Origin: an uncultured Clostridia bacterium
Lineage (GTDB): Bacteria > Bacillota_I > Bacilli_A > RF39 > UBA660
Reading direction: 5' to 3'
Assembly: GCA_948433435.1 (NCBI GenBank)
Contig: CAOJDX010000005.1
Coordinates: forward strand, 1-64,000
Length of the DNA: 64,000 nucleotides
Made by a program: the position numbers and the translations under genes
Shown here: piece after piece, positions 1 through 64,000 of the stretch
Numbering within the stretch: position 1 is the stretch's first letter
How the letters are laid out: each line of letters starts with the position of its first letter
Notes under the pieces: generated by a model
What the model was told of the DNA's origin: nothing
The model's input: only the letters and a program-made list of their open reading frames with translations
Database searches by the model: none

Positions 1-97
1 CTTTTATTTTATCATGGAAAGATTTTTTATTTACACAAATTTATTTACAGACTCTCTTTTTTAATGAAATGATTTACTTTAAAACAAAAAAAAGCTA

Positions 98-1795
98 CTA
101 TTTTGTTTCAATAGGGGCTTCTTTTTTGATGTCTAGAATAACTGGTAGAATAATTGGTTTTCTTCCAGTTAATTCATTTATGTAAGGAATTAATTTGGAT
201 ACTAATTCATTTTTTATAATAGCAAATGTTGAATGAGGATCTGATAGTTGTTCTTTTATGATTTTTTCTGCTAAATTTTCTATTTTTTTGATTAGTTCCT
301 CATTTTCATTTACTTGTATAAATCCTCGTGTTGTGATATTAGGTTTGATTAGTAGTTCCCGTTTTTTCATATCAACGTTAATAATAACTACTAATATACC
401 ATCATTAGCCATTGATTTTCTGTCTTTTATTACAGTACTACCAATTTCTCCAATACGGTTTCCATCAACATAGATGTCAGCACCTGGCATACTTTCTCCT
501 TTAGTAATCTTGTGATTTATTAGGTTTAGAGTATCTCCATTTTTAATGACAAAGGTATTTTCTTTTGGTATTCCACAATCAATTCCTAAATTGGCATGGT
601 GTTTTAACATACGATAGTCTCCATGGAAAGGCATTAAATATTTTGGATTAATTAATCTAATCATTAATTTTAATTCTTCTTCATTGGCATGTCCAGAAGT
701 ATGTAGATCACTTAAGGCTTTATTTGTATATACACGTACTCCATTTAAATATAATTTATTGATAATTTTTGAAATACTTAAAGCATTACCAGGAATTGCA
801 GATGATGAAAATATTACAATGTCATCTGGTCTTAGTTTGATGTGTTTATGTGAATTTGTCGACATACGAGAAAGTGCTGCTAGAGGTTCTCCTTGCGAAC
901 CAGTACATAATATTGCAATTTCTCCAGGCTTATAGTTTTTCACTTCATCTGGTGTAATTAATAATTCTTTATGTTCGATGTATCCTCCTTCTGTAGATAT
1001 CTTAATATTATTTTCCATACTACGACCAAAGACACAAATTTTTCTATTATGTTTATAACATGTTTCAAAAATATGTTTTACACGATAAATGTTTGAGGCA
1101 AATGTTGCAATAATAATTCTTTCTTGGGGATAGAGATCAAACATTTCACATAAGGCATCATCTACCTTAGATTCGCTTGTTGAAAATCCTTCATTTAAGG
1201 CATTTGTTGAATCACTAATTAATAGGTCGACTCCTTCATGGCCAATTTTGGCCATTTTATATAAGTCAGCGACAGGTCCAATAGGAGTAAGGTCGAATTT
1301 AAAATCTCCAGTTGTTACTATTCTGCCATCTGGAGTTGTTAAAGAAATTCCATGTGAATCGGGAATAGAGTGAGTAGTTCTAAAGAATTCTATCTCAATC
1401 TTTCCGAATTTAAGTATAGTATCTTCTGTGTACACATTTAAATTATCATATCGGATGTTTCTATCTTCTAGTTTTACGGCAATTAATTCTTTAGCATGTC
1501 TTGGTGCATAAATTGCTGGTATTTTAATACTTTGTAGTAAAAAAGGAATACTACCAATATGATCTTCATGACCATGTGTTATAAGTAATGCTTTGATTTT
1601 ATCTTCATTTTCTTTTAAAAAAGTAAAATCTGGTAATACATAGTCAATTCCTAAAAGTTCACTTTCAGGAAAGCTAACACCTGCATCAATAATTACAATA
1701 TTGTCGTTATGCATTACACAATACATATTTTTTCCGACTTCTCCTAAACCTCCTAAAACAATTAGTTTTGTTCCATTTGGTTTTTTTACTTCCAT
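98..1795 (-). CDS. rnjA: Ribonuclease J
   Basis: RNase J processes and degrades RNA in the cytoplasm as a combined endonuclease and 5'-3' exonuclease. The 565-residue product has the expected family length. The metallo-beta-lactamase metal site HGHEDHIG lies near residues 74-81, after a glycine-rich start (LGGLGEVGKN). Further family motifs are SDSTNA near 194 and the beta-CASP region with PFHGDYRML near 390; a C-terminal domain follows. The start is preceded by AAAGGAGAA at good spacing. It is transcribed alone from a clear promoter at 1849-1877. Whether it corresponds to RNase J1 or J2 cannot be decided from this window; the intact metal site suggests an active enzyme. Confidence 0.95.
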   Translation of the reverse strand: MEVKKPNGTKLIVLGGLGEVGKNMYCVMHNDNIVIIDAGVSFPESELLGIDYVLPDFTFLKENEDKIKALLITHGHEDHIGSIPFLLQSIKIPAIYAPRHAKELIAVKLEDRNIRYDNLNVYTEDTILKFGKIEIEFFRTTHSIPDSHGISLTTPDGRIVTTGDFKFDLTPIGPVADLYKMAKIGHEGVDLLISDSTNALNEGFSTSESKVDDALCEMFDLYPQERIIIATFASNIYRVKHIFETCYKHNRKICVFGRSMENNIKISTEGGYIEHKELLITPDEVKNYKPGEIAILCTGSQGEPLAALSRMSTNSHKHIKLRPDDIVIFSSSAIPGNALSISKIINKLYLNGVRVYTNKALSDLHTSGHANEEELKLMIRLINPKYLMPFHGDYRMLKHHANLGIDCGIPKENTFVIKNGDTLNLINHKITKGESMPGADIYVDGNRIGEIGSTVIKDRKSMANDGILVVIINVDMKKRELLIKPNITTRGFIQVNENEELIKKIENLAEKIIKEQLSDPHSTFAIIKNELVSKLIPYINELTGRKPIILPVILDIKKEAPIETK

Positions 1796-1848
1796 TTTTT
1801 CTCCTTTCTTATTCGTTAATTTTTAACATAAAAGAACTAACTTTCTAT

Positions 1849-1877
1849 ATTATACACTAATTTTTATTTTTTGTCTA
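1849..1877 (-). promoter_or_regulatory. SigA-type promoter of rnjA
   Basis: Read on the minus strand, TAGACA is followed by a 17-bp spacer and a perfect TATAAT, about 55 bp upstream of the RNase J start. Confidence 0.65.
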
Positions 1878-1910
1878 TTACTCCAAAATAAAAAACGTTA
1901 AGTAGTTAGA

Positions 1911-4547
1911 TTACTTTCCGTTTTTAGAGTTGATTTTAATTAGTTTTTTATAGTCTTCACTTAAGTGATCTTCTCCTAATAAATTGTAACATTCTACTAG
2001 GGCCTTTAAATTTGAATTATGATATCCAGGTCTTCTTTTTTCATATTCCAAGAAACAATTTTTAGCTTGGTCGTATTCGTGGTTGTATAAATAAACTTTT
2101 CCTAAGCGAAAGTAGGCATTTGGTTCAGGGATTATTGATATTGCTTTTTGATAATTTTCTTGTGCTTCCTTATATTGTTTTAGATGTTCGTGATTTCTTC
2201 CCTTTAACAGATATCCTTTTGCATTTAAATCATTGTCTATTTGTATGTATAAGTCTATAATGTTAATACTTTTTTGATATTCCTTTTCTTGATAATAATA
2301 TCTTGCTGTATCATATAATTGTTCTTTTTTTACGAAAGTTGGGTTATTAATATCCTCTTTTAATATAGAAAGGCGAGATTGATGGTAGTCAATATTTCTA
2401 TTTTGGGTATTGTTTGCTATAAATTCTTGATATTGTTGGAGTTTAAGAGTAGCTTGCTCTAAATCTCCTCTGTTATAACTTTTTTTATATTCTTTTAATA
2501 GTTCTATTGCTTCATTGGTTTCAAATTGCTTTAAGAAGGTTAGAATGGTTTTTAGTTCTACAGTTAAATTTATACTAATTCCTTCTAAGTTATTATTCTG
2601 ATAGTATAGGTAAGCATCTAAATAGTTTTTTTCTTTTAATAATTTTTTTAAAGTATTTAGATGTTTAATTGTTGGATTTTCATCTTGTAGTTCTAATTCC
2701 TTATTATTTGCTGGTGTTTGTTCGTTATTTTTTAGCTGTTTATCTAGTTCTATTAATAAGCTTTTATATAGGGAAAAGTTTGAGTTATAGGGCAATTTTT
2801 TTTCTTTGATTATGTTCAATGCCTGTATATAGTCTCCAATACTAAGGGCTTTAAAGAATTTTTTTTCTATATCTTTTTCTTCATATGTAAATTGTTCAAA
2901 ATTGCTTATTGTTATATTTTCTTCCTTACTTCTTTTTAAAGTATCAATTAATTCTAAAGTATATTGATTGTATGTGATTTCTTCTTCTTTACATAATTCT
3001 AATTTCTCTTTTATAAGTTCTTCTAATGTATTAAGTTGATTTTCCATTAACTCTTTATTTTTCACAAAGCTATCAATTTTGTGGTTTATTTCTGTTAACT
3101 TTTCTTTTCTTAATTTCTCTTTTTCTAGTTGATTTATACATTCTAAAATGTCTTCTAGTAAATAGCGAAAGATAGTAAACTCTTCTTTATTTCTAGCTAT
3201 TTTTTCACAGGTAAAGGTTAAGTAGTAAGCCTCTTGGTAATCTTTAAATTTTATGGATTCAAAAAATCTTTTAATAGGATTTTGTTCTGTATAGGTATAG
3301 GTCGGATTTTTTTCTTGATAAACTGTACCTGTACTTTTTATCTTTTCCATAGTTTTGATTAATTTTAATGCTAGGGAGTAAGTATTGTTATATTCTTGGT
3401 TTAATTTTTCCTCTAAGATATTTTTTACTTGTTCATATTCTCTTTTATTAATTAATTGTGCAATATCTTGGATACTAAATTGTTCTTTTTTATTTTCTAA
3501 ATTACAGTTATTTTTAGTTGAATTGATTTTTTGTTGATTCTCTTTATTTTGATGAATTAATTTTTGAAGTAAGCTTCTATAAGAGATTAATATTTTATTG
3601 TTTGGGTTGAAGTAAATACATTTTCCAATATTTTTGTAAGCAGTTTGGAAATCATTTAGGGATAGAGCTCTGTCTAATATTTTAGTGTAGTTGTTATCCA
3701 AGTCCTTATAGTCTATTTCTTTTTCTGGTAATAATTGATTATTCTTTTTTATTTCTAAGTAATTATTTATTATTTGAATAAAATTTTTGATTGCCTTTTC
3801 CATATGTGGATGAGCATAAATAGCTATTTCATGTAGATTATTCAAAGCTTCTTCATAGTTTTCTTTGTCAATATTTTTTTCAAAAAGTTTATAATAGAAA
3901 TGGAATTTTTTTTCATTATCTTGTTTTATTTTTTGATTTATTTGTTCTTTTTTTTGTTGACTATTTTTATTTTTACTTAAGATGATTTGATTAGTTAGAA
4001 TAAAAAATAATTCAGTACTAATATTATTTTTATTTTTGCGTTCTCTTTCGAGATTTTTAAATTCAGAGATAGATGAATAGGCATTTTCAAAATCATGTGA
4101 TAATACTGCTTCACTAAAATTTATAAAATATTTATAGTAAGATCCAGTATGGTAATCTTTTTCTGAAAATATCATTAAATTATTTAAAGAGGGGAAGTCT
4201 TTTGGACTTTGTAATATTTCTTTAAGTAGTATGAAGTAAAGCATTAAATGATTATCGTAATCGTGAGTTGTTTGATTTTGTAGATTTATACATAGACTTT
4301 TATAGGCTTCTTCAAATTTACCATTTATAATATTTTTAGTGAATAATTTAAATGTTTGTTGTTTATTCTTATCTTTTGTGATTTTCGTAATTTGATATTT
4401 TCCGCGTTCTATTTTCTTTATTTTTCCTTCTTGGATGGCTTTTTTTATATAGTAGTCATTTAAACCATATTCTTTTAATTCCTTTGTTGTTCTTTCTTCT
4501 ATATTTGTCTCTTCTAATTGGTTTATTATTTCTTTCAAATCGATCAT
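1911..4547 (-). CDS. Large TPR-repeat protein with N-terminal winged-helix-like segment
   Basis: I do not recognise a named gene. The 878-residue product opens with about 55 residues that resemble the N-terminal wing of AbiEi-type antitoxin/regulator proteins (ending in the pattern GKIKKIERGKYQI). The rest is very rich in Lys, Glu, Asn and Ile and helical, with TPR-like pairs clearest at the C-terminus (about residues 750-860, with RYYYQEKEYQKSI, GRNHEHLKQYKEAQENYQKA and FRLGKVYLYNHEYDQAKNCF). It is cytoplasmic, without signal peptide or membrane segment. An ATG 60 bases upstream has no ribosome site, whereas the one chosen here follows AAAGGACG at normal spacing. A scaffold or regulatory role is an inference from TPR domains only. 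Confidence 0.75.
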   Translation of the reverse strand: MIDLKEIINQLEETNIEERTTKELKEYGLNDYYIKKAIQEGKIKKIERGKYQITKITKDKNKQQTFKLFTKNIINGKFEEAYKSLCINLQNQTTHDYDNHLMLYFILLKEILQSPKDFPSLNNLMIFSEKDYHTGSYYKYFINFSEAVLSHDFENAYSSISEFKNLERERKNKNNISTELFFILTNQIILSKNKNSQQKKEQINQKIKQDNEKKFHFYYKLFEKNIDKENYEEALNNLHEIAIYAHPHMEKAIKNFIQIINNYLEIKKNNQLLPEKEIDYKDLDNNYTKILDRALSLNDFQTAYKNIGKCIYFNPNNKILISYRSLLQKLIHQNKENQQKINSTKNNCNLENKKEQFSIQDIAQLINKREYEQVKNILEEKLNQEYNNTYSLALKLIKTMEKIKSTGTVYQEKNPTYTYTEQNPIKRFFESIKFKDYQEAYYLTFTCEKIARNKEEFTIFRYLLEDILECINQLEKEKLRKEKLTEINHKIDSFVKNKELMENQLNTLEELIKEKLELCKEEEITYNQYTLELIDTLKRSKEENITISNFEQFTYEEKDIEKKFFKALSIGDYIQALNIIKEKKLPYNSNFSLYKSLLIELDKQLKNNEQTPANNKELELQDENPTIKHLNTLKKLLKEKNYLDAYLYYQNNNLEGISINLTVELKTILTFLKQFETNEAIELLKEYKKSYNRGDLEQATLKLQQYQEFIANNTQNRNIDYHQSRLSILKEDINNPTFVKKEQLYDTARYYYQEKEYQKSINIIDLYIQIDNDLNAKGYLLKGRNHEHLKQYKEAQENYQKAISIIPEPNAYFRLGKVYLYNHEYDQAKNCFLEYEKRRPGYHNSNLKALVECYNLLGEDHLSEDYKKLIKINSKNGK

Positions 4548-4571
4548 ATTTATCGTCCTTTTCTTTAATTT

Positions 4572-4591
4572 TAGCAAGAGATTACTTGCTA
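4572..4591. promoter_or_regulatory. 7-bp inverted repeat in leader of the TPR gene
   Basis: TAGCAAG and CTTGCTA flank a 6-base loop just upstream of the chosen start codon at 4547. It could be an operator or an mRNA leader hairpin. Nothing more can be said from one copy. Confidence 0.3.
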
Positions 4592-4682
4592 TTTTTAATT
4601 TTACCATAATTCTAGTTTTAGGGAGCTATTTTTTTTAAATGATGATATAATGATATGTAGAATAATAAAGGAGGAAGAAAAA

Positions 4683-5465
4683 ATGAAATTAGAAGGAAAA
4701 GTTGCTGTTGTAACTGGAGGGGCAATGGGAAATGGTCTTGGTATTGTTAAAGTATTTTTAAAATATGGAGCGGATGTTGTAATTGTTGATTATTCTGATC
4801 AAATTAGTAAAACTATTCAGGAACTTAATCATCCAAAAGTTACAGGATATAAAGCAGATATTCGTGATGCTGCTATGCTTCAGGGAATTGTTAAAGATGT
4901 TATTGCTAAAAAGGGAAAAATTGATATTTTAGTCAATAATGCAGGTATTGCAAAATTAGAGAAATTTGTAGATATGTCAGATGAAGTTAGAAATGCTCAT
5001 TTTGATATTAATATTAGTGGTACATGGAATATGACTAAAGCAGTTGTTCCTACTATGATTGAAAAAAAATATGGAAAAATTGTTAACTTATCTAGTGTTA
5101 CAGGACCTATGGTTGCGGATAGTGGAGAAGTAGCTTATGCTACAACTAAAGCTGCTCTAATTGGGTTTACTAAGGGTCTTGCTATGGAACTGGTTGATCA
5201 TCATATTAATGTGAATGCCATTATGCCTGGATATATTATGACCCCTATGGTTGAAGGTATTGCTAAAGATTCCAATCAAAGTGATCCTAGTAGTGTTATT
5301 CAGGGTATTGCTAATGGTATTCCTATGAAAAGGTTAGGAACAATAGAAGAGTTAGGAGAGTTAGCTGCTTTCTTAGCAAGTGATGAGTCAACTTATATTA
5401 CGGGTCAGGGAATTGTTATTGATGGTGGTTCTACTTTGCCAGAAACAATGAGTGTAGGGGCTTAA
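4683..5465 (+). CDS. ucpA: SDR-family oxidoreductase, UcpA-like
   Basis: A 260-residue classical short-chain dehydrogenase. The NAD(P)-binding glycine motif is TGGAMGNGLG (residues 12-21), NNAG lies near 88, the catalytic serine is in SSVTG near 138 and YATTK (YxxxK) is near 155. The C-terminus GGSTLPETMSVGA matches the ending I recall for the UcpA subfamily, which is unusually distinctive; the substrate of that family is not established. The start is placed at the ATG after AAAGGAGG; an in-frame start 33 bases upstream would add residues before the Rossmann fold and has no ribosome site. It is a single gene, divergent from the TPR gene and ending at a bidirectional terminator. Confidence 0.88.
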   Translation: MKLEGKVAVVTGGAMGNGLGIVKVFLKYGADVVIVDYSDQISKTIQELNHPKVTGYKADIRDAAMLQGIVKDVIAKKGKIDILVNNAGIAKLEKFVDMSDEVRNAHFDINISGTWNMTKAVVPTMIEKKYGKIVNLSSVTGPMVADSGEVAYATTKAALIGFTKGLAMELVDHHINVNAIMPGYIMTPMVEGIAKDSNQSDPSSVIQGIANGIPMKRLGTIEELGELAAFLASDESTYITGQGIVIDGGSTLPETMSVGA

Positions 5466-5601
5466 CTTAACTATCTTTATAATAAAATAATTTTTAGTGT
5501 AATAGGAAAATGTATAGTGAAATACTGATATTTTCTTTTTTTATACAAGTTTAAAAGCCGAAAAGAGTTTAGTTATTTGAAAAGGTCTAAGTTTTCTATA
5601 A

Positions 5602-5627
5602 AAAAAATCGCAAAAATGCGATTTTTT
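5602..5627. terminator. Bidirectional terminator
   Basis: A perfect 10-bp stem (AAAAAATCGC / GCGATTTTTT) with a 6-base loop lies between two convergent genes. A/T tracts on both sides let it act for either strand. Confidence 0.8.
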
Positions 5628-5635
5628 GTTTTTAA

Positions 5636-6040
5636 TTATCTTCTTTTCAATTGTTCTATTTCTTCTTCAGTAGGTATCATATTTTTGAAAGTTAGGCTAT
5701 GACATTCGTGCCTTAATTCTTTTAATTTTTGTATATGATACATTATGGCATCAAATGGTTTTTGAGTTTCTTCTTCGCCTTTCTTAGTTTGTTCAAAATC
5801 TTGTTTTTGAGTAAGTGATTTAAAATAAGAAGCGATTTCTGCTTTATTAAGTAATGGAGTAGTAGTTTCTTTTCTCTCAAGAGGTTTGTTGACTGCTTCT
5901 GATATATCACTGTTTCTAATCGCCTCTTGTATTTGAGAAATTTTTTGTACTAATTCTGGATTAATTGGTTTTCTATTTTTAATACTTTTGGCTATCTCCT
6001 CAATATAATATTCATATGTTTGCTGTAATTCTTTCTTCAT
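5636..6040 (-). CDS. Hypothetical protein, helical, 134 aa
   Basis: Not recognised. The product is a charged, helical cytoplasmic protein without signal peptide or membrane segment. The start follows GAGAGGAAG at suitable spacing. It is the last gene of a three-gene minus-strand operon, 22 bp after the 109-residue gene, and ends at the shared terminator. Function cannot be assigned. Confidence 0.6.
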   Translation of the reverse strand: MKKELQQTYEYYIEEIAKSIKNRKPINPELVQKISQIQEAIRNSDISEAVNKPLERKETTTPLLNKAEIASYFKSLTQKQDFEQTKKGEEETQKPFDAIMYHIQKLKELRHECHSLTFKNMIPTEEEIEQLKRR

Positions 6041-6062
6041 ATTAATGTCTTCCTCTCAATTT

Positions 6063-6392
6063 TTATATTTTTCTTTTCACATTTTCCCTTTTTGTTTCTA
6101 TCGTATTATTAATATGTTCATTGAAGAAAGTAATTAACTCATTTATATCGTATTCTCTTTGAATTTTGTCTTCTTGGATTAAATAATTTGTTAAACTTTC
6201 TTCTTCTAATAACTGGATGTCTTCTCCGAGCAAAATGGTTTTTGGATTCTTGTCTTTTATCTCTTCCTCTTTGAGAAGTCCTTCAAATTGATATGTTAAT
6301 ATTTCTGTACCACTTTTTATTTGTATATATTTGAAAAGTGTATATCTAAAATTTCTTGTAGGGTGGTGTTCCAATATTTTTATTACTAACAT
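6063..6392 (-). CDS. Hypothetical protein, 109 aa
   Basis: Not recognised. It is a mixed alpha/beta-looking, acidic protein with no signal peptide. The ribosome site before the chosen ATG is weak, so translation may depend on the upstream lipoprotein gene, 38 bp away. It is the middle gene of the operon that begins with the lipoprotein. Confidence 0.55.
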   Translation of the reverse strand: MLVIKILEHHPTRNFRYTLFKYIQIKSGTEILTYQFEGLLKEEEIKDKNPKTILLGEDIQLLEEESLTNYLIQEDKIQREYDINELITFFNEHINNTIETKRENVKRKI

Positions 6393-6430
6393 TTTTTTAG
6401 TAACTTCTTTTTGTTTGATAGTAATAATTT

Positions 6431-6607
6431 TTATATAATTTTCAACGTCGGCATAGGAAATGGTCCATTAATTGTATTGTCTTGTTCATAAACTATTTTT
6501 AATTCTTCTCGTTTTATAGTGTAAGAATCGTTACATCCTGTTAAAGCGATGGCTGCTAATTCGGTTATTATTCCTAGTAATAGGGTCTTCTTTTGTATAT
6601 TATTCAT
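6431..6607 (-). CDS. Small lipoprotein, 58 aa
   Basis: The start is set at the ATG after GAAGGAGGTTTACA; an ATG 33 bases further upstream has no such site. The product has a Lys-containing N-terminus, a hydrophobic stretch and a lipobox ending LTGC near residue 24, so a mature lipid-anchored peptide of about 35 residues is expected on the outer face of the membrane. The mature part has no family I recognise. It heads a three-gene operon with the strong promoter at 6680-6708. Confidence 0.65.
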   Translation of the reverse strand: MNNIQKKTLLLGIITELAAIALTGCNDSYTIKREELKIVYEQDNTINGPFPMPTLKII

Positions 6608-6679
6608 TGTAAACCTCCTTCTTTTTTGTTCGTTATTCATAATAAGTATTTACTTTTTTCTTCTACAAAAATTGGCTAT

Positions 6680-6708
6680 ATTATACTGTATTTTAATGTA
6701 TTTGTCAA
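6680..6708 (-). promoter_or_regulatory. Strong SigA-type promoter of the lipoprotein operon
   Basis: On the minus strand TTGACA, a 17-bp spacer and TATAAT are all consensus. The spacer sequence is nearly the same as that of the promoter at 21303-21331. Confidence 0.75.
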
Positions 6709-6745
6709 TTTTTTTTCTTTATGATACACTTGAAGTGGTGATATT

Positions 6746-7762
6746 ATGGGAATATTTAATAAAATTAAGACGATATTTAATAAGGAAGAATCATTAGAAG
6801 AAAAAATTATTAATGATAGTGTGGAAGATAATGCAATAAAGGAAGAAATTGAAATATATGAGAAGGGACTTACTAAATCGCGAGAGGGATTTGTTTCAAG
6901 ATTAGTTAATCTTACTAATAAGTATAAAAAAGTGAATGAAGAATATTTTGAGGAATTAGAAGAAATTCTTATTATGGCTGATATTGGAGTAAATACTGTT
7001 GAAGATTTTCTTGATCGTCTACGAGACCGTGTTAGGCATGAAAATATTGAAAATCCAGAAGTATTAAAAGAGATTATTGTAGATGAGTTGTTTATTATCT
7101 ATGTTGATGGAGATGTTTTAGTTAATAAGGTTAATTATAGTGAAGATGGTCCAACAGTTATTTTGTTTGTTGGGGTTAATGGAGTTGGCAAGACAACGAC
7201 CATTGGAAAATTAGCTACTAAAATGAAAAGTGAAGGGAAAAAGGTTTTATTAGTTGGTGCAGATACTTTTAGAGCAGGAGCTGTGGAACAGTTAAAAGAG
7301 TGGTCAGAACGTTCTAGGGTTGCTTTTTATGGAAAAGAAAATAGTGATCCAGCCAGTGTTGTTTATGATGGAGTACAAAAAGCAATCAATGAAGATTATG
7401 ATGTAGTTCTTGTAGATACAGCAGGGCGCCTTCAAAATAAAACTAATTTAATGAAAGAGTTAGAGAAAATAAACAAAGTTATTACTTCTTTGATTTCTGA
7501 TGCTCCTCAAGAAGTTTTATTAGTAATTGATGCGACGACAGGCCAAAATGGTATTAGTCAAGCGATTGCTTTTAAAGAAATTACTCCTATTACGGGAATT
7601 GTTCTTTCAAAACTTGATGGAACAGCTAAAGGTGGTATTGTATTAGCTATTAAAGAAAAAGTAGATATTCCTGTTAAATTTATTGGACTTGGTGAAGGGC
7701 AAAATGATTTACAGGTATTTGATATTGAAAAATATATTTATGGATTATTTAAAGATTTGTAG
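6746..7762 (+). CDS. ftsY: Signal recognition particle receptor FtsY
   Basis: FtsY is the membrane-associated GTPase that docks ribosomes carrying the signal recognition particle to the translocon. The 338-residue protein has a short acidic N-terminal A region, the NG domain P-loop GVNGVGKTTTIGK (from about residue 142), DTFRAGA, DTAGR near 222 and SKLDGTAKGG near 290. The start follows GGTGAT. It is the first gene of a cluster with ylxM and ffh, which fits its role as partner of Ffh. Confidence 0.95.
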   Translation: MGIFNKIKTIFNKEESLEEKIINDSVEDNAIKEEIEIYEKGLTKSREGFVSRLVNLTNKYKKVNEEYFEELEEILIMADIGVNTVEDFLDRLRDRVRHENIENPEVLKEIIVDELFIIYVDGDVLVNKVNYSEDGPTVILFVGVNGVGKTTTIGKLATKMKSEGKKVLLVGADTFRAGAVEQLKEWSERSRVAFYGKENSDPASVVYDGVQKAINEDYDVVLVDTAGRLQNKTNLMKELEKINKVITSLISDAPQEVLLVIDATTGQNGISQAIAFKEITPITGIVLSKLDGTAKGGIVLAIKEKVDIPVKFIGLGEGQNDLQVFDIEKYIYGLFKDL

Positions 7763-7770
7763 GTGGTAGG

Positions 7771-8019
7771 ATGAAAAAAAATAAAAAGAGTTCATTATAT
7801 TTACAGTTGTTGTTATCAATCATTGTCATTGTTTGTGTAGTATTTTATTTTATGAATAATCAGAATGTTTTTTATTTAGAGTTTTTCTTGGGGCTTACTC
7901 TAGTTACTATGGGATATAATAATAAAAAATTTTATCATAGAGAAAATATGACTGGACTTTATTTTTTAGTAGGTTTAGGTTTAGTTATTTTTAGTTTTAT
8001 TCATTTTTTTGGAGTTTAG
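7771..8019 (+). CDS. Small membrane protein, 82 aa
   Basis: Not recognised. The product has a Lys-rich cytoplasmic start and two or three hydrophobic stretches (about residues 10-28, 33-48 and 62-80), so it should be an integral membrane protein. It lies 8 bp after ftsY with ribosome site GGTAGG and immediately precedes ylxM, so it is co-transcribed with targeting genes. No function is implied by sequence. Confidence 0.65.
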   Translation: MKKNKKSSLYLQLLLSIIVIVCVVFYFMNNQNVFYLEFFLGLTLVTMGYNNKKFYHRENMTGLYFLVGLGLVIFSFIHFFGV

Positions 8020-8020
8020 T

Positions 8021-8314
8021 ATGGAAGACTTTATTTATTATAGTGAGCTTTATGACTTGTATAAAAATTTATTAACAACAAAACAAAAACAATATTTTGA
8101 GGATTATTATTTTGGTAATTTATCTTTTAGCGAAATAGCTGAAAATTATCAAGTTAGTCGTAATGCTGTTTATAGACAAGTTAAGTTTACAAAAGAAATT
8201 TTAGAAGATTATGAAGAGAAACTTGCACTTAGGAAGAAACTTGTAGAAATAGAAAATGTATTGGATGATAGTTTTTTGAGTGAAAAAATTAGAAATATTA
8301 TAGACAATAGCTAG
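8021..8314 (+). CDS. ylxM: YlxM-family DNA-binding/SRP-associated protein
   Basis: A 97-residue UPF0122/YlxM protein. In Firmicutes this gene sits next to ffh, and in streptococci the product has been linked to the signal recognition particle. The N-terminus (MEDFIYYSELYDLYKNLLTTKQ) and the sigma-region-4-like helix-turn-helix (LSFSEIAENYQVSRNAVYRQVK) are diagnostic. The start at 8021 follows GGAG and lies 1 bp after the previous stop; an upstream TTG is less likely. Here a HerA-like ATPase gene separates it from ffh. Confidence 0.88.
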   Translation: MEDFIYYSELYDLYKNLLTTKQKQYFEDYYFGNLSFSEIAENYQVSRNAVYRQVKFTKEILEDYEEKLALRKKLVEIENVLDDSFLSEKIRNIIDNS

Positions 8315-8374
8315 ACTTTAAAATTAGAAAATAGTATAATTTTGTTTAAGAATAGGAAGAAGGGTAGAAAGAAA

Positions 8375-10870
8375 ATGTTTGAAAGAATTGTTTATATTGG
8401 GGATAGAACTTGTAATGTAAAACTAAAAAGTGATGCAGATATTACTTTTAACTTAATGAATTTGCATGTTATTTTTGAAGATAAAGATAAGACAATATTA
8501 GGAGAAGTTGATGATATTGACCAGGATATTGTTAAAGTTCGTTTTTTGGGTGAAATTACTAGTAGAGGGTTACTTGGTGGAGTTATCCGTAAACCTACTT
8601 TAGATGCTAGTATTAGAGTCATTAAACCAGAAGAGATTCCTCTTGTAGTTGGAAAATCTAGAAGAGGATATATGTTACTTGGAAAGAGTCCATTTTATAA
8701 TGGAAAAAAAGTTTTCATGAATGTTAATGGTTTTTTTAGTAATCATTTTGCTATTTTTGGTAACAGTGGTTCTGGTAAGAGTTGTGGAGTTAGTCGTGTT
8801 TTTCAAAATATGTTTCATGACCAAAAACTTTTTCCTTATAAATCTAATATTATTATGTTTGACTCTTCTGGAGAATACTATAATGCTTTTAGAAATTTAT
8901 CTAGTATTAATCCTAATTATAATTATCGTTTTATTTCCACTAATGAGACGGAAGGCTTAGGAGAGGCTTTACGAGTGCCAATTTATTTATTGGATGTAGA
9001 TGATTTAGCTTTATTATTAGATGTTACCAATCATTCACAGCTGCCAATTGTAGAAAGAATGTTAAAGCTTGCTAGAATTTTTTCTGAAGATGGTGTTGAT
9101 TCTAACAGTTATAAGAATCATTTGATTGCTAAAGCTATTATGACTATTTTATATACAAATGAGACATCTCCTAATAAAAGAAATGAAATTTTTTCTATTA
9201 TAGCTAGTTGTTCTACACCTGAGTTTAGTTTGGAGACAGAGTTAAAAGGAATTGGGTATACTAGGAAATTTAGAGATTGTTTCTTAATTGATCAATTTGG
9301 TAATTTTACTGAAAGTGTTTTGATGACTGAATATGTTTCTTCCTTTATTAAAGAAGAGTATGATTCTTATGAACCAGAAGGAAATGTTTTTTATACTTTG
9401 GATACTTTAGAGAAAGCACTTAACTTTACTTTAATTAGTGAAGGGTGGCTTAGAAATGAGAATACTTATGGGGATTCTGTTACAATTAAAGTTAGACTTC
9501 ATTCTTTAATTACTGGTAATAATGCTAAGTTCTTTGATTATAAGGAGTTTGTTACATTAGAACAATTTATTTCTTCTTTATTAATTGTTAATGGTAAAAA
9601 ATATCAATTGGTTAATATTAATTTAGATGATGTTGATGATACTTTTGCTAAAGTTATAGTTAAGATTTTTTCCAGACTTATTTTCAATTTTGCCAAAGGG
9701 TTAGGAGATCGTGCTAGTATTCCTTTCCATTTAATTGTAGAAGAAGCTCATAGATATATTCAAAATGATACAGATACTTTCTTGATTGGATATAATATTT
9801 TTGATCGAATTGCTAAAGAGGGAAGAAAGTATGGTGTAATATTAGGACTAATTACTCAAAGACCAGTAGAGATGAGTGATACGGTTATTTCACAATGTTC
9901 TAACTTTTTGATCTTTAAAATGAACCATCCAGCAGATGTTGAATATATTAGAAAAATGGTTCCTAATATTAGTGAAGAAATTGTGGAAAAACAAAAGACT
10001 CTGCAATCTGGAACTTGTTTAGCATTTGGTCAAGCTTTTAAAATTCCTTTAATCGTTAAATTAGAAATGCCAGATCCAGAGCCTAGAAGTGGAAACTGTG
10101 ATGTTGTTACGATTTGGGATGGAAATGGTGGTAGGGCACTTGATGAAGAGGAAGAAGAAGAGGAGTTTGAAGTGGAAACTTCTAGTGCTCCTTCTTCAGA
10201 AGAGGTAGTCCATAATAGTACTGCCTCAGAGGAGAAGACAGTTGTTTCCCAACCTAGTCAAAAAGAGGAAAGTAAATCTTCTGAACAAACTGTTAATCAA
10301 CAGTTGGTTATTCCTACTTTTCCAATTAGTGAAGAAAATTCCAATTTAACTAAGCCAGCTGAAACGGTTAATTTAGGTTCTAATTTAATGAATGGGCCTC
10401 AACCACAACAAGGTGGATCTACTCCAGTCGCTATTCCGGAAATTCCAATTAGTGAAGTGAATATGACTGCTAATTTAAAAGAAGATCAAGAAAAACATTC
10501 TTCAACTAATGTTGAATTGCCAGGTCCTAATTTAATGGATTTGGAAGTTGCTAAAAAGAAAGAAGTAGGTCCGTTACCTGAGCTCCAAAATATAGGAAGT
10601 TTAACGGACGTTGATCAGATGTTAGGAGTCGAGGCTAAAGCACCTACTGGTTCTAGTATACCAGATGTTAATGTTTTTGTTCCTAATATGGTAGTACCTG
10701 AAAATGTTACTGATATTTCTTTAAATCAACAAATTTCTAATAGTCAGGCAATAACTCCTGATGTAAAAAAGAAAGAAGAAAAACCAGCAATTATTATTCC
10801 TGGAGGCCAAAATGTTAGTAGTGCTTTAATGGAAGGTTTTGGAGGAGTAGCAGTAGCTGAAGAGAATTAA
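8375..10870 (+). CDS. HerA-like hexameric ATPase with long acidic tail
   Basis: An 831-residue DUF87/HerA-FtsK superfamily ATPase. The N-terminus looks like the beta-barrel of HerA proteins, followed by Walker A GNSGSGKS (about residues 128-135), DSSGEYYN near 168, Walker B LIVEEAH near 453 and a QRP motif near 495. Such enzymes are DNA translocases; archaeal HerA works with nuclease NurA, but no NurA-like gene is next door. Residues from about 590 on form an acidic, Ser/Pro/Asn-rich low-complexity tail with repeated short motifs (IPxxPISEEN, PNLM). The start chosen follows a purine-rich stretch; a TTG 33 bases upstream is the alternative. It lies inside the ftsY-ylxM-ffh cluster and ends at a terminator. 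Confidence 0.8.
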   Translation: MFERIVYIGDRTCNVKLKSDADITFNLMNLHVIFEDKDKTILGEVDDIDQDIVKVRFLGEITSRGLLGGVIRKPTLDASIRVIKPEEIPLVVGKSRRGYMLLGKSPFYNGKKVFMNVNGFFSNHFAIFGNSGSGKSCGVSRVFQNMFHDQKLFPYKSNIIMFDSSGEYYNAFRNLSSINPNYNYRFISTNETEGLGEALRVPIYLLDVDDLALLLDVTNHSQLPIVERMLKLARIFSEDGVDSNSYKNHLIAKAIMTILYTNETSPNKRNEIFSIIASCSTPEFSLETELKGIGYTRKFRDCFLIDQFGNFTESVLMTEYVSSFIKEEYDSYEPEGNVFYTLDTLEKALNFTLISEGWLRNENTYGDSVTIKVRLHSLITGNNAKFFDYKEFVTLEQFISSLLIVNGKKYQLVNINLDDVDDTFAKVIVKIFSRLIFNFAKGLGDRASIPFHLIVEEAHRYIQNDTDTFLIGYNIFDRIAKEGRKYGVILGLITQRPVEMSDTVISQCSNFLIFKMNHPADVEYIRKMVPNISEEIVEKQKTLQSGTCLAFGQAFKIPLIVKLEMPDPEPRSGNCDVVTIWDGNGGRALDEEEEEEEFEVETSSAPSSEEVVHNSTASEEKTVVSQPSQKEESKSSEQTVNQQLVIPTFPISEENSNLTKPAETVNLGSNLMNGPQPQQGGSTPVAIPEIPISEVNMTANLKEDQEKHSSTNVELPGPNLMDLEVAKKKEVGPLPELQNIGSLTDVDQMLGVEAKAPTGSSIPDVNVFVPNMVVPENVTDISLNQQISNSQAITPDVKKKEEKPAIIIPGGQNVSSALMEGFGGVAVAEEN

Positions 10871-10895
10871 GGACTAGTTAATTTAGTCCTTTTTT
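10871..10895 (+). terminator. Rho-independent terminator after the HerA-like gene
   Basis: GGACTA pairs with TAGTCC across a 7-base loop, followed by a T tract. It begins right after the stop codon and separates the ATPase gene from ffh. Confidence 0.75.
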
Positions 10896-10920
10896 GTTAT
10901 AATTAATTTAGGTGATAAAT

Positions 10921-12228
10921 ATGTTTGAAAGTTTAAGCGATAGATTACAAAGTGCCATTCATAAAATGAAGGGTTATGGGAAAATTACAGAAGATAACAT
11001 CAATGAAGTGCTGAAAGAGATTAGACTTTCTTTGTTAGAAGCTGATGTTAATTATAAGGTTGTTAAAGAATTTACAAATACAGTGAAAGAGAAAGCTTTG
11101 GGACAAGAAGTACAAACTAGTATTAATCCAGGTGATTTATTTGTAAAAATTGTAAATGATGAGCTTACAGAACTTCTTGGAGGTGACGTAGTACCTTTGA
11201 ATATGAAAGGAAGTCCCGCAATTTTAATGTTAGTAGGACTTCAAGGAAGTGGTAAGACGACTACCATTGGAAAACTTGCTAATTTTCTTAGAAAAAAACA
11301 TAGTAAAAAACCTTTATTAGTTGCTTGTGATGTTTATCGACCAGCAGCTATTGATCAGCTAAAACAGTTGGGTAAACAGTTGAATATTGAAGTTTATGAA
11401 GAAGGAAAACAAGATCCTGTTGAGATTTGTCGACATGCACTTTCTTATGCTTTGGAAAATCATTATGATTATGTATTAATTGATACAGCTGGAAGATTGC
11501 ATATTGATGAGGAACTTATGGATGAGTTAAGTAAAATTAATCAGGCTGTTCATCCTAATGAAATTCTTTTAGTTATTGATTCTATGATGGGTCAAGATGC
11601 AATTAATGTTATTACTGGGTTCCATGAATGTTTGCCTTTAACAGGAGTTATTCTTACTAAACTTGATGGTGATACTAGAGGAGGAGTAGCTCTTTCAGTT
11701 AGACACCTTACTAATGTTCCTATTAAATTTATTGGTATTAGTGAGAAATTAGATGGGTTAACTTCTTTTGATCCTGAGCGTATGTCTGGTAGAATTCTTG
11801 GTATGGGAGATGTTGTTTCCCTTGTTGAAAAAGCTCAAGAAGCAATTGATGAAAAAGAGGCTGAAAGAACAGCTAAAAAAATGCAAAGTGGAAAGTTTGA
11901 TTTAGAAGATTTCCTTAGTTCCTTAAAACAAATCAGAAGAATGGGACCACTTGAATCTTTAATTAAATTAATTCCAGGAGCTAGTAAGATGGGACTTAAT
12001 CATATTAAAATAGATCCTAAACAGATGGATCATATTGAAGCGATTGTTTTATCGATGACTCCTCAGGAAAGACGAAATCCTGATATTATAAAGGCTAGTC
12101 GTAAAACAAGAATTGCCAAGGGAAGTGGAACTAGTGTTCAAGAAGTTAATCAACTTTTGAAGCAATTTGAGCAAATGAAAAAAATGATGAAGCAATTTTC
12201 TAATGGAAAGTTTAAAATGCCCTTTTAG
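10921..12228 (+). CDS. ffh: Signal recognition particle protein Ffh
   Basis: Ffh binds SRP RNA and signal sequences on the ribosome and delivers them to FtsY. The 435-residue protein has the N domain, the P-loop GLQGSGKTTTIGK (from about residue 107), DVYRPAA, DTAGR near 190, TKLDGDTRGG near 245, and a C-terminal M domain from about 300. The M domain contains GPLESLIKLIPG and ends in a methionine-rich tail (QMKKMMKQ). The start follows AGGTGATAAAT; an in-frame ATT 9 bases upstream is not needed. Length is normal for the family. Confidence 0.96.
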   Translation: MFESLSDRLQSAIHKMKGYGKITEDNINEVLKEIRLSLLEADVNYKVVKEFTNTVKEKALGQEVQTSINPGDLFVKIVNDELTELLGGDVVPLNMKGSPAILMLVGLQGSGKTTTIGKLANFLRKKHSKKPLLVACDVYRPAAIDQLKQLGKQLNIEVYEEGKQDPVEICRHALSYALENHYDYVLIDTAGRLHIDEELMDELSKINQAVHPNEILLVIDSMMGQDAINVITGFHECLPLTGVILTKLDGDTRGGVALSVRHLTNVPIKFIGISEKLDGLTSFDPERMSGRILGMGDVVSLVEKAQEAIDEKEAERTAKKMQSGKFDLEDFLSSLKQIRRMGPLESLIKLIPGASKMGLNHIKIDPKQMDHIEAIVLSMTPQERRNPDIIKASRKTRIAKGSGTSVQEVNQLLKQFEQMKKMMKQFSNGKFKMPF

Positions 12229-12243
12229 GGTTTTTTCTTTTTT
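12215..12243 (+). terminator. Terminator overlapping the ffh stop
   Basis: A short CCCT/AGGG stem with a TTT loop, extended by flanking A/T pairs, followed by a T-rich tract. It is weak in the stem but strong in T run. Confidence 0.5.
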
Positions 12244-12277
12244 TAGGCTGAAGTAATGGGCACTCTTTTTATTCATA

Positions 12278-12286
12278 CATAAAATA
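12278..12286 (+). promoter_or_regulatory. Candidate late-mother-cell (SigK/SigE-like) -10 element
   Basis: CATAAAATA fits the SigK -10 pattern CATANNNTA and lies about 23 bases upstream of the CotD-like start. The identical element precedes the YjcZ-like genes at 16881. The -35 element is not well defined. Confidence 0.35.
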
Positions 12287-12308
12287 AACTAGATTGGAGG
12301 ATAAAAAG

Positions 12309-12659
12309 ATGTTTGAAAGACAAAATATGAACATGAATAATTTTGATTTTGATAATAGCTATACTGGTGATAATGGAGTTAATTATAATGATATCGATAT
12401 CAATATGATGCAACAAAACGAAGTTATGGATAATGGAATGAATATGATGGGAGGATGTTGTTCTACACCAATTAGTGAATGTCCACAAGAACGTCAAGTT
12501 CATAGAACAATTATGCATGAAGTTCCTCATGTATGTCCTATTAGAACAAGAATTATAAATCATCATGTTTATCGTCATACTTATAGACCAGAATATTCAT
12601 GCTGTGAAGAAAATGTAGTTAGTAATGTTCAATGCGGATCTTGTTCACAATTTAGATAA
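12309..12659 (+). CDS. CotD-like spore coat protein
   Basis: A 116-residue protein with a Met/Asn/Asp-rich first half and a Cys/His-rich second half (GGCCSTP, VHRTIMHEVPHVCP, INHHVYRHTYRPEYSCCEE). The His/Cys pattern with HRTI..EVPH resembles CotD-type spore coat proteins, which sit in the inner coat; the match is by general pattern and not residue-for-residue. The ribosome site TTGGAGG fits the chosen start. The SigK-like -10 upstream supports late mother-cell expression. The gene ends at a strong hairpin. Confidence 0.65.
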   Translation: MFERQNMNMNNFDFDNSYTGDNGVNYNDIDINMMQQNEVMDNGMNMMGGCCSTPISECPQERQVHRTIMHEVPHVCPIRTRIINHHVYRHTYRPEYSCCEENVVSNVQCGSCSQFR

Positions 12660-12666
12660 TTTATAT

Positions 12667-12688
12667 AAATCACTTCGGTGATTTTTTC
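12667..12688 (+). terminator. Terminator of the CotD-like gene
   Basis: AAATCAC-TTCG-GTGATTT is a 7-bp stem with a stable TTCG tetraloop and a following T run. Confidence 0.85.
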
Positions 12689-12784
12689 TTTGTAAATTTT
12701 TTGTAAATAAAAGGTCTAATTCTGTCAAGTAACTTGCTTTCCTATATGTTCTGTACTATTCTTGTATTAAGGGAGTGTGATACA

Positions 12785-12985
12785 ATGATTTATCCATCTA
12801 TTGATAAGTTACTGAATATTGTTTCTTCAAAGTATGAACTTGTTCATATAGCAGCAAGGCGTAGTAAAGAAATTCATAAGACAAGGCATTTACAGCTGCA
12901 AGAGGATGAGTATAAAAGTAAAAAGAATATTGGTAGAGCTTTAGAGGAACTAGAAAGTGGACTTTTAAAATTGAAAGAAGATTAG
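12785..12985 (+). CDS. rpoZ: DNA-directed RNA polymerase omega subunit
   Basis: The 66-residue product has the omega signature: SIDKLLNIVSSKYELVHIAARRSKEI near the N-terminus, followed by an acidic helical tail. Omega helps assemble and stabilise the beta' subunit. The start is set at ATG 12785, giving the standard family beginning MIYPSIDKL; an earlier in-frame start would add 17 unrelated residues. The preceding GGGAGTG serves as ribosome site. Confidence 0.88.
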   Translation: MIYPSIDKLLNIVSSKYELVHIAARRSKEIHKTRHLQLQEDEYKSKKNIGRALEELESGLLKLKED

Positions 12986-13062
12986 TAGGAAACTACTTTT
13001 TTTCTTAACTTCTTTTTACGAACTAATGTTTTTGTAGTATTATGATATTAGAGGTGATATTT

Positions 13063-13800
13063 ATTAAAATAATTAAATATAAAAAAATGAAAAATAATCA
13101 ATATTTAATTGAATTTGAAGATAATAGTTTAGAAGTTTATGAAGAGGTTATTTTAAAATCCGAATTATTATTAAAGAAAGAAATTACTACCAAGGAATAT
13201 GATTTATTGTTAGAGGATAATCAATTTTGGACTTCTTATTATCAAGCTCTTCGGTATATTAGATCAAGAAGTAGAAGTATTTATGAAGTAAGGGGAAAAT
13301 TGAATAGAGGTGGCTATCCTTCTTTGATTGTGGATAGATGTATCTTAAAATTATTAGATCAAGGGTATTTGAATGATCAGACTTATGCTAGTAGTTTTTT
13401 TCATGAGCAACTGATTATAACAAATAGAGGTCCTAGAAAGATAAGTGATGAACTTCGAAAAAGGGGAATTCAAGATTCTATTATTGATGAAGTTATTTCT
13501 TCATATGATAATGAAATGCAATATAAAAAAGTTAGTAAAATTGTGAGTAAACTGATTAAATCTAATAAGAATAAGAGTCTTTCTTTATTACAAAGAAAAA
13601 TACGTGCTGATTTATTGAGAGAGGGATTTTCTAAAGAAATTATTGAACAGGTGATTGATGAACAAGAATTCCCTGATGATCATGAAATTAGGATTAGGGA
13701 ATATGATAAAATAAAAAAAAGACTTTCTAAAAGGTATGAGGGATATGAACTTGAAAGAAAAATTAAGGAGCAATTAATGAGAAAAGGATTTTATCTGTAA
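13063..13800 (+). CDS. recX: Regulatory protein RecX
   Basis: RecX binds RecA filaments and modulates recombination. The product shows the family's three helical repeats: YQALRYIRSRSRSIYEVRGKL, QGYLNDQTYASSFFHEQ and NRGPRKISDELRKRGI, with total length about 245 residues, normal for Firmicutes. The start is uncertain. The only good ribosome site, GAGGTGAT, stands 6 bases before an in-frame ATT at 13063, which gives the usual RecX beginning (IKIIKYKK). An ATG at 13042 lies upstream of that site and has none of its own; an ATG at 13087 cuts the family N-terminus. An ATT start is therefore likely but unproven. Confidence 0.82.
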   Translation: MKIIKYKKMKNNQYLIEFEDNSLEVYEEVILKSELLLKKEITTKEYDLLLEDNQFWTSYYQALRYIRSRSRSIYEVRGKLNRGGYPSLIVDRCILKLLDQGYLNDQTYASSFFHEQLIITNRGPRKISDELRKRGIQDSIIDEVISSYDNEMQYKKVSKIVSKLIKSNKNKSLSLLQRKIRADLLREGFSKEIIEQVIDEQEFPDDHEIRIREYDKIKKRLSKRYEGYELERKIKEQLMRKGFYL

Positions 13801-13847
13801 TTAGTGTGAAATATTTATCAATATAATAAAATTACTTGATTATTTGA

Positions 13848-13874
13848 GGAAGATAGTTTCTAATCTTCTTTTTT
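13848..13874 (+). terminator. Terminator of recX
   Basis: GAAGAT pairs with ATCTTC over an 8-base loop, followed by TTTTTTG. The rest of the recX-ABC gap is AT-rich without other clear structure. Confidence 0.65.
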
Positions 13875-13988
13875 GTTTTACAATTACAACTTTTTTACTT
13901 TCTTTAAGAAGATATTGTCTAATTATATGGAAATAGTCTTATATATATTTTATTTTCATACTATTAATAGATAATATAGGTGTTTGAT

Positions 13989-14822
13989 ATGAATAATATT
14001 TTAAGAGTAAATCATATAAATAAAAAAATTAAAAATATAGAGGTACTTAAAAATGTATCTTTTGAAATTCCTAAAGGTAGTATTTTTGCCTTTTTGGGAC
14101 CTAATGGTGCTGGTAAAAGTACTTTCATTAATATCTTAGTTGAGTTAATTAAGCCTAGTTCGGGCGAATTTGTTGTTGAAAGTAAAAATAGTAAGTATAG
14201 TCAGATAGGAATTGTATTTCAAGACAATACATTGGATGATGAGTTGACGGTATATGACAATTTAATGATTAGAGGATCATTATACAAAATAGATAAAAAT
14301 AAACTTAAAGATAATCTTATTAAAATTGTAGAACTTTTAAATATGAAAGATTTTGTTTATCAAAAATATGGAGAATGCTCTGGTGGTCAAAAGAGGATTG
14401 CTATGATAGCAAGAGCGATAATCATAGAACCAAGTATTTTGATTTTAGATGAACCAACGACGGCTTTAGATCCAAAGATTAGAAAAACTGTTTGGAATAT
14501 TATTTTGAAACTTAATCAAGAAAAAAAGATGACGATATTTTTCACTTCTCATTATTTAGAAGAGGCTTATTATGCTAACTATATATGTATACTTAATAAA
14601 GGAAAGATTATATTTGAAGGAGAAACTAGAAAATTGTTAAGTGTGAATGGTTTAAAAAAGTTGGTTGTGAAAGAAGCAAATAATTCTTTTGAAATGTTAG
14701 TCAATTCAATAGAAGATGGATTACGTTATTTGAATTCAAGAAATATTTCTAATGTTGTTTCTTTATCATTGGGAGATATTTCGTTAGAAGAGGTGTTTTT
14801 GAAGATGACGGAGGATAGATGA
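13989..14822 (+). CDS. ABC transporter ATP-binding protein
   Basis: A 277-residue ATPase of the DrrA/CcmA-type (ABC-2) exporters. Walker A is GPNGAGKST (about residues 37-45), the Q-loop is FQD, the signature is CSGGQKR near 135, Walker B is ILILDEPTTALDP near 155 and the switch histidine is in TSHYLEEA. It overlaps the permease gene by 4 bases (ATGA), so the two are translationally coupled. The substrate is not predictable. The ribosome site is ATAGGTG. Confidence 0.9.
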   Translation: MNNILRVNHINKKIKNIEVLKNVSFEIPKGSIFAFLGPNGAGKSTFINILVELIKPSSGEFVVESKNSKYSQIGIVFQDNTLDDELTVYDNLMIRGSLYKIDKNKLKDNLIKIVELLNMKDFVYQKYGECSGGQKRIAMIARAIIIEPSILILDEPTTALDPKIRKTVWNIILKLNQEKKMTIFFTSHYLEEAYYANYICILNKGKIIFEGETRKLLSVNGLKKLVVKEANNSFEMLVNSIEDGLRYLNSRNISNVVSLSLGDISLEEVFLKMTEDR

Positions 14823-15685
14823 TGACTTTGACTTTAATTAAAAGACATTTGAAAATATTTATCAAGAAACCAGGAAATGTATTTTTGAGTTTGTTATCCT
14901 CCGTTGTTATACTTTCTTTGTATTTTCTTTTTATTAGGGACTTTACGATAAAAGCAGTTTCTGATTATGGTTTTGTCAGTGATCTTAATGATTTATTTGT
15001 TGATCGTTTAATGGTATCGGGACTATTGGTTGTAATAGGGGCAACTAGTGTTTTATCTATTGTCTCGATATTTATTCATGATAAATGTAGAGGAATCTTA
15101 AAAGATTTTTATATTACAGCACTTTCTAAAGTAAATATTATTTATACATATATTATTTCAGCCATAATTGTGTCAACATTAGTTACTTTAGTTGTTTATT
15201 TTTTTGTAGAATTATTTTTTTATCTTTATTATGATTATTTTTCTTTTTCTGAAATTATCAATTCTTGTCAGATGATTATTATTTCTAATATTATTTCTTC
15301 AAATATTATATTCATTATAGCGATGTTTATTAATCATATAACGTCTTTTTCTACCTTTGAGACACTATATGGTGTGATTATTGGTTTTGTTACAGGAGTA
15401 TATATACCAGTTGGTTATTATCCTACTATAATAAGAGATATTTTCTTTTTCTTTCCTTTAACACAAACGACAAGTATGTTAAGACAGATTAATACTAATG
15501 ATATTACAACTAATATATTAAAGAATTACTCACAAGATTTTCATCATATTTTATATGAAACGTTTGGGATACATCTTCAATTTAATGAGGGAGTGATTGC
15601 ATTAAGTAATCAATTTATTTTTCTATTTATTACTCTCATTATTTTACAAATTATAACCTTTGTATTGATTAAATATAAAAGATAA
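14819..15685 (+). CDS. ABC-2 type transporter permease
   Basis: A 288-residue integral membrane protein with about six hydrophobic segments (near residues 20-37, 70-88, 105-130, 152-170, 178-198 and 265-283). The typical ABC-2 motif region GVIIGFVTGVYIPVGYYP followed by FFPLTQ is present. It pairs with the ATPase encoded just upstream and overlapping it. Together they should form an exporter at the cytoplasmic membrane; the cargo is unknown. The gene ends 45 bp before a bidirectional terminator. Confidence 0.88.
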   Translation: MMTLTLIKRHLKIFIKKPGNVFLSLLSSVVILSLYFLFIRDFTIKAVSDYGFVSDLNDLFVDRLMVSGLLVVIGATSVLSIVSIFIHDKCRGILKDFYITALSKVNIIYTYIISAIIVSTLVTLVVYFFVELFFYLYYDYFSFSEIINSCQMIIISNIISSNIIFIIAMFINHITSFSTFETLYGVIIGFVTGVYIPVGYYPTIIRDIFFFFPLTQTTSMLRQINTNDITTNILKNYSQDFHHILYETFGIHLQFNEGVIALSNQFIFLFITLIILQIITFVLIKYKR

Positions 15686-15730
15686 CTGAAATACTAATAA
15701 GATATATTTTTACTAAGGAAAGGTAAAATA

Positions 15731-15757
15731 AAAAATTAGGGGTTACCTAATTTTTTT
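15731..15757. terminator. Bidirectional terminator between permease and prsA-like gene
   Basis: AAAAATTAGG pairs with CCTAATTTTT across a 5-base loop, with A and T tracts on both sides. It touches the stop codon of the minus-strand gene. Confidence 0.8.
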
Positions 15758-16775
15758 ATGAATTAGCATTTTTTGATACATTTGCTAATAATCTATCTAG
15801 ATATTCATTATATTTTCTTTTAATTATATTATCTTTAAATTCTACTTTTTCGTCTTCTCTTATTTGAATTAAAGAGTCATAGTATAGAGAAGCACTAGTG
15901 GATAATTTTTCAGTTGCCAAAGTTTCTTTAATAGAATCCTTTACTTTTGCTAATTTAGGTTTATTTTTTTCTGCTACTTTTAAGATAATTTCATAACCAT
16001 ATTCTGTTTTAATAGGTTCTGTTGTATATTTTCCTATTTCTAATGTTGCAGCAGCATTGACAAAGTTTTCTTCATAGTTATCATCGCTGTTAAAATATCC
16101 TAAGTCACCACCATTGTCTGCAGTTCCTTTATCATCAGAATATTTTTTAGCAAGTTTTTTAAAGTCTTCACCTTTATTTAGTTTTGCAATAATATCTTCT
16201 GCTTCTTTTTTGGCTTTTTCTTCTTTTTTGCTTTTTTCTTCTTGCGAATCATCATCACTGGCATTTGATTTAATTAAAATGTGACTAGCTTTAATATCAC
16301 CTATTGTTTTAGTATCATAATAATCTTTTATTTCTTCTTCTGTAACAATTTTTTCTTCTACATAATCTTGAACAGCTAGATTTCTTTTATATTCAAGTGA
16401 TAATAACTTTTTGAATTCCTCTTCGTTAGCTACTCCATAGTAACTTTGAATGGCTTGTAAGTATGTAGCATCATCATTATAATTTGCTTTTATTCCGCTT
16501 ATTTGATTTTCAATAGCCTTTTTTTCTTTGTCATCTGTTTTATATTTGGAATCAAATAAGGTACGATCGATTTTATCAATTAAAATATTCATTGCATATT
16601 TTTCTTTTAAATCATTATATAAGTCATCGGCAGTTATTTTAGTTTTGCCAACCTTTACAGCAATTTCTTTGCCATTTTTTAATTTTGTTGTTTGGTTATA
16701 ATTGATCACTATACTAGTTATTAAAGCGATTGTAAGTACTGTGATAATTCCATATAATACTTTTGTATTTTTCAC
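15756..16775 (-). CDS. prsA: PrsA-like foldase (parvulin peptidyl-prolyl isomerase)
   Basis: An extracytoplasmic foldase that helps secreted proteins fold. The 339-residue protein has an N-terminal hydrophobic helix (residues 6-24), an N-terminal chaperone domain, and a parvulin domain at about 155-265 (ASHILIKS, DFKKLAKKYSDD, NGGDLGYF, EYGYEII). Unlike Bacillus PrsA there is no lipobox cysteine, so it should stay anchored by its uncleaved N-terminal helix. A highly charged Lys/Glu insert (about 175-200) lies inside the parvulin domain. The ribosome site is AAGGAGG. Its role could include the large secreted proteins further along the window, but that is speculation. Confidence 0.85.
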   Translation of the reverse strand: MKNTKVLYGIITVLTIALITSIVINYNQTTKLKNGKEIAVKVGKTKITADDLYNDLKEKYAMNILIDKIDRTLFDSKYKTDDKEKKAIENQISGIKANYNDDATYLQAIQSYYGVANEEEFKKLLSLEYKRNLAVQDYVEEKIVTEEEIKDYYDTKTIGDIKASHILIKSNASDDDSQEEKSKKEEKAKKEAEDIIAKLNKGEDFKKLAKKYSDDKGTADNGGDLGYFNSDDNYEENFVNAAATLEIGKYTTEPIKTEYGYEIILKVAEKNKPKLAKVKDSIKETLATEKLSTSASLYYDSLIQIREDEKVEFKDNIIKRKYNEYLDRLLANVSKNANS

Positions 16776-16803
16776 CTATATTCCTCCTTGTTTTAACAAC
16801 ATT

Positions 16804-16832
16804 ATCATATCAGAAAATAGGGTATAGTGCAA
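16804..16832 (-). promoter_or_regulatory. SigA-type promoter of the prsA-like gene
   Basis: On the minus strand TTGCAC, 17-bp spacer and TATGAT lie about 30 bp upstream of the start. Confidence 0.55.
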
Positions 16833-16880
16833 ATTATTTAAAAAAATTTGTGAGAATTAGCACACATTTCGACTATTTAC

Positions 16881-16889
16881 CATAAAATA
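16881..16889 (+). promoter_or_regulatory. Candidate SigK-like -10 element of the YjcZ-like genes
   Basis: CATAAAATA matches CATANNNTA. A GCACAC stretch lies about 15-17 bases upstream and could supply the SigK -35 (AC). The same 9-mer precedes the CotD-like gene. Confidence 0.4.
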
Positions 16890-16920
16890 ATGTGAATACC
16901 AAAAAAAAGGAGGAAATTTT

Positions 16921-17001
16921 ATGGGTAACTATGTATCATCTTCTGCAATCATATTAGTATTATTTATTTTATTAATCATCATTCTTGGGGCATATATCTA
17001 A
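16921..17001 (+). CDS. YjcZ-like sporulation micro-protein, 26 aa
   Basis: The product MGNYVSSSAIILVLFILLII (first 20 of 26 residues) is one transmembrane helix with a short Ser/Asn start. YjcZ/SscA-family spore proteins share this layout (small polar start, then the pattern A-LIVVLFILLIIVGA). Members of that family are small spore-coat-associated proteins. The ribosome site AAAGGAGGAAA is excellent. A SigK-like -10 lies upstream and a related gene follows 16 bp later. The match rests on pattern, as the protein is very short. Confidence 0.65.
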   Translation: MGNYVSSSAIILVLFILLIIILGAYI

Positions 17002-17017
17002 GTTAAGGAGGTGTCTT

Positions 17018-17143
17018 ATGTCTTGCAATAATGAAAATGTTTCTACTAATAGAGGTAGAAATGGATTTATCATAATCATTGTTTTATATATTTTACTTGC
17101 AATTATATTAGGCAGTGCTAGAAATAATAATTGCTGTTATTAA
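17018..17143 (+). CDS. YjcZ-like sporulation small protein, 41 aa
   Basis: A 41-residue peptide with a polar start containing one Cys, a single hydrophobic helix (GFIIIIVLYILLAIILGS) and a Cys-Cys-Tyr end. The helix pattern matches that of the preceding YjcZ-like gene, and the ribosome site AAGGAGGTG is strong. The two probably form one late-sporulation operon that ends at the hairpin at 17157. Role in the spore coat is inferred from the family resemblance only. Confidence 0.6.
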   Translation: MSCNNENVSTNRGRNGFIIIIVLYILLAIILGSARNNNCCY

Positions 17144-17156
17144 GAGTATTTTGTTT

Positions 17157-17183
17157 AGAGTATGCATAAATACTCTTTTTTTT
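17157..17183 (+). terminator. Terminator of the YjcZ-like operon
   Basis: AGAGTAT pairs with ATACTCT over a 6-base loop and is followed by seven or more T. Confidence 0.8.
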
Positions 17184-17195
17184 GGAAAAATAGTA

Positions 17196-17711
17196 ATGGT
17201 GATTCAGATGCTATATTATTTAAATAGTTTTTATCTTTATTCTTTTTTTGGCTTTTTATTGGAATTGTGTGTCAAAACATTTGTTTTTCATAGAATGAAT
17301 AGTGGTATTTTATATGGACCATGGTTACCAGTTTATGGTTTTGGAGCGATTAGTGTTATTTTTATTATGCGTTTTGTTTTTAACCGTTTTCAGATGCCAC
17401 GATGGTTGAAGATTATTTGTATGTTTTTGTTAGTTTGTTTTTTTCTTTCTTTAATTGAGTATTTAGGAGGAATTTTAATAGAAGGGGTATTTCATAAAAC
17501 ATTTTGGGATTATCGTGATATGAAATTTTCTTTAGGAAAATATGTTTCTCTTGAAATGGCCCTTTTATGGGGAGTTTGTAGTCTACTGATTATTTATGTG
17601 ATTAAACCATTATTAGATCCATTTATAAAAAAAATACCAGCCTTTGTTACGTGGTTAGTATCATTTTTGTTTATTATTGATGTAATTTTTACTTTTTTTC
17701 TTAGTCATTAA
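17196..17711 (+). CDS. CmpB-type (ABC_trans_CmpB) putative permease
   Basis: A 171-residue membrane protein with the pattern of the PF06541 family, annotated as putative ABC-transporter type IV: YSFFGFLLELCVKTF, GILYGPWLPVYGFGA, SLIEYLGGILIEGVFHKTFWDYRD and a final LLWG helix. Five transmembrane segments are visible. The biochemical role of the family is not well defined. The start is uncertain between 17196 and 17208; both are short of a perfect ribosome site. It overlaps the convergent gene by 4 bases at their 3' ends. Confidence 0.75.
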   Translation: MVIQMLYYLNSFYLYSFFGFLLELCVKTFVFHRMNSGILYGPWLPVYGFGAISVIFIMRFVFNRFQMPRWLKIICMFLLVCFFLSLIEYLGGILIEGVFHKTFWDYRDMKFSLGKYVSLEMALLWGVCSLLIIYVIKPLLDPFIKKIPAFVTWLVSFLFIIDVIFTFFLSH

Positions 17712-18433
17712 TTTAAATAGGTGCATTCTACGTGATATTTTTTTAGGGTATCAAAATCATGATTTATTATTAATGTTATTATTTCATCTAGGTTATTATT
17801 TATTGTTTCTGATTCTATGATCAGATGAATACTTTTTGAAATGTTTTGAAGATTATTGAAGATTATATTATAGTTTTTGGGAGTTAAATTTAATGCTTGT
17901 ACTCGTTCTTTAATAGAAATGATTTCTGTTTTTAAAGCCGTAAGATTGGTAATATTTTTTTCTATATTAATGGTGTAGAGTGGCAATTGATCATTTCCTT
18001 TTATTAATTCTTCTTTAATTAATGTTGTACAATCATTTAGTTTGGTATTATAAGTAGCAGTGAATTCTTCTTTGGATAATTTTTTATTGATTTTTTGTTC
18101 CAGGTATTTATTTAAAGTTTTTCCTTCTAAGTAATCCTCTTTATAAGTATCTTTTATTTTTTTCTTTTGATAAGTTACAGTAAAATATAGGTTTTTATTA
18201 TTTTTGTGATATATTTTCATAAAATATTTATCTTTGTTAGTTGATATTTTAGAATATTTAAAATTTTGTTTTTCTGTTTGATAATTTTTGTTGATATAGT
18301 TTAACATTTTTTCTTTAACCTTTGGTAATAGAAACTTTTCTTTTTTTTCTGAGATGATAATCAGGCCTAAAAATAGAATTACAATTAGGTAAAATAGGCC
18401 CATAGCTAAGGTTAGTTTATTTTTTTCATTCAT
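17708..18433 (-). CDS. Membrane-anchored hypothetical protein, 241 aa
   Basis: Not recognised. The product has one N-terminal transmembrane helix (about residues 8-27) and a Lys/Asn/Thr-rich remainder that should lie outside the membrane. The likely ribosome site is AGGAAG, rather far from the ATG. It stands alone between convergent and intergenic DNA. Confidence 0.6.
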   Translation of the reverse strand: MNEKNKLTLAMGLFYLIVILFLGLIIISEKKEKFLLPKVKEKMLNYINKNYQTEKQNFKYSKISTNKDKYFMKIYHKNNKNLYFTVTYQKKKIKDTYKEDYLEGKTLNKYLEQKINKKLSKEEFTATYNTKLNDCTTLIKEELIKGNDQLPLYTINIEKNITNLTALKTEIISIKERVQALNLTPKNYNIIFNNLQNISKSIHLIIESETINNNLDEIITLIINHDFDTLKKYHVECTYLN

Positions 18434-18730
18434 GTTTATCCCAACTTCCTTTCTTTTATTATATAGTAGTGATGGTTAGGGAGCAAGAGAGAGGGGAGAA
18501 TTTCATGAAAAATAAGTTGATCTTTCTAGAAAAGTGGTTGAGACATATTTATCTACTTTTATTAATGAGTTAGCATAGAAATGCATTTTTAATAGATTAG
18601 AATTAATTCAATTCTTATGAGTATTTTATTATAAGTAGGGGATAATAAAACCCGAAATATAAATTTCGGGTAGAAACAATAGATCATCTATGAGTTTAAA
18701 AAATGATGCTATCTTGTATTTTATTAGAGA
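18434..18730. other. Gene-poor interval with an 8-bp hairpin
   Basis: About 300 bp without a supported gene. At 18651-18670 CCCGAAAT and ATTTCGGG form a perfect stem with a 4-base loop; read on the minus strand it is followed by TTTTAT and could end the two-gene operon to its right. A 22-codon frame at 18505-18573 has a possible ribosome site (GAGGGGAGAA) but no recognisable product. Confidence 0.5.
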
Positions 18731-18943
18731 TTATTTTTCTTGTGCTTTTAGAATAATTTCATTGACTAACTTTAAATCGGTAATTTTTTTTATTTTATTT
18801 TGATTGATTTCACATAGTATTTGGTCTGAGGCATTTTCTGTATTAATTAAGTATAAATAGTTTTGATTCTGATATGTAATTTCTTTTACGATAATATATT
18901 TACTGCCATCACTAAGTGTTAAAATGATGTTTTCTTCTTTCAT
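18731..18943 (-). CDS. Small beta-rich hypothetical protein, 70 aa
   Basis: Not firmly recognised. The pattern ILTLSDGSKYIIVKEITYQNQNYLYLIN resembles small Firmicutes proteins of the DUF1292 type, but this is only a pattern resemblance. Its start codon overlaps the stop of the upstream gene by one base (TAATG), so it is translationally coupled to the 186-residue membrane protein. Confidence 0.6.
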   Translation of the reverse strand: MKEENIILTLSDGSKYIIVKEITYQNQNYLYLINTENASDQILCEINQNKIKKITDLKLVNEIILKAQEK

Positions 18944-19503
18944 TATTTTTCAGACCTTTTAATTAATTCTTTGATTTCATCGTATGGTTCATATTTGTTA
19001 TCTAAGTTACGAATATGGATAACATTAAAACTTAGGGCCATTATTAGTCCTGCTAATTGGTAAGGAGTAATCATAGGAGCGATATCTTTAATTAAGTTTG
19101 TTATGAAGAGTATAGAACCTACAGCACCAATTCCTTTTATCCAATCCCAGGTATTCTTACCAATTTTTTTTAACTCCTTATGTTCGTTTTTTTCGGTTAT
19201 GTTGAAATCAATAATCTCTAATTCTGATTCTTCTTGTTCTTTTATCTCATTGTAGGCATATTTTCCCAATTTATAGGTTTCACATAATGAGGTAATTGTA
19301 GGAATCATTAGGGCTATTTGATTATACCATTCCATTTCATCTAATGTCATCATGGAAGTAGTAGTAAATGTTGTATATAGGCTTGCTGTTATTAAAGTAG
19401 CTTCTAGCCCAATAATTCCAATTTTTTTAAGTTTTGAGATTTTTTCTTCACTTGTTTTTTCTAAATTAATAATTTCTAATTCATTATCTTTAATATGATT
19501 CAT
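18943..19503 (-). CDS. Membrane protein of unknown function, 186 aa
   Basis: Not recognised. The start follows GAGGGGGAATTCT; a longer in-frame extension upstream lacks a ribosome site and crosses the promoter. The product has charged ends and hydrophobic stretches near residues 26-50, 60-75, 127-145 and 150-165, suggesting up to four membrane segments, with an acidic loop between the two pairs. It shares a transcript with the small gene that follows. Confidence 0.65.
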   Translation of the reverse strand: MNHIKDNELEIINLEKTSEEKISKLKKIGIIGLEATLITASLYTTFTTTSMMTLDEMEWYNQIALMIPTITSLCETYKLGKYAYNEIKEQEESELEIIDFNITEKNEHKELKKIGKNTWDWIKGIGAVGSILFITNLIKDIAPMITPYQLAGLIMALSFNVIHIRNLDNKYEPYDEIKELIKRSEK

Positions 19504-19534
19504 AGAATTCCCCCTCTTTATTAAAAGTGGTTGT

Positions 19535-19563
19535 AGTATATCAGAAATAGTGATATTTGTCAA
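19535..19563 (-). promoter_or_regulatory. SigA-type promoter of the 186-aa membrane protein
   Basis: On the minus strand TTGACA, 17-bp spacer and TATACT, 32 bp before the start codon. Confidence 0.7.
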
Positions 19564-19758
19564 TCTTTTGTTTGAGTTACTTTGAGCTAAGAACAACAGA
19601 GGGAGATGAAATAAAAAGAATTTTTTCTTATTTATTGTCTTTGAAATGGTAAAGTGATGATGAATAAGTGTAGCTATTAATTTTTCGTAATTTTTAAAAA
19701 AAGTCATTTACTAGTATTTTTTTTTATGTTATTATGGTAATAATAGGTGGTGGCTAAG

Positions 19759-21234
19759 ATGAATGAAACAGTAAATAATAATTTAAAAATAATAAAGGCA
19801 AGAGTAGAACAAGATAAATATGCTGCAGTTGAATTAAAAATTATTAAGGCTAATGGTCGAGAAGTTTTGAAAGATTTATATGTAGAAAAGGAAATGAATC
19901 AAGGAGAAATTTTTACTGCTAGTGATAATGTATTAGTTAGTCTTCATCGATCATTAAGAAGTGGTGAAGTAGCTAATTTACAACTAATTTCATCAACTGG
20001 AGAGGTTTTAATGAGACCTGAGTTTAGTGAGATTAATCAATTTGATAACGGATTATTTGTTGGTGTAAAAGCAGTTAGTAATATGATTAGTATAAAAAAT
20101 AATCAAGCTTTAAAAACTGATGCTCTAAAAGTTCAAGAAATTGCTACAGATAGTAAAAGCATTAAAGAACAGATGATTCATACAATGAAATCTAATCATC
20201 CTGATCGTGAGTTAAGATTTATATATGAAGATGCTTATAATGAAGCAGCTGTCTATAAAATAGAGAAAATAGATGGAAAATATAGTTCGAAATTAGTGGG
20301 AGATAAAGCTAGTTTTATTGCAACAGATGGTATTAATGTATATTCACATAGCAATATTGTTGCAGATATTACTAAGATAGAAAAAGTAGGGGAAGAAGAG
20401 GTTGTTGTTAAAAATATTGAAAAGGTAGAAATGCCAACCTTAAATTTTGGTAAGATTGATCATTCTGTATCTATGTTTGAGCAATATGCTCCTAAAAGTA
20501 TTCCCACTCCACCTGAGCAGATTCAAGAAATTAAACCAATTATTTCTGAAGTTAATGTTGATCAGGTTGTGATACCAGTTGCAGATCATAAACCTATTCA
20601 AGAAGAAAAAATAGAGAGTGCTCCTAAGAATAATTTTTTTGAAGATGTAGATACAAGTGTTTTAGTTAATGAACCAATTGCAATTAGTGATGAAAAAGTT
20701 TTAATCGAAGAAGATATACCAAAAAAGAAGCCTCAAACTTTTGATGAGTTTTTTGGTGTTAGTGAGAGTGTTGCTGAAGAAAAATCTATGCCTGTTGTTG
20801 AATTTGAGGACTATGATTCTACAGATAAGTATGAACAGTTAGGTGATATGATTTCTAAAATCATCACAGAGCAAAAAGAAGCTAGAGATAGACTTTCTGA
20901 GTATGAGACTCAAGTAAGAGATATGGAAGAAAGATTAAGTAAGGCAAATCAAGAAATTGAAAATAAGACTAAAAAAGTTAATACTTTAATTAATCAGAAT
21001 CGTCAAATAGGTGATGAAAATAGAAGTTTAAAAAATAGAGTAAATGGACTTGAAGGCAAAGTGGAAAAATTAGAACAAAGTAATGAGCAATATTTAAAAG
21101 AGAATGATAGATTAAAAACAGAGGCTAATAAAGGAAATGCTAAACTTAATGGTATCATTTCTTCAGTTAGTGAACTGCTTGGCAGTTATGGAGAATCAGA
21201 TCATTCGTATGCAGTGAAGAAAAAAGTAGCATAA
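19759..21234 (+). CDS. Coiled-coil protein of unknown function, 491 aa
   Basis: Not recognised. Residues 1 to about 215 form a mixed alpha/beta region, followed by an acidic, Pro-containing linker (about 220-360) and a long coiled coil (about 370-470, with regular heptads such as EYETQVRDMEERLSKANQEI). There is no signal peptide or membrane segment. The start is set at the ATG after AATAGGTGG. The gene stands alone with a terminator. A structural or division-related role would be a guess. Confidence 0.7.
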   Translation: MNETVNNNLKIIKARVEQDKYAAVELKIIKANGREVLKDLYVEKEMNQGEIFTASDNVLVSLHRSLRSGEVANLQLISSTGEVLMRPEFSEINQFDNGLFVGVKAVSNMISIKNNQALKTDALKVQEIATDSKSIKEQMIHTMKSNHPDRELRFIYEDAYNEAAVYKIEKIDGKYSSKLVGDKASFIATDGINVYSHSNIVADITKIEKVGEEEVVVKNIEKVEMPTLNFGKIDHSVSMFEQYAPKSIPTPPEQIQEIKPIISEVNVDQVVIPVADHKPIQEEKIESAPKNNFFEDVDTSVLVNEPIAISDEKVLIEEDIPKKKPQTFDEFFGVSESVAEEKSMPVVEFEDYDSTDKYEQLGDMISKIITEQKEARDRLSEYETQVRDMEERLSKANQEIENKTKKVNTLINQNRQIGDENRSLKNRVNGLEGKVEKLEQSNEQYLKENDRLKTEANKGNAKLNGIISSVSELLGSYGESDHSYAVKKKVA

Positions 21235-21255
21235 AAGAATATAAGTTTGTTTAGT

Positions 21256-21286
21256 AAAAGTGAATTTTAGGCATTCACTTTTTTAT
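21256..21286 (+). terminator. Terminator of the coiled-coil gene
   Basis: AAAAGTGAAT pairs with ATTCACTTTT over a 7-base loop, followed by T's. Confidence 0.8.
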
Positions 21287-21302
21287 ATTGAAAATAATTT
21301 TG

Positions 21303-21331
21303 TTGACAAATATATTAAAGTATAGTATAAT
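21303..21331 (+). promoter_or_regulatory. Perfect SigA promoter of the J-domain-like gene
   Basis: TTGACA, a 17-bp spacer and TATAAT are all consensus, 30 bp upstream of the start codon. Confidence 0.8.
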
Positions 21332-21361
21332 CTGTCCTATAAAAAAGAAGGGGGAAAATAA

Positions 21362-22162
21362 ATGAAAGTAACTGCAGATGGAATTTTGGATAAAATTGTA
21401 ACTATTATTAATTATTATAAAGAGAATTGTTTAGATAAAGAAATAGTAGATTATTATGATTTGTTCCAATTAGATCGATTATATAATAGTGATTATCATA
21501 ATAAAAAGATATTAAGTGAGTTAAAAAAGTATAGGAGAATCTTTCATTCTGATTTAAGTGGTTATCTACCAGAAGATATTCGAATTGATTATTTAACAAT
21601 TGAAAAAGAATATAGAAATTGTATTGCTATTTTTTCTGATGTTAAGGTAAGAAAAAATTATGATAGTTCTTTAGAAAAATCATATTATGAGTCTATGAAA
21701 GAAACTAGATCAAGTTCAAAGCCAAGTTTTTCTAATTTTGATGAAAATGTAACTGAATTTGATCGTCAAAAAAGACGAGAAGAAGGTATGAGAAAGCAAG
21801 AGGAAGTAATGGAGCGCATCAAAAGAGAGCAAATGGAGAGAATGGAGCGTTTAAATAGGGAACAAGAAGAAAGAGCTAAAGAGCGAGAAGAACGAATTAA
21901 ACAGCAAGAGGAGAGAATGAAAGCTAAAAGTCCGAAAGAAGAAATTATGCAACTAGAAATGAAGCAGGAAGAAAGTGTAGACTTTATTAAAAATGAAGCA
22001 GATGCAGAAAAGAATGGACAGGAGTCAGGAAATAAAAAAATAACTAATCTTTATATTAATTGGGATTTTATTAGTAATATGTGGAGTAATATTTCTAGAA
22101 AAAAGAGTGTAATTAGAACTTTCAAGAAAAAAGTATTAGAGAAAGTAAGAAAATTTGTGTAA
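21362..22162 (+). CDS. Degenerate J-domain-like protein with charged coiled coil
   Basis: The 266-residue product has a region (about 28-100) that reads like a J domain: DYYDLFQLDR, a helix ending LKKYRRIFHSDLSG, and a closing IFSDVKVRKNYDSSLE. The HPD tripeptide that stimulates DnaK is HSD here, so it may not activate Hsp70. Residues 130-200 are a highly charged Glu/Arg/Lys coiled coil with ERMERLNREQEER-type heptads, and the C-terminus is basic and amphipathic. There is no signal peptide. The ribosome site is AAGGGGG. I cannot name a gene. Confidence 0.65.
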   Translation: MKVTADGILDKIVTIINYYKENCLDKEIVDYYDLFQLDRLYNSDYHNKKILSELKKYRRIFHSDLSGYLPEDIRIDYLTIEKEYRNCIAIFSDVKVRKNYDSSLEKSYYESMKETRSSSKPSFSNFDENVTEFDRQKRREEGMRKQEEVMERIKREQMERMERLNREQEERAKEREERIKQQEERMKAKSPKEEIMQLEMKQEESVDFIKNEADAEKNGQESGNKKITNLYINWDFISNMWSNISRKKSVIRTFKKKVLEKVRKFV

Positions 22163-22226
22163 AGTAATTAGACTTTTATAGGATTGATAATACAGAAATA
22201 CTTTTATTAAAAAGAAATTTAGAGAT

Positions 22227-22271
22227 AGGGTTCTTATTTTTTGTGAGGAGGAACTCTTTCTTTTTTTTTTT
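22227..22271 (+). terminator. Terminator before suf operon
   Basis: AGGGTTC and GAACTCT form a stem (one G-T pair) over a 17-base loop, followed by a long T run. Confidence 0.55.
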
Positions 22272-22352
22272 ATTAATGGTAAAATATAGATGTTTTCTTA
22301 ATCCTACATTTTTTTTAGTAGAGATGCTTTATTCTTAAAGTGAGGTGGTTTT

Positions 22353-23117
22353 ATGTTAGAGATTAAAAACTTGAGTTGTAAAGTTAAAGATCATGAAAAG
22401 ATTATCCTTTCGGATTTTAATTTAAAAATAAATAGTGGTGAGGTTCATGCTATTATGGGACCTAATGGTGCTGGAAAGAGTACCTTATCTAAAATTATGA
22501 TGGGACATTATAATTATGATGTTTTAGAGGGAAACATATATTTTAATGATGAAGATATTACTAATTTAGATACTAGTAAGCGGGCTAGACTAGGAATTTT
22601 TTTAGCAATGCAAGATCCAACTGTTATTAGTGGTGTAAGTAATAGTGAATTTTTAAGAGAGGCAATGCAAGAAATTAAAGGAGAAAAAGTTAATTTGTAT
22701 CAATTTATTACTCAAATGAATTCTAATATTAGTGATCTTCATTTAAGTAGTGATATGATTCATCGTTCTATTAATGAAGGTTTTAGTGGTGGAGAAAAGA
22801 AGAAAAATGAAGTTTTACAATTAAAAATGTTAAAACCAAAGTTTATTATTTTAGATGAACTTGATAGTGGTTTAGATGTTGATAGTTTAAAGATTGTTTG
22901 CTCTAACATTAATGAATATTTAAAGGAAAATCCAGATACTGCTGTTTTAATTATTACTCATTATCCTAGAATTCTTGAATATATTCAACCAAATTATGTT
23001 CATGTTCTGAATAATGGTAAGATTGTTCAAACAGGAGACTTTTCTCTTGCCAAAGAAATTGAAAAAAAAGGATATCAGGGTATAAATGTACTAGGAAAGA
23101 TTGATGAAAATGAATAA
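22353..23117 (+). CDS. sufC: Fe-S cluster assembly ATPase SufC
   Basis: SufC is the ABC-type ATPase of the SufBCD scaffold that builds iron-sulfur clusters. The 254-residue protein has Walker A GPNGAGKST (from about 36), MGHYNYDV, the Suf-type FLAMQDPT Q-loop region, signature FSGGEKKKNE near 145 and Walker B IILDELDSGLDVD near 168. It heads a sufCDSUB operon in the usual Firmicutes order. The ribosome site is GAGGTGG. Confidence 0.95.
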   Translation: MLEIKNLSCKVKDHEKIILSDFNLKINSGEVHAIMGPNGAGKSTLSKIMMGHYNYDVLEGNIYFNDEDITNLDTSKRARLGIFLAMQDPTVISGVSNSEFLREAMQEIKGEKVNLYQFITQMNSNISDLHLSSDMIHRSINEGFSGGEKKKNEVLQLKMLKPKFIILDELDSGLDVDSLKIVCSNINEYLKENPDTAVLIITHYPRILEYIQPNYVHVLNNGKIVQTGDFSLAKEIEKKGYQGINVLGKIDENE

Positions 23118-23703
23118 AATAATAGAGAATGATACCATTTTATATTTGAATCAAGATGATTTTGAAGTAGTGTTAGATATTAATAGTAATTGTAAGGTAG
23201 AAGTTTATCATTTTGTTATTAATCATAGTTCTTCTATTATGATTAATCTTAATTCAGAAGGGGCGACTGTAAATTATCACTATAGTACAATTAATTATGA
23301 TGATCATGAAGTTAAAATTGAAGTTAATCATAAAGAAAAAAATACCACTAGTAATTTATATAATCATGGGGTGAATGTTAAAACAGGAAGACTAACTTTT
23401 TTGGTAAATGGAATTGTTCCTAAAGATATGGTTCGGTGTATTTGTAATCAGGAGAATCAAATTATTAATATTAGTGATGGAAAAAGTGCGATTTGTCCTA
23501 ATTTATTGATCGATTGTTATGATGTTATTTCTAATCATTCTGCTTATATTGGTAAATTTAGTTTAGAGAAAGTTTTTTATTTAGAAAGTAGAGGGTTTAG
23601 TAAGAAAATAGCTTATCAGCTTTTATTAAAAGGTTTCTTGATTTTTGAAGGTGTTAAGCAAGATATTTTGGGGGATTATTTATTAGAAATTGAGAATATT
23701 TAG
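23104..23703 (+). CDS. sufD: Short SufD-like Fe-S assembly protein
   Basis: Placed between sufC and sufS, where sufD is expected. At 199 residues it is about half the usual length: the N-terminal helical part is absent, and only the beta-helix core and the C-terminal helices remain. The end (FYLESRGFSKKIAYQLLLKGF) is the typical SufB/SufD C-terminal motif, and NHSAYIGKF fits the conserved histidine region. It overlaps the 3' end of sufC by 14 bases; ATG 23104 or 23110 may be used. It probably pairs with SufB on SufC. Confidence 0.82.
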   Translation: MKMNKIIENDTILYLNQDDFEVVLDINSNCKVEVYHFVINHSSSIMINLNSEGATVNYHYSTINYDDHEVKIEVNHKEKNTTSNLYNHGVNVKTGRLTFLVNGIVPKDMVRCICNQENQIINISDGKSAICPNLLIDCYDVISNHSAYIGKFSLEKVFYLESRGFSKKIAYQLLLKGFLIFEGVKQDILGDYLLEIENI

Positions 23704-23715
23704 GAGGTGTAGATA

Positions 23716-24912
23716 ATGAATAGAGAAGACTTTCCAATGCTTAGGCAGGATATTGTTTACTTTGATAATGGAGCGACTACGTTAAAACCTCAGTGTGTTA
23801 TTGATAAAATGGTTGACTATTATAGTAATTATACGTCTAATATTCATCGAGGAGATTATGAAGCAGCGATTAGGACGAATAAGGAATATGATGGAGTAAG
23901 AGAGTTAGTTAGAGAGTTTATTAAGGCTCAAAAAGAGAGTGAAATTGTTTTTACAAAAGGTAGTACAGAGGCTCTTAATATGATCGTCTTTGGATATTTT
24001 AAAAATATTTTAAAAAAGGGTGATGAGGTTTTAATTGATAAGGCAGAGCATGCTAGTAATGTTTTACCTTGGCTTATTTTACAGGAAGAGATAGGAATCA
24101 AAGTGAGTTGTATTTCTCTTGATGAGAATTATGAGCTTACTGTGTCTGAAGTGAAGAAATCTATTAGTGATAAAACTAAAGTAATAGCGATAAGTCATGT
24201 TAGCAATGTCGTAGGAGATATTCGTGATGTTCAGTCTATTGGACGAATTTGTCAAGAAAAGAAAATTTACTTTGTAGTGGATGCTAGTCAGGCAGTTAGT
24301 CATATTCCCGTTAATGTAGTAGAAAGTAATATCGATTTTCTGGCCTTTTCTGGACATAAGATGATGGGGCCAACAGGAGTTGGAGTTTTGTACGGGAAAT
24401 ATGATTTACTTTTGAAAATGAAACCATTAGAATATGGTGGTGGAATGAATCAGTTTTTTGAAGAAGATGGAACTTATGAGTTGAAGTTGCCACCTATTCG
24501 ATTTGAAGCAGGAACTCCTCCTATTGCTGAAGTTATTGGCTTGGGGGAAGCTATTCGATATATTAATCAAATTGGAGTGGAAAAAATCCATGAACATGAG
24601 ATGAAATTAAAAAAATATTTGATTCAAGAAATGGAAAAGATTGAAAATGTTATTTTGTATAATAAAACAAGTGAAAGTGGTATTGTTATTTTTAATTTAG
24701 ATCGGGTTTTTAGTCAGGATACTTCCATTTATTTGAATCATTATCATATTTATATTCGGGCAGGGAATCATTGTACAAAAATGCTTAAAGATGATTTGAA
24801 AATCAAAAATACTTGTCGTATTAGTATGTATGTCTATAATACAAAAGAAGATGTTGATCGATTCATTGAAGCTTTAAAAAATAGTAAAGATATATTTAAA
24901 ATAGTAATATAG
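23716..24912 (+). CDS. sufS: Cysteine desulfurase SufS
   Basis: A PLP enzyme that removes sulfur from cysteine for cluster assembly. The 398-residue protein begins in the SufS manner (REDFPML, VYFDNGATTLKP), binds PLP through the lysine in SGHKMMGPTGVG near residue 215, and carries the persulfide cysteine in RAGNHC near 353. Group II features (RAGNHC instead of a long flexible loop) match SufS, not NifS. The ribosome site is AGGAGGTG, 12 bp after sufD. Confidence 0.95.
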   Translation: MNREDFPMLRQDIVYFDNGATTLKPQCVIDKMVDYYSNYTSNIHRGDYEAAIRTNKEYDGVRELVREFIKAQKESEIVFTKGSTEALNMIVFGYFKNILKKGDEVLIDKAEHASNVLPWLILQEEIGIKVSCISLDENYELTVSEVKKSISDKTKVIAISHVSNVVGDIRDVQSIGRICQEKKIYFVVDASQAVSHIPVNVVESNIDFLAFSGHKMMGPTGVGVLYGKYDLLLKMKPLEYGGGMNQFFEEDGTYELKLPPIRFEAGTPPIAEVIGLGEAIRYINQIGVEKIHEHEMKLKKYLIQEMEKIENVILYNKTSESGIVIFNLDRVFSQDTSIYLNHYHIYIRAGNHCTKMLKDDLKIKNTCRISMYVYNTKEDVDRFIEALKNSKDIFKIVI

Positions 24913-24926
24913 AAAGAGTGTGTTTT

Positions 24927-25367
24927 ATGAATATAGTAGAGGATAAAGAATTAAGAAGAGAAATTATTGTAGATAATTATCAGCATCCAATGAATCGGGG
25001 GTTAGTGGAGGATAGTACTTATTTAAAGGAAAATACGAATAATGAGTCTTGTATTGATAATCTTGATATGCAACTTAAGGTTGTTAATGATAAAATAGAG
25101 GATATTCGTTTTGATGGAGAGGCTTGTGCTATTTCGACTAGTGCTACTTCTATTCTAATTAGAAGTTTAATTGGGAAAGATGTTATGACTGCTAGAAAAA
25201 TTTTACAGAATTATCGTAATATGATTGAGGAAGGGGAATATGATCCAGAACTTTTAGGTGAACTAGTGGTATATGATGAACTATCTAAGCAACCTAATCG
25301 TATTAAATGTGCATTACTTCCTTATCAGGCTATTTGTAAAATGTTAAATAGATTGGATGAGAGTTAA
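24927..25367 (+). CDS. sufU: Zinc-dependent sulfurtransferase SufU
   Basis: SufU takes sulfur from SufS. The 146-residue protein keeps the three zinc ligand cysteines and the aspartate: SCIDN (Cys and Asp two residues later), EACAIS and RIKCALLPY. The first motif is CID instead of the common CGD. Its stop codon overlaps the first base of sufB (TAATG). The start is at ATG 24927; a GTG 9 bases upstream is less likely. Confidence 0.92.
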   Translation: MNIVEDKELRREIIVDNYQHPMNRGLVEDSTYLKENTNNESCIDNLDMQLKVVNDKIEDIRFDGEACAISTSATSILIRSLIGKDVMTARKILQNYRNMIEEGEYDPELLGELVVYDELSKQPNRIKCALLPYQAICKMLNRLDES

Positions 25368-26680
25368 TGGAAATTGTTGGGTTGAGTCGTAATAATATTG
25401 AAAAAATTTCTGCTATTAAAAAGGAAGATGAATGGGTTAAGCAGTTTAGACTTGATAGTTACGAATACTTTAATCAACTTGCCTTACCTAAATTTGGTCC
25501 AAAGATTGAACTTGATTTTGAACAGATTATTTATTATAAAAATAGTGAGATAGATGATCGAATTAAGAGTGATTGGAATGAAGTTTTAAAACCAGTTAGA
25601 GATGAACTTGATGAGTTAGGAGTAATTGAAAGTGAAGCACATCTAGATGGAATTGGAGTGCAATATGAGAGTGAAGTAATATACCATAATATGATTAAGG
25701 AACTTGAGGAGAAAAAAGTTATTTTTACCTCGATTGAGAAGGCAATTCATGATTATCCAGAACTTGTGCAAAAATATTTTGGTAGAATTGTTTCAAATAA
25801 AGAAAATAAGTTTGCAGCATTAAATTCGGCTGTTTTTAGTGGGGGAAGTTTTATTTATATTCCTAAACATACAACATTAGATCGACCTTTGCAAAGCTAT
25901 TTCCGAATTAATAGTCGGAATATGGGACAGTTTGAAAGAACGTTGATTATTGTGGATGATGATAGTAGTTTACATTATGTAGAGGGTTGTACAGCTCCTA
26001 CTTATAGTGATGCTAGTTTACATGCAGCTGTTGTGGAAATTTATGTTGGAAAAAATAGTAAGTGTAGATACTCTACGATTCAGAATTGGGCAAATAATGT
26101 TTATAATTTAGTTACTAAGCGAGCTCTTGTTGATGAGGGTGGAGAAATGGAATGGATTGATGGAAACATTGGTTCTTATAAAACGATGAAGTATCCTTGT
26201 TGTGTTTTACAGGGAGATCATTCACATGGTACTTGTGTTACAATTAGTGTAGCTGGTAAGGGTCAGGAACAAGATAGTGGAGCACGGATGATTCATTTGG
26301 GGAAAAACACAAAAAGTAATATTATTTCTAAGAGTATTAGTCAAAATGGAGGAAATGCTACGTATCGCGGAAAGGTTTTTATTGCTTCTGATGCTGATCA
26401 GAGTGAGGCAATGGTTAAATGTGATACGTTGATATTAGATCAAAATTCCAAAAGTGATACGATTCCAATGAATGCTTGTTATAATGAGTTAAGTAATATT
26501 GAACATGAGGCAACTGTTTCTAAAATTAGTGAAGAGAATCTTTTTTATATGATGAGTCGTGGGTTAAGTAAAGAGAAGGCAACAGAATTAATTGTTTTAG
26601 GATTTTTGGATAAATTTCGGCAAGAATTACCGATGGAATATGCAGTAGAGTTAAATCAACTAATTAAGAGAAATTTGTAA
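25367..26680 (+). CDS. sufB: Fe-S cluster assembly protein SufB
   Basis: SufB is the scaffold subunit on which clusters form. The 437-residue product is slightly shorter than usual but has the central beta helix (SFIYIPKHTTLDRPLQSYFRIN, EGCTAPTYS, HAAVVEIYV, STIQNWANNVYNLVTKR) and the end region (ATVSKISEENLFYMMSRGLSKEKA). It is the last gene of the operon and is translationally coupled to sufU. Confidence 0.95.
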   Translation: MEIVGLSRNNIEKISAIKKEDEWVKQFRLDSYEYFNQLALPKFGPKIELDFEQIIYYKNSEIDDRIKSDWNEVLKPVRDELDELGVIESEAHLDGIGVQYESEVIYHNMIKELEEKKVIFTSIEKAIHDYPELVQKYFGRIVSNKENKFAALNSAVFSGGSFIYIPKHTTLDRPLQSYFRINSRNMGQFERTLIIVDDDSSLHYVEGCTAPTYSDASLHAAVVEIYVGKNSKCRYSTIQNWANNVYNLVTKRALVDEGGEMEWIDGNIGSYKTMKYPCCVLQGDHSHGTCVTISVAGKGQEQDSGARMIHLGKNTKSNIISKSISQNGGNATYRGKVFIASDADQSEAMVKCDTLILDQNSKSDTIPMNACYNELSNIEHEATVSKISEENLFYMMSRGLSKEKATELIVLGFLDKFRQELPMEYAVELNQLIKRNL

Positions 26681-26709
26681 AAGTAGGTATATTTTTTTGT
26701 GGAAAAAGG

Positions 26710-26739
26710 ATGAATTGCTTAAGGTAATTCATTTTTTTT
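26710..26739 (+). terminator. Terminator of the suf operon
   Basis: ATGAATT pairs with AATTCAT over a 9-base loop and is followed by eight T. Confidence 0.75.
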
Positions 26740-26775
26740 GTGGAAAAGTAGTAATTAATATATAAAATTGACTTT

Positions 26776-26803
26776 TTGACGAATTTTAAATTATTCGTAT
26801 GAT
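26776..26803 (+). promoter_or_regulatory. SigA-type promoter of ssb
   Basis: TTGACG, 16-bp spacer and TATGAT lie 26 bp upstream of the start codon. Confidence 0.6.
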
Positions 26804-26829
26804 ATTGGCAGAAAGGAGGAAGAATCATT

Positions 26830-27177
26830 ATGCTTAATCAAGTAGTTTTAGTAGGAAGACTTGTTCGAGATATTCAAGTTAATCAGCTTGATCAATCTAC
26901 AAATAAGAAAGTTGCTACTCTAACATTAGCTGTTCCTAGAAGTTTTAAAAATCATGAAGGATTATATGATACGGATTTTATTGATTGTGTTTTATGGGAT
27001 CATGTAGCGATGAATACAGCTAATTACTGTAAAAAAGGCGATATAGTAGGTATAAAGGGAAGAATTCAGTCAAGAATAGTAAAGGATGAGACTATTAATA
27101 AAACGGTTATGCAAGTTGTTGTAGAAAAAGTTACTTTTTTATCTAATAAAAAGGAAGAAGAAAAGAATATAGACTAA
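26830..27177 (+). CDS. ssb: Single-stranded DNA-binding protein, short form
   Basis: The 115-residue protein is an OB-fold SSB: MLNQVVLVGRLVRDI, ATLTLAVPRSFKN, DFIDCVLWD, ANYCKKGDIVGIKGRIQSR. Standard SSB carries a long linker and an acidic DDDLPF-like tip that recruits partners; this one stops at KKEEEKNID with no such tip. It may be an accessory SSB (for example for competence or a mobile element) alongside a full-length copy elsewhere. The ribosome site is AAAGGAGG. Confidence 0.88.
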   Translation: MLNQVVLVGRLVRDIQVNQLDQSTNKKVATLTLAVPRSFKNHEGLYDTDFIDCVLWDHVAMNTANYCKKGDIVGIKGRIQSRIVKDETINKTVMQVVVEKVTFLSNKKEEEKNID

Positions 27178-27260
27178 GATATTCTGTTCACTATCAGTTA
27201 ATTTTTAACAAAAGAGAATAATGAGTTCTTATAATGGCTGTGGAATTATGAGGTGATGAG

Positions 27261-27623
27261 ATGTTGCTAGGTATTAGATTAAAAGCTTTAAGAGAAGAAA
27301 AAGGGCTTACTCAGGAAAAGCTTGCTAATATGATTAATGTTACAAAATCAACTATTAGTTATTATGAGAATGATGAGAGAGTTCCTACAGTTAGTAATCT
27401 TTGTGAACTTGTTAAAGTGTTTAATGTTAGTTTTGATTATTTAATGGGAAATGATCAATTTGAAATTGCAGAGGATAGTGAAACAGAAAATTATGGAATG
27501 TATATGGCTAAAGAGGAGTTAGAATTTATAAAAGAAATTAGACATTATAGTGACTTTCATAGTGAAGTGATTAAACATCCTAAAAGATGTGCTGAACGTA
27601 TTAATAAGAAACTTTTTAAGTAG
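27261..27623 (+). CDS. XRE-family transcriptional regulator
   Basis: A 120-residue regulator with a Cro/C1 helix-turn-helix at residues 4-62 (LKALREEKGLTQEKLANMINVTKSTISYYENDERVPT). The remaining C-terminal helix region is of no known family. The start follows GAGGTGATGAG. No operator could be identified. It is transcribed alone and ends at a terminator. Confidence 0.85.
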   Translation: MLLGIRLKALREEKGLTQEKLANMINVTKSTISYYENDERVPTVSNLCELVKVFNVSFDYLMGNDQFEIAEDSETENYGMYMAKEELEFIKEIRHYSDFHSEVIKHPKRCAERINKKLFK

Positions 27624-27639
27624 CTATCTATATATTTCG

Positions 27640-27667
27640 GAATACTGAATGAGGTATTCTTTTTTTT
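27640..27667 (+). terminator. Terminator of the XRE gene
   Basis: GAATAC pairs with GTATTC across an 8-base loop and is followed by eight T. Confidence 0.8.
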
Positions 27668-27676
27668 GTTAAGATG

Positions 27677-27710
27677 AAAAATACAGTACTTGCATTACCT
27701 GTATTTTTTT
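27677..27710. terminator. Second hairpin terminator, possibly bidirectional
   Basis: AAAAATACAG pairs with CTGTATTTTT over a 12-base loop, with A and T tracts outside. Together with the preceding terminator it isolates the downstream poly-G promoter from read-through. Confidence 0.6.
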
Positions 27711-27793
27711 AATATAATAGAAAATAGAAGATAGAAAAGTATAGTTAGGAAAATTATGGATATATTATAACTATCTGATTCTGGTTCCCCTCA

Positions 27794-27826
27794 TTGACAA
27801 AATGACCTGGGGGGGGGGGGTAGAAT
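27794..27826 (+). promoter_or_regulatory. Promoter with 12-G tract in its spacer
   Basis: TTGACA (27794-27799) and TAGAAT (27821-27826) are separated by 21 bp, of which the last 12 are all G (27809-27820). The spacer is 4 bp above the 17-bp optimum, so loss of G residues by slippage would strengthen the promoter. Confidence 0.55.
27809..27820. repeat. Homopolymeric G12 tract
   Basis: Twelve consecutive G in a region that is otherwise strongly AT-rich. It is the only such tract noticed in the window and a classic slippage-prone sequence. Confidence 0.9.
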
Positions 27827-27859
27827 AGAAATATAAAGATAAAATAAAGGAGTAAAAGT

Positions 27860-29690
27860 ATGGAAGAAAAATAAAGAAATCATTACAGTAGGTTTAGTTT
27901 TATTACTAGTAGTGATGATTGTGGGAGTAGGTTATGCCGCCTTTACTTTTAGTAAAACGGGTGTAACAGAGAATGCCATCACAACGAGTGCTGTTACGAT
28001 GATCTATACAGAAGGGGATAATCAAATCAGTATTAACAATGCAGTTCCGATAACAGAAGAAGTCGGGAAGACATTAAGTGATGAAAACTATGTCTTTGAT
28101 TTTACGATTAATATTAAAACAGGACCAAAGATGCCTATTTCTTATGAGGTAACAGCCGTAAAAGATGCCTCATCAACTATGGGCAATGAAGATGTTAGAT
28201 TGTATTTACAAAAGTCTTTAGATGGTACCAATTATAATGATGAAGTATTAGAACCAAGTCCCTATACACCATTAGATGTTGATGATGAGTTTGGAGCAAA
28301 AGCAGGAGAAATGGTCATGGATGTAGGAACAGTAAGTGAGAAAGTAACCTATTATTACCGATTAAGAATGTGGGTAGATTCAAGTTACGAATTAAGTAGT
28401 GAAGCTAAAAGCTTTACTGTAAAAGTTAATGTTTATGGTAAAGAAGGAGGATATACTTCAAGTGGAACCCCTAATCCTCCAGAGTTAGTAGGAGATATGA
28501 TTCCTGTTATTTATGATGATGCAAGTAATACCTGGGTAAAGTCTAGTACATCTAAAGGCAAGTGGTATAACTATGATAAACAGATGTGGGCTAATGCCGT
28601 AACAATAAAAGATACTACCAAAAGAGCAACTTATAAAAATGCAGAAGTAGGAACTTCAATACCAATTGAGGATATAAATACTTTTATGGTTTGGATACCA
28701 AGATATAGTTATACCTTAGGAAATACCTATGGTTATCAAATAGAGGGAGCAGAAACACCAAGTCAGAAAACCCCAGGAGCCTTTAATATTAAGTTTGTTG
28801 ATAAAAATACTATAGATATGGGAAGTGGAAAGTATACAGGAGATAAACCAGATAATTATTTTACACCAAGCTCTTTTTGTTGGGGAGATACCTGTGATGA
28901 TGAGGCAACAAGAGAAGATGCTGGAAACAAGGAGTTATCTGGGATATGGGTATCTAAATTTGAAATAACTGGAACAAGATTTGCTTATAATGATATGTCT
29001 TCTATTCCTAATCAGGTGAGTCTTCGTGATGAGTTGAATTATTTTTTTGAAAATATTCTGACATATATGAACAATGAAAATGGTTTAACTAATTATGGCT
29101 TTAGTGGCAACTATGATACACATATGATTAAAAATACTGAATGGGGAGCGATGGCTTATCTTTCTCAAAGTAAATACGGAAAATATGGAAATAAAAATTA
29201 TAGTGGAGAAAATAAGGAAATTTATCAAAATAAATCCAGTGAATTTATAACGGGAAGTAGTAATGGAACTCCATGTACAGATGTGATCAATACACAAGTA
29301 GCATATAATGTAAAGGGAGCTGGAACAGGTGCTTCTACAACTGGGACAATTTATGGAATTTATGATACATCAGGTGGAAGGCTTGAGGTTGTAATGGCGA
29401 ATCATGAAAATAAAAATAACTATTTAGGAGATTTAATAATTCCTGGTGTTAGATATTATAATTTATATACTGGACAAACTTCTGGTATTAAGGGAGATGC
29501 TATGATGCGAGATGGTACTTACGGTTGGTTTGTTGATAGAAGCTATCAAGATTATATGTTCGAGGATGGTGAGAATTGGTTTTTGCGAAGTGGTAATTAT
29601 GATAATGCTTTTGGAAATATATTTTCTTTTTATTCAACTCAAATATGGGGTGGCCAAGAAAGTACTCGTTTTGTAGTTGCAACTTGGTAA
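27860..29690 (+). pseudogene. TasA-like/FGE-like surface protein, frameshifted after its start codon
   Basis: The open frame encodes about 600 residues but has no usable start. An ATG at 27860 with ribosome site AAAGGAG runs into a stop after four codons (MEEK). One base fewer in the A5 tract at 27867-27871 would join it to the main frame (ENKEIITVGLVLLLVVMIVG). The product would have an N-terminal hydrophobic helix, a TasA/camelysin-like beta domain (TENAITTSAVTMIYTEGDN), and a C-terminal region with patterns of the formylglycine-enzyme/C-lectin fold (FMVWIPRYSY, GIWVSKFEITG, IKNTEWGAMAYLSQSKYG, WFLRSGNYDNAFG). Without the shift a GTG at 27912 could start it, but that would split the membrane helix. 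It may be a phase-off state, a true pseudogene or an assembly error. Confidence 0.6.
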
Positions 29691-29807
29691 TTTTTTATAA
29701 TCCTTAAATTGTAAGTAAGAATCTTGTTTAGGTGATGACAAGATTTTTTTCATCTTTACTATTATTTTGGTTTTTGATATTCTATTAATAGAATAGAGAG
29801 TGATTAG

Positions 29808-31028
29808 ATGATAAAAGAAATTATAGATAAAAAAAGATTGGGTTTTTGTTTAAGTAATGAGGAACTATCTTCTATTTTTATGGGATATATGAATGGAGAA
29901 GTGGCAGATTATCAGATGAGTAGTTTGTTAATGGCTATTTGTATTAATGGGATGAGTGAAGAAGAAGTTTTTCATCTTACTGATATATTTATTCAAAGTG
30001 GAGATACTTTAGATTTTAGTCATGTCCCAGGAGTTAAGGTTGATAAACATTCTACTGGTGGAATTGGTGATAAGACTACTTTGGTTATTGTTCCCGTTGT
30101 AGCTTCTTTAGGTGTTCCTGTAATTAAAATGAGTGGCAGAGGTTTAGGATATACTGGGGGAACTATCGATAAATTAGAATCTATTTCTGGTTTTCGAACG
30201 AATCTTACTAATGAAGAAGTCGGGGAGGCTGTTTCTAAAGTTGGTGCAGTTATTACGGGACAGACGGCAAATTTAGTTCCTCTTGATCAAATGATTTATG
30301 CACTTCGTGATGTAACTGCTACGGTTTCTTCTATTCCTTTAATTGCAGTTAGTATTATGAGTAAGAAAATTGCAGCAGGAGCTGATAAAATATTACTTGA
30401 TGTCAAATATGGAAAGGGAGCTCTTGTTGCGACGTATGAAGAAGCAGAGCAACTAGCTATTTTAATGCAAAAAATAGGGAAGCAGTATCACCGTGAGGTA
30501 CGTTATGTTATTTCTAATATGGATCATCCTTTGGGAAATAATATTGGAAATGGTTTAGAAGTAGAAGAAGCTGTACAGACATTAAGGGGGGAAGTGAATG
30601 GTCACTTTTATGATTTATGTGTAGAACTAGCTAGTCATATGGTTAGTATGGCTAAGGATATTAGTTATGATGAGGCTGTTTTGTTAGTGGAAGAGGTAAT
30701 TAAGAGTGGGAAGGCTTATGAGAAGTTTCGAGAGATTGTAATCAATCAAGGAGGAGATCTTACTTCTATTCAGATTAGTTCTAATATTTATCCAGTGTAT
30801 AGCGAGCAAAATGGTACAATAAAAGATATTGATGCATTAGAAATTGGTAAACTTAGTTTAAGTTTGGGTGCTGGGAGATGTGAAAAGAGTGATCCTATAG
30901 ATTATGGTGTAGGGGTAGTTCTTTGTAAAAATATCGGAGATGATGTTCAAAAGGGTGATTTATTAATGAGACTTTATATTCATAATGATGATTTTGAAGT
31001 GAATCAGAGTACTTTTGAGATTAATTGA
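29808..31028 (+). CDS. pdp: Pyrimidine-nucleoside phosphorylase
   Basis: Cleaves thymidine, deoxyuridine and uridine with phosphate in pyrimidine salvage. The 406-residue product carries the family signature SGRGLGYTGGTIDKLES near residue 112, the phosphate site KHSTGGIGDKTT near 80 and the hinge helices of the N-terminal domain. It is some 25 residues shorter than Bacillus Pdp, mainly at the C-terminus. Whether it is a uridine-accepting Pdp or a strict thymidine phosphorylase (deoA) cannot be told with certainty. It is transcribed singly. Confidence 0.9.
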   Translation: MIKEIIDKKRLGFCLSNEELSSIFMGYMNGEVADYQMSSLLMAICINGMSEEEVFHLTDIFIQSGDTLDFSHVPGVKVDKHSTGGIGDKTTLVIVPVVASLGVPVIKMSGRGLGYTGGTIDKLESISGFRTNLTNEEVGEAVSKVGAVITGQTANLVPLDQMIYALRDVTATVSSIPLIAVSIMSKKIAAGADKILLDVKYGKGALVATYEEAEQLAILMQKIGKQYHREVRYVISNMDHPLGNNIGNGLEVEEAVQTLRGEVNGHFYDLCVELASHMVSMAKDISYDEAVLLVEEVIKSGKAYEKFREIVINQGGDLTSIQISSNIYPVYSEQNGTIKDIDALEIGKLSLSLGAGRCEKSDPIDYGVGVVLCKNIGDDVQKGDLLMRLYIHNDDFEVNQSTFEIN

Positions 31029-31089
31029 AAGAGAAAAATGTTCTTTTTTGTGTAATTGTCAATGATGTGATATAAAAAAATATTAATTC

Positions 31090-31121
31090 ATGAAGCTAAA
31101 TGATGGTTTTAGCTTCATTTA
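31090..31121 (+). terminator. Terminator of pdp
   Basis: ATGAAGCTAAA pairs with TTTAGCTTCAT over a 7-base loop, followed by TT-rich sequence. It lies against the decayed transposase remnant. Confidence 0.65.
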
Positions 31122-31124
31122 TTT

Positions 31125-31776
31125 TCTTTCTTTTTTCAGGAGTAAGTCAATTTAATACTTGCATAGGAATATTATTAGATTTATTAAGATAATTGTAAAA
31201 TCTATTTTGTTATTTCTGTGACTTCTTTTAACTTAACTATTATGTTTAGAGTTATAGGTCTAATAAGTTGGTGTTTATTATTTAACTGATCAAGTAAAAC
31301 GTCTACTGGATCAATTCTATTTGTTTTCATAGTATAAGTGAGTTCTTGAACATTATCGGTTTGAATTATATAAAATAGCTCTTTTAACGAGGTCCACAGT
31401 AGTATAAAGGGATTGTTCTTTGAATGGATAAATAAATCTTTCACGAGTTGCCTCCTCAATTATGGTATATTGCTAAAACTTATCAGAATTAGTTCCAGAA
31501 TAACAATTTTTAGGAACATATTTCATGTACAATTGCCCTTTACCTTCAATATCTGTATGAGTATTAGGATGTTTGGAAAGAGGTTTATGATATTTATCAA
31601 TTAAAGATTATTTAGAACCATCAAATTTTCTATTCCACCGCATAAGAGAAGATTTAGAAATTTTATATCTTCTACAAACAGTAAACAGAGTAACTGCTTC
31701 TATATAGTTTAGTGGCATAATATTTTGTATTTGGTTCATGTAGAATATAACGTTGAGCATGTGATATATTAGTCAT
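31125..31776 (-). pseudogene. Decayed IS481/IS3-like transposase, left copy
   Basis: Reading the minus strand in all three frames gives pieces of one DDE transposase in order: MTNISHAQRYILHE, CRRYKISKSSLMRWNRKFDGS, KPLSKHPNTHTD, GKGQLYMKYVPKN, IIEEATRERFIYPF, IIQTDN, ELTYTMKTNRIDPVDVLL, HQLIRP, KHNS-stop-VKRSHRN and SNNIPMQVLN-stop-LTPEKRK. Stops, frameshifts and at least one internal deletion separate them, so it is inactive. Its start region is preceded by AAAGGACT. The IS end probably lies at 31885, where similarity with the right copy stops. Confidence 0.8.
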
Positions 31777-31865
31777 AAACTAAGTCCTTTTGTATGATTT
31801 TGGTTTGATTAATATTTTATACGACTTATTGTTTTTTTGTACCAAAAGGTGGTAATGCTACATCA

Positions 31866-31885
31866 CTATTGTAACTCTATAAGTA
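31866..31885. repeat. 20-bp direct repeat, IS end (left copy)
   Basis: CTATTGTAACTCTATAAGTA occurs here and again at 35334-35353 in the same orientation. It marks the same terminal end of two related IS remnants. Confidence 0.85.
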
Positions 31886-31893
31886 GAATTATA

Positions 31894-31922
31894 TTGAGAA
31901 AGAAGATAAAAAATAGTATACT
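31894..31922 (+). promoter_or_regulatory. SigA-type promoter of the restriction-modification genes
   Basis: TTGAGA, 17-bp spacer, TATACT, starting 9 bases past the IS end. A TATAAT a few bases further is an alternative -10. Confidence 0.5.
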
Positions 31923-32039
31923 TATAATAGAATTAAATAAATGTGATAATTGGTAAAATGGAAAAGTAAATATTTCAGTACTCATAAGAGAAATTATTGG
32001 GTAGTGAAAAGACAATAACAAAAAGGAGAGTAAAACAGC

Positions 32040-34064
32040 ATGGCAAAAAAAGTTAGTAGTATAGAAGAACAAATAGAAGATTGGGCTAAAAGACAATTAG
32101 GTAATGCAAAATATTTTACCAAAACCGAAATAATTAATCAGGAAATAGATAATGCATTAGAAAAAGCTCCCTCAAAAAATGGTGGCAATGGAGGAAATTA
32201 TCCTGATATCAAACTTTTTTTAAATACAAAAGAGTTAAAGTATATTCCAGTCATGATTGAGGTAAAGGGTACTAAGGGGAAATTCATGAAATTAAACCCT
32301 AACGGAGAAATTGATAATAAGTTAAAAGATGGAACTCCCAACTTTAGGAATATTAATAATTATGCTGTTAATGGTGCTATTCATTATGGTAAAGCTATTA
32401 TAGATTATACAGATAGTTATAAAAATGTAATATCAATAGGCATAAATGGTTATTACGAAGGGGCAGATCTCATAGTAGAAATAGGGGCATATTATATTTC
32501 TGAAGAAAACTACTGTATTCCCAAATTGATAGGAAGTTACTCTGATCTTTCATTCTTATGGCCAGATAATTGGGAATACCTATTAGAAGAGATCAAAAAA
32601 TTAAACTTAACTCCAGAAGAAATAGAATTAAAGGCAAAAGAAGTAGAAAATGATATCGAAATTAAACTGAAAAAATTGAATCAAACAATGCAAGATGATT
32701 TTAAAATATCTGTAAATTGGAGAGTAGAATTAGTAACAGGGCTAATCATGGCAGGACTAGGATTTGCTGATAAAATAACCCCTCTGGAAACAAGAGACTT
32801 AAAAGGAGAGGATGGCCTTGAGTCAAATGATGGAGTAATTGTCATTAATAAGATTAATTCCTTTTTAGCGAAACGTGAGTTACCAGAAGAAAAAAGAAAA
32901 ATGATTATTAATGATTTAGAAAAAGTATTTATTCATTCAAATATCAGTAAACCTATAAGTGGAGAAAGTCAAATTAAAAAAGTTTATGCTATTATAGAAA
33001 AAGAAATTATGCCAATTTTTAAATCAGCTAAACATTTAGATTTTACAGGAAGGTTATTTAATGTTTTAAATGCATGGGTAGATATTCCAGATAGCGATAA
33101 AAATGATGTTGTTTTAACCCCAAGATATGTTACTGAATTAATGGCTAGAATTGCTCAAGTTAATATGGATAGTTATGTTTGGGATTATGCAGCAGGAACT
33201 GCAGGATTTTTAATTTCTTCAATGAAGTTAATGATTGAAGATGCAAAAAAGAGAATAAAAAGTCCTGAAAAGTTAAGAAAAAAAATATCAGATATTAAGC
33301 ATTATCAACTATTAGGGGTTGAAAAACGTTCGGATATTTATCTGCTTGCCGTTTTAAATATGATTTTAATGGATGGATCTTCTAATATTATTCATAAAGA
33401 TAGTTTACTTGAGTTTGATGGAAAATATGAACAAGGAGAAAGAAAAGGAGAAAAATTTCCTGCTGACATATTTTTATTAAATCCCCCTTACTCAACCTCA
33501 GGAAAAGGTTTAATATTTGTAGAAAAAGCTTTAAGTAGAATGACAACAGGTAGAGCTGTTATCTTAATTCAAGAAAACGCAGGTAGTACAAATGGACAAC
33601 CTTATACGGAAAGATTACTCCAAAAGCACACTCTAATTGCCAGTATTCATATGGCAGATATATTTAAGGGAAAGGCAGGAGTACAAACAGCCATATATGC
33701 TTTTGATATAGGAAAACCTCATAATGAAAAGCAACTCGTTAAATTTATCGATTTTACAAATGATGGTTATTCAAGACAAAATCGAAGAAAATCTGGACAA
33801 GATGTCAACCTAAAAAATACTGATCATGCTTTAGAAAGATATAATGAAATTGTTAATCTAGTCCTATATGGTAAGAAATATCTAAATTATATTGCCGAAG
33901 AATGTTATGTAGAAGACACAATTTCCTTAAAAGGAGATGATTGGACATTTTCTCAACATAAAATAATTGATCCTATTCCTAAAGAAAAAGATTTTCAAGG
34001 TACAATAAAAGACTATTTAAGTTGGAAAGTATCAGCGATTATTAAAGGTGATCTTGATGACTAA
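32040..34064 (+). CDS. BcgI-like fused nuclease-adenine methyltransferase (RM subunit)
   Basis: A 674-residue protein that combines cutting and methylation. The N-terminus holds a PD-(D/E)xK candidate: PD at 55-56 and EVK at 74-76. A helical region follows, then an HsdM-type N6-adenine methyltransferase with AdoMet motif WDYAAGTAGFL near 380 and catalytic NPPY near 482. This layout plus a separate two-domain specificity subunit is that of type IIB BcgI (subunits A and B), which cuts on both sides of its site. The recognition sequence is unknown. The ribosome site is AAAAAGGAGAG. It lies between two IS remnants, which suggests horizontal gain. Confidence 0.82.
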   Translation: MAKKVSSIEEQIEDWAKRQLGNAKYFTKTEIINQEIDNALEKAPSKNGGNGGNYPDIKLFLNTKELKYIPVMIEVKGTKGKFMKLNPNGEIDNKLKDGTPNFRNINNYAVNGAIHYGKAIIDYTDSYKNVISIGINGYYEGADLIVEIGAYYISEENYCIPKLIGSYSDLSFLWPDNWEYLLEEIKKLNLTPEEIELKAKEVENDIEIKLKKLNQTMQDDFKISVNWRVELVTGLIMAGLGFADKITPLETRDLKGEDGLESNDGVIVINKINSFLAKRELPEEKRKMIINDLEKVFIHSNISKPISGESQIKKVYAIIEKEIMPIFKSAKHLDFTGRLFNVLNAWVDIPDSDKNDVVLTPRYVTELMARIAQVNMDSYVWDYAAGTAGFLISSMKLMIEDAKKRIKSPEKLRKKISDIKHYQLLGVEKRSDIYLLAVLNMILMDGSSNIIHKDSLLEFDGKYEQGERKGEKFPADIFLLNPPYSTSGKGLIFVEKALSRMTTGRAVILIQENAGSTNGQPYTERLLQKHTLIASIHMADIFKGKAGVQTAIYAFDIGKPHNEKQLVKFIDFTNDGYSRQNRRKSGQDVNLKNTDHALERYNEIVNLVLYGKKYLNYIAEECYVEDTISLKGDDWTFSQHKIIDPIPKEKDFQGTIKDYLSWKVSAIIKGDLDD

Positions 34065-35124
34065 TTATAAAGAGTTTAAAATAGGAGACTTATTTTATAT
34101 TTCAACTGGTAGAGATGTGATCATTAGCCAAACTCAAAAGGGAGATATTCCTCTTATTAGCAATCAACATAGTAATAATGGAATAACAAAATATATTAAA
34201 AGGTTAGATAATAGAGTTTTATATGATCATAAAAAGACAATAGCACTAGCAGATAGAGGAGTTTTTTTAGCTACTTCTCAAAAAAAAGATTTTCATATAG
34301 GAACTAGAGTAAAAGCTTTAACTTTTAAAAGTGGAGAACAAAGTGAAAATGTACGATTATTTTTCGTAACAGCAATTAACAAATTACAAACTCTCTTTGA
34401 AGAATATTTAACGAATGCTACAGATAAACTTCCAAGTCTATCAATTATGCTTCCAATTACTGAAAATGATGGTATTGACTATGAATATATGGAAAAATAT
34501 ATTGAGAAGCAGAAAGAACAGCCAATAGGAAAAGTAAAAAAATATTTAGAACTACATTATAACAATAACTGTCAATTAACAGAAGAAGAAGCAGAGGCTT
34601 TAATGAAATTTCAAAAAGAAGAGGTAATTTATAAAGAATATAAAATTGAAGATTTATTTACCTCTGAAAATGGTGATACAGATATACAACAAATTCATCT
34701 TAATAATAAAGGAAATTATATAGTAAGTGCTGGTGAACAAAACAATGGTATTATAGGTAAAAGCGATATTCCAGCAAAAGTTTTTGATGCAGATACGATT
34801 ACAATAGATATGTTTGGTATTCCTAATTTTAGAGATTATCAATATAAAATGGTTACACATGCTAGAGTCTTTTCTTTAAAATATAAAGAAAAAAAATTAA
34901 CCATTGAAGAAGGTATATATTTAACCAGTCAATTTCAATATTTTAAACAAATATACTTTTATTCTAATATGGCAAGTTGGGAAAAAATAAAAGATAAATT
35001 TATTAGATTACCAATTACTGTAGAGGGAGAAATTGATTATCAATTTATCAATAACTTTATAAAGGCTGAAGAAAAAATAATCATAAAAAAAATAATTGAT
35101 TATAAGGAAGAGGCAAGTGACTAG
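34057..35124 (+). CDS. Specificity subunit of the BcgI-like system
   Basis: A 355-residue S-type subunit with two target-recognition half-domains that begin alike: YKEFKIGDLFYISTGRD near residue 4 and YKEYKIEDLFTSENGD near 195. Each ends with a hydrophobic LPI strand and helix (SIMLPITENDGIDYEYMEKYI, FIRLPITVEGEIDYQFINNFI), which is typical of HsdS/BcgI-B proteins that read a bipartite DNA site. It overlaps the RM gene by 8 bases; the ATG follows AAAGGTGATCTTG. Confidence 0.82.
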   Translation: MTNYKEFKIGDLFYISTGRDVIISQTQKGDIPLISNQHSNNGITKYIKRLDNRVLYDHKKTIALADRGVFLATSQKKDFHIGTRVKALTFKSGEQSENVRLFFVTAINKLQTLFEEYLTNATDKLPSLSIMLPITENDGIDYEYMEKYIEKQKEQPIGKVKKYLELHYNNNCQLTEEEAEALMKFQKEEVIYKEYKIEDLFTSENGDTDIQQIHLNNKGNYIVSAGEQNNGIIGKSDIPAKVFDADTITIDMFGIPNFRDYQYKMVTHARVFSLKYKEKKLTIEEGIYLTSQFQYFKQIYFYSNMASWEKIKDKFIRLPITVEGEIDYQFINNFIKAEEKIIIKKIIDYKEEASD

Positions 35125-35153
35125 CTATAGATAGCTATCAAAATATATTGCAA

Positions 35154-35246
35154 CTATATATAAGCTGATGATATAAGTTTTAACATCCTTTTCTCTAGTT
35201 TCAATTCATGGGGTAAATATCTTAAATTTTGTGATATATTGTTCAT
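35154..35246 (-). pseudogene. Transposase N-terminal remnant, right copy
   Basis: The minus strand encodes MNNISQNLRYLPHELK, similar to MTNISHAQRYILHE of the left copy, then stops after 30 codons. The upstream leader also matches (AAAGGACTT before the ATG, a TCGTATAA-like stretch, and the 20-bp terminal repeat at 35334). Only about 200 bp of the element survives here. Confidence 0.7.
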
Positions 35247-35333
35247 GTGATTCAAGTCCTTTCGTGTGTATGTTTTTCAATAACTCATATTATACGACTT
35301 GATTCACTTTTTTTATATAGAATTGTTTTACCT

Positions 35334-35353
35334 CTATTGTAACTCTATAAGTA
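35334..35353. repeat. 20-bp direct repeat, IS end (right copy)
   Basis: Identical to 31866-31885; the flanking sequences diverge immediately on the right side of both copies. Confidence 0.85.
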
Positions 35354-35378
35354 ACTGGAAAGAAAAATCATTATTTTA

Positions 35379-35407
35379 ATGACAATAGATTATAGATATA
35401 GTATAAT
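35379..35407 (+). promoter_or_regulatory. SigA-type promoter of the first giant surface gene
   Basis: ATGACA, 17-bp spacer and perfect TATAAT, about 57 bp upstream of the start codon and 25 bp beyond the IS end. Confidence 0.6.
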
Positions 35408-35464
35408 TGATTTATAAGGATATAGTGGGATATTACTAGTATGAGTTGTATGATGGTGGTAATT

Positions 35465-38400
35465 ATGAAGAATCAATTTAAAAATTATATTATTCATAGT
35501 GCATTAGGAATTATAATCTTTCTAATGGTTTTTTTGCCTTCTATTAATGTTTTTGCAGTTCAAGAGTCATTTACTTATCCATATACTGGTGAATATCAAG
35601 AGTTTATTGTTCCTGTAAGTTCTAAATATCGTATTCAATTATGGGGTGCCCAGGGAGGAGATTATGATTCTTCTTTATTAGGAGGACTTGGTGGTTATAC
35701 TGAAGGGGAAATTAATTTATTAAAAGGAACAAAACTATATATATATGTTGGTGGACAAGCTAGTAGTAGTCAAACTAATTTATATGGCGGTTGGAATGGT
35801 GGAGGAGACGTTCCAGCGGGAAAAGACAAAGATGGTCGAGCAGGAGGAGGAGCTACGGATATTAGAACTGTTCCTACTACTTCTAAAACAACTTGGAATT
35901 CTCCTGAATCGTTGGCGTCTAGAATTATGGTTGCAGCTGGTGGAGGAGGAGCAGCTTATGAGTCTACTGCCACATGGCGAAGTGATGGTGGGCCTGCGGG
36001 AGGCCTTCTTGGCTATAATCCTCTTTCTATGGGAAGTAGTGCTAGATCAAACTATGGTACAGGTGGTAGTCAAATAAAGGGTGGATATGCAGTAAATGCC
36101 TCAACTACAGCAGTTGCTCTTGGAACCTTTGGAAAAGGTGGACGTGGAATTAGCACCGATGGTGGATCTGGCGGCGGCGGCGGCTGGTTCGGTGGTGGCG
36201 GTAGTAATATTTGTTCCGGAGGTGGAGGAGGAAGTTCCTATATTTCTGGACATGATGGTTGTATTGCTGTAACTAGTAAAGGAAGTACTATTGATACTAC
36301 TGAAGTGGTTGAACATCAGTCTTATTCTTGGACTGGATATACTTTTGATCATACTAAGATTGTTGATGGAACAGGTTATGAATGGACCGATGCAAAGGGA
36401 AATTTAATCAATCAACCTACACAAAATAATTTAAACTCACAAAAAGGGAATTATGGAAATGGTTTTGCTAGAATTACTTCCTTAAGAGAATTATATACAG
36501 ATAATACGTTGAAAAGTATTACTTTTGATAAGGGAGAATTGACGCCTACCTTCTCAGCAGAACAATTAGAGTATGATCTAATTCTTGATACATATGACAC
36601 AGAGGTAGAAATTAAAGCAGAAGTCAATGAAGAACATGCTACTGTTTCAGGAGAGGGAAAGTATACTGTTAAATATAGAGAAACAAAAACAGTAAATTTG
36701 GTTGTTACTAGTGAAAGTGGTGATATTCAAATTTATACTGTTAATCTTAAAAGAAAAGGACTACCTGAAGGAGAACATAACACTAAACTTGCAGAGTTAG
36801 AGTTATATGGAGAAAGTGCAGAATTATATGAAATTGCTCCAGAATTTAAAAGTGAAGTAACTAATTATACAATTGATTTAGGATATAATACTTTAGAACT
36901 TTTCTTAACGGCTGTAGCTTATGATTATGATGCTACTGTGACAATTGAAGGGAAAGATTTAATTCTTGATAGTGAGGGGGATATTACTATTACAGTGTCT
37001 GCTCCTAATTGTACAGATACCATTTATTCTATTCATTATCGAAAGGGTTCTAAACCTGAGGCAGTTTATGAATACAATGCTATTGGAGATTATCAAACTT
37101 TCATTGCTCCGACTAGGGGAATTTATAAATTTGAACTTTGGGGAAGTCAAGGTTCAAGTTCTGGAAAACCTGGAGGTCTTGGAGCTTATACCAGTGGAAA
37201 TATTATCTTAAATTCTAATGAAGCAGTATATATTTATGTTGGTGATACAGTTGCACATGGTGCTTCCTTTAATGGAGGAGGTTTAGGAAAAGTAATGGGC
37301 TTTAGTGGAGGAGGAGCTACAGATGTTCGCCTAACGCCTGGAGCCTGGAATAATTTTGATTCCTTGAAGAGTCGTATTATGGTTGCTGCCGGAGGTGGTG
37401 GCGCTGAAGCTTGGTCTGGTCAAAGTCATGGTGGAGCTGCAGGTGGACTTTATTCTTATGATGTTCCTTATTATGCTAGTGGCTCTTGGGCATATACTTT
37501 AAATACTGGTGCTACACAGATAGCAGGTGGTAAAGGAATGAATGGTAAAAATCAATCTGGTGCTTCTGGTAGTTTTGGTATTGGTGGACGTGGAGGTCCA
37601 ACATCATATGGTGGTGGCGGCGGTGGCGGCTACTATGGTGGAGCTGGCGGCGGTGACGGTGGTCCAATGACTTCTGGTGGAAGTGGTGGAAGTTCTTATA
37701 TTTCTGGCCACCCAGGTGTTGATTCTATTGATCAAGCATCAACTGCTAGTAATATTCAACATACAGGTAGTGAAATTCATTATTCTAATAAAAAATTTAC
37801 CAATACCGTTATGATTGATGGAATGGGTTATCAATGGATTAATGCGAAATCAAAGCCAAGTCATAGTGGACAGGCAAGTAATGGTTCCCATGTTACTTTA
37901 ACTAATGGAGAATATACAGGTCAACCAGATAAAAATGGAGATATTAAAACAGGTCATGAAGGTAATGGTTTTGCTAGAATTACACCTCTTGCATCTAAAT
38001 CAGAAAATAATTATTTACAAGATATTGTTGCTAGTAGTGGGACATTATCCCCTAGTTTTTCTTCTACTGTTTATGATTACGATTTAGTTCTTGATAAGGA
38101 AGTAAGAGAAGTTGATATAGAGGCTATTTTATCTGATCAAAGTGCTACTGTCTCAGGAGGGGGACATTATAAAGTAAAATATAAGAATCCTGTGCAGGTA
38201 GAATTTATTGTTACTAGTGAAAGTGGAGATATTAGAACTTATACTGTTCAGATTAAAAGAAATGAATTAGCTGAAAATGAGCATTCTTCAAAATTAGCTG
38301 ATTTAGATTTTAAAGTTGATCAAGATGATGTAGAACCTATTTTTCAACCAATCTTTCATTCTAATGTTTTGGAATATGATATTGTTATTTCTCCTAATAT

Positions 38401-41400
38401 GATTTATTTAGATGTGGAAGCTATTCCATTTGATGATGAGGCTACAGTTAAGGTTGAAGGTGCTGGTATGATTATTGAAGATGCTGGTGAAATTGTCATT
38501 ACGATTAGTGAACCGCATGAAGCTGATACTGTTTACATAATTCGATATACGAGAGAGGAATTACCAGAAGAAGAATATCATTATAATTATACGGGAGATT
38601 ATCAAACTTTTATTGCTCCATTAAGGGGAAAATATCGTTTTGAACTTTGGGGAAGTCAAGGAGCTAGTGCTAGTGTGAAACCTGGTGGACTTGGTTCTTA
38701 TACTAAAGGAGATATTCTCTTAGAAAAAGGAGAAAAGTTATATATTTATGTAGGGAATAGTCGTCTACATGAGGTTTCCTTCAATGGAGGAGGCTTAGGA
38801 AAAGTTAATGCTTTTAGTGGAGGAGGAGCGACAGATGTTCGTCTAGTTAGTGGTCCATGGAATGATTTCAATTCAATTAAGAGTCGTATTATGGTTGCTG
38901 CTGGAGGAGGAGGAGCTGAATCATGGAATGGACAGAGCCGAGGAGGAGCTGGTGGTGGACTTTACTCATATGATGTTCCATACTTCTCTAGTGGTTCATG
39001 GAGTTATACGTTAAATACAGGTTCTACACAAACATCAGGTGGAGCTGGAATGGTTGGTCGATATCAAAGTGGATCTCCTGGTACTTTTGGTGCCGGAGGT
39101 GCTGGAGGACCTTCTTCTTATGGAGGCGGTGGTGGCGGTGGCTACTACGGTGGAGCTGGAGGAGGAGACGGTGGTCCGATGACTTCAGGAGGTGCTGGAG
39201 GAAGTTCTTATATTTCTGGACACCCAGGAGTTAACTCTATTGCTGAGGCATCTACTCCAGCCAATATTATTCATACTGGTGATATGATTCATTATTCCAC
39301 TAAATATTTTACGAATACGGTGATGATTGATGGTATGGGCTATAGTTGGATAGAAGCTACTTCTGAACCAAAGTATACTGCCAATAAAAATAATGGACTT
39401 TCTGTTACTTTAGATACTGGTGAATATACTGGACAACCTACTGTTAAAAATGATGGTATTCAAACTGGAAAAGAAGGTGTTGGCTATGCTAAAGTTACAC
39501 CATTATTCCAATCTAAAAATAACTATTTATTAAATCTAAAAACAAACTATGGAATATTTGATAAAGAATTTAATCCATTTGATACAGAATATACGTTAAC
39601 TTTGGATAAATATGAACAACATTTTACTTTAACTGGAGAGACTGCAGATAAAAATGCTGTAGTTGTTGGTTTAGGTAAATATGAAATGCATTTAGGAGAA
39701 GTTAGATATGTTAACATTCATGTTACTGCTCCTAATGGAGATATTCGTACCTATCGTATTAAAGTAGTAAGGGGAAATTTAGCTGATGGAGAACATTCTA
39801 CTAAACTAGTTTCTTTAAAAATCAATAAAAATAAATTTGCTCTTAATCCAGAATTTATCAGTATTGAAACAAATTATCGATTAGAAGTTCCTTATAGCAC
39901 AATGGTTCTTGATGTAGAGGCAATTCCTTATGATCAAACGGCAACAATTAAAATTGAAGGAAATGGATATTTGAAAAAAGATGGAGAGAATATTGTAAAA
40001 GTTACTATTACTCATCCAGAAGTTGAATCTACTGTTTATGAGGTTGTTGTTACTCGTGAAGAAGATGTAGAAGGTACTGTTTCTGAGTTTGCTTGTGTAA
40101 ATGGATATCAAAAATTTGTTGCTCCAGGAAGTACTTATTATAAGACGCAATTATGGGGAGCTGGAGGTGGCTTTGGTCGAACTGACTGGGCTTTAAGATA
40201 TCGTGGTGGAAATGGAGCTTATACAGAGGGAGAAATTTATCTTTCAAAAGGTCAAGAAGTATATGTTTATGTTGGTTGTACTGGAGAAGCTGGTGGTACC
40301 GAACTAAGTCATATTGGAGGTGCTGGTGGCTTTAATGGTGGAGCTAATGGAGGTAATGATGCTAATAGGGATAGTGCTCCTGAACCCGGAGGTGGGGGAG
40401 GAGGAGCTACTGATATTAGACTTACTCCTACTTCAAAAACGTCTGTTTGGAATGAGTTTAACTCTTTAAAAAGCCGTATTATGGTTGCTGCTGGAGGAGG
40501 TGGCGGAGCATATTATGGCATTGGAGGTGCTGGAGGTACTCTAGAAGGACTTTTGGGTTATGGAAATAAGAGTATTCCGACACAAACAAATGGTTATGCC
40601 TTTGGCTATGGAATGGCAGGTCTTGCTAACTCCATTGGTTCTGGCGGAGCTGGTGGTGGTTATTTTGGAGGATTTTCTGCTACTGATTATTCTGGAGGCG
40701 GAGGAAGTTCTTTCGTTTCTGGATGTGAAAATTGTGTTGCTATTGATGCAAATTCAACAGCTAATAACATCTTGATGAGTGCTCAAAATAAACATTATTC
40801 TAACTATGTCTTTGATAAAATTACAATGGCCAGTGGAGAAGAGACACAACCTAATCCAAATGGTGGTTATCAAACGGGAAATGCTGGAGATGGATATGCG
40901 ATTATTACTGCAGCTAAGGCTAGATCAGAAAATAATTTCTTACAAAATATTACTGTTGATAAGGGTGAACTTGTTCCTGAGTTTGACTTGTTAACGAAGG
41001 AATATACTGTAGAGGTTGATCCTGATGATACTTCTATTACTATAGATGCTACTTTAGATGATGAGACGGCGATTATGACAGGTACAGGTACTTTTGATGT
41101 GGAAGCAGGAGAAAATCATTATTCCATTATTGTTACTGCGGAAAATGGTGATATTAGAGTTTATACGGTGACTGTTATTAGAAAAGCATCTAGTACCGCT
41201 AAACCGATTGATATTAAAATTGTCGGATTAGTGCCAGCCTTATGTAGTATCAAAGATGAATATTGTACTTTAGATTCGGAATTTGATCCAGATGTTACTA
41301 CATATCATATGACGGTTCCAAACCGAATCAAACAATTAAGTTTTGAAGTGGAGAAAGCTAATAAATATCAAACGGTTACTGGAGATGAAACTCATTTACT

Positions 41401-44400
41401 AGAACAAGGAGAAAATGAAATTGTCATTGAAGTTACCTCAGAAGATGGAACTAGTACTACTCAATACACTTACTATATTACTCGTGATATGGCGGGAGAT
41501 AATCAGATTGACAACTTGGTAGTTGTTGCTCCGCCAACAGAAATTAATTTCCAACCAGAGATTACAGATTATTATTTCTCTGTTCCCGAGACAACCAGTG
41601 AGCTTGAATTACAGATTGATTTATCAGATAGTAATGCTACTTATGAAGTTGTAGGAAATGAAAATTTTGAACTAGGGCTTAATATAGTTCAAATCGTTGT
41701 TACCGCACAAAATGGTGATATTAAGACTTATACGTTAAATGTTTATCAGGAGCAGAGTGGTAATACATTCTTAAGTAATATTGAGGTTAGTCATGATGGG
41801 GTTAATTATGCCTTAACACCAGAATTTAATAAAGTAATTAGCAATTATATTGTTAATGTACCTAATGAGGTAGACCATGTTGAGATCAGTGTCACTAAAG
41901 AACATAGTTTAACTACAATAACAGGAGATGGTGATGTAGCCTTAATTACTGGAACAAATAAGGTTAATTTGGTTTCTACGGCTAGTGATGGTTCTGTTCA
42001 AATATATGAATTATATATTATTCGGGCAAAATCTTCAGATGCTACTTTAAAAAGTCTAGATGTTTTAGAGGCTAGTTTGGATCCAGAATTTAATAGTGAA
42101 GTAGCAGATTACACTTTGGATGTTCATTCTGGTGTTACTTCCTTAACAATTAAAGCGGTTGTGAATAATCCGAAGGCTACTTATAAAATTAGTGGTAATA
42201 GTGGTTTTGCTTTAGGAGAAAATAAAGTTGTTATTTTGGTAACGGCTGAAGATGGAACGAAAAAGACCTATACGTTAACTGTTAATAAAGTTGCTAGTAG
42301 TAATAATTATTTAAGTAGTCTAGTAATTGATCAATATGATATGGCTAGTATCTTTAATAAAGAAACGGAGGAGTATCATATTGTCTTTGAGGATAGAATT
42401 CCAACAATTAAAGTTAGTGCTACTCCAGAAGATAAAACGGCTAAGGTTTCTAAAACAGGTATTTATCATATTAAAACGGGAAGTAATAAAGTAGAGGTTA
42501 TTGTTACAGCTGAAGATGGTTCTAAAAGAATTTATACGATAAATATTTTTCAAACAGGAAGTAAGAATAATGACTTAATTTCTTTAGTTACTAGTTCTTC
42601 TAAATCTTTAAGTCCTCCATTTACTAAAACTAATCAGAAATATACATTGGATGTAGATAATCTTGAAGATGAGATTACGGTTATTGGAGTAGCTGAGGAT
42701 AAAAATGCAACAGTAACTGGTAATGGCACTTATCACTTAAATCCTGGAAATAATATTATTTATATTACGGTTACTTCAGAAGAGGGCGAAGAAAAGGTTT
42801 ATGATATTACAGTTAATCGGAAGAAATCTTCTAATGCCAATATTTCCTTAATTATCGCAAAGGAAAGTGTTTTGGATCCTGTTTTCGATCGAGATAAGAC
42901 AGGTACTTATTACTTAAAAGTTTTAGAAGAAGTAACTAGTCTTACTTTAAATATTGAGCTTGAAGATGAGACTGCTAAGTATGAAGTAACAGGAAATGAA
43001 AATTTCCAAATTGGTCATAATACAGTTACTATTACTGTAACGGCTGAAGATGGAACAACGAAGGCTTATGTGTTAGATGTTTTAAGACAAGCAAAAGGAA
43101 CTACTAGTGATAAATTAGAAAATTTAACAGTTAGTGAAGGAATTTTAGATCCAACTTTTGATTCGGAGACTATTTATTATGAGGTTGAAGTTGATTATAA
43201 TACCGACAAAATTACACTAGAAGCTATCGCCGAAGATAAGAATGCGACAGTAGAAGGGCTAGGGGAATATACCTTAGCTTTAGGGAAAAATGTTTTAGGT
43301 ATTTCAGTAACATCGACTGAGGGGGTTGTTCGATATTATCAAGTTGTTGTAACTAGAAACAGAAAAACGGAAGCTAGACTTTCTAGTTTACAAATTACAG
43401 ATTCTACTTTAGATCCTAACTTTGATAAAGATATCTATGAATACCATCTAAAAACTAATTATGATTCTTTAACAATTAAGGCTATTCCTTTGGATAAAGA
43501 TGCTACTTTTGAAATTATTGATAATCATGATTTTGTTGTTGGTCATAATGAGGTTATTATTAGAGTAACTGCTCAAGATGGAAAAACTACTCAGGATTAT
43601 ATCCTTCATGTGGAGAAAGAGAAATCTTTCAATAACAATTTAAAACTTTTAGAAGTTGATGGGTATGAACTTACTCCAGAGTTTTCTAAAACGACAACCG
43701 TCTACCATGTAAATGTAGGACACGATGTGAATAATATTGTGATTCAAGCAGAAGCAGAAGATAATAAGGCCATGGTAGCTGGAGATGGAACCATTGATTT
43801 AAATATGGGTGATAATTATATCGATATTATTGTTACTAGTGAAGCTGGAACGAAGAAGGTTTATACTCTAATCGTTAATAGAGAGGCGAATAATAATAAT
43901 TACTTAGCTTCTTTAATGACCTCAGATGGTACTTTAAGTCCTACTTTTGATCAATTAACTAATAATTATAATGTTGAAGTAGAGTATGAGGTAGAGAGTA
44001 TTGTGATTAGTGGAACGCCTGCTGATTCTTTGGCAACAGTTACAGGTCTTCAAAAATATCCATTAAAAGTTGGTGATAATTCTATTTCTATTAGTGTTGT
44101 TGCTGAGGATGGCTCAGTTAATGTTTATAATATTGTTGTAACTAGAAAAAATATTGTTAGTTCCAAATTAAAGAACTTGACTGTTGATTATTATCAATTA
44201 GAAGAAGAGTTCTCTTCGGAATTATTCGATTATACATTAAATATTGATTATGAGGTTCAAAGTCTTAATCTTAATATTGAAACGATAGATAAAAATGCTA
44301 CATATAAAGTTATTGGTAATCACGATTTAGTAGTGGGAATGAATACTATTCAGATTGAGGTTACTGATAGTTTAGGAAATGAGACGACAACTTATACGAT

Positions 44401-47005
44401 TAATGTAAATAAAAAGAATTATAGTAATAATTTCCTTAATTATATTTATCCGAGTGTTGGAGAGTTAAGTCCTATGTTTGCTAAAGAAGTTTTGGCATAT
44501 ACTGTGGAAGTGGAAAATGATGTAACAAGTATTGATATTTTTGCTGAACCTGAGATTACTACGAACACTTTAGAAGGTGTAGGACATTATGAATTGAATT
44601 TAGGAAATAATTTAATTCCTTTAACAGTTACAAGTTCTAATGGTATTTCTAGAGTTTATTATGTTACTGTTATTCGAAAGAAAAGTTCTAGTAATGAATT
44701 AACAAGTTTAACAGTTAAGGCAAATGGAGATCTTCAAACTTTAACTCCTACTTTTGATAAAGCTACTTTAGAATATCAAGTGGAGATTAATGAAGGTGTT
44801 TCTAGTGTTGAATTATTTGCGACTGCATCAGATAATGCTTCGATATCTGGTATAGGATTAAAGAGTGTTCAAGTAGGAGATAATCAGTTTGATATTATTG
44901 TTACTAGCCAATCAGGTGTTGTTAAGACTTATACGGTCCATGTCAAGAGAAGGGCAAGTAGTAATAATCGTCTTTTGAATATTGTTCCTAGTGTTGGAAC
45001 TTTGGATCCAATATTTAGTAGTGAGCAAGGGGAATATTCATTATTATTAGATGCTAGTGCATCAATGTTATCTTTTAATGTTATTACAGAGGATAAATTT
45101 GCTAAGGTAACTGGAATTAGTAGTCAGCTTATTCCAGATGGGGCCTCTACTAGAAATATTATCGTAGAAGCAGAAAATGGAGATATTAAAACTTATACCA
45201 TTAATGTTTATAAAGATAAGATGGATGAAGCTCGACTTACTGATTTAGGAATAGATGGTTATAGCTTTAATGAGACATTTGATCCTGATATTTATCATTA
45301 TACGATTACCTTGCCTCATTCTTATGAGACTATTCTAGCTAGTGATGTTCATGCTGTAGCGAAAGATACAAGAGCGACTGTAGCGAAAACAAGTTCCTTA
45401 TCTTTGTCCACAAAAATGGTGAATATTTATACGGTTGTTGTTACGGCCAAGGATGGTTTTACGAAAAAGACTTATACTATTGAAATTACTAGAGAAAAAG
45501 GTAATGATTCTACTTTGACTAGTTTGTCTTTTGCGGGTGGTGTATTATCTCCAAGTTTTACTTCGAATGATTTAGAATATACTTTAGTATTAAATAAAGA
45601 TGTTTCCCAGATTCAAAAAAGTGATGTAGTAGCGATTCCTACTGATCCAGATGCAACAGTTACTATTCCTGATAACTTTAACTTTACTCCGGAAAACAAT
45701 ATTTATGAAATTGTGGTTGAAAGTGCTGATCGAAAGAGTACGACGACGTATACCATTCACGTTAAACCAAATCAATCAAATATTAATATTTTAGATAGTT
45801 TAGCTATTCATCCAGGAGTTTTAACTCCTAGTTTCGATCCTGATGTTAATCTTTATACAGTTTCTTTAACAGAGGATGTTAGTGAAGTAGAAATAACTGC
45901 AACTGCAGATCCTACTGCGACTATTACTGGTGTTGGAAAACACAGTGTTAAAAGTGGAGAAAATCGTTACGAGATTGTTGTTACGGCGGAGGATGGTAGT
46001 GTCAATACTTATGTTGTTGTAGCGACTAGGGAAAAGTCAACCAATACTAATGTTGTAGATATTATTCCATCAGCTGGATTTTTATCGCCAGAATATAGTA
46101 ATGAAGTAGACACATATTTGGTTGAAGTGGAAGAAGAGGTAACAGAGATTGATTTTGATGTTATTTTGGAAAGTGCTGAAGCTACTGTCAGTGGTGATAA
46201 AGGAAATGTACTTGAATATGGTAACAATACAATTCCTATTGTGATTACAGCTGAAGATGGAACGATCAAAAATATTACTATTCAAGTTATGCGTAATAAA
46301 AAGATAACGAGCATTGCACTGGAAGGACCATTATTTATGGAGGTAGGAGATATTATCACTCTTACACCGACTATTACACCGAGTGATGCTACGAATCAAG
46401 AACTTATTTATGAGAGTGGTGATTCTTCAATTATTAAAGTAGAGGATGGTATTGTATCAGCATTAAGTTTAGGAGATACTACAATTACTGTATCTAGTAA
46501 AAAGTATCCTGATGTTCAAGTTACTATTGATGTAAGTGTTTTAAATCTTAAAATTTCGAGTGATGTTTATGATGTTCGAAGAGATGATGATTTATTCCCT
46601 TATATTATAGGAGCAGAACAGGGTGAGAAACTTGCTGATTTTATGACTAAACTTAATAATAAGAAGGAACTTATTCATTTCTATCATGCTGATGATACAG
46701 AAATTACTGATTTAGAAACTGCTCAAGTTAAAACTGGTGATTATATTACGATTGAGTTTAAAGATAATGTGTATGATCAAGTTTATATCGCTGTTCGTGG
46801 AGATGTGAATGGTGATGGAGAAGTTAATGTTAAAGACTATAATGCTGATGTCAATCATACGTTGAAGAAAGAAATTTTAGAACATTTTTGGTTTTCAGCA
46901 GGTAATGTGGAAGAAGAGGAAGAAGACATTATTAATGTTAAAGATTCAAATAAAATTCAAAATAAGATTTTGAAGAAAATTATTACTCTTAATCCATTTA
47001 AGTAA
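35465..47005 (+). CDS. Giant secreted surface protein: glycine-rich modules, ~26 cadherin-like repeats, dockerin
   Basis: A 3846-residue secreted protein. The signal peptide ends near NVFA (about residue 33). Next come four glycine-rich modules (about nt 35568-36480, 37065-37990, 38572-39510, 40078-40915); the first three are each followed by two cadherin-like beta-sandwich repeats. An unbroken array of about 20 more repeats of about 90 residues follows (40915-46299; hallmark NNYLSSL...SPTF...Y...ATVTG...GxNxIxIxVTAEDGSxKxYT). After these stand one Big_2/Ig-like domain (46300-46545), a spacer module (46546-46795) and a dockerin-like end with calcium loop DVNGDGEVNVKD. There is no LPxTG or membrane anchor, so attachment must come through a partner. 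Repeat counts are by eye. The start at 35465 follows GGTGG. Confidence 0.88.
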   Translation: MKNQFKNYIIHSALGIIIFLMVFLPSINVFAVQESFTYPYTGEYQEFIVPVSSKYRIQLWGAQGGDYDSSLLGGLGGYTEGEINLLKGTKLYIYVGGQASSSQTNLYGGWNGGGDVPAGKDKDGRAGGGATDIRTVPTTSKTTWNSPESLASRIMVAAGGGGAAYESTATWRSDGGPAGGLLGYNPLSMGSSARSNYGTGGSQIKGGYAVNASTTAVALGTFGKGGRGISTDGGSGGGGGWFGGGGSNICSGGGGGSSYISGHDGCIAVTSKGSTIDTTEVVEHQSYSWTGYTFDHTKIVDGTGYEWTDAKGNLINQPTQNNLNSQKGNYGNGFARITSLRELYTDNTLKSITFDKGELTPTFSAEQLEYDLILDTYDTEVEIKAEVNEEHATVSGEGKYTVKYRETKTVNLVVTSESGDIQIYTVNLKRKGLPEGEHNTKLAELELYGESAELYEIAPEFKSEVTNYTIDLGYNTLELFLTAVAYDYDATVTIEGKDLILDSEGDITITVSAPNCTDTIYSIHYRKGSKPEAVYEYNAIGDYQTFIAPTRGIYKFELWGSQGSSSGKPGGLGAYTSGNIILNSNEAVYIYVGDTVAHGASFNGGGLGKVMGFSGGGATDVRLTPGAWNNFDSLKSRIMVAAGGGGAEAWSGQSHGGAAGGLYSYDVPYYASGSWAYTLNTGATQIAGGKGMNGKNQSGASGSFGIGGRGGPTSYGGGGGGGYYGGAGGGDGGPMTSGGSGGSSYISGHPGVDSIDQASTASNIQHTGSEIHYSNKKFTNTVMIDGMGYQWINAKSKPSHSGQASNGSHVTLTNGEYTGQPDKNGDIKTGHEGNGFARITPLASKSENNYLQDIVASSGTLSPSFSSTVYDYDLVLDKEVREVDIEAILSDQSATVSGGGHYKVKYKNPVQVEFIVTSESGDIRTYTVQIKRNELAENEHSSKLADLDFKVDQDDVEPIFQPIFHSNVLEYDIVISPNMIYLDVEAIPFDDEATVKVEGAGMIIEDAGEIVITISEPHEADTVYIIRYTREELPEEEYHYNYTGDYQTFIAPLRGKYRFELWGSQGASASVKPGGLGSYTKGDILLEKGEKLYIYVGNSRLHEVSFNGGGLGKVNAFSGGGATDVRLVSGPWNDFNSIKSRIMVAAGGGGAESWNGQSRGGAGGGLYSYDVPYFSSGSWSYTLNTGSTQTSGGAGMVGRYQSGSPGTFGAGGAGGPSSYGGGGGGGYYGGAGGGDGGPMTSGGAGGSSYISGHPGVNSIAEASTPANIIHTGDMIHYSTKYFTNTVMIDGMGYSWIEATSEPKYTANKNNGLSVTLDTGEYTGQPTVKNDGIQTGKEGVGYAKVTPLFQSKNNYLLNLKTNYGIFDKEFNPFDTEYTLTLDKYEQHFTLTGETADKNAVVVGLGKYEMHLGEVRYVNIHVTAPNGDIRTYRIKVVRGNLADGEHSTKLVSLKINKNKFALNPEFISIETNYRLEVPYSTMVLDVEAIPYDQTATIKIEGNGYLKKDGENIVKVTITHPEVESTVYEVVVTREEDVEGTVSEFACVNGYQKFVAPGSTYYKTQLWGAGGGFGRTDWALRYRGGNGAYTEGEIYLSKGQEVYVYVGCTGEAGGTELSHIGGAGGFNGGANGGNDANRDSAPEPGGGGGGATDIRLTPTSKTSVWNEFNSLKSRIMVAAGGGGGAYYGIGGAGGTLEGLLGYGNKSIPTQTNGYAFGYGMAGLANSIGSGGAGGGYFGGFSATDYSGGGGSSFVSGCENCVAIDANSTANNILMSAQNKHYSNYVFDKITMASGEETQPNPNGGYQTGNAGDGYAIITAAKARSENNFLQNITVDKGELVPEFDLLTKEYTVEVDPDDTSITIDATLDDETAIMTGTGTFDVEAGENHYSIIVTAENGDIRVYTVTVIRKASSTAKPIDIKIVGLVPALCSIKDEYCTLDSEFDPDVTTYHMTVPNRIKQLSFEVEKANKYQTVTGDETHLLEQGENEIVIEVTSEDGTSTTQYTYYITRDMAGDNQIDNLVVVAPPTEINFQPEITDYYFSVPETTSELELQIDLSDSNATYEVVGNENFELGLNIVQIVVTAQNGDIKTYTLNVYQEQSGNTFLSNIEVSHDGVNYALTPEFNKVISNYIVNVPNEVDHVEISVTKEHSLTTITGDGDVALITGTNKVNLVSTASDGSVQIYELYIIRAKSSDATLKSLDVLEASLDPEFNSEVADYTLDVHSGVTSLTIKAVVNNPKATYKISGNSGFALGENKVVILVTAEDGTKKTYTLTVNKVASSNNYLSSLVIDQYDMASIFNKETEEYHIVFEDRIPTIKVSATPEDKTAKVSKTGIYHIKTGSNKVEVIVTAEDGSKRIYTINIFQTGSKNNDLISLVTSSSKSLSPPFTKTNQKYTLDVDNLEDEITVIGVAEDKNATVTGNGTYHLNPGNNIIYITVTSEEGEEKVYDITVNRKKSSNANISLIIAKESVLDPVFDRDKTGTYYLKVLEEVTSLTLNIELEDETAKYEVTGNENFQIGHNTVTITVTAEDGTTKAYVLDVLRQAKGTTSDKLENLTVSEGILDPTFDSETIYYEVEVDYNTDKITLEAIAEDKNATVEGLGEYTLALGKNVLGISVTSTEGVVRYYQVVVTRNRKTEARLSSLQITDSTLDPNFDKDIYEYHLKTNYDSLTIKAIPLDKDATFEIIDNHDFVVGHNEVIIRVTAQDGKTTQDYILHVEKEKSFNNNLKLLEVDGYELTPEFSKTTTVYHVNVGHDVNNIVIQAEAEDNKAMVAGDGTIDLNMGDNYIDIIVTSEAGTKKVYTLIVNREANNNNYLASLMTSDGTLSPTFDQLTNNYNVEVEYEVESIVISGTPADSLATVTGLQKYPLKVGDNSISISVVAEDGSVNVYNIVVTRKNIVSSKLKNLTVDYYQLEEEFSSELFDYTLNIDYEVQSLNLNIETIDKNATYKVIGNHDLVVGMNTIQIEVTDSLGNETTTYTINVNKKNYSNNFLNYIYPSVGELSPMFAKEVLAYTVEVENDVTSIDIFAEPEITTNTLEGVGHYELNLGNNLIPLTVTSSNGISRVYYVTVIRKKSSSNELTSLTVKANGDLQTLTPTFDKATLEYQVEINEGVSSVELFATASDNASISGIGLKSVQVGDNQFDIIVTSQSGVVKTYTVHVKRRASSNNRLLNIVPSVGTLDPIFSSEQGEYSLLLDASASMLSFNVITEDKFAKVTGISSQLIPDGASTRNIIVEAENGDIKTYTINVYKDKMDEARLTDLGIDGYSFNETFDPDIYHYTITLPHSYETILASDVHAVAKDTRATVAKTSSLSLSTKMVNIYTVVVTAKDGFTKKTYTIEITREKGNDSTLTSLSFAGGVLSPSFTSNDLEYTLVLNKDVSQIQKSDVVAIPTDPDATVTIPDNFNFTPENNIYEIVVESADRKSTTTYTIHVKPNQSNINILDSLAIHPGVLTPSFDPDVNLYTVSLTEDVSEVEITATADPTATITGVGKHSVKSGENRYEIVVTAEDGSVNTYVVVATREKSTNTNVVDIIPSAGFLSPEYSNEVDTYLVEVEEEVTEIDFDVILESAEATVSGDKGNVLEYGNNTIPIVITAEDGTIKNITIQVMRNKKITSIALEGPLFMEVGDIITLTPTITPSDATNQELIYESGDSSIIKVEDGIVSALSLGDTTITVSSKKYPDVQVTIDVSVLNLKISSDVYDVRRDDDLFPYIIGAEQGEKLADFMTKLNNKKELIHFYHADDTEITDLETAQVKTGDYITIEFKDNVYDQVYIAVRGDVNGDGEVNVKDYNADVNHTLKKEILEHFWFSAGNVEEEEEDIINVKDSNKIQNKILKKIITLNPFK
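35563..40074 (+). repeat. Three tandem ~1.5-kb super-repeats (glycine-rich + two cadherin-like)
   Basis: Units begin near 35563, 37062 and 38569 and are each about 1.5 kb long. Units 2 and 3 are clearly the closest pair, sharing GGYYGGAGGGDGGPMTSGG and SSYISGHPGV in protein and long matches in DNA. A fourth glycine-rich module follows at about 40075 without the second half of the pattern being preserved. Confidence 0.75.
46796..47002 (+). other. Dockerin-like domain of the first giant protein
   Basis: The first loop DVNGDGEVNVKD has Asp/Asn/Asp/Asp at calcium positions 1, 3, 5 and 12. The second loop is EEEEEDIINVKD, with Glu at 1, 3 and 5, which is unusual. The repeats are followed by short helices (YNADVNHTL, SNKIQNKIL), as in type I dockerins. 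Confidence 0.7.
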
Positions 47006-47045
47006 CTTTTTAGATAGAGCCATTGAGGCTCTATCTGGAAAAGTT
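47004..47045. terminator. Long hairpin after the first giant gene
   Basis: AGATAGAGCC and GGCTCTATCT form a perfect 10-bp stem with a 5-base loop, extended by AACTTTT/AAAAGTT with a small bulge. No T run follows, so it may stabilise or process mRNA, or attenuate rather than fully terminate. Confidence 0.55.
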
Positions 47046-47060
47046 ATATATACTTACTTA

Positions 47061-47101
47061 TTTACAATAATCTAAATTTTATTAATATAGATTATTGTAA
47101 A
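47061..47101. promoter_or_regulatory. Perfect 14-bp inverted repeat upstream of the second giant gene
   Basis: TTTACAATAATCTA and TAGATTATTGTAAA flank a 13-base AT-rich centre, 43 bp before the start codon. It is a candidate operator or cruciform. No identical copy was noticed elsewhere in the window. Confidence 0.55.
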
Positions 47102-47143
47102 CGAGTATGTTAAAATTAAAAATAGAGAGGTAGAGGTAGGAGT

Positions 47144-50100
47144 ATGAAAAGGGTAAAAAGAACTATTTTTTTTCTAGTAGTAATGATTGGTATTTTATTT
47201 CCAACAACAGTATTTGCTAAAAATGAAGAGTTTAGTTTAAAAGCTTATGATTATGATATTACAGCAAATGATTGGGAAGGTGCTGGAACTGGTGATGAAA
47301 TCACAAGTGGAGGAAAGGTGCAACCTGGGCAGGTTCTTCAAATTGATGTTTATTTCTCACCTGGTAGTATAGGAAACTTAGGTTTTAACTATACTATTAA
47401 TTATGACAATACTGTTTTTGAGCCTGTGTATGCTGATGGAGAATTTTATTATGATGATTATACGTATCCAGATGCTTTGCCTGATAGTCCATGGCCTTAT
47501 ACGGTTACGGGAGCAGGTAAAAATAAGAAGGTATCTACAACGTGGGTTACTACCCCATCGGATACTGGAAGTCAATTGATTTTTAATGTCAGCGATTCTC
47601 AACAAAATGCTAATAAGCCATTTGTCAATGAAGGAGTTGTTGTATCCTTCTGGATAAAGGTTAAAGATAATGTAGCAGGTGGAGCAACACTAAATTTGGA
47701 ATTTGAGAATACGGCTCAAGGGATGGCTGTTGATCGAATAGATCATGTCAAGGAAACAATTACTACAACGGATATTTCATTTCAACTAAGTACAACAATG
47801 AGTAGTGATGTTACTCTAAAAACTTTGACCGTTACAGGAAATAACAGCTTAGACTATTTATTAAATCCATTATTTACTGCAGGAACGGCCCAAAGAATTT
47901 TTAATACTATTGTTCCTTATTCTGTTTCTAGTGTAACCTTAGCGGCGGAAGCTACTGATGAAAAGGGAAAAGTACTACCTGGTGGCTTAGGAAATAAAAC
48001 TTTAACTGTAGGAGATAATTCCTTTAATATTATTGTTCAATCTGAAGATGGTCATCAGGAAATTTATGCTATTCATATTAAGAGACTTTCTAATGATGCT
48101 AGTTTAAAAACGTTATCTTTATCAGGAGTTAGCTTAGATACTAGTTTAACAACAGGGGTTTATACTTATACTGCAACAGTACCTTATTCTATTAGTAGTA
48201 CAACGGTTAGTGCCCAGGCTAATCATGAACAGGCTTTAGTGAAAATGGGACTTGGTTCATGGGGACTTACTCAGACGGGAAGTAGTTTAAATACGAGGGT
48301 TGTTACTGTAGAAGCTGAAGATTGTGATAGCCAATATGCTAGTGTTCCTGGAAATAGTTGTACAAGTCAGGATTATACGTTAAATGTTACAAGGGAAGCG
48401 GCTTCTACTAATAATGATTTAACGGATATTAAAATTGATGGGGTTAGTATTAGTGGCTTTACTTCTTCAACTCTTGAATATACTTTGGCTGATGTTGCTA
48501 ATAGTAAAACTTCAGTTTCGGTTACCGCCACTTTGGCTGATTCTAAAGCAACACTTATTGGTACGGGGAATAAATCTTTAATTGTAGGAGATAATGCGAT
48601 TACTTTGACTGTTACTGCTGAAAGTGGAGCGATAAAAAAATATATTATTCATTTAAGAAGACTTTCTAATAATGCTAATTTAGCTACTTTAACTATTACT
48701 TCTGATCCACAGGGGGTGTTATCTCCTAATTTTACACCAACTTTCTCTGACTATTATACTTATACATATGATTCTACTGTTACTGATATTCAAATAGCAG
48801 CAACAGCGGAACATAGTGGAGCGACTGTTACTAGTGGAGTTGGGCATTATTCAGGAGGAGATAGTGGTGCTAATGTTGTAGTAACGGCGGAGGATGGAAC
48901 AGTAAAAACTTATATTATTCAATTTTCTAGAAAGCAATCTAGTGATAATACCTTAAAGAGTTTAGCGATTGATTCTTATAGTTTGAATGAACCTTTTTCT
49001 CCTACTAAAACATTATATACAGCAACAGTACCAGGAACAGTAGATTCGGTTAATATTAAGGCTATTGCTAATGATGTTAATGCTACAATTGTAAGTGGTA
49101 GTGGTAAACATAGTTTACAATATGGCTCTAATACAGTACAAGTTCGAGTAAGAGCTGAAAACGGAGCTACAAAAGATTATACAATTACAATTACAAGAAA
49201 TAAAAAAGATATTTCTGCTTTGTCTGATTTAACTGTTGATGGGACAACCATTACTGGTTTTAGTGAGACAAAACAAAGTTATTCTTATGGAACGGTTCCT
49301 TTTGATAAGACTAGTGTGGAGATTGGTTATACAAAGAAAGATAGTGATGCTACTGTCGTTGGAGGCGGTACAGTTTCTTTACAAACTGGTAAGAATACTA
49401 TTAGAGTAGAAGTTATTGCTCATGATGGAGTTACCAAAACTGTTTATGAAATTGAAATTTTTAGAACATTATCAGATAATGCTTATTTAAGTAGTTTGAA
49501 TGTTACAGGTTATCCTATTTCTTTTAATAAGTTAACGAATGATTATCGTATTGAAGTAGATTATGAAGTTACGACTGTTTCTATTAGTGCTACTCCAGAA
49601 TATAGTGGAGCGACAGTTGTTCAGGGAGGACCTAATAGTTTAGCAGTGGGAGAGAATCATTATACGATTGCGGTAACAGCAGAGAATGGTTCAACTACTA
49701 ATATCTATAATTTGAATGTAGTTAGAAAAAGCTCTATTAATACTAAGCTTACTGATTTAAAAGTTGTTCATCAGGGAATCAATTATTTAGGAAGTTTCAA
49801 TCCTAATATTGATACTTATCAGATAACGGTTGATAATATGGTCGGAGAAGTGGATATTCAGGCAGTACTTGATGATCCTTTAAATCAGACTGTAGTTGGT
49901 GATGGACATAAGAATTTAGTAACTGGTTTAAATGTTTTTGAAGTTGAAGTAACAGCTGCTAGTGGGGATAAGAAAAAATATACCATTCAGATTACAAGGG
50001 CATTGAATAGTAATCATAATTTAGCTCATTTAGAGGTTTTGGACCATACTTTATCGCCTAGTTTCAGTCCAGAAAAAACAAGTTATACAGTAGAGGTAGA

Positions 50101-53100
50101 TAGTAGTGTTTCACAAGTAGTTATTCAGGGTAGTGCTGAGGACTCAGCAGCGACAGTAACTGGATTGGGGACAAAATCTTTGGTAACAGGAACGAATACT
50201 TTTAATGTTGTTGTTACAGCAGAAGATCAGCAAGTGAAAACTTATGTTATTGTTATTACAAGAAAGGCTTCTAATGACAGTAGTTTAAAATCTTTATCGA
50301 TTAAAGAATCTTTGCTTAATGAACCATTTGTAAAAACAGATACTACTTATACAGCAAGTGTTGATCATACAGTTGAGAAAATTACGGTTATGGCTCAAGC
50401 GAATGATCCAAAGGCAAAGGGAGTAACTGGAATTGGGGAAGTTTCTTTAAAAACAGGGGATAATGTTATTTCTATTGTAGTTACTGCCGAAGATAATACG
50501 ACAACGACATATACATTAACGGTTCATCGAGCTAAAAGTAGAAATGCTAATTTGGCTAATATTAGTCTTTCTAATGGTTATACTTTAGATCCAGCTTTTG
50601 ATCCTGATGTACTTACTTATCATGTTGATGTTCCTAATAATATGGCTAAAATTTTAGTATCTTGTGTAAAACAAGATGAAAAGTCAACAGTAACAGGTGC
50701 TGGAGAGATTAACTTAGCAACGGGAGATAATACTGTAATAATTACTGTCGTAGCTGAGGATACTTCAGTTAAGAAAATTTATACTGTTGTGATTCATCGG
50801 GCTCGTTCTAGTAATAATTATTTAAGTAGTCTTACTTCAACAGATGGTTTGATTACTCCAACTTTTGAGAAAGAACAAGATCAATATACTTTGACTGTTC
50901 CTTATGAGGTTACTAATGCTAATTTAACAGCAGTGGCTGAAGATAGTAATGCTCATATTTCTATTACAAGTAATACGAATTTGGCAGTTGGGGTTACGAA
51001 GGCTAGTATTACTGTAACGGCTGAAGATGGAGGGGTTAATACTTATTATGTTGATATTACAAGACAGCCATCTTCTAATAATTATTTAAGTGATTTACAA
51101 GTTTTAGATGATGCTCATCATAATTATATAGCTGTTTTTAATAAAACAACGATGACTTATACGGTTCAGGTAGATAATAGTATTACTGAGTTGGAAATTG
51201 TGGCAACAGCGGAAGATAGTTCTACTACGATAAAGGGAGTTGGTTCAAAGAAGATTGAAGTAGGAAGTAATCAATTTACGGTTGAGTCTATTAGTGCGAA
51301 TGGTACTTCTAGAAATTATATTATTACTATTAACAGGTTGAAGAATGGTAATGCTGATTTGGCTACTTTAGCAGTTGATGGACAAAAAATTGTTCCAGAC
51401 TTTTCAAAAGAAGTAATTTCTTACTCTTTAAATGTGGATGAGAGTGTGGAGGATATTCATATTACAGCAACCGCAGAGGAAGCTACTACTAAGGTTAGTG
51501 GTACAGGAAAGAAACAGCTTCATACGGGATTAAATACGTTTAATATTGAAACAAAATCAGAGGATGGAACAACAAAGACTTATGTGATTATTGTTAATAA
51601 GGCAGCTTCTAGTAATAATTATTTGGCTTCTCTTTTAATGAGTGAGGTGTTTACACCTAGCTTTGATCGTGAGACTTTAACTTATCAAGCTGTTGTTGGT
51701 AATGCAGTTACTTCTGTTAATGTTCAAGCTGTAGCAGAAGATGCTAATGCTACAGTAACTGGTAGCGGAGATCATACTTTAAGTGTAGGAAATAATTCAA
51801 TTTTAATTACAGTAACAGCGGAAAATAATACGTTTAGAGCTTATACAATTAATGTTTATAGAGAACCTTCTTCTAATAATAATTTAAGTGATTTACAAAT
51901 TGATCAGCAAACGGTGAGTGGTTTTGCACCAAGCAAATTAAGTTATAGTTTTACAGTGGCTAATCAAGTTACAGAACTAGAAATTTTAGGAATAGCAGAA
52001 GATGCAACGGCTAGTGTTTCTGGAAATAAGACGTGGTATTTGAATACTGGAGTGAATCGCACAGACATTGTAGTAACGGCTGAGGATGGAACGTCTAAAA
52101 TTTATCAGTTAGAAGTAACTCGTGAAAAATCCTCTAATAATCAGTTGGCTATTTTAAATACTTTAGAAGGAAATTTAAATCCAAGTTTTGATCCGACTAC
52201 TACTAGTTATACTTTAGATGTTCCTTATGAAGTTACAAAGTTAACGTTAACCACAGTTGCGGAAGATGCTAGTGCTACAGTGGAAATTGAGGGAAATGTT
52301 GATTTTCAAATAGGAAATAATAATATGGTTTATATTGCAGTAACAGCTGAAGACGGAAGTGTTAAAAAATATCAAATTCAGGTAACGAGATTACCACAAG
52401 CGAATAACTTTTTATCTCATCTTGCAGTAGAAACAACAGGTGGTAGAATTTATCCGCTTTCACCAGCTTTTAATCAAAATACATTGAATTATACTGTTGA
52501 TATTGATGCTAATGATAATGATTTAGTAATTAGTGGTACTAAAGAAGCTACTAGTGCTACAGTAACAGGTTTGGAAAATATTCAAGTTTCTAGTTTTCCA
52601 TATGTTCATAAAGTTATTGTTACCTCAGCTGGTGGAGTAGATCGAACGTATTCTATTACTTTTCAGAAGATCAAATCTAGTAATGCTAATTTGAAAGAGT
52701 TAAGTGTTAGTGCAGGAGTGCTTTCTCCTAGTTTTCAGGAAAATCAGACTTCTTATCAAGTTAAGGTGCCAGCTAGTGTTGATCAGATTGATATTACAGC
52801 CTTAGGCTATGAGGGAAGTTCAGTAGTTGGTGGTGGAATTCATTCATTGAATCAAGGAAATAATACCATTCAAATTTCAGTAACTGCTGAAGATGGTAGT
52901 ACAAAAAACTATACAATTAATATTGAAAGAGAAAAGGAAGTATTTGTGACTCTAGATGATATTCAAGTATCTAGTGGAGTGCTTTCTCCGGAGTTTAAAA
53001 AGGAAGTTACTGATTATATTGCTTATCTTGGTGATGGAGCAGTCGAGATGGTTTTAACTCCAATTGTTAGTGATCCACTTGCCGTTTTAAAGATTGCTCT

Positions 53101-53659
53101 TGATGATGGGGAATATCAAGATATTAGTAGTATCACTTTAGATGACTTTTCAAAAGAAAGAGTTGTTAAAATGAAAGTAGAGAATGGTGCTGATTCGAAT
53201 GTTTATACAGTTCATGTTTTAAAACAAGCAAGTGAAAAAATTACGTCTTTGGCATATGGTCATACTATAGAGGATGGTATGATTAAGACTGTTAAAGTAG
53301 ATACTACTGCTCTTGAGATGAAGGATCAGTTAGATAACGATTCTGAAAAATTAAAGATTTATCAAAGTGATGGAATAACAGAATATAATGGAAATAATAT
53401 TGCTACTGGAATGATTGTTAAATTAATTATTAATGATCAAGTAGTTGATCAAAAGATTATTGTTGTAGTAGGAGATACAGATGGTAATGGTCTTATTAAT
53501 GCGATTGATGCTTTAAAGGTTGTTAATCACATTATTGGAACAGAGAAATTAACAGGTTGCTATTTAGTGGCAGCAGAGACAACCAAGGATACTGTGATCA
53601 ATGCGATTGATGCATTGAAAATAGTTAATCATATTATTGGAAATGAAAGGTTAGGCTAG
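47144..53659 (+). CDS. Giant secreted surface protein: cohesin-like N-terminus, ~20 cadherin-like repeats, dockerin
   Basis: A 2171-residue secreted protein. The signal peptide ends near VFA (about residue 25). Residues 27-215 look like a cohesin/carbohydrate-binding beta domain (GGKVQPGQVLQIDVYFSPG, LGFNYTINYDNTVFEPV, VSFWIKVKDNVAGGATLNLEF). About 20 cadherin-like repeats follow (nt 47800-53230), then a spacer module like that of the first giant (KLKIYQSDGITEYN...TGMIVKLIINDQ) and a dockerin with loops DTDGNGLINAID and ETTKDTVINAID, each before VVNHIIG-type helices. It has no sortase motif or membrane anchor. Carrying both a cohesin-like and a dockerin-like end, it could link to itself or bridge partners. 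The ribosome site is GGTAGGAG. Confidence 0.88.
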   Translation: MKRVKRTIFFLVVMIGILFPTTVFAKNEEFSLKAYDYDITANDWEGAGTGDEITSGGKVQPGQVLQIDVYFSPGSIGNLGFNYTINYDNTVFEPVYADGEFYYDDYTYPDALPDSPWPYTVTGAGKNKKVSTTWVTTPSDTGSQLIFNVSDSQQNANKPFVNEGVVVSFWIKVKDNVAGGATLNLEFENTAQGMAVDRIDHVKETITTTDISFQLSTTMSSDVTLKTLTVTGNNSLDYLLNPLFTAGTAQRIFNTIVPYSVSSVTLAAEATDEKGKVLPGGLGNKTLTVGDNSFNIIVQSEDGHQEIYAIHIKRLSNDASLKTLSLSGVSLDTSLTTGVYTYTATVPYSISSTTVSAQANHEQALVKMGLGSWGLTQTGSSLNTRVVTVEAEDCDSQYASVPGNSCTSQDYTLNVTREAASTNNDLTDIKIDGVSISGFTSSTLEYTLADVANSKTSVSVTATLADSKATLIGTGNKSLIVGDNAITLTVTAESGAIKKYIIHLRRLSNNANLATLTITSDPQGVLSPNFTPTFSDYYTYTYDSTVTDIQIAATAEHSGATVTSGVGHYSGGDSGANVVVTAEDGTVKTYIIQFSRKQSSDNTLKSLAIDSYSLNEPFSPTKTLYTATVPGTVDSVNIKAIANDVNATIVSGSGKHSLQYGSNTVQVRVRAENGATKDYTITITRNKKDISALSDLTVDGTTITGFSETKQSYSYGTVPFDKTSVEIGYTKKDSDATVVGGGTVSLQTGKNTIRVEVIAHDGVTKTVYEIEIFRTLSDNAYLSSLNVTGYPISFNKLTNDYRIEVDYEVTTVSISATPEYSGATVVQGGPNSLAVGENHYTIAVTAENGSTTNIYNLNVVRKSSINTKLTDLKVVHQGINYLGSFNPNIDTYQITVDNMVGEVDIQAVLDDPLNQTVVGDGHKNLVTGLNVFEVEVTAASGDKKKYTIQITRALNSNHNLAHLEVLDHTLSPSFSPEKTSYTVEVDSSVSQVVIQGSAEDSAATVTGLGTKSLVTGTNTFNVVVTAEDQQVKTYVIVITRKASNDSSLKSLSIKESLLNEPFVKTDTTYTASVDHTVEKITVMAQANDPKAKGVTGIGEVSLKTGDNVISIVVTAEDNTTTTYTLTVHRAKSRNANLANISLSNGYTLDPAFDPDVLTYHVDVPNNMAKILVSCVKQDEKSTVTGAGEINLATGDNTVIITVVAEDTSVKKIYTVVIHRARSSNNYLSSLTSTDGLITPTFEKEQDQYTLTVPYEVTNANLTAVAEDSNAHISITSNTNLAVGVTKASITVTAEDGGVNTYYVDITRQPSSNNYLSDLQVLDDAHHNYIAVFNKTTMTYTVQVDNSITELEIVATAEDSSTTIKGVGSKKIEVGSNQFTVESISANGTSRNYIITINRLKNGNADLATLAVDGQKIVPDFSKEVISYSLNVDESVEDIHITATAEEATTKVSGTGKKQLHTGLNTFNIETKSEDGTTKTYVIIVNKAASSNNYLASLLMSEVFTPSFDRETLTYQAVVGNAVTSVNVQAVAEDANATVTGSGDHTLSVGNNSILITVTAENNTFRAYTINVYREPSSNNNLSDLQIDQQTVSGFAPSKLSYSFTVANQVTELEILGIAEDATASVSGNKTWYLNTGVNRTDIVVTAEDGTSKIYQLEVTREKSSNNQLAILNTLEGNLNPSFDPTTTSYTLDVPYEVTKLTLTTVAEDASATVEIEGNVDFQIGNNNMVYIAVTAEDGSVKKYQIQVTRLPQANNFLSHLAVETTGGRIYPLSPAFNQNTLNYTVDIDANDNDLVISGTKEATSATVTGLENIQVSSFPYVHKVIVTSAGGVDRTYSITFQKIKSSNANLKELSVSAGVLSPSFQENQTSYQVKVPASVDQIDITALGYEGSSVVGGGIHSLNQGNNTIQISVTAEDGSTKNYTINIEREKEVFVTLDDIQVSSGVLSPEFKKEVTDYIAYLGDGAVEMVLTPIVSDPLAVLKIALDDGEYQDISSITLDDFSKERVVKMKVENGADSNVYTVHVLKQASEKITSLAYGHTIEDGMIKTVKVDTTALEMKDQLDNDSEKLKIYQSDGITEYNGNNIATGMIVKLIINDQVVDQKIIVVVGDTDGNGLINAIDALKVVNHIIGTEKLTGCYLVAAETTKDTVINAIDALKIVNHIIGNERLG
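53464..53656 (+). other. Dockerin domain of the second giant protein
   Basis: Two duplicated segments, DTDGNGLINAIDALKVVNHI and ETTKDTVINAIDALKIVNHI, give the classic dockerin type I pair of F-hand motifs with near-identical helices. Confidence 0.85.
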
Positions 53660-53671
53660 GAGGATTAGGTT

Positions 53672-55345
53672 ATGAAAAAGAGATTTCATATATTGATAGC
53701 AATTATTTGTGTTTCGATCTTATTTGTTAATATTTTAGATGTATCGGCAGGAGTCGTTAATATTAGCATTGAAGGTAGTCCAACTGTTGTTGTAGGAAAT
53801 ACAATTGATCTTACTGTTAAGGCAAGTGATATTACAGGTTTTAATAAAGGACTTGCTACTGTTCAAGGTGATTTGATCTTTGATAATAATTATTTAGAGT
53901 ATGTGCAATATAAAAATGCTTCTTCAAATTTGAGTTCTAGTTATGGAACAACAACACAGAGATTTGTATCTTTAGGAATGGGAGGAGAGTATATCTCTTC
54001 TTCTGATAACCTAATTACTATTACTTTTAGAGCGAAAAAGATCGGAACAACTGAAGTTAGTATAAAGGATCTTGTTGTAGGAGATGTTAAGGCTATTGTT
54101 CATAGTGCGAATGCAAGTAGTAAGAGTGTCGAAATTGTCGGAGAGGATAAGACGCCTGAAAAACCAACTACTCCTAGTAAAGATGATGATAAGGTAGGAG
54201 GAAGTTCTTCTGGAGGTAATAAGCCAGATAATAAACCTAGTACTACTCCTTCTTCTAAATCTTCTAATAATGATTTAGAAAGTCTTACGATTAATCAAGC
54301 CAAAGTTAGTCCAACTTTTTCAAAGTCTACGACAGTTTATCAAGTTGTTATTCCAAATGATGTTGACCATTTGCAACTTGATTATAAAACGGCTGATTCT
54401 CATGCTACAGTTAAGGTAGTTGGGAATGAGAAATTAAGTAGTGGAAGTAAGCATGTTGTTAAGATTATTGTTACAGCAGAGGATGGTAGTACTAAAACGT
54501 ATACATTAAATGTTGAAAGAGCTAAAGATGATAGTAATAACAAGTTGGAAAGTTTAACGATTAAGGAAAGTAATTTATCACCAAAGTTTGATGCAGATAT
54601 TAATGAATATCGTATTAAATTAGATAAAAATGTTAAGAAGTTAACGATTGGTGCTATTGCTAAAGATAAAAATAGTAAGGTTGAGATTATTGATAATCGG
54701 GACTTAGATCGTCATAATAGTATCGTTTTAGTTAAAGTAACTGATAAAAATGGGTTTAGCAATTATTATAAATTGAAAGTTGAACATAATGGTAGTGGCA
54801 AAGTGATGTTATTTGGAATTAATATTCTTTATATTGCTTTTGGTTTATTATTCTTAATTGTCTTATTATTCTTTATTCTGTTATTTTTTAAAAGAAAAGA
54901 AAAAGAGGAGAAAGATGTAAGTAGTAAACCAAAACGTGTTGTTACTGATGATTTATATGATGATGTTGTTACTAAAGATGAGTTAGTAGATGCGATTACA
55001 GAAAGAGATCCTAAGAAGTTGAAAATGCTTTTAACTCAGGAAGAAGCTAATAAGTTAAAAGAGGAAGTAAAAAAACAAGAGCAGGAAAAAGATATAGAAG
55101 CAACAAAAGAAGAACTATTAAAAGCAATTGAGGAAAACGATAAAAAGAAAATTATGAAGTTAGTGGATAAAGAAAAGCTCAATCAAAAAAGACAAGCAAC
55201 AGATTATGTGAAGAGTGAAGATGATCGAATCAAGGAAGAGATTATCAAAGCAATAGAAGAAAGGGATACTTGTAAGTTAAAAATGATTGTTAAACAAGAA
55301 GAGGCAAATCGCTTAAAAGATGAATTAAGAAATGATGATCGGTAA
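53672..55345 (+). CDS. Membrane-anchored cohesin-like protein with repeated cytoplasmic tail
   Basis: A 557-residue protein in the same operon, 12 bp after the second giant gene. It has a signal peptide (cut near VSA, residue 27) and a cohesin-like domain (about 28-155: GSPTVVVGNTIDLTVKASD, GDLIFDNNYLEYVQY, LITITFRAKKIGTTEVSI). A Pro/Ser/Thr/Asp linker follows, then two cadherin-like repeats (about 193-375), one transmembrane helix (about 382-408) and a charged cytoplasmic tail. The tail holds three repeats of about 35-50 residues with the core ELxxAIxExDxKKLKML..EEANKLKEE. It is the natural membrane receptor for the dockerin ends of the two giants. The ribosome site is AGGAGG. Confidence 0.85.
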   Translation: MKKRFHILIAIICVSILFVNILDVSAGVVNISIEGSPTVVVGNTIDLTVKASDITGFNKGLATVQGDLIFDNNYLEYVQYKNASSNLSSSYGTTTQRFVSLGMGGEYISSSDNLITITFRAKKIGTTEVSIKDLVVGDVKAIVHSANASSKSVEIVGEDKTPEKPTTPSKDDDKVGGSSSGGNKPDNKPSTTPSSKSSNNDLESLTINQAKVSPTFSKSTTVYQVVIPNDVDHLQLDYKTADSHATVKVVGNEKLSSGSKHVVKIIVTAEDGSTKTYTLNVERAKDDSNNKLESLTIKESNLSPKFDADINEYRIKLDKNVKKLTIGAIAKDKNSKVEIIDNRDLDRHNSIVLVKVTDKNGFSNYYKLKVEHNGSGKVMLFGINILYIAFGLLFLIVLLFFILLFFKRKEKEEKDVSSKPKRVVTDDLYDDVVTKDELVDAITERDPKKLKMLLTQEEANKLKEEVKKQEQEKDIEATKEELLKAIEENDKKKIMKLVDKEKLNQKRQATDYVKSEDDRIKEEIIKAIEERDTCKLKMIVKQEEANRLKDELRNDDR

Positions 55346-55395
55346 TTTTACTATGGTCATTTCTTTTTCTCCTTGTAATAAGTATGGATTGAAAA

Positions 55396-56310
55396 ATGGA
55401 AATAAAAGAGAAAAAGAAAAATATAGAAAATGTAATTATTCAACCTACTTCTTTTTATGAAAATAAAAGGGTAAGTTATGGTGATATTCCTAATAAAAGT
55501 AGGAGAAGGATGAAAATTCGAGTTATTTGGTTTCTTTTATTGATTATGTTTTCTAGTATGGTGGTGATTTTATTTTTTCTGATACAGACTCCTCAAATTG
55601 ATTTTATTTTTCAAAAGCAAAAGTTAAATTATCGTAAGCAAAATAGCTCTAGTACTGGAATTTATGTAACAGATGTATCAGAAATTGTGGAGGAAGCAAT
55701 GCCTTTTATGGTAGCAATTACTAGTAAATCTTTAATTGGGGGTACTTATTCAGGCTCGGGTATTATTATTGGGAAAAATAGTGCAGAATTGATGATTTTG
55801 ACCAATTATCATGTAATTGAGCAAGCTGTGGAATTATTTGCTAAGTTTGTTAATCAAAAAGAATTTACTGTTACGGTTAAAGGAGTTTCTAAAGAGTATG
55901 ATCTGGCTGTTTTGGTTATTTCTATTGGCGAACTTGATCAAGATACATTGCATTCTATTAAGGTAGCACCGATAGGTTATAGTAGGGATTTGAAAGTAGG
56001 TAGTGGTGTTATTGCTATTGGCAATGTTTTGGGCTATGGACAATCCGTTACTACAGGTATTATTAGTGCTGTTGATCAAGAAGTTGTAATGGATGAACAT
56101 TCCTATAAAATGATTCAGACAGATGCGGCAATTAATTTTGGAAATAGTGGAGGAGCACTTTTAAATAGTAAAGGGGAAGTTATTGGAATTAATTCTTTTA
56201 AATTTTCACCTGATGAATATTCTTCAGTTCGAGTAGAAGGAATTGGATTAGCCATTCCTATCACTGATGTTAGTGGAATCATTACTAAATTAATGAATGG
56301 AGAAAATTAG
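55396..56310 (+). CDS. Membrane-anchored HtrA-like serine protease without PDZ domain
   Basis: A 304-residue protein with a cytoplasmic N-terminus of about 40 residues, one transmembrane helix (about 42-65) and an extracellular trypsin-like domain. The catalytic triad is visible as LTNYHVI (His), YDLAVL (Asp) and NFGNSGGALLN (Ser). HtrA/DegP proteins usually carry a C-terminal PDZ domain; this one ends after the protease domain. It could process or clear misfolded surface proteins of the adjacent locus. The ribosome site is weak (GGATTG). Confidence 0.85.
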   Translation: MEIKEKKKNIENVIIQPTSFYENKRVSYGDIPNKSRRRMKIRVIWFLLLIMFSSMVVILFFLIQTPQIDFIFQKQKLNYRKQNSSSTGIYVTDVSEIVEEAMPFMVAITSKSLIGGTYSGSGIIIGKNSAELMILTNYHVIEQAVELFAKFVNQKEFTVTVKGVSKEYDLAVLVISIGELDQDTLHSIKVAPIGYSRDLKVGSGVIAIGNVLGYGQSVTTGIISAVDQEVVMDEHSYKMIQTDAAINFGNSGGALLNSKGEVIGINSFKFSPDEYSSVRVEGIGLAIPITDVSGIITKLMNGEN

Positions 56311-56430
56311 TTATTTATTCATTAGAAGTAATTTTAAGAATTTTATTGCTATCTTGATGAATATAGAGAAAAGGCTTTTCAAAACTTAGAATTAATGGTA
56401 TACTTAAGAAAATAAGAGGGAGTAGATAAA

Positions 56431-56874
56431 ATGGAAAAAAAAGAAGAGAAGAAGAGTAAAGTAAATAAGAAGTTAATACTTGTACCTATTATTGTTGTTT
56501 TAGCAGTAGCTTTGGGGCTATTAGTTTCTTTTGGTAAAAAAACTAATGAGAGAGAGCTTGAAAATTCATTAAAAGAAATGGGAAAGAGTTTTTATGAAAA
56601 TTTCTATTATGAGCAAATAGGAACATCTGCTGATGAGAGAACTAAACTTCTTTCTAAATTTACGACAGTTGGTATTAAAGTTGATTTAGAGAATTTATCG
56701 AGATATAATGATGGAGAATTTAAGAAAGAAATTAAGGAATTTAAAAATAACAAAACAGATAAGGCCTGTAACCAAACAAATACTAAAGTAATTGTCTATC
56801 CTAAATCACCTTATGGTAAAACAGATTATGTAGTTGAGGTGGAACTTGATTGTGGTTTTTCAAAAGAAAAATAG
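56431..56874 (+). CDS. Membrane-anchored hypothetical protein, 147 aa
   Basis: Not recognised. Lys-rich cytoplasmic start, one transmembrane helix (about 16-34) and an extracellular domain with two cysteines (KACNQT and LDCGF) that could form a disulfide. The ribosome site is AGAGGGAG. It sits between the protease and the adhesin-sortase pair and ends at its own terminator. Confidence 0.65.
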   Translation: MEKKEEKKSKVNKKLILVPIIVVLAVALGLLVSFGKKTNERELENSLKEMGKSFYENFYYEQIGTSADERTKLLSKFTTVGIKVDLENLSRYNDGEFKKEIKEFKNNKTDKACNQTNTKVIVYPKSPYGKTDYVVEVELDCGFSKEK

Positions 56875-56879
56875 ATTTT

Positions 56880-56904
56880 AATGGCTAGAGTAGTCATTTT
56901 TTTC
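56880..56904 (+). terminator. Terminator after the 147-aa membrane protein
   Basis: AATGGCTA pairs with TAGTCATT (one G-T) over a 3-base loop and is followed by a T run. Confidence 0.75.
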
Positions 56905-56941
56905 TTTGGAGTTAATTCTTAAAAATTAAGTAAAAAATCAT

Positions 56942-56969
56942 TTTACTTTAGAATAATTTATGTTATACT
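56942..56969 (+). promoter_or_regulatory. SigA-type promoter of the adhesin-sortase operon
   Basis: TTTACT, 16-bp spacer, TATACT, 25 bp before the start codon. Confidence 0.5.
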
Positions 56970-56994
56970 GAATGTAATAAGGTAAGGTGAGAAA

Positions 56995-58485
56995 ATGAAT
57001 TCTAAAAATTCAAAATCAAAAAAACAATTTAAATTAGATAAACATTCTAGTGCTAGTTTAGTTCTTGCATTTACGTTTGTGTGTTTTATGTTTACTATGT
57101 TTATGGCTTCTAATCAAATTGGGACAAGTTATGCTGTACCAACTAATTCAGTGCCTAAATCTTTAAAATTTAGTGGACAGATTTTTGCAGACTCTACTAC
57201 AATATGGGATTTTATGGTGCAAGACGATGGATCTGGGAATCCAGCAGAGCCTATATTATTTTTAAAGTATAATTTTAAGGCTACAGATGAGGCTACTAGT
57301 ACTCAATATGATATGTATTGTATTGAAGGGCAAAATGCTACTTTAGGTGAAGGGTATTATGACCTAGATACAGAGCTTGAATCAACATATGCTCCAGGAT
57401 TGGCCTTTATTTTAAGAAATTCTTATCCAACTGCTCCTAGTTCTTCTTTTATGACAGCATGTGATAATGCTAATGGAATGCAAGGGGTAAAACCAGATGA
57501 TTGTAAGAAATATGCTACTCAATATGCAGTGTGGTATTATTTAGATAAGATGGGTATTAAGGATCGTGCTAGTCGTACTCAGTTAGCAACTGGTGTAATG
57601 CCAAAAATTGACCTTTTAGCACGTCGTGATGGTGGTCTTTATCGTGGAGCTGCTGAAGTTGTTACAAAATTAGCTACTGCTGCTATTACCTATAATTCAC
57701 AACAACAAACTGCTGCTACTATTTCTATTAATAAAAATAGTATTCAATATCAACTTTCAGAAGATGGAACTTATTTAGAAAGTAATGATATTGCTGTTTC
57801 TAGTAATAAAACTTTAAATAATTATAGTGTTGGTTTTAATAGTAATAATTGTGATGCAAAAATTGTTGATGTTAATGGTAATGATAGTACAGTTTTCAAC
57901 TATGGTAATAGTTTTAGAATTAGAATTCCTGTTGAAAAATTAAATACTTTAGATACTGTTGATTTAGTTGTAGCTGTTACTGGTAGTTATACAACAGATA
58001 CTGTTTATGCTTATAAAAAACGTGATGATGCTTCTGCACAAAGACCAATTATAGCAGGTTATACAGATGGAGTAGCTACAGTTTCTATTACATTAGATAG
58101 TAAATTAGTTAAAATTATTAAGACTGATAAAGAAACTGGAAAGCCAGTTGCAGGGGCAGTACTTGCGATATTAGGCGCTGATGGTAATGAAATAACTCGT
58201 TTTACAACTACAGAGCAACCTTATTATCTTAATTTAGCAGCAGGTAATTATCTTTTAAAAGAAATTACTTCACCAACTGGTTATGAGTTAAACTCTGAAG
58301 AAATTCCATTTACTGTTACTGAAGATACTACTATTAATCAAGTAGAAATGAAAAATACTCCAACAACAGATGTTCCTGATACTGCTTCTAATATTCCTAC
58401 ATATTTATATATTATAGGTAGTATGATTCTAATTATTGGACTTTCAGTAATTGTTGTTAGTACAAAGAAAAATAGAAACAGTTAA
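56995..58485 (+). CDS. Thioester-domain adhesin with SpaA/Cna-B-type domain and sorting signal
   Basis: A 496-residue surface protein. After a signal sequence (hydrophobic 21-40, cut near SYA) comes a thioester domain: the cysteine in DMYCIEGQ (about 118) and the glutamine in YATQYAVWYYL (about 178) match the YCI and TQxAVW motifs that form an internal Cys-Gln bond in streptococcal adhesins. A Cna-B/SpaA-like domain (about 378-460: KIIKTDKETGKPVAGAVLAI, YLLKEITSPTGYEL) follows. The C-terminus has a sorting signal with VPDTASN in place of LPxTG, a hydrophobic helix and a KKNRN tail. The sortase gene overlaps its stop by one base. It should be wall-anchored and able to bind host or matrix amines covalently. 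Confidence 0.85.
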   Translation: MNSKNSKSKKQFKLDKHSSASLVLAFTFVCFMFTMFMASNQIGTSYAVPTNSVPKSLKFSGQIFADSTTIWDFMVQDDGSGNPAEPILFLKYNFKATDEATSTQYDMYCIEGQNATLGEGYYDLDTELESTYAPGLAFILRNSYPTAPSSSFMTACDNANGMQGVKPDDCKKYATQYAVWYYLDKMGIKDRASRTQLATGVMPKIDLLARRDGGLYRGAAEVVTKLATAAITYNSQQQTAATISINKNSIQYQLSEDGTYLESNDIAVSSNKTLNNYSVGFNSNNCDAKIVDVNGNDSTVFNYGNSFRIRIPVEKLNTLDTVDLVVAVTGSYTTDTVYAYKKRDDASAQRPIIAGYTDGVATVSITLDSKLVKIIKTDKETGKPVAGAVLAILGADGNEITRFTTTEQPYYLNLAAGNYLLKEITSPTGYELNSEEIPFTVTEDTTINQVEMKNTPTTDVPDTASNIPTYLYIIGSMILIIGLSVIVVSTKKNRNS

Positions 58486-59156
58486 TGAAAAGAATTAATG
58501 AATTAAAAAAGAGTCAAATCTTATTACTTGGCTCTTTCCTTATATTAGTTGGGGTTGTTATATTATTTAATGGTTATTTTAAAGTCTTAAAAGAAGAAAT
58601 TTATGAAGATGTTCGATTAAGCCTAATCGATCAGTCTAGTGGTACAAACGATCCAGATCGTGTTACTGATTCAGAGGGGGTTAGTAATTTAGATACTAGT
58701 AATTCTAATCAAAATTCCAATCAGCTAGATAATTCTAATACTTCACCAAAAAAAAATTATAGTTATATTGGATATTTAGAAATTCCTAAAATAAAACTTA
58801 AAAGGGGTTTTTTGAATAAGGAATCTAAATATAATTCTATTGATTATAATATTATGGTTTCTTATAATGCTGATTATCCTGATGTAGTGAATGGAAACTT
58901 TATTTTAGTTGCTCATTCAGGAGATGCTTATATTTCTTTCTTTGCTTATTTATATAAGCTTAAAGTAGGAGATTTTGCTTATGTTACTTATCAAGGGCAT
59001 AAGTACAAATATCAGCTTGTTAAGATAGAAGAACAGCCAAAGACAGGAGTTGTTGCTATTCATAGACCAAATTATGAAGTTAATGGTCTTACTTTAATTA
59101 CTTGTACTAAAGATAACGATTCTACACAAACTATTTATATTTTTGAACTTGTTTAG
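58485..59156 (+). CDS. Sortase (class B/D-like)
   Basis: A 223-residue sortase. N-terminal membrane helix (12-32), Ser/Asn/Asp-rich stalk (40-88), then the beta barrel: YLEIPKIKLKRGF, catalytic His in FILVAHSG and catalytic Cys in LTLITCTK. The Arg normally found a few residues after the Cys (TC...R) is not seen; the stretch reads DNDSTQTIYIF. Start overlaps the adhesin stop (TAATG), so the adhesin with VPDTA is its likely substrate. The class is uncertain. Confidence 0.85.
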   Translation: MKRINELKKSQILLLGSFLILVGVVILFNGYFKVLKEEIYEDVRLSLIDQSSGTNDPDRVTDSEGVSNLDTSNSNQNSNQLDNSNTSPKKNYSYIGYLEIPKIKLKRGFLNKESKYNSIDYNIMVSYNADYPDVVNGNFILVAHSGDAYISFFAYLYKLKVGDFAYVTYQGHKYKYQLVKIEEQPKTGVVAIHRPNYEVNGLTLITCTKDNDSTQTIYIFELV

Positions 59157-59171
59157 AAGAGGAGAGGTACT

Positions 59172-59747
59172 ATGATGAATTTATCTATTCTAGATAAAAT
59201 ATTATTAATTTTAAAGTATTTTATGTCATCATTTTTAGGAATAGAGATGTTTTTAGTAGTTCTTCTTTTATTTCTTTTTTTAGTACTCAATATAAAAAAG
59301 AATAATTCTTTAGTTAAGATTATTATTCCTATTATTTTGGTTGCTATTTTTCTATTTATTAGTGGTGGATTTCATACCTATGTAGCAGCTAGTATTCATT
59401 ATTTTATTAAGAAGATTATGACATACTATTATTTTCCTTCTATTGCTCTTTATTATATTATTATTTTGGTTGTGACAGTAATCTTTATTTATACGATCTT
59501 AAGAGATAAGATGAATCAGATAAAAAAAGTTTTTAATTATATTCTTTTTTCTTTGATATATGTTTTATTTTTAGGATTTTCTAGCTATATCATTTATCAT
59601 AAAATGGAATTGCTTTTAGATTATAGTATTTATAATGATCCACTATGCCTTTCCTTTATTCAAGTTAGTAATGTTCTTTTTCTCTTATGGGGGCTTGTTA
59701 CAGTATTTTATTATTTATATCTTTATTTTCGAAAGAAATTCGATTAG
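59172..59747 (+). CDS. Integral membrane protein, 191 aa
   Basis: Not recognised. Five to six hydrophobic segments (about 18-38, 50-72, 80-105, 112-132 and 165-185) and little polar sequence. It lies 15 bp after the sortase with ribosome site AGGAGAGG, so it belongs to the adhesin-sortase operon. Its 3' end overlaps the convergent carboxypeptidase gene by 4 bases. A role in adhesin export or anchoring would be a guess. Confidence 0.7.
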   Translation: MMNLSILDKILLILKYFMSSFLGIEMFLVVLLLFLFLVLNIKKNNSLVKIIIPIILVAIFLFISGGFHTYVAASIHYFIKKIMTYYYFPSIALYYIIILVVTVIFIYTILRDKMNQIKKVFNYILFSLIYVLFLGFSSYIIYHKMELLLDYSIYNDPLCLSFIQVSNVLFLLWGLVTVFYYLYLYFRKKFD

Positions 59748-60595
59748 TATTTATTTTCGATAAACATTACATAATATTCGTCAAACGTAATATTATGTTT
59801 TTTGATATAAGAAGCTATTTTTTTTCCTACATAACGATAATGCCATGATTCATAAGTATAGCCAGTAATTTCGCTTTTATCTTTAGGGTATCTTAAGATA
59901 AAGCCATATTTATGGGCATTTTCTTGCATCCATTTAAAAGACTTTGATTGTTCAAAATCGGTATAATTTACTATGCCATCATCAATATCAATGCATAAAC
60001 CAGTTTGATGTTCTGAATATCCAGGCCTTGCTGAATAAGTATCAGCAGCTTCTTTGCCATCATTTTGAACGTATTTATTATATAAGTTTACTTGATAGTT
60101 ATAACTTCTATAGCTAGACATTACTCTGATCATGTAGCCTTCTTCTTTAGCAGCAGTTACCATTTTTTCTAAGGCTGTTTTTGCAGTGTGAACTAATTTC
60201 ATTCCACTACGAGAATAACTTAAATCTAAGTCTTCTAAATGGTTGGGAATATAATTATCCTCCATAGATATATATTTATTGACTAAGATATAGTCTTTAT
60301 TATGATAAGGAGTTTTTTTTGTCTCTTCATAATACGATTTATCTAGACCAATATTTACTCTTTTGATAATGTCTTCTGTCTTTAAACTGGGATTCTTTTC
60401 TTGATAAGCAATATAGCGATCTAAATGTTCATCTCTAAAATAATCGATTTCTTTGTTGACATTTTTTAATTTCTTTAATTTTAATTCTTCTGTTGATCGT
60501 TTTCCTTTTTTTTCTTCTTTATGATTGTTAATACCTAACCAAATTCCTGAAATTAGACAAATGGTTATTATAAGATAAATTATTATATTTTTCAT
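59744..60595 (-). CDS. VanY-type D-alanyl-D-alanine carboxypeptidase
   Basis: A zinc peptidase that trims the terminal D-Ala of peptidoglycan stems. The 283-residue protein has an N-terminal membrane helix and a VanY domain (about 150-270): SSYRSYNYQVNLY, SARPGYSEHQTGLCIDIDD (His and Asp ligands) and ESWHYRYVG (catalytic Glu and His). The start follows AGGTGAT; an in-frame start 21 bases further out is less likely. It is not in a vancomycin-resistance cluster, so ordinary wall maturation is more likely. Confidence 0.88.
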   Translation of the reverse strand: MKNIIIYLIITICLISGIWLGINNHKEEKKGKRSTEELKLKKLKNVNKEIDYFRDEHLDRYIAYQEKNPSLKTEDIIKRVNIGLDKSYYEETKKTPYHNKDYILVNKYISMEDNYIPNHLEDLDLSYSRSGMKLVHTAKTALEKMVTAAKEEGYMIRVMSSYRSYNYQVNLYNKYVQNDGKEAADTYSARPGYSEHQTGLCIDIDDGIVNYTDFEQSKSFKWMQENAHKYGFILRYPKDKSEITGYTYESWHYRYVGKKIASYIKKHNITFDEYYVMFIENKY

Positions 60596-60682
60596 AGAAT
60601 CACCTATTAATACCATAGCAGAAATTTGTAAAAATATGAATATAAATGTTTGAAAAACATAATTTTTAGTAGGAGTGATAGG

Positions 60683-61846
60683 ATGAAGAAGTTTTTTTGT
60701 TTTGTATTATTAGGAGTACTCTTTTTATTTCCTGTAAATATTTTTGCGGAGGAAGAGGTAGATAATCATGAATTAATTAAAGGAGCGGTTAGTGGTGTTT
60801 TAATGGAACAGTCAACTGGTGAAATTATTTTCGAGAAGGATATGGATAAACAGGTAGCGATTGCTTCTATGACTAAAATGGTTGCACAGATTATTATTCT
60901 AGAAAATATTGAGTCTGGTAAGATTAAGTGGACAGATATTGTTACAGTTAGTAAAAATGCTGCTGATATGGGTGGTTCACAGATTTATTTATCAGCTAAT
61001 GAGAAGATGAGTGTTAAAGACTTATTTAAGGGAATTAGCATGGCTAGTGCTAATGATGGAACAGTAGCTATGGCTGAATATATTAGTGGTAGTGAAGAGA
61101 AATTTGTAAAGTTAATGAATCAGAAAGTTCAAGATTTGGGACTTAAAAATACAGTATTTAAAAATTGTACTGGTCTTGATGAAGAGGGACACTATTCTAG
61201 TGCCTATGATATGGCTATGATTGCTAAAGAACTTTTATCTCATAAAGAAATACTTAATTTTTCTTCTGTTTATGAAGATTATTTGAGGGTGAATACACCT
61301 AATAAATTTTGGCTTGTCAATACTAATAAATTGGTTCGTCTTTATGATGGGGCGGATGGGTTGAAAACAGGACATACGGATAATGCAGGATATTGTTTAG
61401 CGGTTACAGCTAAGAGAGATGGCATGCGTTTAATAGGTGTAGTTTTAGGAGAAGAGACAGCTAAAATTCGAAATAGTGAAGCTAGTAGTTTACTTGATTA
61501 TGGATTTAGTAATAAAAAGGTTCAATCTATAAAAAAAGATAGTGATGTTGTGAAAACACTTGAATTAGAGAAGGCTACAGTTGATCAAATAAAAGTTTAT
61601 CCTAAACAAGATATTAATATTTTACAGGATAAGGGAGTTAGTAATAAAAAATATGAGATTAGTACGAAAATCAAGAAAATTAATTTACCTCTTAAGAAAA
61701 ATGATGTGGTAGGTACCTTAACTGTTAGTGAAAAAGGGAAAAAAGTTTATGTCGGAGATTTAGTAGTAAAGCAGGATGTTGATAAACTTAATTTTATTGA
61801 ATTGTTTTTAAGAAATATGCAAGGAATTGTCGTAGGAGAAATTTAA
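60683..61846 (+). CDS. dacF: D-alanyl-D-alanine carboxypeptidase, DacF-like (PBP5 family)
   Basis: A serine DD-carboxypeptidase. The 387-residue product has a signal peptide (cut near IFA), SMTK (catalytic Ser/Lys, about residue 63), SAND (SxN, near 117), KTGHT (KTG, near 227), and a C-terminal beta domain ending in an amphipathic helix (FIELFLRNMQGI) that holds it to the membrane. Its position just before spoIIAA is the same as dacF in Bacillus, where it is involved in spore cortex synthesis. The start follows AGGAGTG. Confidence 0.9.
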   Translation: MKKFFCFVLLGVLFLFPVNIFAEEEVDNHELIKGAVSGVLMEQSTGEIIFEKDMDKQVAIASMTKMVAQIIILENIESGKIKWTDIVTVSKNAADMGGSQIYLSANEKMSVKDLFKGISMASANDGTVAMAEYISGSEEKFVKLMNQKVQDLGLKNTVFKNCTGLDEEGHYSSAYDMAMIAKELLSHKEILNFSSVYEDYLRVNTPNKFWLVNTNKLVRLYDGADGLKTGHTDNAGYCLAVTAKRDGMRLIGVVLGEETAKIRNSEASSLLDYGFSNKKVQSIKKDSDVVKTLELEKATVDQIKVYPKQDINILQDKGVSNKKYEISTKIKKINLPLKKNDVVGTLTVSEKGKKVYVGDLVVKQDVDKLNFIELFLRNMQGIVVGEI

Positions 61847-61900
61847 TTTCTTCTTTTTTTAATTTTAAATTTTATAGCGAATCATAGTAGTAGATTAGTT

Positions 61901-61943
61901 TGTCGAAGTATGTCGAACGAATAAAATGTAATCATTTGTCGAA
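61901..61943 (+). promoter_or_regulatory. Three Spo0A boxes upstream of spoIIAA
   Basis: TGTCGAA, the Spo0A box core (TGNCGAA), occurs at 61901, 61911 and 61937, 58-100 bp before the spoIIAA start. The first two are spaced one helical turn apart. In Bacillus the spoIIA operon is activated by Spo0A-P together with SigH. Confidence 0.75.
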
Positions 61944-62000
61944 TAGATGTATTTTTTTAAGAAACTAAGTTATATTTTTAATGTGAGGTGAAGTAGGAGT

Positions 62001-62336
62001 ATGAATATCATGACAGAAGTTAGTAGGGGAATATTTTTTTTAAGATTTGATGGAGTTTTTGATACTAATTCTTTTAATCGATTTAATGAAGAAATAGATT
62101 ACTTATTGTATCGTCAAGGTGTTAGTTTCTATGCATTTAATTTTAGTCATGTCAAAAAAATTGAAGAAGGCTTACTTTCCAAAATTCAAAGTAAATTGAT
62201 AGAAATATTTTTAAATTGTGGACAAGTTGTGCTGTGTGGAGTCAATCATCTTTATCAAGAAAAAATAGGTCATGGTAGAGAGCAGTTATATTATGTAAAT
62301 GATGAAAGAGAAGCATTTCAGTTAATTAATTTATAG
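62001..62336 (+). CDS. spoIIAA: Divergent SpoIIAA-like anti-sigma-F antagonist (STAS)
   Basis: A 111-residue STAS-like protein in the spoIIA operon position. The fold is plausible (VSRGIFFLRFDGVFDTNSF, FYAFNFSHVKKIEEGLLSKI, CGQVVLCGVN). In SpoIIAA the strand is followed by DSSG, whose serine is phosphorylated by SpoIIAB; here the matching place reads IEEG, with Glu instead of Ser. No spoIIAB follows: the sigma gene begins 11 bp later. Regulation must differ from Bacillus. The ribosome site is GTAGGAG. Confidence 0.75.
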   Translation: MNIMTEVSRGIFFLRFDGVFDTNSFNRFNEEIDYLLYRQGVSFYAFNFSHVKKIEEGLLSKIQSKLIEIFLNCGQVVLCGVNHLYQEKIGHGREQLYYVNDEREAFQLINL

Positions 62337-62347
62337 GAGCGATGAAA

Positions 62348-62512
62348 ATGGACGTTGATTTCATATTGGATTATGAGTGGGTAGTTCATTCTGTTATTCG
62401 AAAGTTTAGTGGTTATAGTGATTATGAAGATTTGTATCAAGTAGGAATGATGGCATTGGTTAAAGCTTATCAAAATTATAATGGAAAAGAGGAGAATGTT
62501 ATATATGAGTAA
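62348..62512 (+). CDS. sigF: N-terminal fragment of split SigF-like sigma factor (region 2.1-2.2)
   Basis: A 54-codon frame after AGGAGCGATGAAA. It encodes sigma-70 region 2.1-2.2: FILDYEWVVHSVIRKFSGY and EDLYQVGMMALVKAYQNYN, the core-binding part. It stops at 62510 and the remaining sigma regions continue in another frame from 62505, with 8 bases of overlap. It may be half of a two-piece sigma factor or the result of a frameshift. Confidence 0.7.
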   Translation: MDVDFILDYEWVVHSVIRKFSGYSDYEDLYQVGMMALVKAYQNYNGKEENVIYE

Positions 62513-63032
62513 TTGTATGGGAAATACTGCTGCTAAATTTTCAACCTATGCATATTATTATGTTTTAGGAGAAGTGACGAAGTATATAAGAGAAGATAGA
62601 ACAGTTAAGATTAGTAGAGATTATATTAAACTAAATCAGTCTATTGAAAAGGCAAGAGATTTGTTAAGACAAAAACTTTTAAGAGAACCTACTGATTTAG
62701 AAGTTTCCTTATTTTTAGATATAGACGAGGAAAAAATGATGTTAGCGAAAAATGCTACTATGTATGTTAAAAGTTTAGATGAAATGGTAGATAGTGATGA
62801 AAAGTTAAGTTATTATAATTGTGTTCAATTCTATGACAAAGAGATGGATAGCTCTATTATGGATTTAAATGAACAATTAGGAAAACTTACAGAGGAAGAT
62901 AAAAAAATTATTTATGATCGGTATTATAAAGGTTATACTCAGTCTGAAGTTTCTAAAAACATGGGAATTAGTCAGGTACAAGTATCAAGAAAAGAAGCTA
63001 AGGTATTAGAAAAACTAAAGGTTAGACTTTAA
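62505..63032 (+). CDS. sigF: C-terminal part of split SigF-like sigma factor (regions 2.3-4)
   Basis: A 175-residue frame with region 2.3-2.4 (AAKFSTYAYYYVLGEVTKYIRED), region 3 (KISRDYIKLNQSIEKARDLL, REPTDLEVSLFLDID) and region 4 helix-turn-helix (YTQSEVSKNMGISQVQVSRKEAKVLEKL). The core-binding helices 2.1-2.2 are in the preceding frame. A possible ribosome site, AGAGGAG, lies 10 bases before ATG 62505, so it could be translated as a separate subunit; ATG 62481 is another in-frame start. SigF and SigG are close relatives, but the position after spoIIAA and before spoVAC favours SigF. Confidence 0.78.
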   Translation: MSNCMGNTAAKFSTYAYYYVLGEVTKYIREDRTVKISRDYIKLNQSIEKARDLLRQKLLREPTDLEVSLFLDIDEEKMMLAKNATMYVKSLDEMVDSDEKLSYYNCVQFYDKEMDSSIMDLNEQLGKLTEEDKKIIYDRYYKGYTQSEVSKNMGISQVQVSRKEAKVLEKLKVRL

Positions 63033-63154
63033 ATTTTATATAGTCAATATAAGTTATGATGGTTAATTTTAAAGAAAAATATTTAATCTTTTTGATATTT
63101 TTCTTTTTTTGTATAAAGATTTTTTTTTGGTACAAGATATTATTGGTGATATAA

Positions 63155-63601
63155 ATGAAAAATGAAAAATATGAAAAAATTATACAAAAGCATCGTCCAA
63201 CAGAACAGCGAGTTAATAATGCCTTTATTGCTTTTATGATAGGTGGAGGAGTAGGTGCATTGGGAGAGATTTTAATTCAAGTATTTTGTATGGTCTTTCA
63301 TGTATCTAGAACAGAGGCTAGTGTTTTTATGATTATTACTTTAATTTTCTTGGCTGCTTTATTTACCGCATTAGGTTTCTTTGATAAGTGGGTTACTTTT
63401 GGAAAGTGTGGTTTATTAATTCCAATTACAGGTTTTGCTCATTCGATGATGAGTGCCTCACTTGAATATAAAAGAGAAGGACTGGTAACAGGAATCGGGA
63501 CTAATGCTTTTAAATTAGCTGGTACGGTTATTGTTTATGGGGTTGTATCGGCTTGGACTTTTGGTGTGATTCGTCTACTTATAGGAGGTGGTTTGGTATG
63601 A
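63155..63601 (+). CDS. spoVAC: Stage V sporulation protein AC
   Basis: SpoVAC is a membrane subunit of the SpoVA channel that moves dipicolinic acid into the forespore and out at germination. The 148-residue product has the family pattern: YEKIIQKHRPTEQRVNNAFIAFMIGGGVGALGE, a central LGFFDKWVTFGKCGLLIPITGFAHSMMS and a final KREGLVTGIGTNAFKLAG...G. Four to five membrane segments are visible. It overlaps spoVAD by 4 bases (ATGA). The ribosome site is GGTGAT. Confidence 0.95.
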   Translation: MKNEKYEKIIQKHRPTEQRVNNAFIAFMIGGGVGALGEILIQVFCMVFHVSRTEASVFMIITLIFLAALFTALGFFDKWVTFGKCGLLIPITGFAHSMMSASLEYKREGLVTGIGTNAFKLAGTVIVYGVVSAWTFGVIRLLIGGGLV

Positions 63602-64000
63602 CTTTTCATTTTCGAAATGTTTATTTGAATGAAGTGGCTACTATAGCTGGTCCTTATGAAAAGAAAGGACCTTTAGGAAAATACTTTGATGAATGTTATA
63701 CTGATTTATATTGTGGAGCGAAATCTTGGGAAAAAGCAGAAGTTAAAATTTTAAATGAAAGTATGAAGAAAGCTTTACAGAAAAATAAATTGAAAAGTGA
63801 TGATATTGATTTAGTTATATCTGGAGATTTATTGAATCAAATTTCTTCTTCTAGTTATGCAGTTAATGATTTAAATAGACCTTTTTTTGGAATTTATGGA
63901 GCATGCAGTACTAATGTAGAAGGATTAATTATTGGTTCTAGTTTAATTTCTTCTAAATTTATCGATAAATGTTTGTGTAGTGTTAGTTCTCATAATATGT
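63598..64000 (+). CDS. spoVAD: Stage V sporulation protein AD, partial
   Basis: The gene runs off the window; 134 codons are visible. The N-terminus is typical of SpoVAD, a soluble SpoVA subunit with a ketoacyl-synthase-like fold: AGPYEKKGPLGKYFDE, GAKSWEKAEVKIL, DLVISGDLLNQISSSSYA and GIYGACSTNVEGL, where the thiolase-type cysteine region lies. It is coupled to spoVAC by a 4-base overlap, with ribosome site ATAGGAGGTGG. Confidence 0.92.
   Translation, partial: MTFHFRNVYLNEVATIAGPYEKKGPLGKYFDECYTDLYCGAKSWEKAEVKILNESMKKALQKNKLKSDDIDLVISGDLLNQISSSSYAVNDLNRPFFGIYGACSTNVEGLIIGSSLISSKFIDKCLCSVSSHNM

Follow-up and report, generated by a model that had tools for sequence, protein, structure and literature searches.

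Poly-G promoter tracts as probable spacing switches for a family of predicted surface proteins in an uncultured RF39 bacterium

Introduction

A promoter whose spacer ends in twelve consecutive guanines raises the question of whether the number of those guanines sets the transcription of the gene behind it. We examined such a promoter at positions 27794-27826 of a 64,000-nucleotide stretch of DNA from an uncultured RF39 bacterium (GCA_948433435.1, contig CAOJDX010000005.1, positions 1 to 64,000 of the forward strand); the whole of this stretch is referred to as the window. To our knowledge, most of the promoter contingency loci described so far belong to pathogens that possess few such genes. 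An earlier note on this DNA, made from its letters, had proposed that the tract makes the promoter phase variable, and we assessed this proposal in the window, in the remainder of the genome, and among related and unrelated bacteria. From this examination, it was judged likely that predicted membrane-anchored surface proteins of this bacterium undergo slipped-strand phase variation by promoter spacing, with at least eight switches in the genome. The promoter geometry, the paralog set, the length differences between paralogs, the broken frame of the window copy, and the recurrence of the architecture in relatives are directly established.

Results

The promoter and its surroundings

The promoter was found exactly as the earlier note had described it. 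On the + strand, a TTGACA -35 hexamer (27794-27799) and a TAGAAT -10 hexamer (27821-27826) enclose a 21-bp spacer, which comprises a fixed part, AAATGACCT (27800-27808), and the G12 tract (27809-27820), the putative slippage switch, whose 3' end adjoins the -10 hexamer. A ribosome binding site, AAGGAG, follows at 27847-27852 (+). The G12 tract is unique in the window (30% G+C), within which no other G or C run of at least eight bases was present.

Upstream of the promoter, and as a separate unit, lies the gene for a 120-aa regulator of the HTH_3 (XRE/Cro-like) type (27261-27623, +; Pfam HTH_3, 3.5e-19). Two terminators had been claimed upstream of the promoter, and two hairpins with U tracts do fold there on the + strand, the first of them terminator-like and 3' of the regulator (27639-27667; -7.7 kcal/mol, z -2.1) and the second at 27676-27709 (-8.0 kcal/mol, z -3.2). 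However, neither was listed by the terminator scan, and G-C pairs are few in both; the pair of upstream terminators is best described as plausible.

Two further regions of the window were noted. The stretch at 32040-35124 carries an N6 DNA methylase gene and then a second gene, whose translation, in our estimation, resembles a restriction specificity subunit. At 35441-47005, a 3854-aa protein is encoded in which about 21 cadherin-like repeats accompany four glycine-rich ALK/LTK-type domains.

The window gene

The gene behind the promoter carries a broken frame. Its ATG at 27860 is followed by a stop after four codons (MEEK; 27860-27874, +), and comparison with the paralogs located the cause in 8 missing bp, one of the two tandem 8-bp units that the paralogs possess. 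Past the stop, 608 codons stay open. These include a conserved N-terminal module of approximately 195 aa with a hydrophobic helix and a stalk (27864-28448, +; alignment A1), which is open and out of frame with the ATG, and a variable C-terminal head that differs among the paralogs (28449-29687, +; alignment A1) and gave no Pfam or NCBIfam match. Because the frame is shifted at codon 5, no full-length protein can be translated from the window copy in its assembled form; it is therefore silent, and the state of its promoter is irrelevant. The statement that expression hangs on this promoter is not supported in that form, as the promoter is not the sole determinant for this copy. As assembled, the window copy is doubly silent, through its long spacer (21) and through the frame break, and intact paralogs are present at other loci of the genome.

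The same observations could be read as those of a dead relic, that is, a decaying pseudogene with a relic promoter that at most supplies head sequences to recombination. The 8-bp loss that breaks the frame at codon 5 fits this explanation, as does the sharp boundary between the conserved stalk and the differing heads, which suggests shuffled segments. However, the remaining 608 codons are free of stops and the -35, -10, and ribosome binding site are intact, from which it follows that the 8-bp loss is recent or itself switchable. We regard the relic as possible but rather unlikely.

Poly-G runs in the genome

The genome of 1,474,127 bases contains 11 runs of eight or more Gs, compared to 4.4 expected under a first-order model from the window, and the same count among 25 relatives extended from 0 (8/25) up to 36. 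The run count alone is modest evidence, while the location of the runs is strong evidence. The earlier note had suggested a search of the genome for other poly-G promoters, and this search bore fruit: 10 of the 11 runs start 8-9 bases past a TTGACA, compared to 0 in this genome for the reversed-pattern control. The eleventh run is located inside the first codons of the C23 gene.

Eight of the 11 runs belong to promoters of one paralogous family, encountered at C1, C3, C5 (the window), C7, C15, C18, C20, and C30, and all eight promoters are oriented toward their gene. TTGACA is present in 8/8, the fixed part of the spacer measures 8-9 bases in 8/8, and TAGAAT is present in 7/8, with C18 lacking the first T; the paralogs have the ribosome binding site at a comparable position. 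In the order given above, the tracts comprise 9, 10, 12, 10, 11, 8, 12, and 13 Gs, as taken from assemblies that may err by a base or so. The corresponding spacers measure 18, 19, 21, 19, 19, 16, 21, and 22 bases (the 16 of C18 being counted with the -10 read as GAGAAT, the first T of TAGAAT having been lost), and 0/8 are at 17. With the tract excluded, the stretch that begins at TTGACA and takes in the first ~200 codons was 78-95% identical in pairwise comparisons of the eight copies. The closest pairs, at 95.2, 95.1, and 94.1% identity, have tracts of G12/G10, G12/G9, and G12/G10, which are unequal in every case.

The family thus shares with the tp0126/porA type of switch a homopolymer between a recognisable -35 and -10, and its tract length is unequal among near-identical promoters (8-13 Gs in eight paralogs). 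The proposal of a phase-variable promoter is borne out by this geometry and by the spread of lengths across the family, and it is weakened at the window copy, where the gene is frame-shifted. A further possibility is that the poly-G is false, as an artefact of sequencing or assembly. Caution over database G-tract lengths is called for in the accessible text of one study (PMC9187656). The motif nevertheless occurs at eight loci that differ in their upstream sequence, and the architecture recurs in 34/193 separately assembled genomes; an artefact was considered extremely improbable.

The runs outside the eight family promoters were also characterized. A ninth tract, of G12, precedes a gene of 465 aa whose product begins like a lipoprotein (MKLKESIKKKIGITSLGLGLALILSGC), and the tenth (C14) lies in a promoter that was severed from its gene. 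The coding run at C23:6784 (L096) is a G11; the paralog whose start it occupies measures 1357 aa and contains Listeria-Bacteroides repeats. The run is in frame as assembled, and the gain or loss of one G closes the frame.

The protein family

The eight aligned members, window included, possess a near-invariant N-terminus of ~195 residues, ordered as a basic start, a single hydrophobic helix ending in GVSYAAF, and a further conserved stretch. The helix is present across the family, with the window copy itself frame-shifted. Beyond ~195 residues, 4/8 members are alike and 4/8 carry different, shorter C-terminal heads. The paralogs are common in the promoter and N-terminal region and divergent in the remainder, which is the pattern of the Mycoplasma vlp genes.

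Matches to the protein were found in 19 of the 40 genomes searched, including 19 matches in the genome itself, 33 in G002, 33 in G011, and 26 in G021. A lipobox was absent from the family N-termini listed (e.g., MEEKKKNKEIITVGLVLLL). Searches of Pfam with the window protein and ten paralogs yielded no convincing family except the Listeria-Bacteroides repeats in C23, and neither the window protein nor the C3 paralog matched an NCBIfam family. A PDB profile search returned a single chance-level match, to the membrane helix (E 0.58). A match to Peptidase_M73 (camelysin) in a relative (L367) was sub-threshold (E 0.005) and is given as a lead. Single-sequence structure prediction of the window protein was too poor for use (pLDDT 36). 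The heads of the family proteins may be reminiscent of C-type-lectin folds.

Interrupted promoters

In two copies of the promoter, an interruption falls precisely on the G run (C3:9130 and C14:13703). Together with the duplication of the promoter-stalk cassette, this would fit a tract that is mainly a hot spot for recombination or insertion, at which promoter and gene cassettes are shuffled or interrupted. We consider this very improbable as the main role of the tract, given that the heads diverge only ~600 bp downstream of it and that it adjoins the -10 in genera with otherwise unrelated spacers. A switch of promoter spacing is the preferred reading of the tract.

The interruptions were noted for their own content. 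At C3:7253-9130 (L094), an insert of ~1.9 kb divides the G tract of a family promoter into G7 + G6. The insert carries genes for a DUF1016/YhcG nuclease and a NUDIX protein, no transposase was seen in it, and its inverted ends (CAGAATAAAGGATATACCCAAAA / TAGAATGAAGTATATACCCAAAA) are similar to the promoter's own -10 region. From C14:13703 onward (L095), another family promoter breaks off at its G10 tract, where sequence with a ATATACCCAAAA end begins, as in the C3 insert. Next come a cytosine methylase and, at a greater distance, a diversity-generating retroelement comprising an Avd-like protein, a reverse transcriptase, and a template and variable repeat, between which 9 of 11 differences fall at template A. 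A contribution of this retroelement to the diversity of the heads was weighed and rejected, as the sole match of its template in a comparison of 17 sequences, family genes included, was to its own variable region.

Tracts in related genomes

In the sister species G002, the family tracts are located in the coding start instead of the promoter. There were 29 such tracts of G9 or G10, one further, unrelated row having been excluded. Six of these follow MKKINNCSN (four G9, two G10), while 23 are found in the signal-peptide region MEKRKDILLVIPL... (20 G9, 3 G10). At the three loci examined of the signal-peptide type, both assembled lengths break the frame, and 23/23 of this type therefore appear to be off, if the start is correct. 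The signal-peptide type of G002 would represent either a wholly silent repertoire or one from which the ON copy is missing.

Other relatives were characterized by different arrangements. Poly-G spacers in G003 precede a different exported-looking family, and the tracts of G008 precede prepilin-like and other genes. The 27 tracts of G011 are near-constant in length (one G6, three G7, 21 G8, and two G9) and are arranged as TCATAAATC-G8-TACTTTTA before many genes, upstream of TATAAT and not between a -35 and a -10. This arrangement gives the G8 block of G011 the appearance of a constant regulatory element and not that of a switch.

Breadth across the taxonomic family

We scanned 193 genomes of the taxonomic family for the pattern TTGACA-N(4-14)-G7-N(0-7)-TANNAT, which permits spacers of 11-28. 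The pattern was encountered in 34 genomes (30/148 genera), with 216 matches in sum (nested matches included) compared to 1 for the reversed pattern. Fourteen genomes contained at least five matches, and the maximum was 33. Separate amplification in different genomes is suggested, because the sequence that links TTGACA to the tract varies from genome to genome. To characterize the downstream genes, 40 regions were hand-chosen from the listed places, and the 33 with at least 300 bases downstream were used. A gene with a ribosome site was found within 200 bases in 33/33, and a hydrophobic start in 32/33.

The spacers bear on the claim that the loss of four Gs from the window promoter would restore a 17-bp optimum. 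The arithmetic is right; however, a spacer of 17 was recorded at only 2 of the 144 places listed, compared to 18-20 at 105/144, with a mode of 19. The 144 are all the distinct places listed from 28 genomes, with nested same-start rows dropped and with the present genome and six further genomes not among them. Losing four Gs is accordingly to be treated as a hypothesis on the ON state. Because the spacers cluster at 18-20 and not at 17, most copies look weak or off. Either nearly all copies of the present genome are weak or off, as would suit a repertoire that is silent for the most part, or these bacteria have an optimum above 17.

Some genomes speak against a uniform switch rule, as their tracts are near-constant. 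These are G011, described above, G140, with G9 in 18/20 listed, and G098, with G8 in 14/16 listed and a spacer of mostly 13. Such constancy, including the 21/27 G8 tracts of G011, would be expected if the tract were a fixed structural or regulator-binding element (a G-rich operator or a quadruplex) whose length is no switch. For the window family this was judged improbable: lengths in the same genome extend from 8 to 13 in otherwise similar flanks, the tract adjoins the -10, and the spacers group near promoter spacing.

Discussion

The proposed switch

Our preferred reading, a switch by promoter spacing, would operate as follows. The G12 run would act as the contingency tract of a promoter of the sigma-70 type, and replication slippage would add Gs to it or remove them. 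A changed number of Gs would alter the distance and the helical phase between -35 and -10, and the transcription of the downstream membrane-anchored surface protein would probably rise or fall randomly from one cell to the next. The surface exposure of the family proteins is itself predicted. With at least eight such switches, each before a paralog with the common promoter and N-terminal stalk and many with different heads, cells would express different subsets. The selecting force may be immunity, phage, or adhesion.

On a larger scale, it seems probable, though less so than the switch itself, that this uncultured Bacilli-like family has repeatedly and independently built genome-scale poly-G contingency systems. 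In each genus concerned, a different TTGACA-spacer-Gn-TANNAT promoter would have been multiplied (up to 33 per genome) before membrane-anchored surface proteins, of which some would have heads that can be exchanged. The switch would also have moved, inside a single genus, between the promoter spacer and the signal-peptide coding sequence, and the 18-20 spacers would mark a mostly silent repertoire from which few members are expressed at once.

Comparison with known systems

The mechanism is already known, and its setting here is apparently new, large-scale, and often re-evolved. Neisseria porA and opc are single genes, unlike a paralog set with one common promoter. The likeness to N. meningitidis porA lies in the G tract within the -35/-10 spacer, which alters the spacing there, and the likeness to Treponema pallidum lies in the poly-G promoters of paralogous or outer-membrane protein genes (tp0126 and tprE/G/J/L). 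In T. pallidum, the tp0126 poly-G lies between -35 and -10 with expression best at 17, and transcription of tprE, G, and J occurs when the tract has no more than eight Gs, as far as the accessible text of the source describes these systems (PMC7864442). Unlike this spirochaete pathogen, the present host is an uncultured, AT-rich bacterium with a small genome, and its family differs through the common stalk with differing heads, the tract directly at the -10, and the placement of the tract within the coding start in a sister species.

The vlp genes of Mycoplasma hyorhinis are likewise a multigene surface family with a homopolymer in the promoter region of each gene, according to the accessible part of PMC10502178. 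The vlp tracts are poly-A and the products lipoproteins, whereas the present tracts are poly-G and the N-termini listed have no lipobox. Among gut commensals, Bifidobacterium breve switches its sortase-pilus surface structures by G-tract slippage, as the accessible text of PMC9187656 describes. The B. breve tract lies in coding sequence, as in the G002 and C23 copies, while that of the window lies in the promoter instead. Homopolymers in coding genes are treated as a general mechanism in the accessible part of PMC2831843.

A literature search for RF39 phase variation, or for slipped-strand mispairing in metagenome-assembled genomes, found no papers, with subscription papers mostly outside its range. 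A search of titles and abstract starts found no description of the window's clade, which is not to say that one is absent from print. Should the tracts vary in reads, these uncultured bacteria would be seen to carry large sets of poly-G switches, and the roles of immune pressure, phage, and adhesion outside pathogens would become testable in public metagenome reads, culture-free and locus by locus.

Poly-G promoters in other bacteria

A scan of viral contigs for the pattern gave 0 matches. The wider bacterial scan yielded at least 117 stretches, with 80 loci (L113-L192) among the matches listed. At these 80 loci, a gene with a ribosome site was found within 200 bases downstream of 60 of the 69 tracts with room, compared to 850 of 3200 random positions, and 46 of the 60 genes had a hydrophobic start, compared to 145 of 850 at random positions. 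The scan is silent on spacer preference, because its pattern allowed only spacers of 14-19. The listed loci were derived from Clostridia, Treponema, Saccharibacteria, Streptobacillus, Streptococcus suis, and others, and they encode mostly exported-looking proteins.

Follow-up and report, generated by a model that had tools for sequence, protein, structure and literature searches.

Three adjacent genes in the window (the whole stretch of DNA analysed, 64,000 nucleotides) probably specify one ordered, calcium-clamped, membrane-anchored, and enzyme-free surface fibre with a glycine-rich tip. They encode two giant secreted proteins ending in dockerins (giant 1 and giant 2) and a membrane protein displaying a cohesin (anchor). 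The modules, their order, the conserved adjacency of the dockerin and cohesin genes in relatives, and the separation of the two dockerins into different clades were observed directly, while actual binding, the specificity of pairing, the polarity and length of the fibre, and an adhesive function of the tip would follow from them.

Modular structures of the three proteins

The three ORFs (35441/35465–47005, 47144–53659, and 53672–55345, + strand) were all open, as the initial annotation had described them (3846, 2171, and 557 residues), and each product had a signal peptide (3/3). The features were as follows:

35379..35407, +, promoter-like site, ATGACA-17-TATAAT, before giant 1 (11/12 consensus matches)
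35465..47005, +, giant 1 of 3846 aa with signal peptide (reading frame open from the ATG at 35441)
35621..36484, +, glycine-rich domain GRD1 of giant 1 (PF12810, ALK/LTK type; 154.9 bits)
36512..37048, +, cadherin-like (PF12733) repeats 1–2 of giant 1 (iterated profile)
37112..37987, +, GRD2 of giant 1 (PF12810; 136.5 bits)
38018..38557, +, cadherin-like repeats 3–4 of giant 1 (iterated profile)
38624..39340, +, GRD3 of giant 1 (PF12810; 137.9 bits)
39530..40060, +, cadherin-like repeats 5–6 of giant 1 (iterated profile)
40136..40909, +, GRD4 of giant 1 (PF12810; 149.7 bits)
40943..46297, +, cadherin-like repeats 7–26 of giant 1 (iterated profile)
46340..46525, +, Big_2-like domain of giant 1, before the dockerin end (28.1 bits, cut-off 22.8)
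46580..46759, +, X-like spacer module preceding Doc1, homologue of the Doc2 spacer (alignments)
46760..47002, +, dockerin Doc1, C-terminus of giant 1 (35.1 bits, family dockerin profile)
47007..47041, +, hairpin of 15 pairs in the giant 1–giant 2 intergenic region (1 found vs 0.0 expected)
47144..53659, +, giant 2, 2171 aa, signal peptide
47216..47803, +, cohesin Coh2, N-terminus of giant 2 (PF00963 17.7 bits; AlphaFold2 fold matches)
47819..53227, +, cadherin-like repeats 1–20 of giant 2 (iterated profile)
53234..53428, +, spacer (X-like) module before Doc2 (alignment, model)
53432..53656, +, dockerin Doc2, C-terminus of giant 2 (PF00404 32.9 bits; family profile 98.4 bits)
53672..55345, +, anchor protein, 557 aa
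53741..54151, +, cohesin Coh3 of the anchor (PF00963 37.7 bits; family profile 132.2 bits)
54278..54790, +, cadherin-like repeats 1–2 of the anchor (iterated profile)
54797..54901, +, transmembrane (TM) helix region of the anchor (hydropathy 3.29)
54902..55342, +, cytoplasmic tail of the anchor, with a DELxxAIxxxDxxKLKxLL-type motif repeated about three times

The iterated PF12733 profile gave 26, 20, and 2 repeats in giant 1, giant 2, and the anchor, exactly the numbers counted earlier, and Pfam itself gave 25, 18, and 2 stretches. No cadherin-family Pfam match besides PF12733 was found at E ≤ 1 in the three proteins, which are no true cadherins; "cadherin-like" in the name of PF12733 is only a fold analogy. 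Giant 1 had been described as made of such repeats: the repeats stood, but the composition did not, four PF12810 domains and the Big_2-like domain having been missed. The N-terminal ~1800 residues of giant 1 consisted of the four PF12810 domains alternating with three PF12733 repeat pairs, and each domain scored above the PF12810 cut-off (136–155 bits per domain). These domains shared the Pfam family of the ALK/LTK glycine-rich domain but stood outside any receptor kinase context, and to our knowledge this domain type is otherwise known from human ALK/LTK receptors; searched by sequence against PDB (single query and alignment), they matched no entry, ALK/LTK structures included. Their presence makes the free end of giant 1 the likely functional tip.

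The anchor was confirmed to combine a cohesin above the Pfam cut-off, two repeats, and one TM helix, to which a conserved cytoplasmic tail of ~130 residues could be added. This tail was 84% identical in G003 (searched part) and 44% identical over 45 aa in G006, with no further match among 60 genomes; a tail common to other membrane proteins was rejected, since the matches were anchors only. Window-type anchors with the conserved tail were those of G000 (the host genome), G003, and G006, that of G045 being recognized by eye.

No LPxTG motif was found near the C-terminus of any of the three proteins, in agreement with the earlier view that the giants lack a wall anchor, and none carried the LPxTG-type signal of sortase-assembled pilus subunits. 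A TED-SpaA gene and a sortase nearby formed a cluster apart from the three fibre genes, and an HtrA-type protease gene lay directly downstream of the three-gene locus. The promoter-like site was a consensus-based assignment in a region not enriched relative to shuffles. The hairpin after giant 1 is possibly an attenuator or processing site and could point to unequal expression or separate transcription of the giants.

Cohesins and dockerins of the locus and of relatives

Cohesin and dockerin modules are real at all four places: Coh2, Coh3, Doc1, and Doc2. Coh3 passed the PF00963 cut-off (37.7 vs 24.1 bits), and the top 14 PDB fold matches of its model were all cohesins, the closest being those of Clostridium perfringens (2jh2, 2w1n, and 2vo8) and Archaeoglobus fulgidus (2xdh). 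Coh2 fell below the same cut-off by sequence (17.7 bits), and its ortholog in G003 reached 23.6 bits, or 24.7 with neighbours in frame. A search of the Coh2 profile against PDB sequences gave "Pizza" repeat proteins, which were discarded because their scores were sums over sub-threshold stretches, none significant by itself; the identity of Coh2 was then settled by fold search, in which 50 of the 50 best PDB matches listed for its AlphaFold2 model were cohesins. The cohesin-like N-terminus previously assigned to giant 2 was thereby borne out, and a cohesin fold, the absence of which had been named as refuting evidence, was matched in both Coh2 and Coh3. Pfam matches to FAIM1, PEN-2, SQAPI, and Pneumo_att_G were discounted as weak or due to chance. 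The Coh2 and Coh3 families were only remotely similar (hhalign E 5e-5, 44 columns, probability 67%).

The spacer plus dockerin proposed at both giant ends was likewise recovered, with homologous spacers: Doc2 exceeded the PF00404 cut-off (32.9 vs 22.9 bits) and was modelled as three helices, while Doc1 lay under it (15.5 bits) and was recognized as a dockerin by the family profile only (35.1 bits; best of 200 shuffles 8.9). Loop scanning found a canonical first calcium loop in Doc1 (DVNGDGEVNVKD) and degenerate second loops in both Doc1 and Doc2, by which each dockerin may have lost one calcium site. Doc1 and Doc2 were 25% identical over spacer plus dockerin.

In the family, composed of uncultured bacteria with genomes mostly of 1–1.5 Mb, 20 loci from 18 related genomes had a gene for a dockerin-ended secreted protein followed, at a spacing of −4 to 25 bp, by one for a membrane protein with a cohesin and cadherin-like repeats, and the anchor-type gene with a TM helix was conserved across the family. 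The complete relay Doc / Coh...Doc / Coh...TM was present in G000 and G003 (same genus); in G045 (another genus) the upstream Doc1-type tail lay at a contig edge, and in G001, a second genome of the same genus, the relay took a variant form, the third gene encoding a cohesin followed, as it seems, by another dockerin in place of the TM helix. Coh2 directly followed Doc1 in gene order in all these four genomes. Only the glycine-rich giant was seen in G007 and G005, whose contigs were fragmented. In the dockerin tree, Doc1 of four genomes formed one clade (98/96), separate from the Doc2 clade (79/77) and the short-module dockerins (93/97), and the dockerin just upstream of a cohesin-TM gene in relatives was of Doc2 or short-module type.

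The host genome (90% complete) contained only three dockerins and three cohesins, a closed set that fits the proposed fibre, the third dockerin belonging to a Peptidase_M26_N-like giant (C3) with its own cohesin.

Proposed fibre and competing readings

In the proposed fibre, one helix of the anchor would sit in the membrane with Coh3 displayed outside; Doc2 of giant 2 would plug into Coh3, its rod of 20 Ig-like domains pointing outward with Coh2 at the end; and giant 1, through the different dockerin Doc1, would enter Coh2, lengthen the rod by 26 domains, and place its four glycine-rich domains, as the part for binding or display, at the distal end. From the membrane outward the order would be anchor, giant 2, giant 1, and glycine-rich tip. 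An Ig-like domain is ~4 nm long, which would give the rod a possible length of ~150–200 nm. The earlier suggestion that the anchor holds a dockerin-ended giant is supported by gene order and by the conserved adjacency of dockerin and cohesin genes, and the ordered chain Doc1–Coh2 and Doc2–Coh3 is favoured because the Doc1 and Doc2 clades are distinct and position-specific, each beside a different cohesin. A single-chain Doc2–Coh3 model (Doc2, a short linker, and Coh3 joined by stop read-through, purely as a modelling device) gave both modules folded, with pTM 0.50 and no confident interface. This outcome weighs against the proposed fibre, as do the degenerate second loops of Doc1 and Doc2, the sub-threshold score of Coh2, the hairpin after giant 1, and the detection of only the glycine-rich giant in G007 and G005. 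Cohesin–dockerin bonds and cohesins have very high mechanical stability (PMC8355295), which would suit a tensile fibre.

The related spacer modules before both dockerins would also fit a competition of the two giants for Coh3, giving two alternative fibres and leaving Coh2 to another partner, for which the C3 giant could serve; this is unlikely given the low identity of Doc1 and Doc2, their separate conserved clades, and the position of Coh2 right after Doc1 in G000, G003, G001, and G045. Giant 2 bears both a cohesin and a dockerin and might polymerize with itself through Doc2–Coh2, open-ended and capped by giant 1. Such self-chaining, part of the initial annotation, is now disfavoured and seems distinctly improbable: the distinct dockerin clades lie beside different cohesins, the placement of Doc2 or short-module dockerins before cohesin-TM genes in relatives points to an anchor-type cohesin as the natural partner of Doc2, and the Coh2 and Coh3 families are remote from each other.

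The hairpin between the giants and the HtrA-type protease gene would agree with giants released as matrix or S-layer-like proteins, their cohesin–dockerin ends acting in secretion-time tethering or folding only and the anchor as a transient docking site, but the family-wide conservation of the TM-bearing anchor-type gene and the conserved cytoplasmic tail of window-type anchors leave this reading little probability too. Cellulosomes use the same fasteners (PMC5817068), and Coh2 or Coh3 might recruit dockerin-bearing enzymes; this is highly improbable, because the host genome holds only three dockerins and the sole one outside the fibre sits in the C3 giant with its own cohesin. Pfam scans of the three proteins found neither a catalytic domain nor a CBM family; each cohesin protein had one cohesin, none being a multi-cohesin scaffoldin; and no dockerin-bearing protein in the host genome had a glycosidase domain, which supports the previous judgement that the system is not a cellulosome.

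The proposed fibre can be stated more fully as an ordered enzyme-free structure in which differently coded dockerins enter the next protein's cohesin, the genes stand in assembly order, a membrane cohesin with a conserved cytoplasmic tail serves as the tether, ALK/LTK-type glycine-rich domains form the tips, and the whole elaborates a family-wide two-gene display module (dockerin protein plus cohesin membrane anchor); we consider this fuller version about evenly balanced between right and wrong.

Relation to known systems

Cohesin–dockerin pairs are usually regarded as cellulosome parts. By its sequence the present system would be a variant of known cohesin–dockerin surface assemblies; literature searches found no description of such an enzyme-free cohesin–dockerin fibre in the papers they listed, and a search for RF39 plus dockerin found no paper. 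In its proposed form it resembles the ScaA–ScaB–anchor tiers of Ruminococcus flavefaciens (PMC5934362) and the CipA–SdbA type II anchoring of Clostridium thermocellum (PMC5817068) in three respects: secreted proteins chained by distinct C-terminal dockerin/cohesin specificities, attachment to the cell through a cohesin-bearing anchor, and a spacer module before the dockerin. It differs from them in having (i) a single cohesin in each protein where those have arrays, (ii) tiers of cadherin-like repeat rods without enzymes or CBMs, (iii) a TM anchor and not a sortase or SLH anchor, and (iv) a compact three-gene relay. Cohesins outside cellulosomes are also represented by those of C. perfringens (2jh2, 2w1n, and 2vo8) and A. 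fulgidus (2xdh); the former occur in secreted glycosidases, whereas those described here occur in putative fibre subunits and their anchor.

Cohesin–dockerin pairing appears here as a general means of attaching surface proteins and linking them into chains throughout an uncultured family. If the binding is true, the locus would provide new natural fasteners that are orthogonal and bear force, a modular surface fibre of a new kind, and a bacterial context for the ALK/LTK-type glycine-rich domain. Gram-positive giant repeat adhesins consist of one chain each, attached by sortase or wall modules; they share with the giants a signal peptide, a long Ig-like rod, and distal functional domains, but the stalk proposed here would be built from two proteins that exchangeable, non-covalent fasteners hold together.

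Module organization of the three-gene locus

The three ORFs named in the initial annotation were all found and all open, and they encoded two giants and an anchor:

35465–47005: giant 1, 3846 aa (further in-frame ATG upstream at 35441)
35621–36484: glycine-rich domain (GRD) 1 of giant 1, PF12810
37112–37987: GRD 2 of giant 1, PF12810
38624–39340: GRD 3 of giant 1, PF12810
40136–40909: GRD 4 of giant 1, PF12810
47144–53659: giant 2, 2171 aa
53672–55345: anchor, 557 aa
54902–55342: cytoplasmic tail of the anchor, about three charged DELxxAIxxxDxxKLKxLL repeats

Each of the three proteins had a hydrophobic signal at its N-terminus. A further transmembrane (TM) segment was present in the anchor alone, and no LPxTG motif lay near any of the three C-termini. 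An iterated profile counted 26, 20, and 2 PF12733 cadherin-like repeats in giant 1, giant 2, and anchor, respectively, making exact the earlier estimate of about 26 and 20 plus two, and the 43 PF12733 matches of the genome were all confined to this locus. The description of giant 1 as built of such repeats was incomplete, having overlooked (i) four PF12810 (ALK/LTK-type) domains (136–155 bits each) in its N-terminal half, alternating with three pairs of repeats, and (ii) a Big_2-like domain just ahead of its dockerin end. Across the 98 genomes searched, PF12810 turned up in 29, every one from the family of the window genome. No solved structure was matched when the GRDs were searched by sequence against PDB, so their apparent likeness to human ALK/LTK receptors came from the Pfam model only. 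GRD-bearing giants of 4200–5500 aa were also seen in related genomes (G026:C24, G045:C1/C6/C9, and G005:C87), the last having no PF12733 repeats in a scan of that protein.

Cohesins and dockerins

The cohesin of the anchor (Coh3) was borne out: it scored 37.7 bits against PF00963, its family profile matched mostly cohesins in PDB, and the best 14 PDB fold matches of its AlphaFold2 model were all cohesins, led by non-cellulosomal Clostridium perfringens cohesins (2jh2, E 6.5e-11, TM 0.79). That proposed at the giant 2 N-terminus (Coh2) held by fold but not by Pfam: its model (pLDDT 67.6, pTM 0.73) matched cohesins in 50/50 PDB matches listed, while its 17.7 bits against PF00963 fell under the cut-off (G003 ortholog: 23.6 bits, or 24.7 with in-frame neighbours included).

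Of the dockerin ends claimed for both giants, that of giant 2 (Doc2) was a Pfam dockerin (32.9 bits), while that of giant 1 (Doc1) was divergent, with canonical first loop DVNGDGEVNVKD and degenerate second loop, and reached 15.5 bits by Pfam but 35.1 bits against a family dockerin profile built without Doc1 (best of 200 shuffles: 8.9). Doc1 and Doc2 shared 25% identity in the window, versus 74% and 79%, respectively, with their G003 orthologs. In a tree of 22 sequences, each a dockerin with its preceding X-like spacer module, Doc1 of four genomes formed one clade (support 98/96), Doc2 sequences a separate one (79/77), and short-module dockerins a third (93/97), a clean three-way split matched by 0/200 shuffles. 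These clades and identities argue that the dockerins stay distinct according to position, as an ordered chain would require.

In the 90% complete genome, the inventory was closed at three dockerins and three cohesins: Doc1, Doc2, Coh2, and Coh3, plus one dockerin and one cohesin that both belonged to a 3492-aa Peptidase_M26_N-like giant. In this giant (G000:C3:57968-68446; L124:169-10647), which also had three Peptidase_M26_N stretches, the cohesin was N-terminal and the dockerin internal, at about residue 350. Several family genomes (G004, G007, G017, G019, G024, and G036) likewise encoded giants, of 2400–3100 aa, with a cohesin and a dockerin close behind.

Proposed fibre

The best-supported order would be membrane helix–Coh3–Doc2–20 domains–Coh2–Doc1–26 domains, placing the four GRDs at the free end. 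The modules and the direction in which they run along each protein were observed, as were gene order and conservation; we infer calcium-dependent binding, pairing, tip function, and fibre length. A single Doc2–Coh3 chain, obtained by translating through the stops of two adjacent genes in the same reading frame as a modelling device only, gave well-folded modules, and because its pTM was only 0.50, the model neither backed nor ruled out the interface. The initial view that this is not a cellulosome stood: cohesin arrays, dockerin glycosidases, and CBM were all missing. The assembly logic would resemble the multi-tier scaffoldins of Ruminococcus flavefaciens (PMC5934362) and CipA–SdbA anchoring in Clostridium thermocellum (PMC5817068), and the high mechanical strength known for cohesins and cohesin–dockerin bonds (PMC8355295) would be apt for a fibre. 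Genome sizes and neighbouring families pointed tentatively to a reduced Bacilli lineage such as RF39. A literature search found no such fibre described in the listed papers, and none for RF39 plus dockerin; since it covered few subscription papers, novelty is provisional.

Relatives and neighbouring genes

In relatives, the gene of a secreted dockerin-ended protein (~570–735 aa, in many cases also carrying SH3_3 plus a cadherin-like domain) was directly followed by that of a cohesin–cadherin-like–TM protein (~430–480 aa). Dockerin/cohesin gene pairs were found at 20 loci in 18 genomes (all such neighbours counted, giant loci included), on the same strand with gaps of −4 to 25 bp; Pfam dockerins occurred in 50/59 family genomes versus 5/39 outside the family, and cohesins in 33/59 versus 3/39. 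The locus in the window represents an elaborated version of this two-gene module. The three-gene relay recurred in G003 (giant 2 and anchor 71% and 75% identical, respectively), with a shorter giant 1 (2917 aa, 2 GRDs, and 23 repeats). G001 had giant 1, giant 2, and a third gene opening with a cohesin, whose apparent remainder on another contig (joined by a 32-residue overlap at contig ends) contained Big_2-type sequence and a dockerin but no TM segment; G045, from another genus, had a Doc1-like tail at a contig edge immediately ahead of giant 2. In G006, several cohesin genes formed a related cluster with a sortase-like gene last. Such consecutive cohesin genes followed by a sortase-like gene (L110 in G006:C83; L129/L131 in G001:C26/C37) were of cohesin-only, cohesin–TM, and cohesin–Big_2 (~1150 aa) types, and might represent a branched or alternative anchoring layout within the same genus.

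The anchor tail was 84% identical in G003 and also found in G006, its matches being limited to the anchors of G000 (the window genome), G003, and G006; this conservation suggests that the anchor communicates with some intracellular partner.

Directly upstream of giant 1 (32040–35124) lay two genes resembling a type I restriction-modification pair, one for an N6_Mtase that also matched VRR_NUC weakly and one for a Methylase_S. A strong hairpin (47007–47041) directly 3' of the giant 1 stop codon could perhaps set the giant 1 : giant 2 ratio, and an HtrA-like membrane serine protease (55396–56310), encoded immediately downstream of the anchor, might process the fibre. The region 56995–59156, with a thioester-domain plus SpaA protein carrying a VPDTA-type signal and directly thereafter a sortase, was a separate sortase-linked surface-protein cluster.

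Follow-up and report, generated by a model that had tools for sequence, protein, structure and literature searches.

A sporulation sigma factor gene, sigF, in two conserved pieces that probably encode a two-part SigF in an uncultured Clostridia bacterium

The genes dacF, a STAS-domain gene, sigF, spoVAC, and spoVAD, in that order, make up the 3' end of the window (the whole stretch of DNA that was analyzed, 64,000 nt), and this synteny is conserved between the window and its relatives. The sigF gene is present as two open reading frames, piece A and piece B. The features are as follows.

60650..61846, + strand: dacF, D-alanyl-D-alanine carboxypeptidase, first gene in a spoIIA-type locus (ORF; Pfam Peptidase_S11, E 4e-78, and PBP5_C)
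62001..62336, + strand: STAS-domain, SpoIIAA-like protein (Pfam STAS, E 1.1e-4; TIGR02886 spIIAA, E 1e-3)
62348..62512, + strand: sigF piece A, sigma regions 2.1-2.2, stop TAA (ORF, Pfam, TIGR02885)
62488..62494, + strand: AGAGGAG, presumed ribosome-binding site for piece B (sequence; 10 nt before ATG 62505)
62505..62512, + strand: ATGAGTAA, 8 nt shared by the start of piece B and the stop of piece A (sequence)
62505..63032, + strand: sigF piece B, regions 2.3-2.4, 3, and 4 (TIGR02885 spore_sigF, E 1e-36; Sigma70_r3/r4)
63155..63601, + strand: spoVAC (TIGR02838, E 1.5e-44; Pfam SpoVAC_SpoVAEB, E 1e-29)
63598..64000, + strand: spoVAD, start of the gene, which runs off the window (TIGR02845, E 1.8e-47)

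The frame of piece A is open from the ATG at 62342 and ends with the TAA at 62510-62512; its start is likely at 62348 because the counterpart in a related genome (G002/L003) has only that ATG after AGGAG. The frame of piece B is open further upstream and runs to 63032, with candidate ATG codons at 62481, 62496, 62505, and 62517, among which 62505 is the most likely start judging from the sequence, and translational coupling at the overlap is presumed. The products, SigF-A and SigF-B, would be about 55 and 175 aa in length. Piece A matched positions 6-46 of Pfam Sigma70_r2 (E 1.4e-6), and piece B matched Sigma70_r3 and Sigma70_r4. On the SigF profile TIGR02885, piece A covered positions 23-59 and piece B positions 61-230, adjoining with nothing missing, and on phrog_351 the two pieces likewise covered adjoining stretches of one profile (508-553 and 557-723). 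The break falls in the 2.2-2.3 loop, and no part of domain 2 is lost. Residues D30, L31, and Q33 of region 2.2 were invariant in all 19 of the 19 aligned SigF proteins, and the alignment gave the 2.2-2.3 loop approximately 13-20 extra residues in the split genes compared with single-chain relatives. An earlier note, made from the letters of the window, had described two frames with an 8-base overlap carrying regions 2.1-2.2 and 2.3-4, the second with its own AGAGGAG and ATG, and had proposed that extra loop residues created the second start; the ORFs, Pfam, and TIGR02885 agree on the two frames, the AGAGGAG at 62488-62494 with ATG 62505 downstream bears out the second description, and the extra loop residues fit the proposal.

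By locus and profile searches, the sigma factor, called a sporulation sigma in the same note, was assigned to SigF, which governs the early forespore, on the gene order and the profile matches. The best family for piece B was TIGR02885; the score fell short of the curated cut-off, which is set for whole proteins and is hardly attainable for one piece. Among solved chains, the family profile matched 1l0o_C, SigF of the SpoIIAB complex, best (E 1.5e-54), and the next solved chain followed at E 1.7e-37. The best profile and the best solved relative are thus those of the Bacillus/Geobacillus SigF (SpoIIAC), and the order dacF, spoIIAA-like gene, and sigF, with spoVA genes next, is also shared in part with that system. 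Unlike in Bacillus/Geobacillus, the protein is encoded as two chains instead of one (in genomes G000, G002, G003, and G007, see below), and no spoIIAB separates the STAS gene from sigF.

Among 40 related genomes searched, G003, G002, and G007 (records L031-L033; the window genome is G000) proved to have the same 2.2/2.3 split; they are three other species of the same genus of uncultured gut bacteria, with separately assembled genomes. Over the split genomes, the open frames were 56-60 aa for piece A and 176-193 aa for piece B, and the A-to-B spacing ranged from -14 to +9 nt. The junction of G003 (L002), ATGAATAG, has an architecture like that of G000, and the junction of G002, ATGGTAATATCTAA, has a 14-nt overlap; in G000, G003, and G002 alike, piece B is in the +1 frame and starts before piece A ends. 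The junction of G007 (GAA AGT TAG TGA TAA AAT ATG) has no overlap, and piece B lies in frame with piece A behind three different stops, TAG TGA TAA. A sigK-like excision of intervening DNA was rejected on the frame spacing, and recoding of TGA as Trp at the junctions was rejected on the stops themselves, which are TAA, TAG, TAA, and TAG-TGA-TAA.

The named-genome scan found the split in L031-L033 only, of 37 SigF-like loci examined. In an order-wide sample of 288 genomes plus two added searches (a few genomes lacking a match were left unlisted), approximately 250 other genomes had a single-chain SigF. The listed SigF-type frames were about 203-269 aa, the exceptions being the split genomes, partial matches or contig-end fragments (e.g., G131, G263, G304, and G069), and G136 and G256, whose frames are 197 aa. 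The latter two were rejected as further splits: each is interrupted by one in-frame TGA, at the same position in both. The earlier note had asked for an orthologue alignment and had named uninterrupted frames in relatives, together with an indel in the raw reads, as counting against a genuine split; the distant relatives are indeed uninterrupted, but the closest ones, G003, G002, and G007, carry the same split at 2.2/2.3.

Both halves are under purifying selection, and neither is decaying. Pairwise dN/dS (NG86), computed only for pairs with estimable synonymous change and giving rough rates with synonymous sites near or at saturation, was 0.10-0.30 for piece A and 0.10-0.25 for piece B, and 0.07-0.16 for the comparison genes dacF, spoVAC, and spoVAD. 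In two separate within-clade pairs (G000-G003 and G002-G007), 36/52 changes in piece A and 131/224 in piece B fell at third positions (p 1.3e-7 and 1.2e-14, respectively, against one third). The split is not a matter of chance, since it is shared by three related species and shows this third-position excess. Such selection indicates that each half is kept and is no proof of joint action.

The fold was modeled with AlphaFold2 using the G007 pieces joined into one chain by reading through the three stops, so that the model speaks to the fold and not to association of the pieces. The mean pLDDT was 78, with both halves mostly confident helices; confidence was low at the junction (residues 55-61, pLDDT <50) and at residues 144-167, before region 4, and the pTM was low (0.40), with the domains loosely placed. 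Model residues 2-85 aligned with the sigma-2 domain of 8b3z_C over 73 residues (rmsd 2.4), and residues 5-85 aligned with 4x8k_A (rmsd 2.0). As modeled, both halves keep a sigma-2 sequence that is compatible with the fold.

One related species, G004, has a single-chain SigF and falls inside the split clade both in the sigma tree and in a tree of STAS, SpoVAC, and SpoVAD (support of 87 for G002+G004+G007). Regions 3-4 of its SigF are nearest to G002 and G007 (70 and 67%), while regions 2.1-2.4 are nearest to a single-chain relative, L034 (isolate RUG13689; 53% vs 43% for G007), and the change-over in this mosaic lies around region 2.3. The mosaic gene itself is record L094, complement of about 4098-4763. 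G004 apparently underwent a secondary re-fusion through recombination with an outside single-chain sigF, and the sequences suggest, as the simplest history, a single split after which the 5' half was replaced in G004, making the gene one chain again. A history of two separate splits, instead of one split and a re-fusion, would require the same number of steps, namely two.

The sporulation genes around this sigma factor were surveyed in the split genomes. Spo0A was over the cut-off and a SigG-like frame of 273 aa was present in all four; SigE and SpoIVA were present in G000, G002, and G003. SpoIVA was not found in the G007 assembly, which is fragmented (290 contigs), and the SigE search there gave only partial sigma matches. 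A genus search with piece A found no second, intact SigF copy in the four split genomes, although such a copy could be absent just from the assemblies, which are MAGs of 85-94% completeness; the other piece A match in each split genome was SigG. In 41 family genomes, no match to SpoIIAB rose over the cut-off, and most of the weaker matches were long kinase-like frames; no SpoIIE over the cut-off was found in eight genus genomes (G006 had a partial match, E 2.3e-21). The gene set for control of SigF by SpoIIAB/SpoIIAA/SpoIIE was incomplete, with SpoIIAB and SpoIIE below the cut-offs. These absences agree with a report on the order RF39 in which spoIIAB and spoIIE are reduced or absent and sporulation with altered regulation is predicted (PMC10868615); that report disagrees on RF39 sporulation with another, in which RF39 MAGs were assigned no sporulation (PMC12536801). 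The window itself is likely to belong to RF39, judging from its neighbors, which include Candidatus Faecimonas and Caccenecus records.

The STAS gene, wherever it was seen in the relatives examined, lies directly before sigF without spoIIAB between them. The STAS protein of the window scored 22.3 bits against a Pfam cut-off of 22.6, which was passed by six of seven relatives, with L032 below. The DSSG-type phosphorylation motif is missing from the STAS protein of the split clade and was lost in some single-chain relatives too. The SpoIIAA-like STAS protein is kept beside sigF even though SpoIIAB was not found in the 41 family genomes.

The sequence comparisons indicate that the locus probably encodes a conserved two-part SigF, neither a broken gene nor the product of a sequencing error. 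In other sigma factors, the hairpin of regions 2.1-2.2 holds the beta-prime clamp helices; core binding is mainly through region 2.2, and the -10 and -35 elements are recognized via region 2.4 and region 4, respectively. Our favored reading, to which we give a probability of roughly three in four, is that SigF consists of two subunits, translated together, which reconstitute domain 2 and act as one working sigma factor. One mRNA would give coupled translation of SigF-A, a helical hairpin of regions 2.1-2.2, and SigF-B, comprising the 2.3-2.4 helix, sigma-3, and sigma-4. The two would associate while being made, restoring domain 2 across an open 2.2-2.3 loop, and the assembled pair would act as a single sigma on RNA polymerase, directing forespore transcription. 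Neither half should work alone because region 2.2 is on piece A, and region 2.4 and region 4 are on piece B. We infer that the two peptides are produced, pair with each other, bind core RNA polymerase, and drive forespore transcription.

It is quite unlikely that the pieces have separate jobs, with B a sigma factor or DNA-binding regulator and A a regulator such as a competitor for core RNA polymerase. Such a role would suit a piece A that is its own gene and very highly conserved (82-93% identity), and a new regulator would be useful where SpoIIAB is missing, but A and B add up to one complete domain 2 and no more, B is without region 2.2, the main core-binding part in known sigma factors, and the apparently re-fused G004 suggests the same job for the joined form. 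The +1 placement and overlap of piece B in G000, G003, and G002 would also be expected of a programmed +1 ribosomal frameshift or, with stop read-through, of expression as one joined SigF, a reading that is distinctly improbable. A shared programmed frameshift is excluded because G007 has TAG TGA TAA in frame, so that three consecutive different stops would have to be read; the four junctions showed no common slippery site, piece B has a start of its own in each species, and the joined loop sequence is unconserved. Decay of sigF, as a recent pseudogene or along with loss of sporulation, is very unlikely: spoIIAB and spoIIE are among several sporulation genes that RF39-type bacteria have already lost (PMC10868615), but both halves are kept in four species with low dN/dS at nearly saturated synonymous sites and without further stops, and Spo0A and SigG are intact in all four genomes and SigE and SpoIVA in three of the four. 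The probability that assembly or sequencing introduced an indel into the window is practically negligible, because the split recurs, with different junction sequences, in three other separately assembled MAGs. Of the possibilities left standing by the earlier note, a simple frameshift or sequencing error is therefore set aside on the separate assemblies and differing junctions, and a real two-piece sigma factor is favored by the recurrence of the split, with joint action of two subunits as the proposed extension.

If the two-subunit SigF operates as proposed, obligate pairing of A and B might, speculatively, limit SigF activity where SpoIIAB and SpoIIE have been lost. That assembly of the obligate heterodimer took over part of the SpoIIAB/SpoIIE control and gates forespore expression is a doubtful proposition.

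Other divided sigma factors differ from this arrangement. In sigK with skin-type elements, a sporulation sigma gene lies in two parts that are rejoined by DNA excision; here, with a spacing of -14 to +9 nt, there is nothing to excise. SigO-RsoA, as described in PMC8103513 and PMC10028694 (which cite MacLellan 2009 and Xue 2016 for the original work), consists of two polypeptides that have to act together as a sigma factor. The likeness is that sigma functions are carried on two gene products, which is known here from gene structure. In SigO-RsoA, however, sigma-2 (RsoA) and sigma-4 (SigO) are apart and the system is an acid-stress sigma, whereas here domain 2 itself is divided between 2.2 and 2.3, regions 2.3-4 are kept together, and the factor is a sporulation sigma; no SigO- or RsoA-named family was among the profile matches listed for the window proteins. 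Phage T4 gp55-gp33, called a "split sigma" (PMC2988020), divides the functions of domains 2 and 4 between two proteins. It differs in that gp33 is without discernible sigma sequence similarity, the genes are widely separated, and the split lies between domains. A split inside region 2 had been called unusual beforehand, and the comparison supports this: the known two-part sigma factors part domain 2 from domain 4, and no report of a split inside sigma domain 2, or of a split sporulation sigma factor, was found in the open-access papers searched.

A natural 2.2/2.3 break kept by selection, if working, would show that the sigma-2 fold itself can function as two chains, and it provides genetic circuits with a split site that already exists in nature. 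The single-chain relatives, the split clade, and one likely re-fused species form a natural before-and-after set, and the system gives a handle on how sigma-F stays off in lineages without SpoIIAB and SpoIIE.

Further observations were made alongside. In G007, the N- and C-terminal parts of a sigK-like gene are separated by about 5.8 kb on the same strand (G007:C21; L104 and 5-355), and in G002 they lie on two contigs, C33 and C41; both arrangements resemble interruption by a skin-type element, and the sigK frame of G000 is uninterrupted. In two species of one genus (L105 and L106; G256 and G136), the in-frame TGA of sigF lies in region 2.1, ATTTGAAAG, and TGA is possibly read as Trp in that genus. 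Within the window, the ORF translations at 56995-59156 indicate a large surface protein, secreted and with a membrane anchor at its C-terminus, and, directly after it, a sortase-like protein at 58485-59156.
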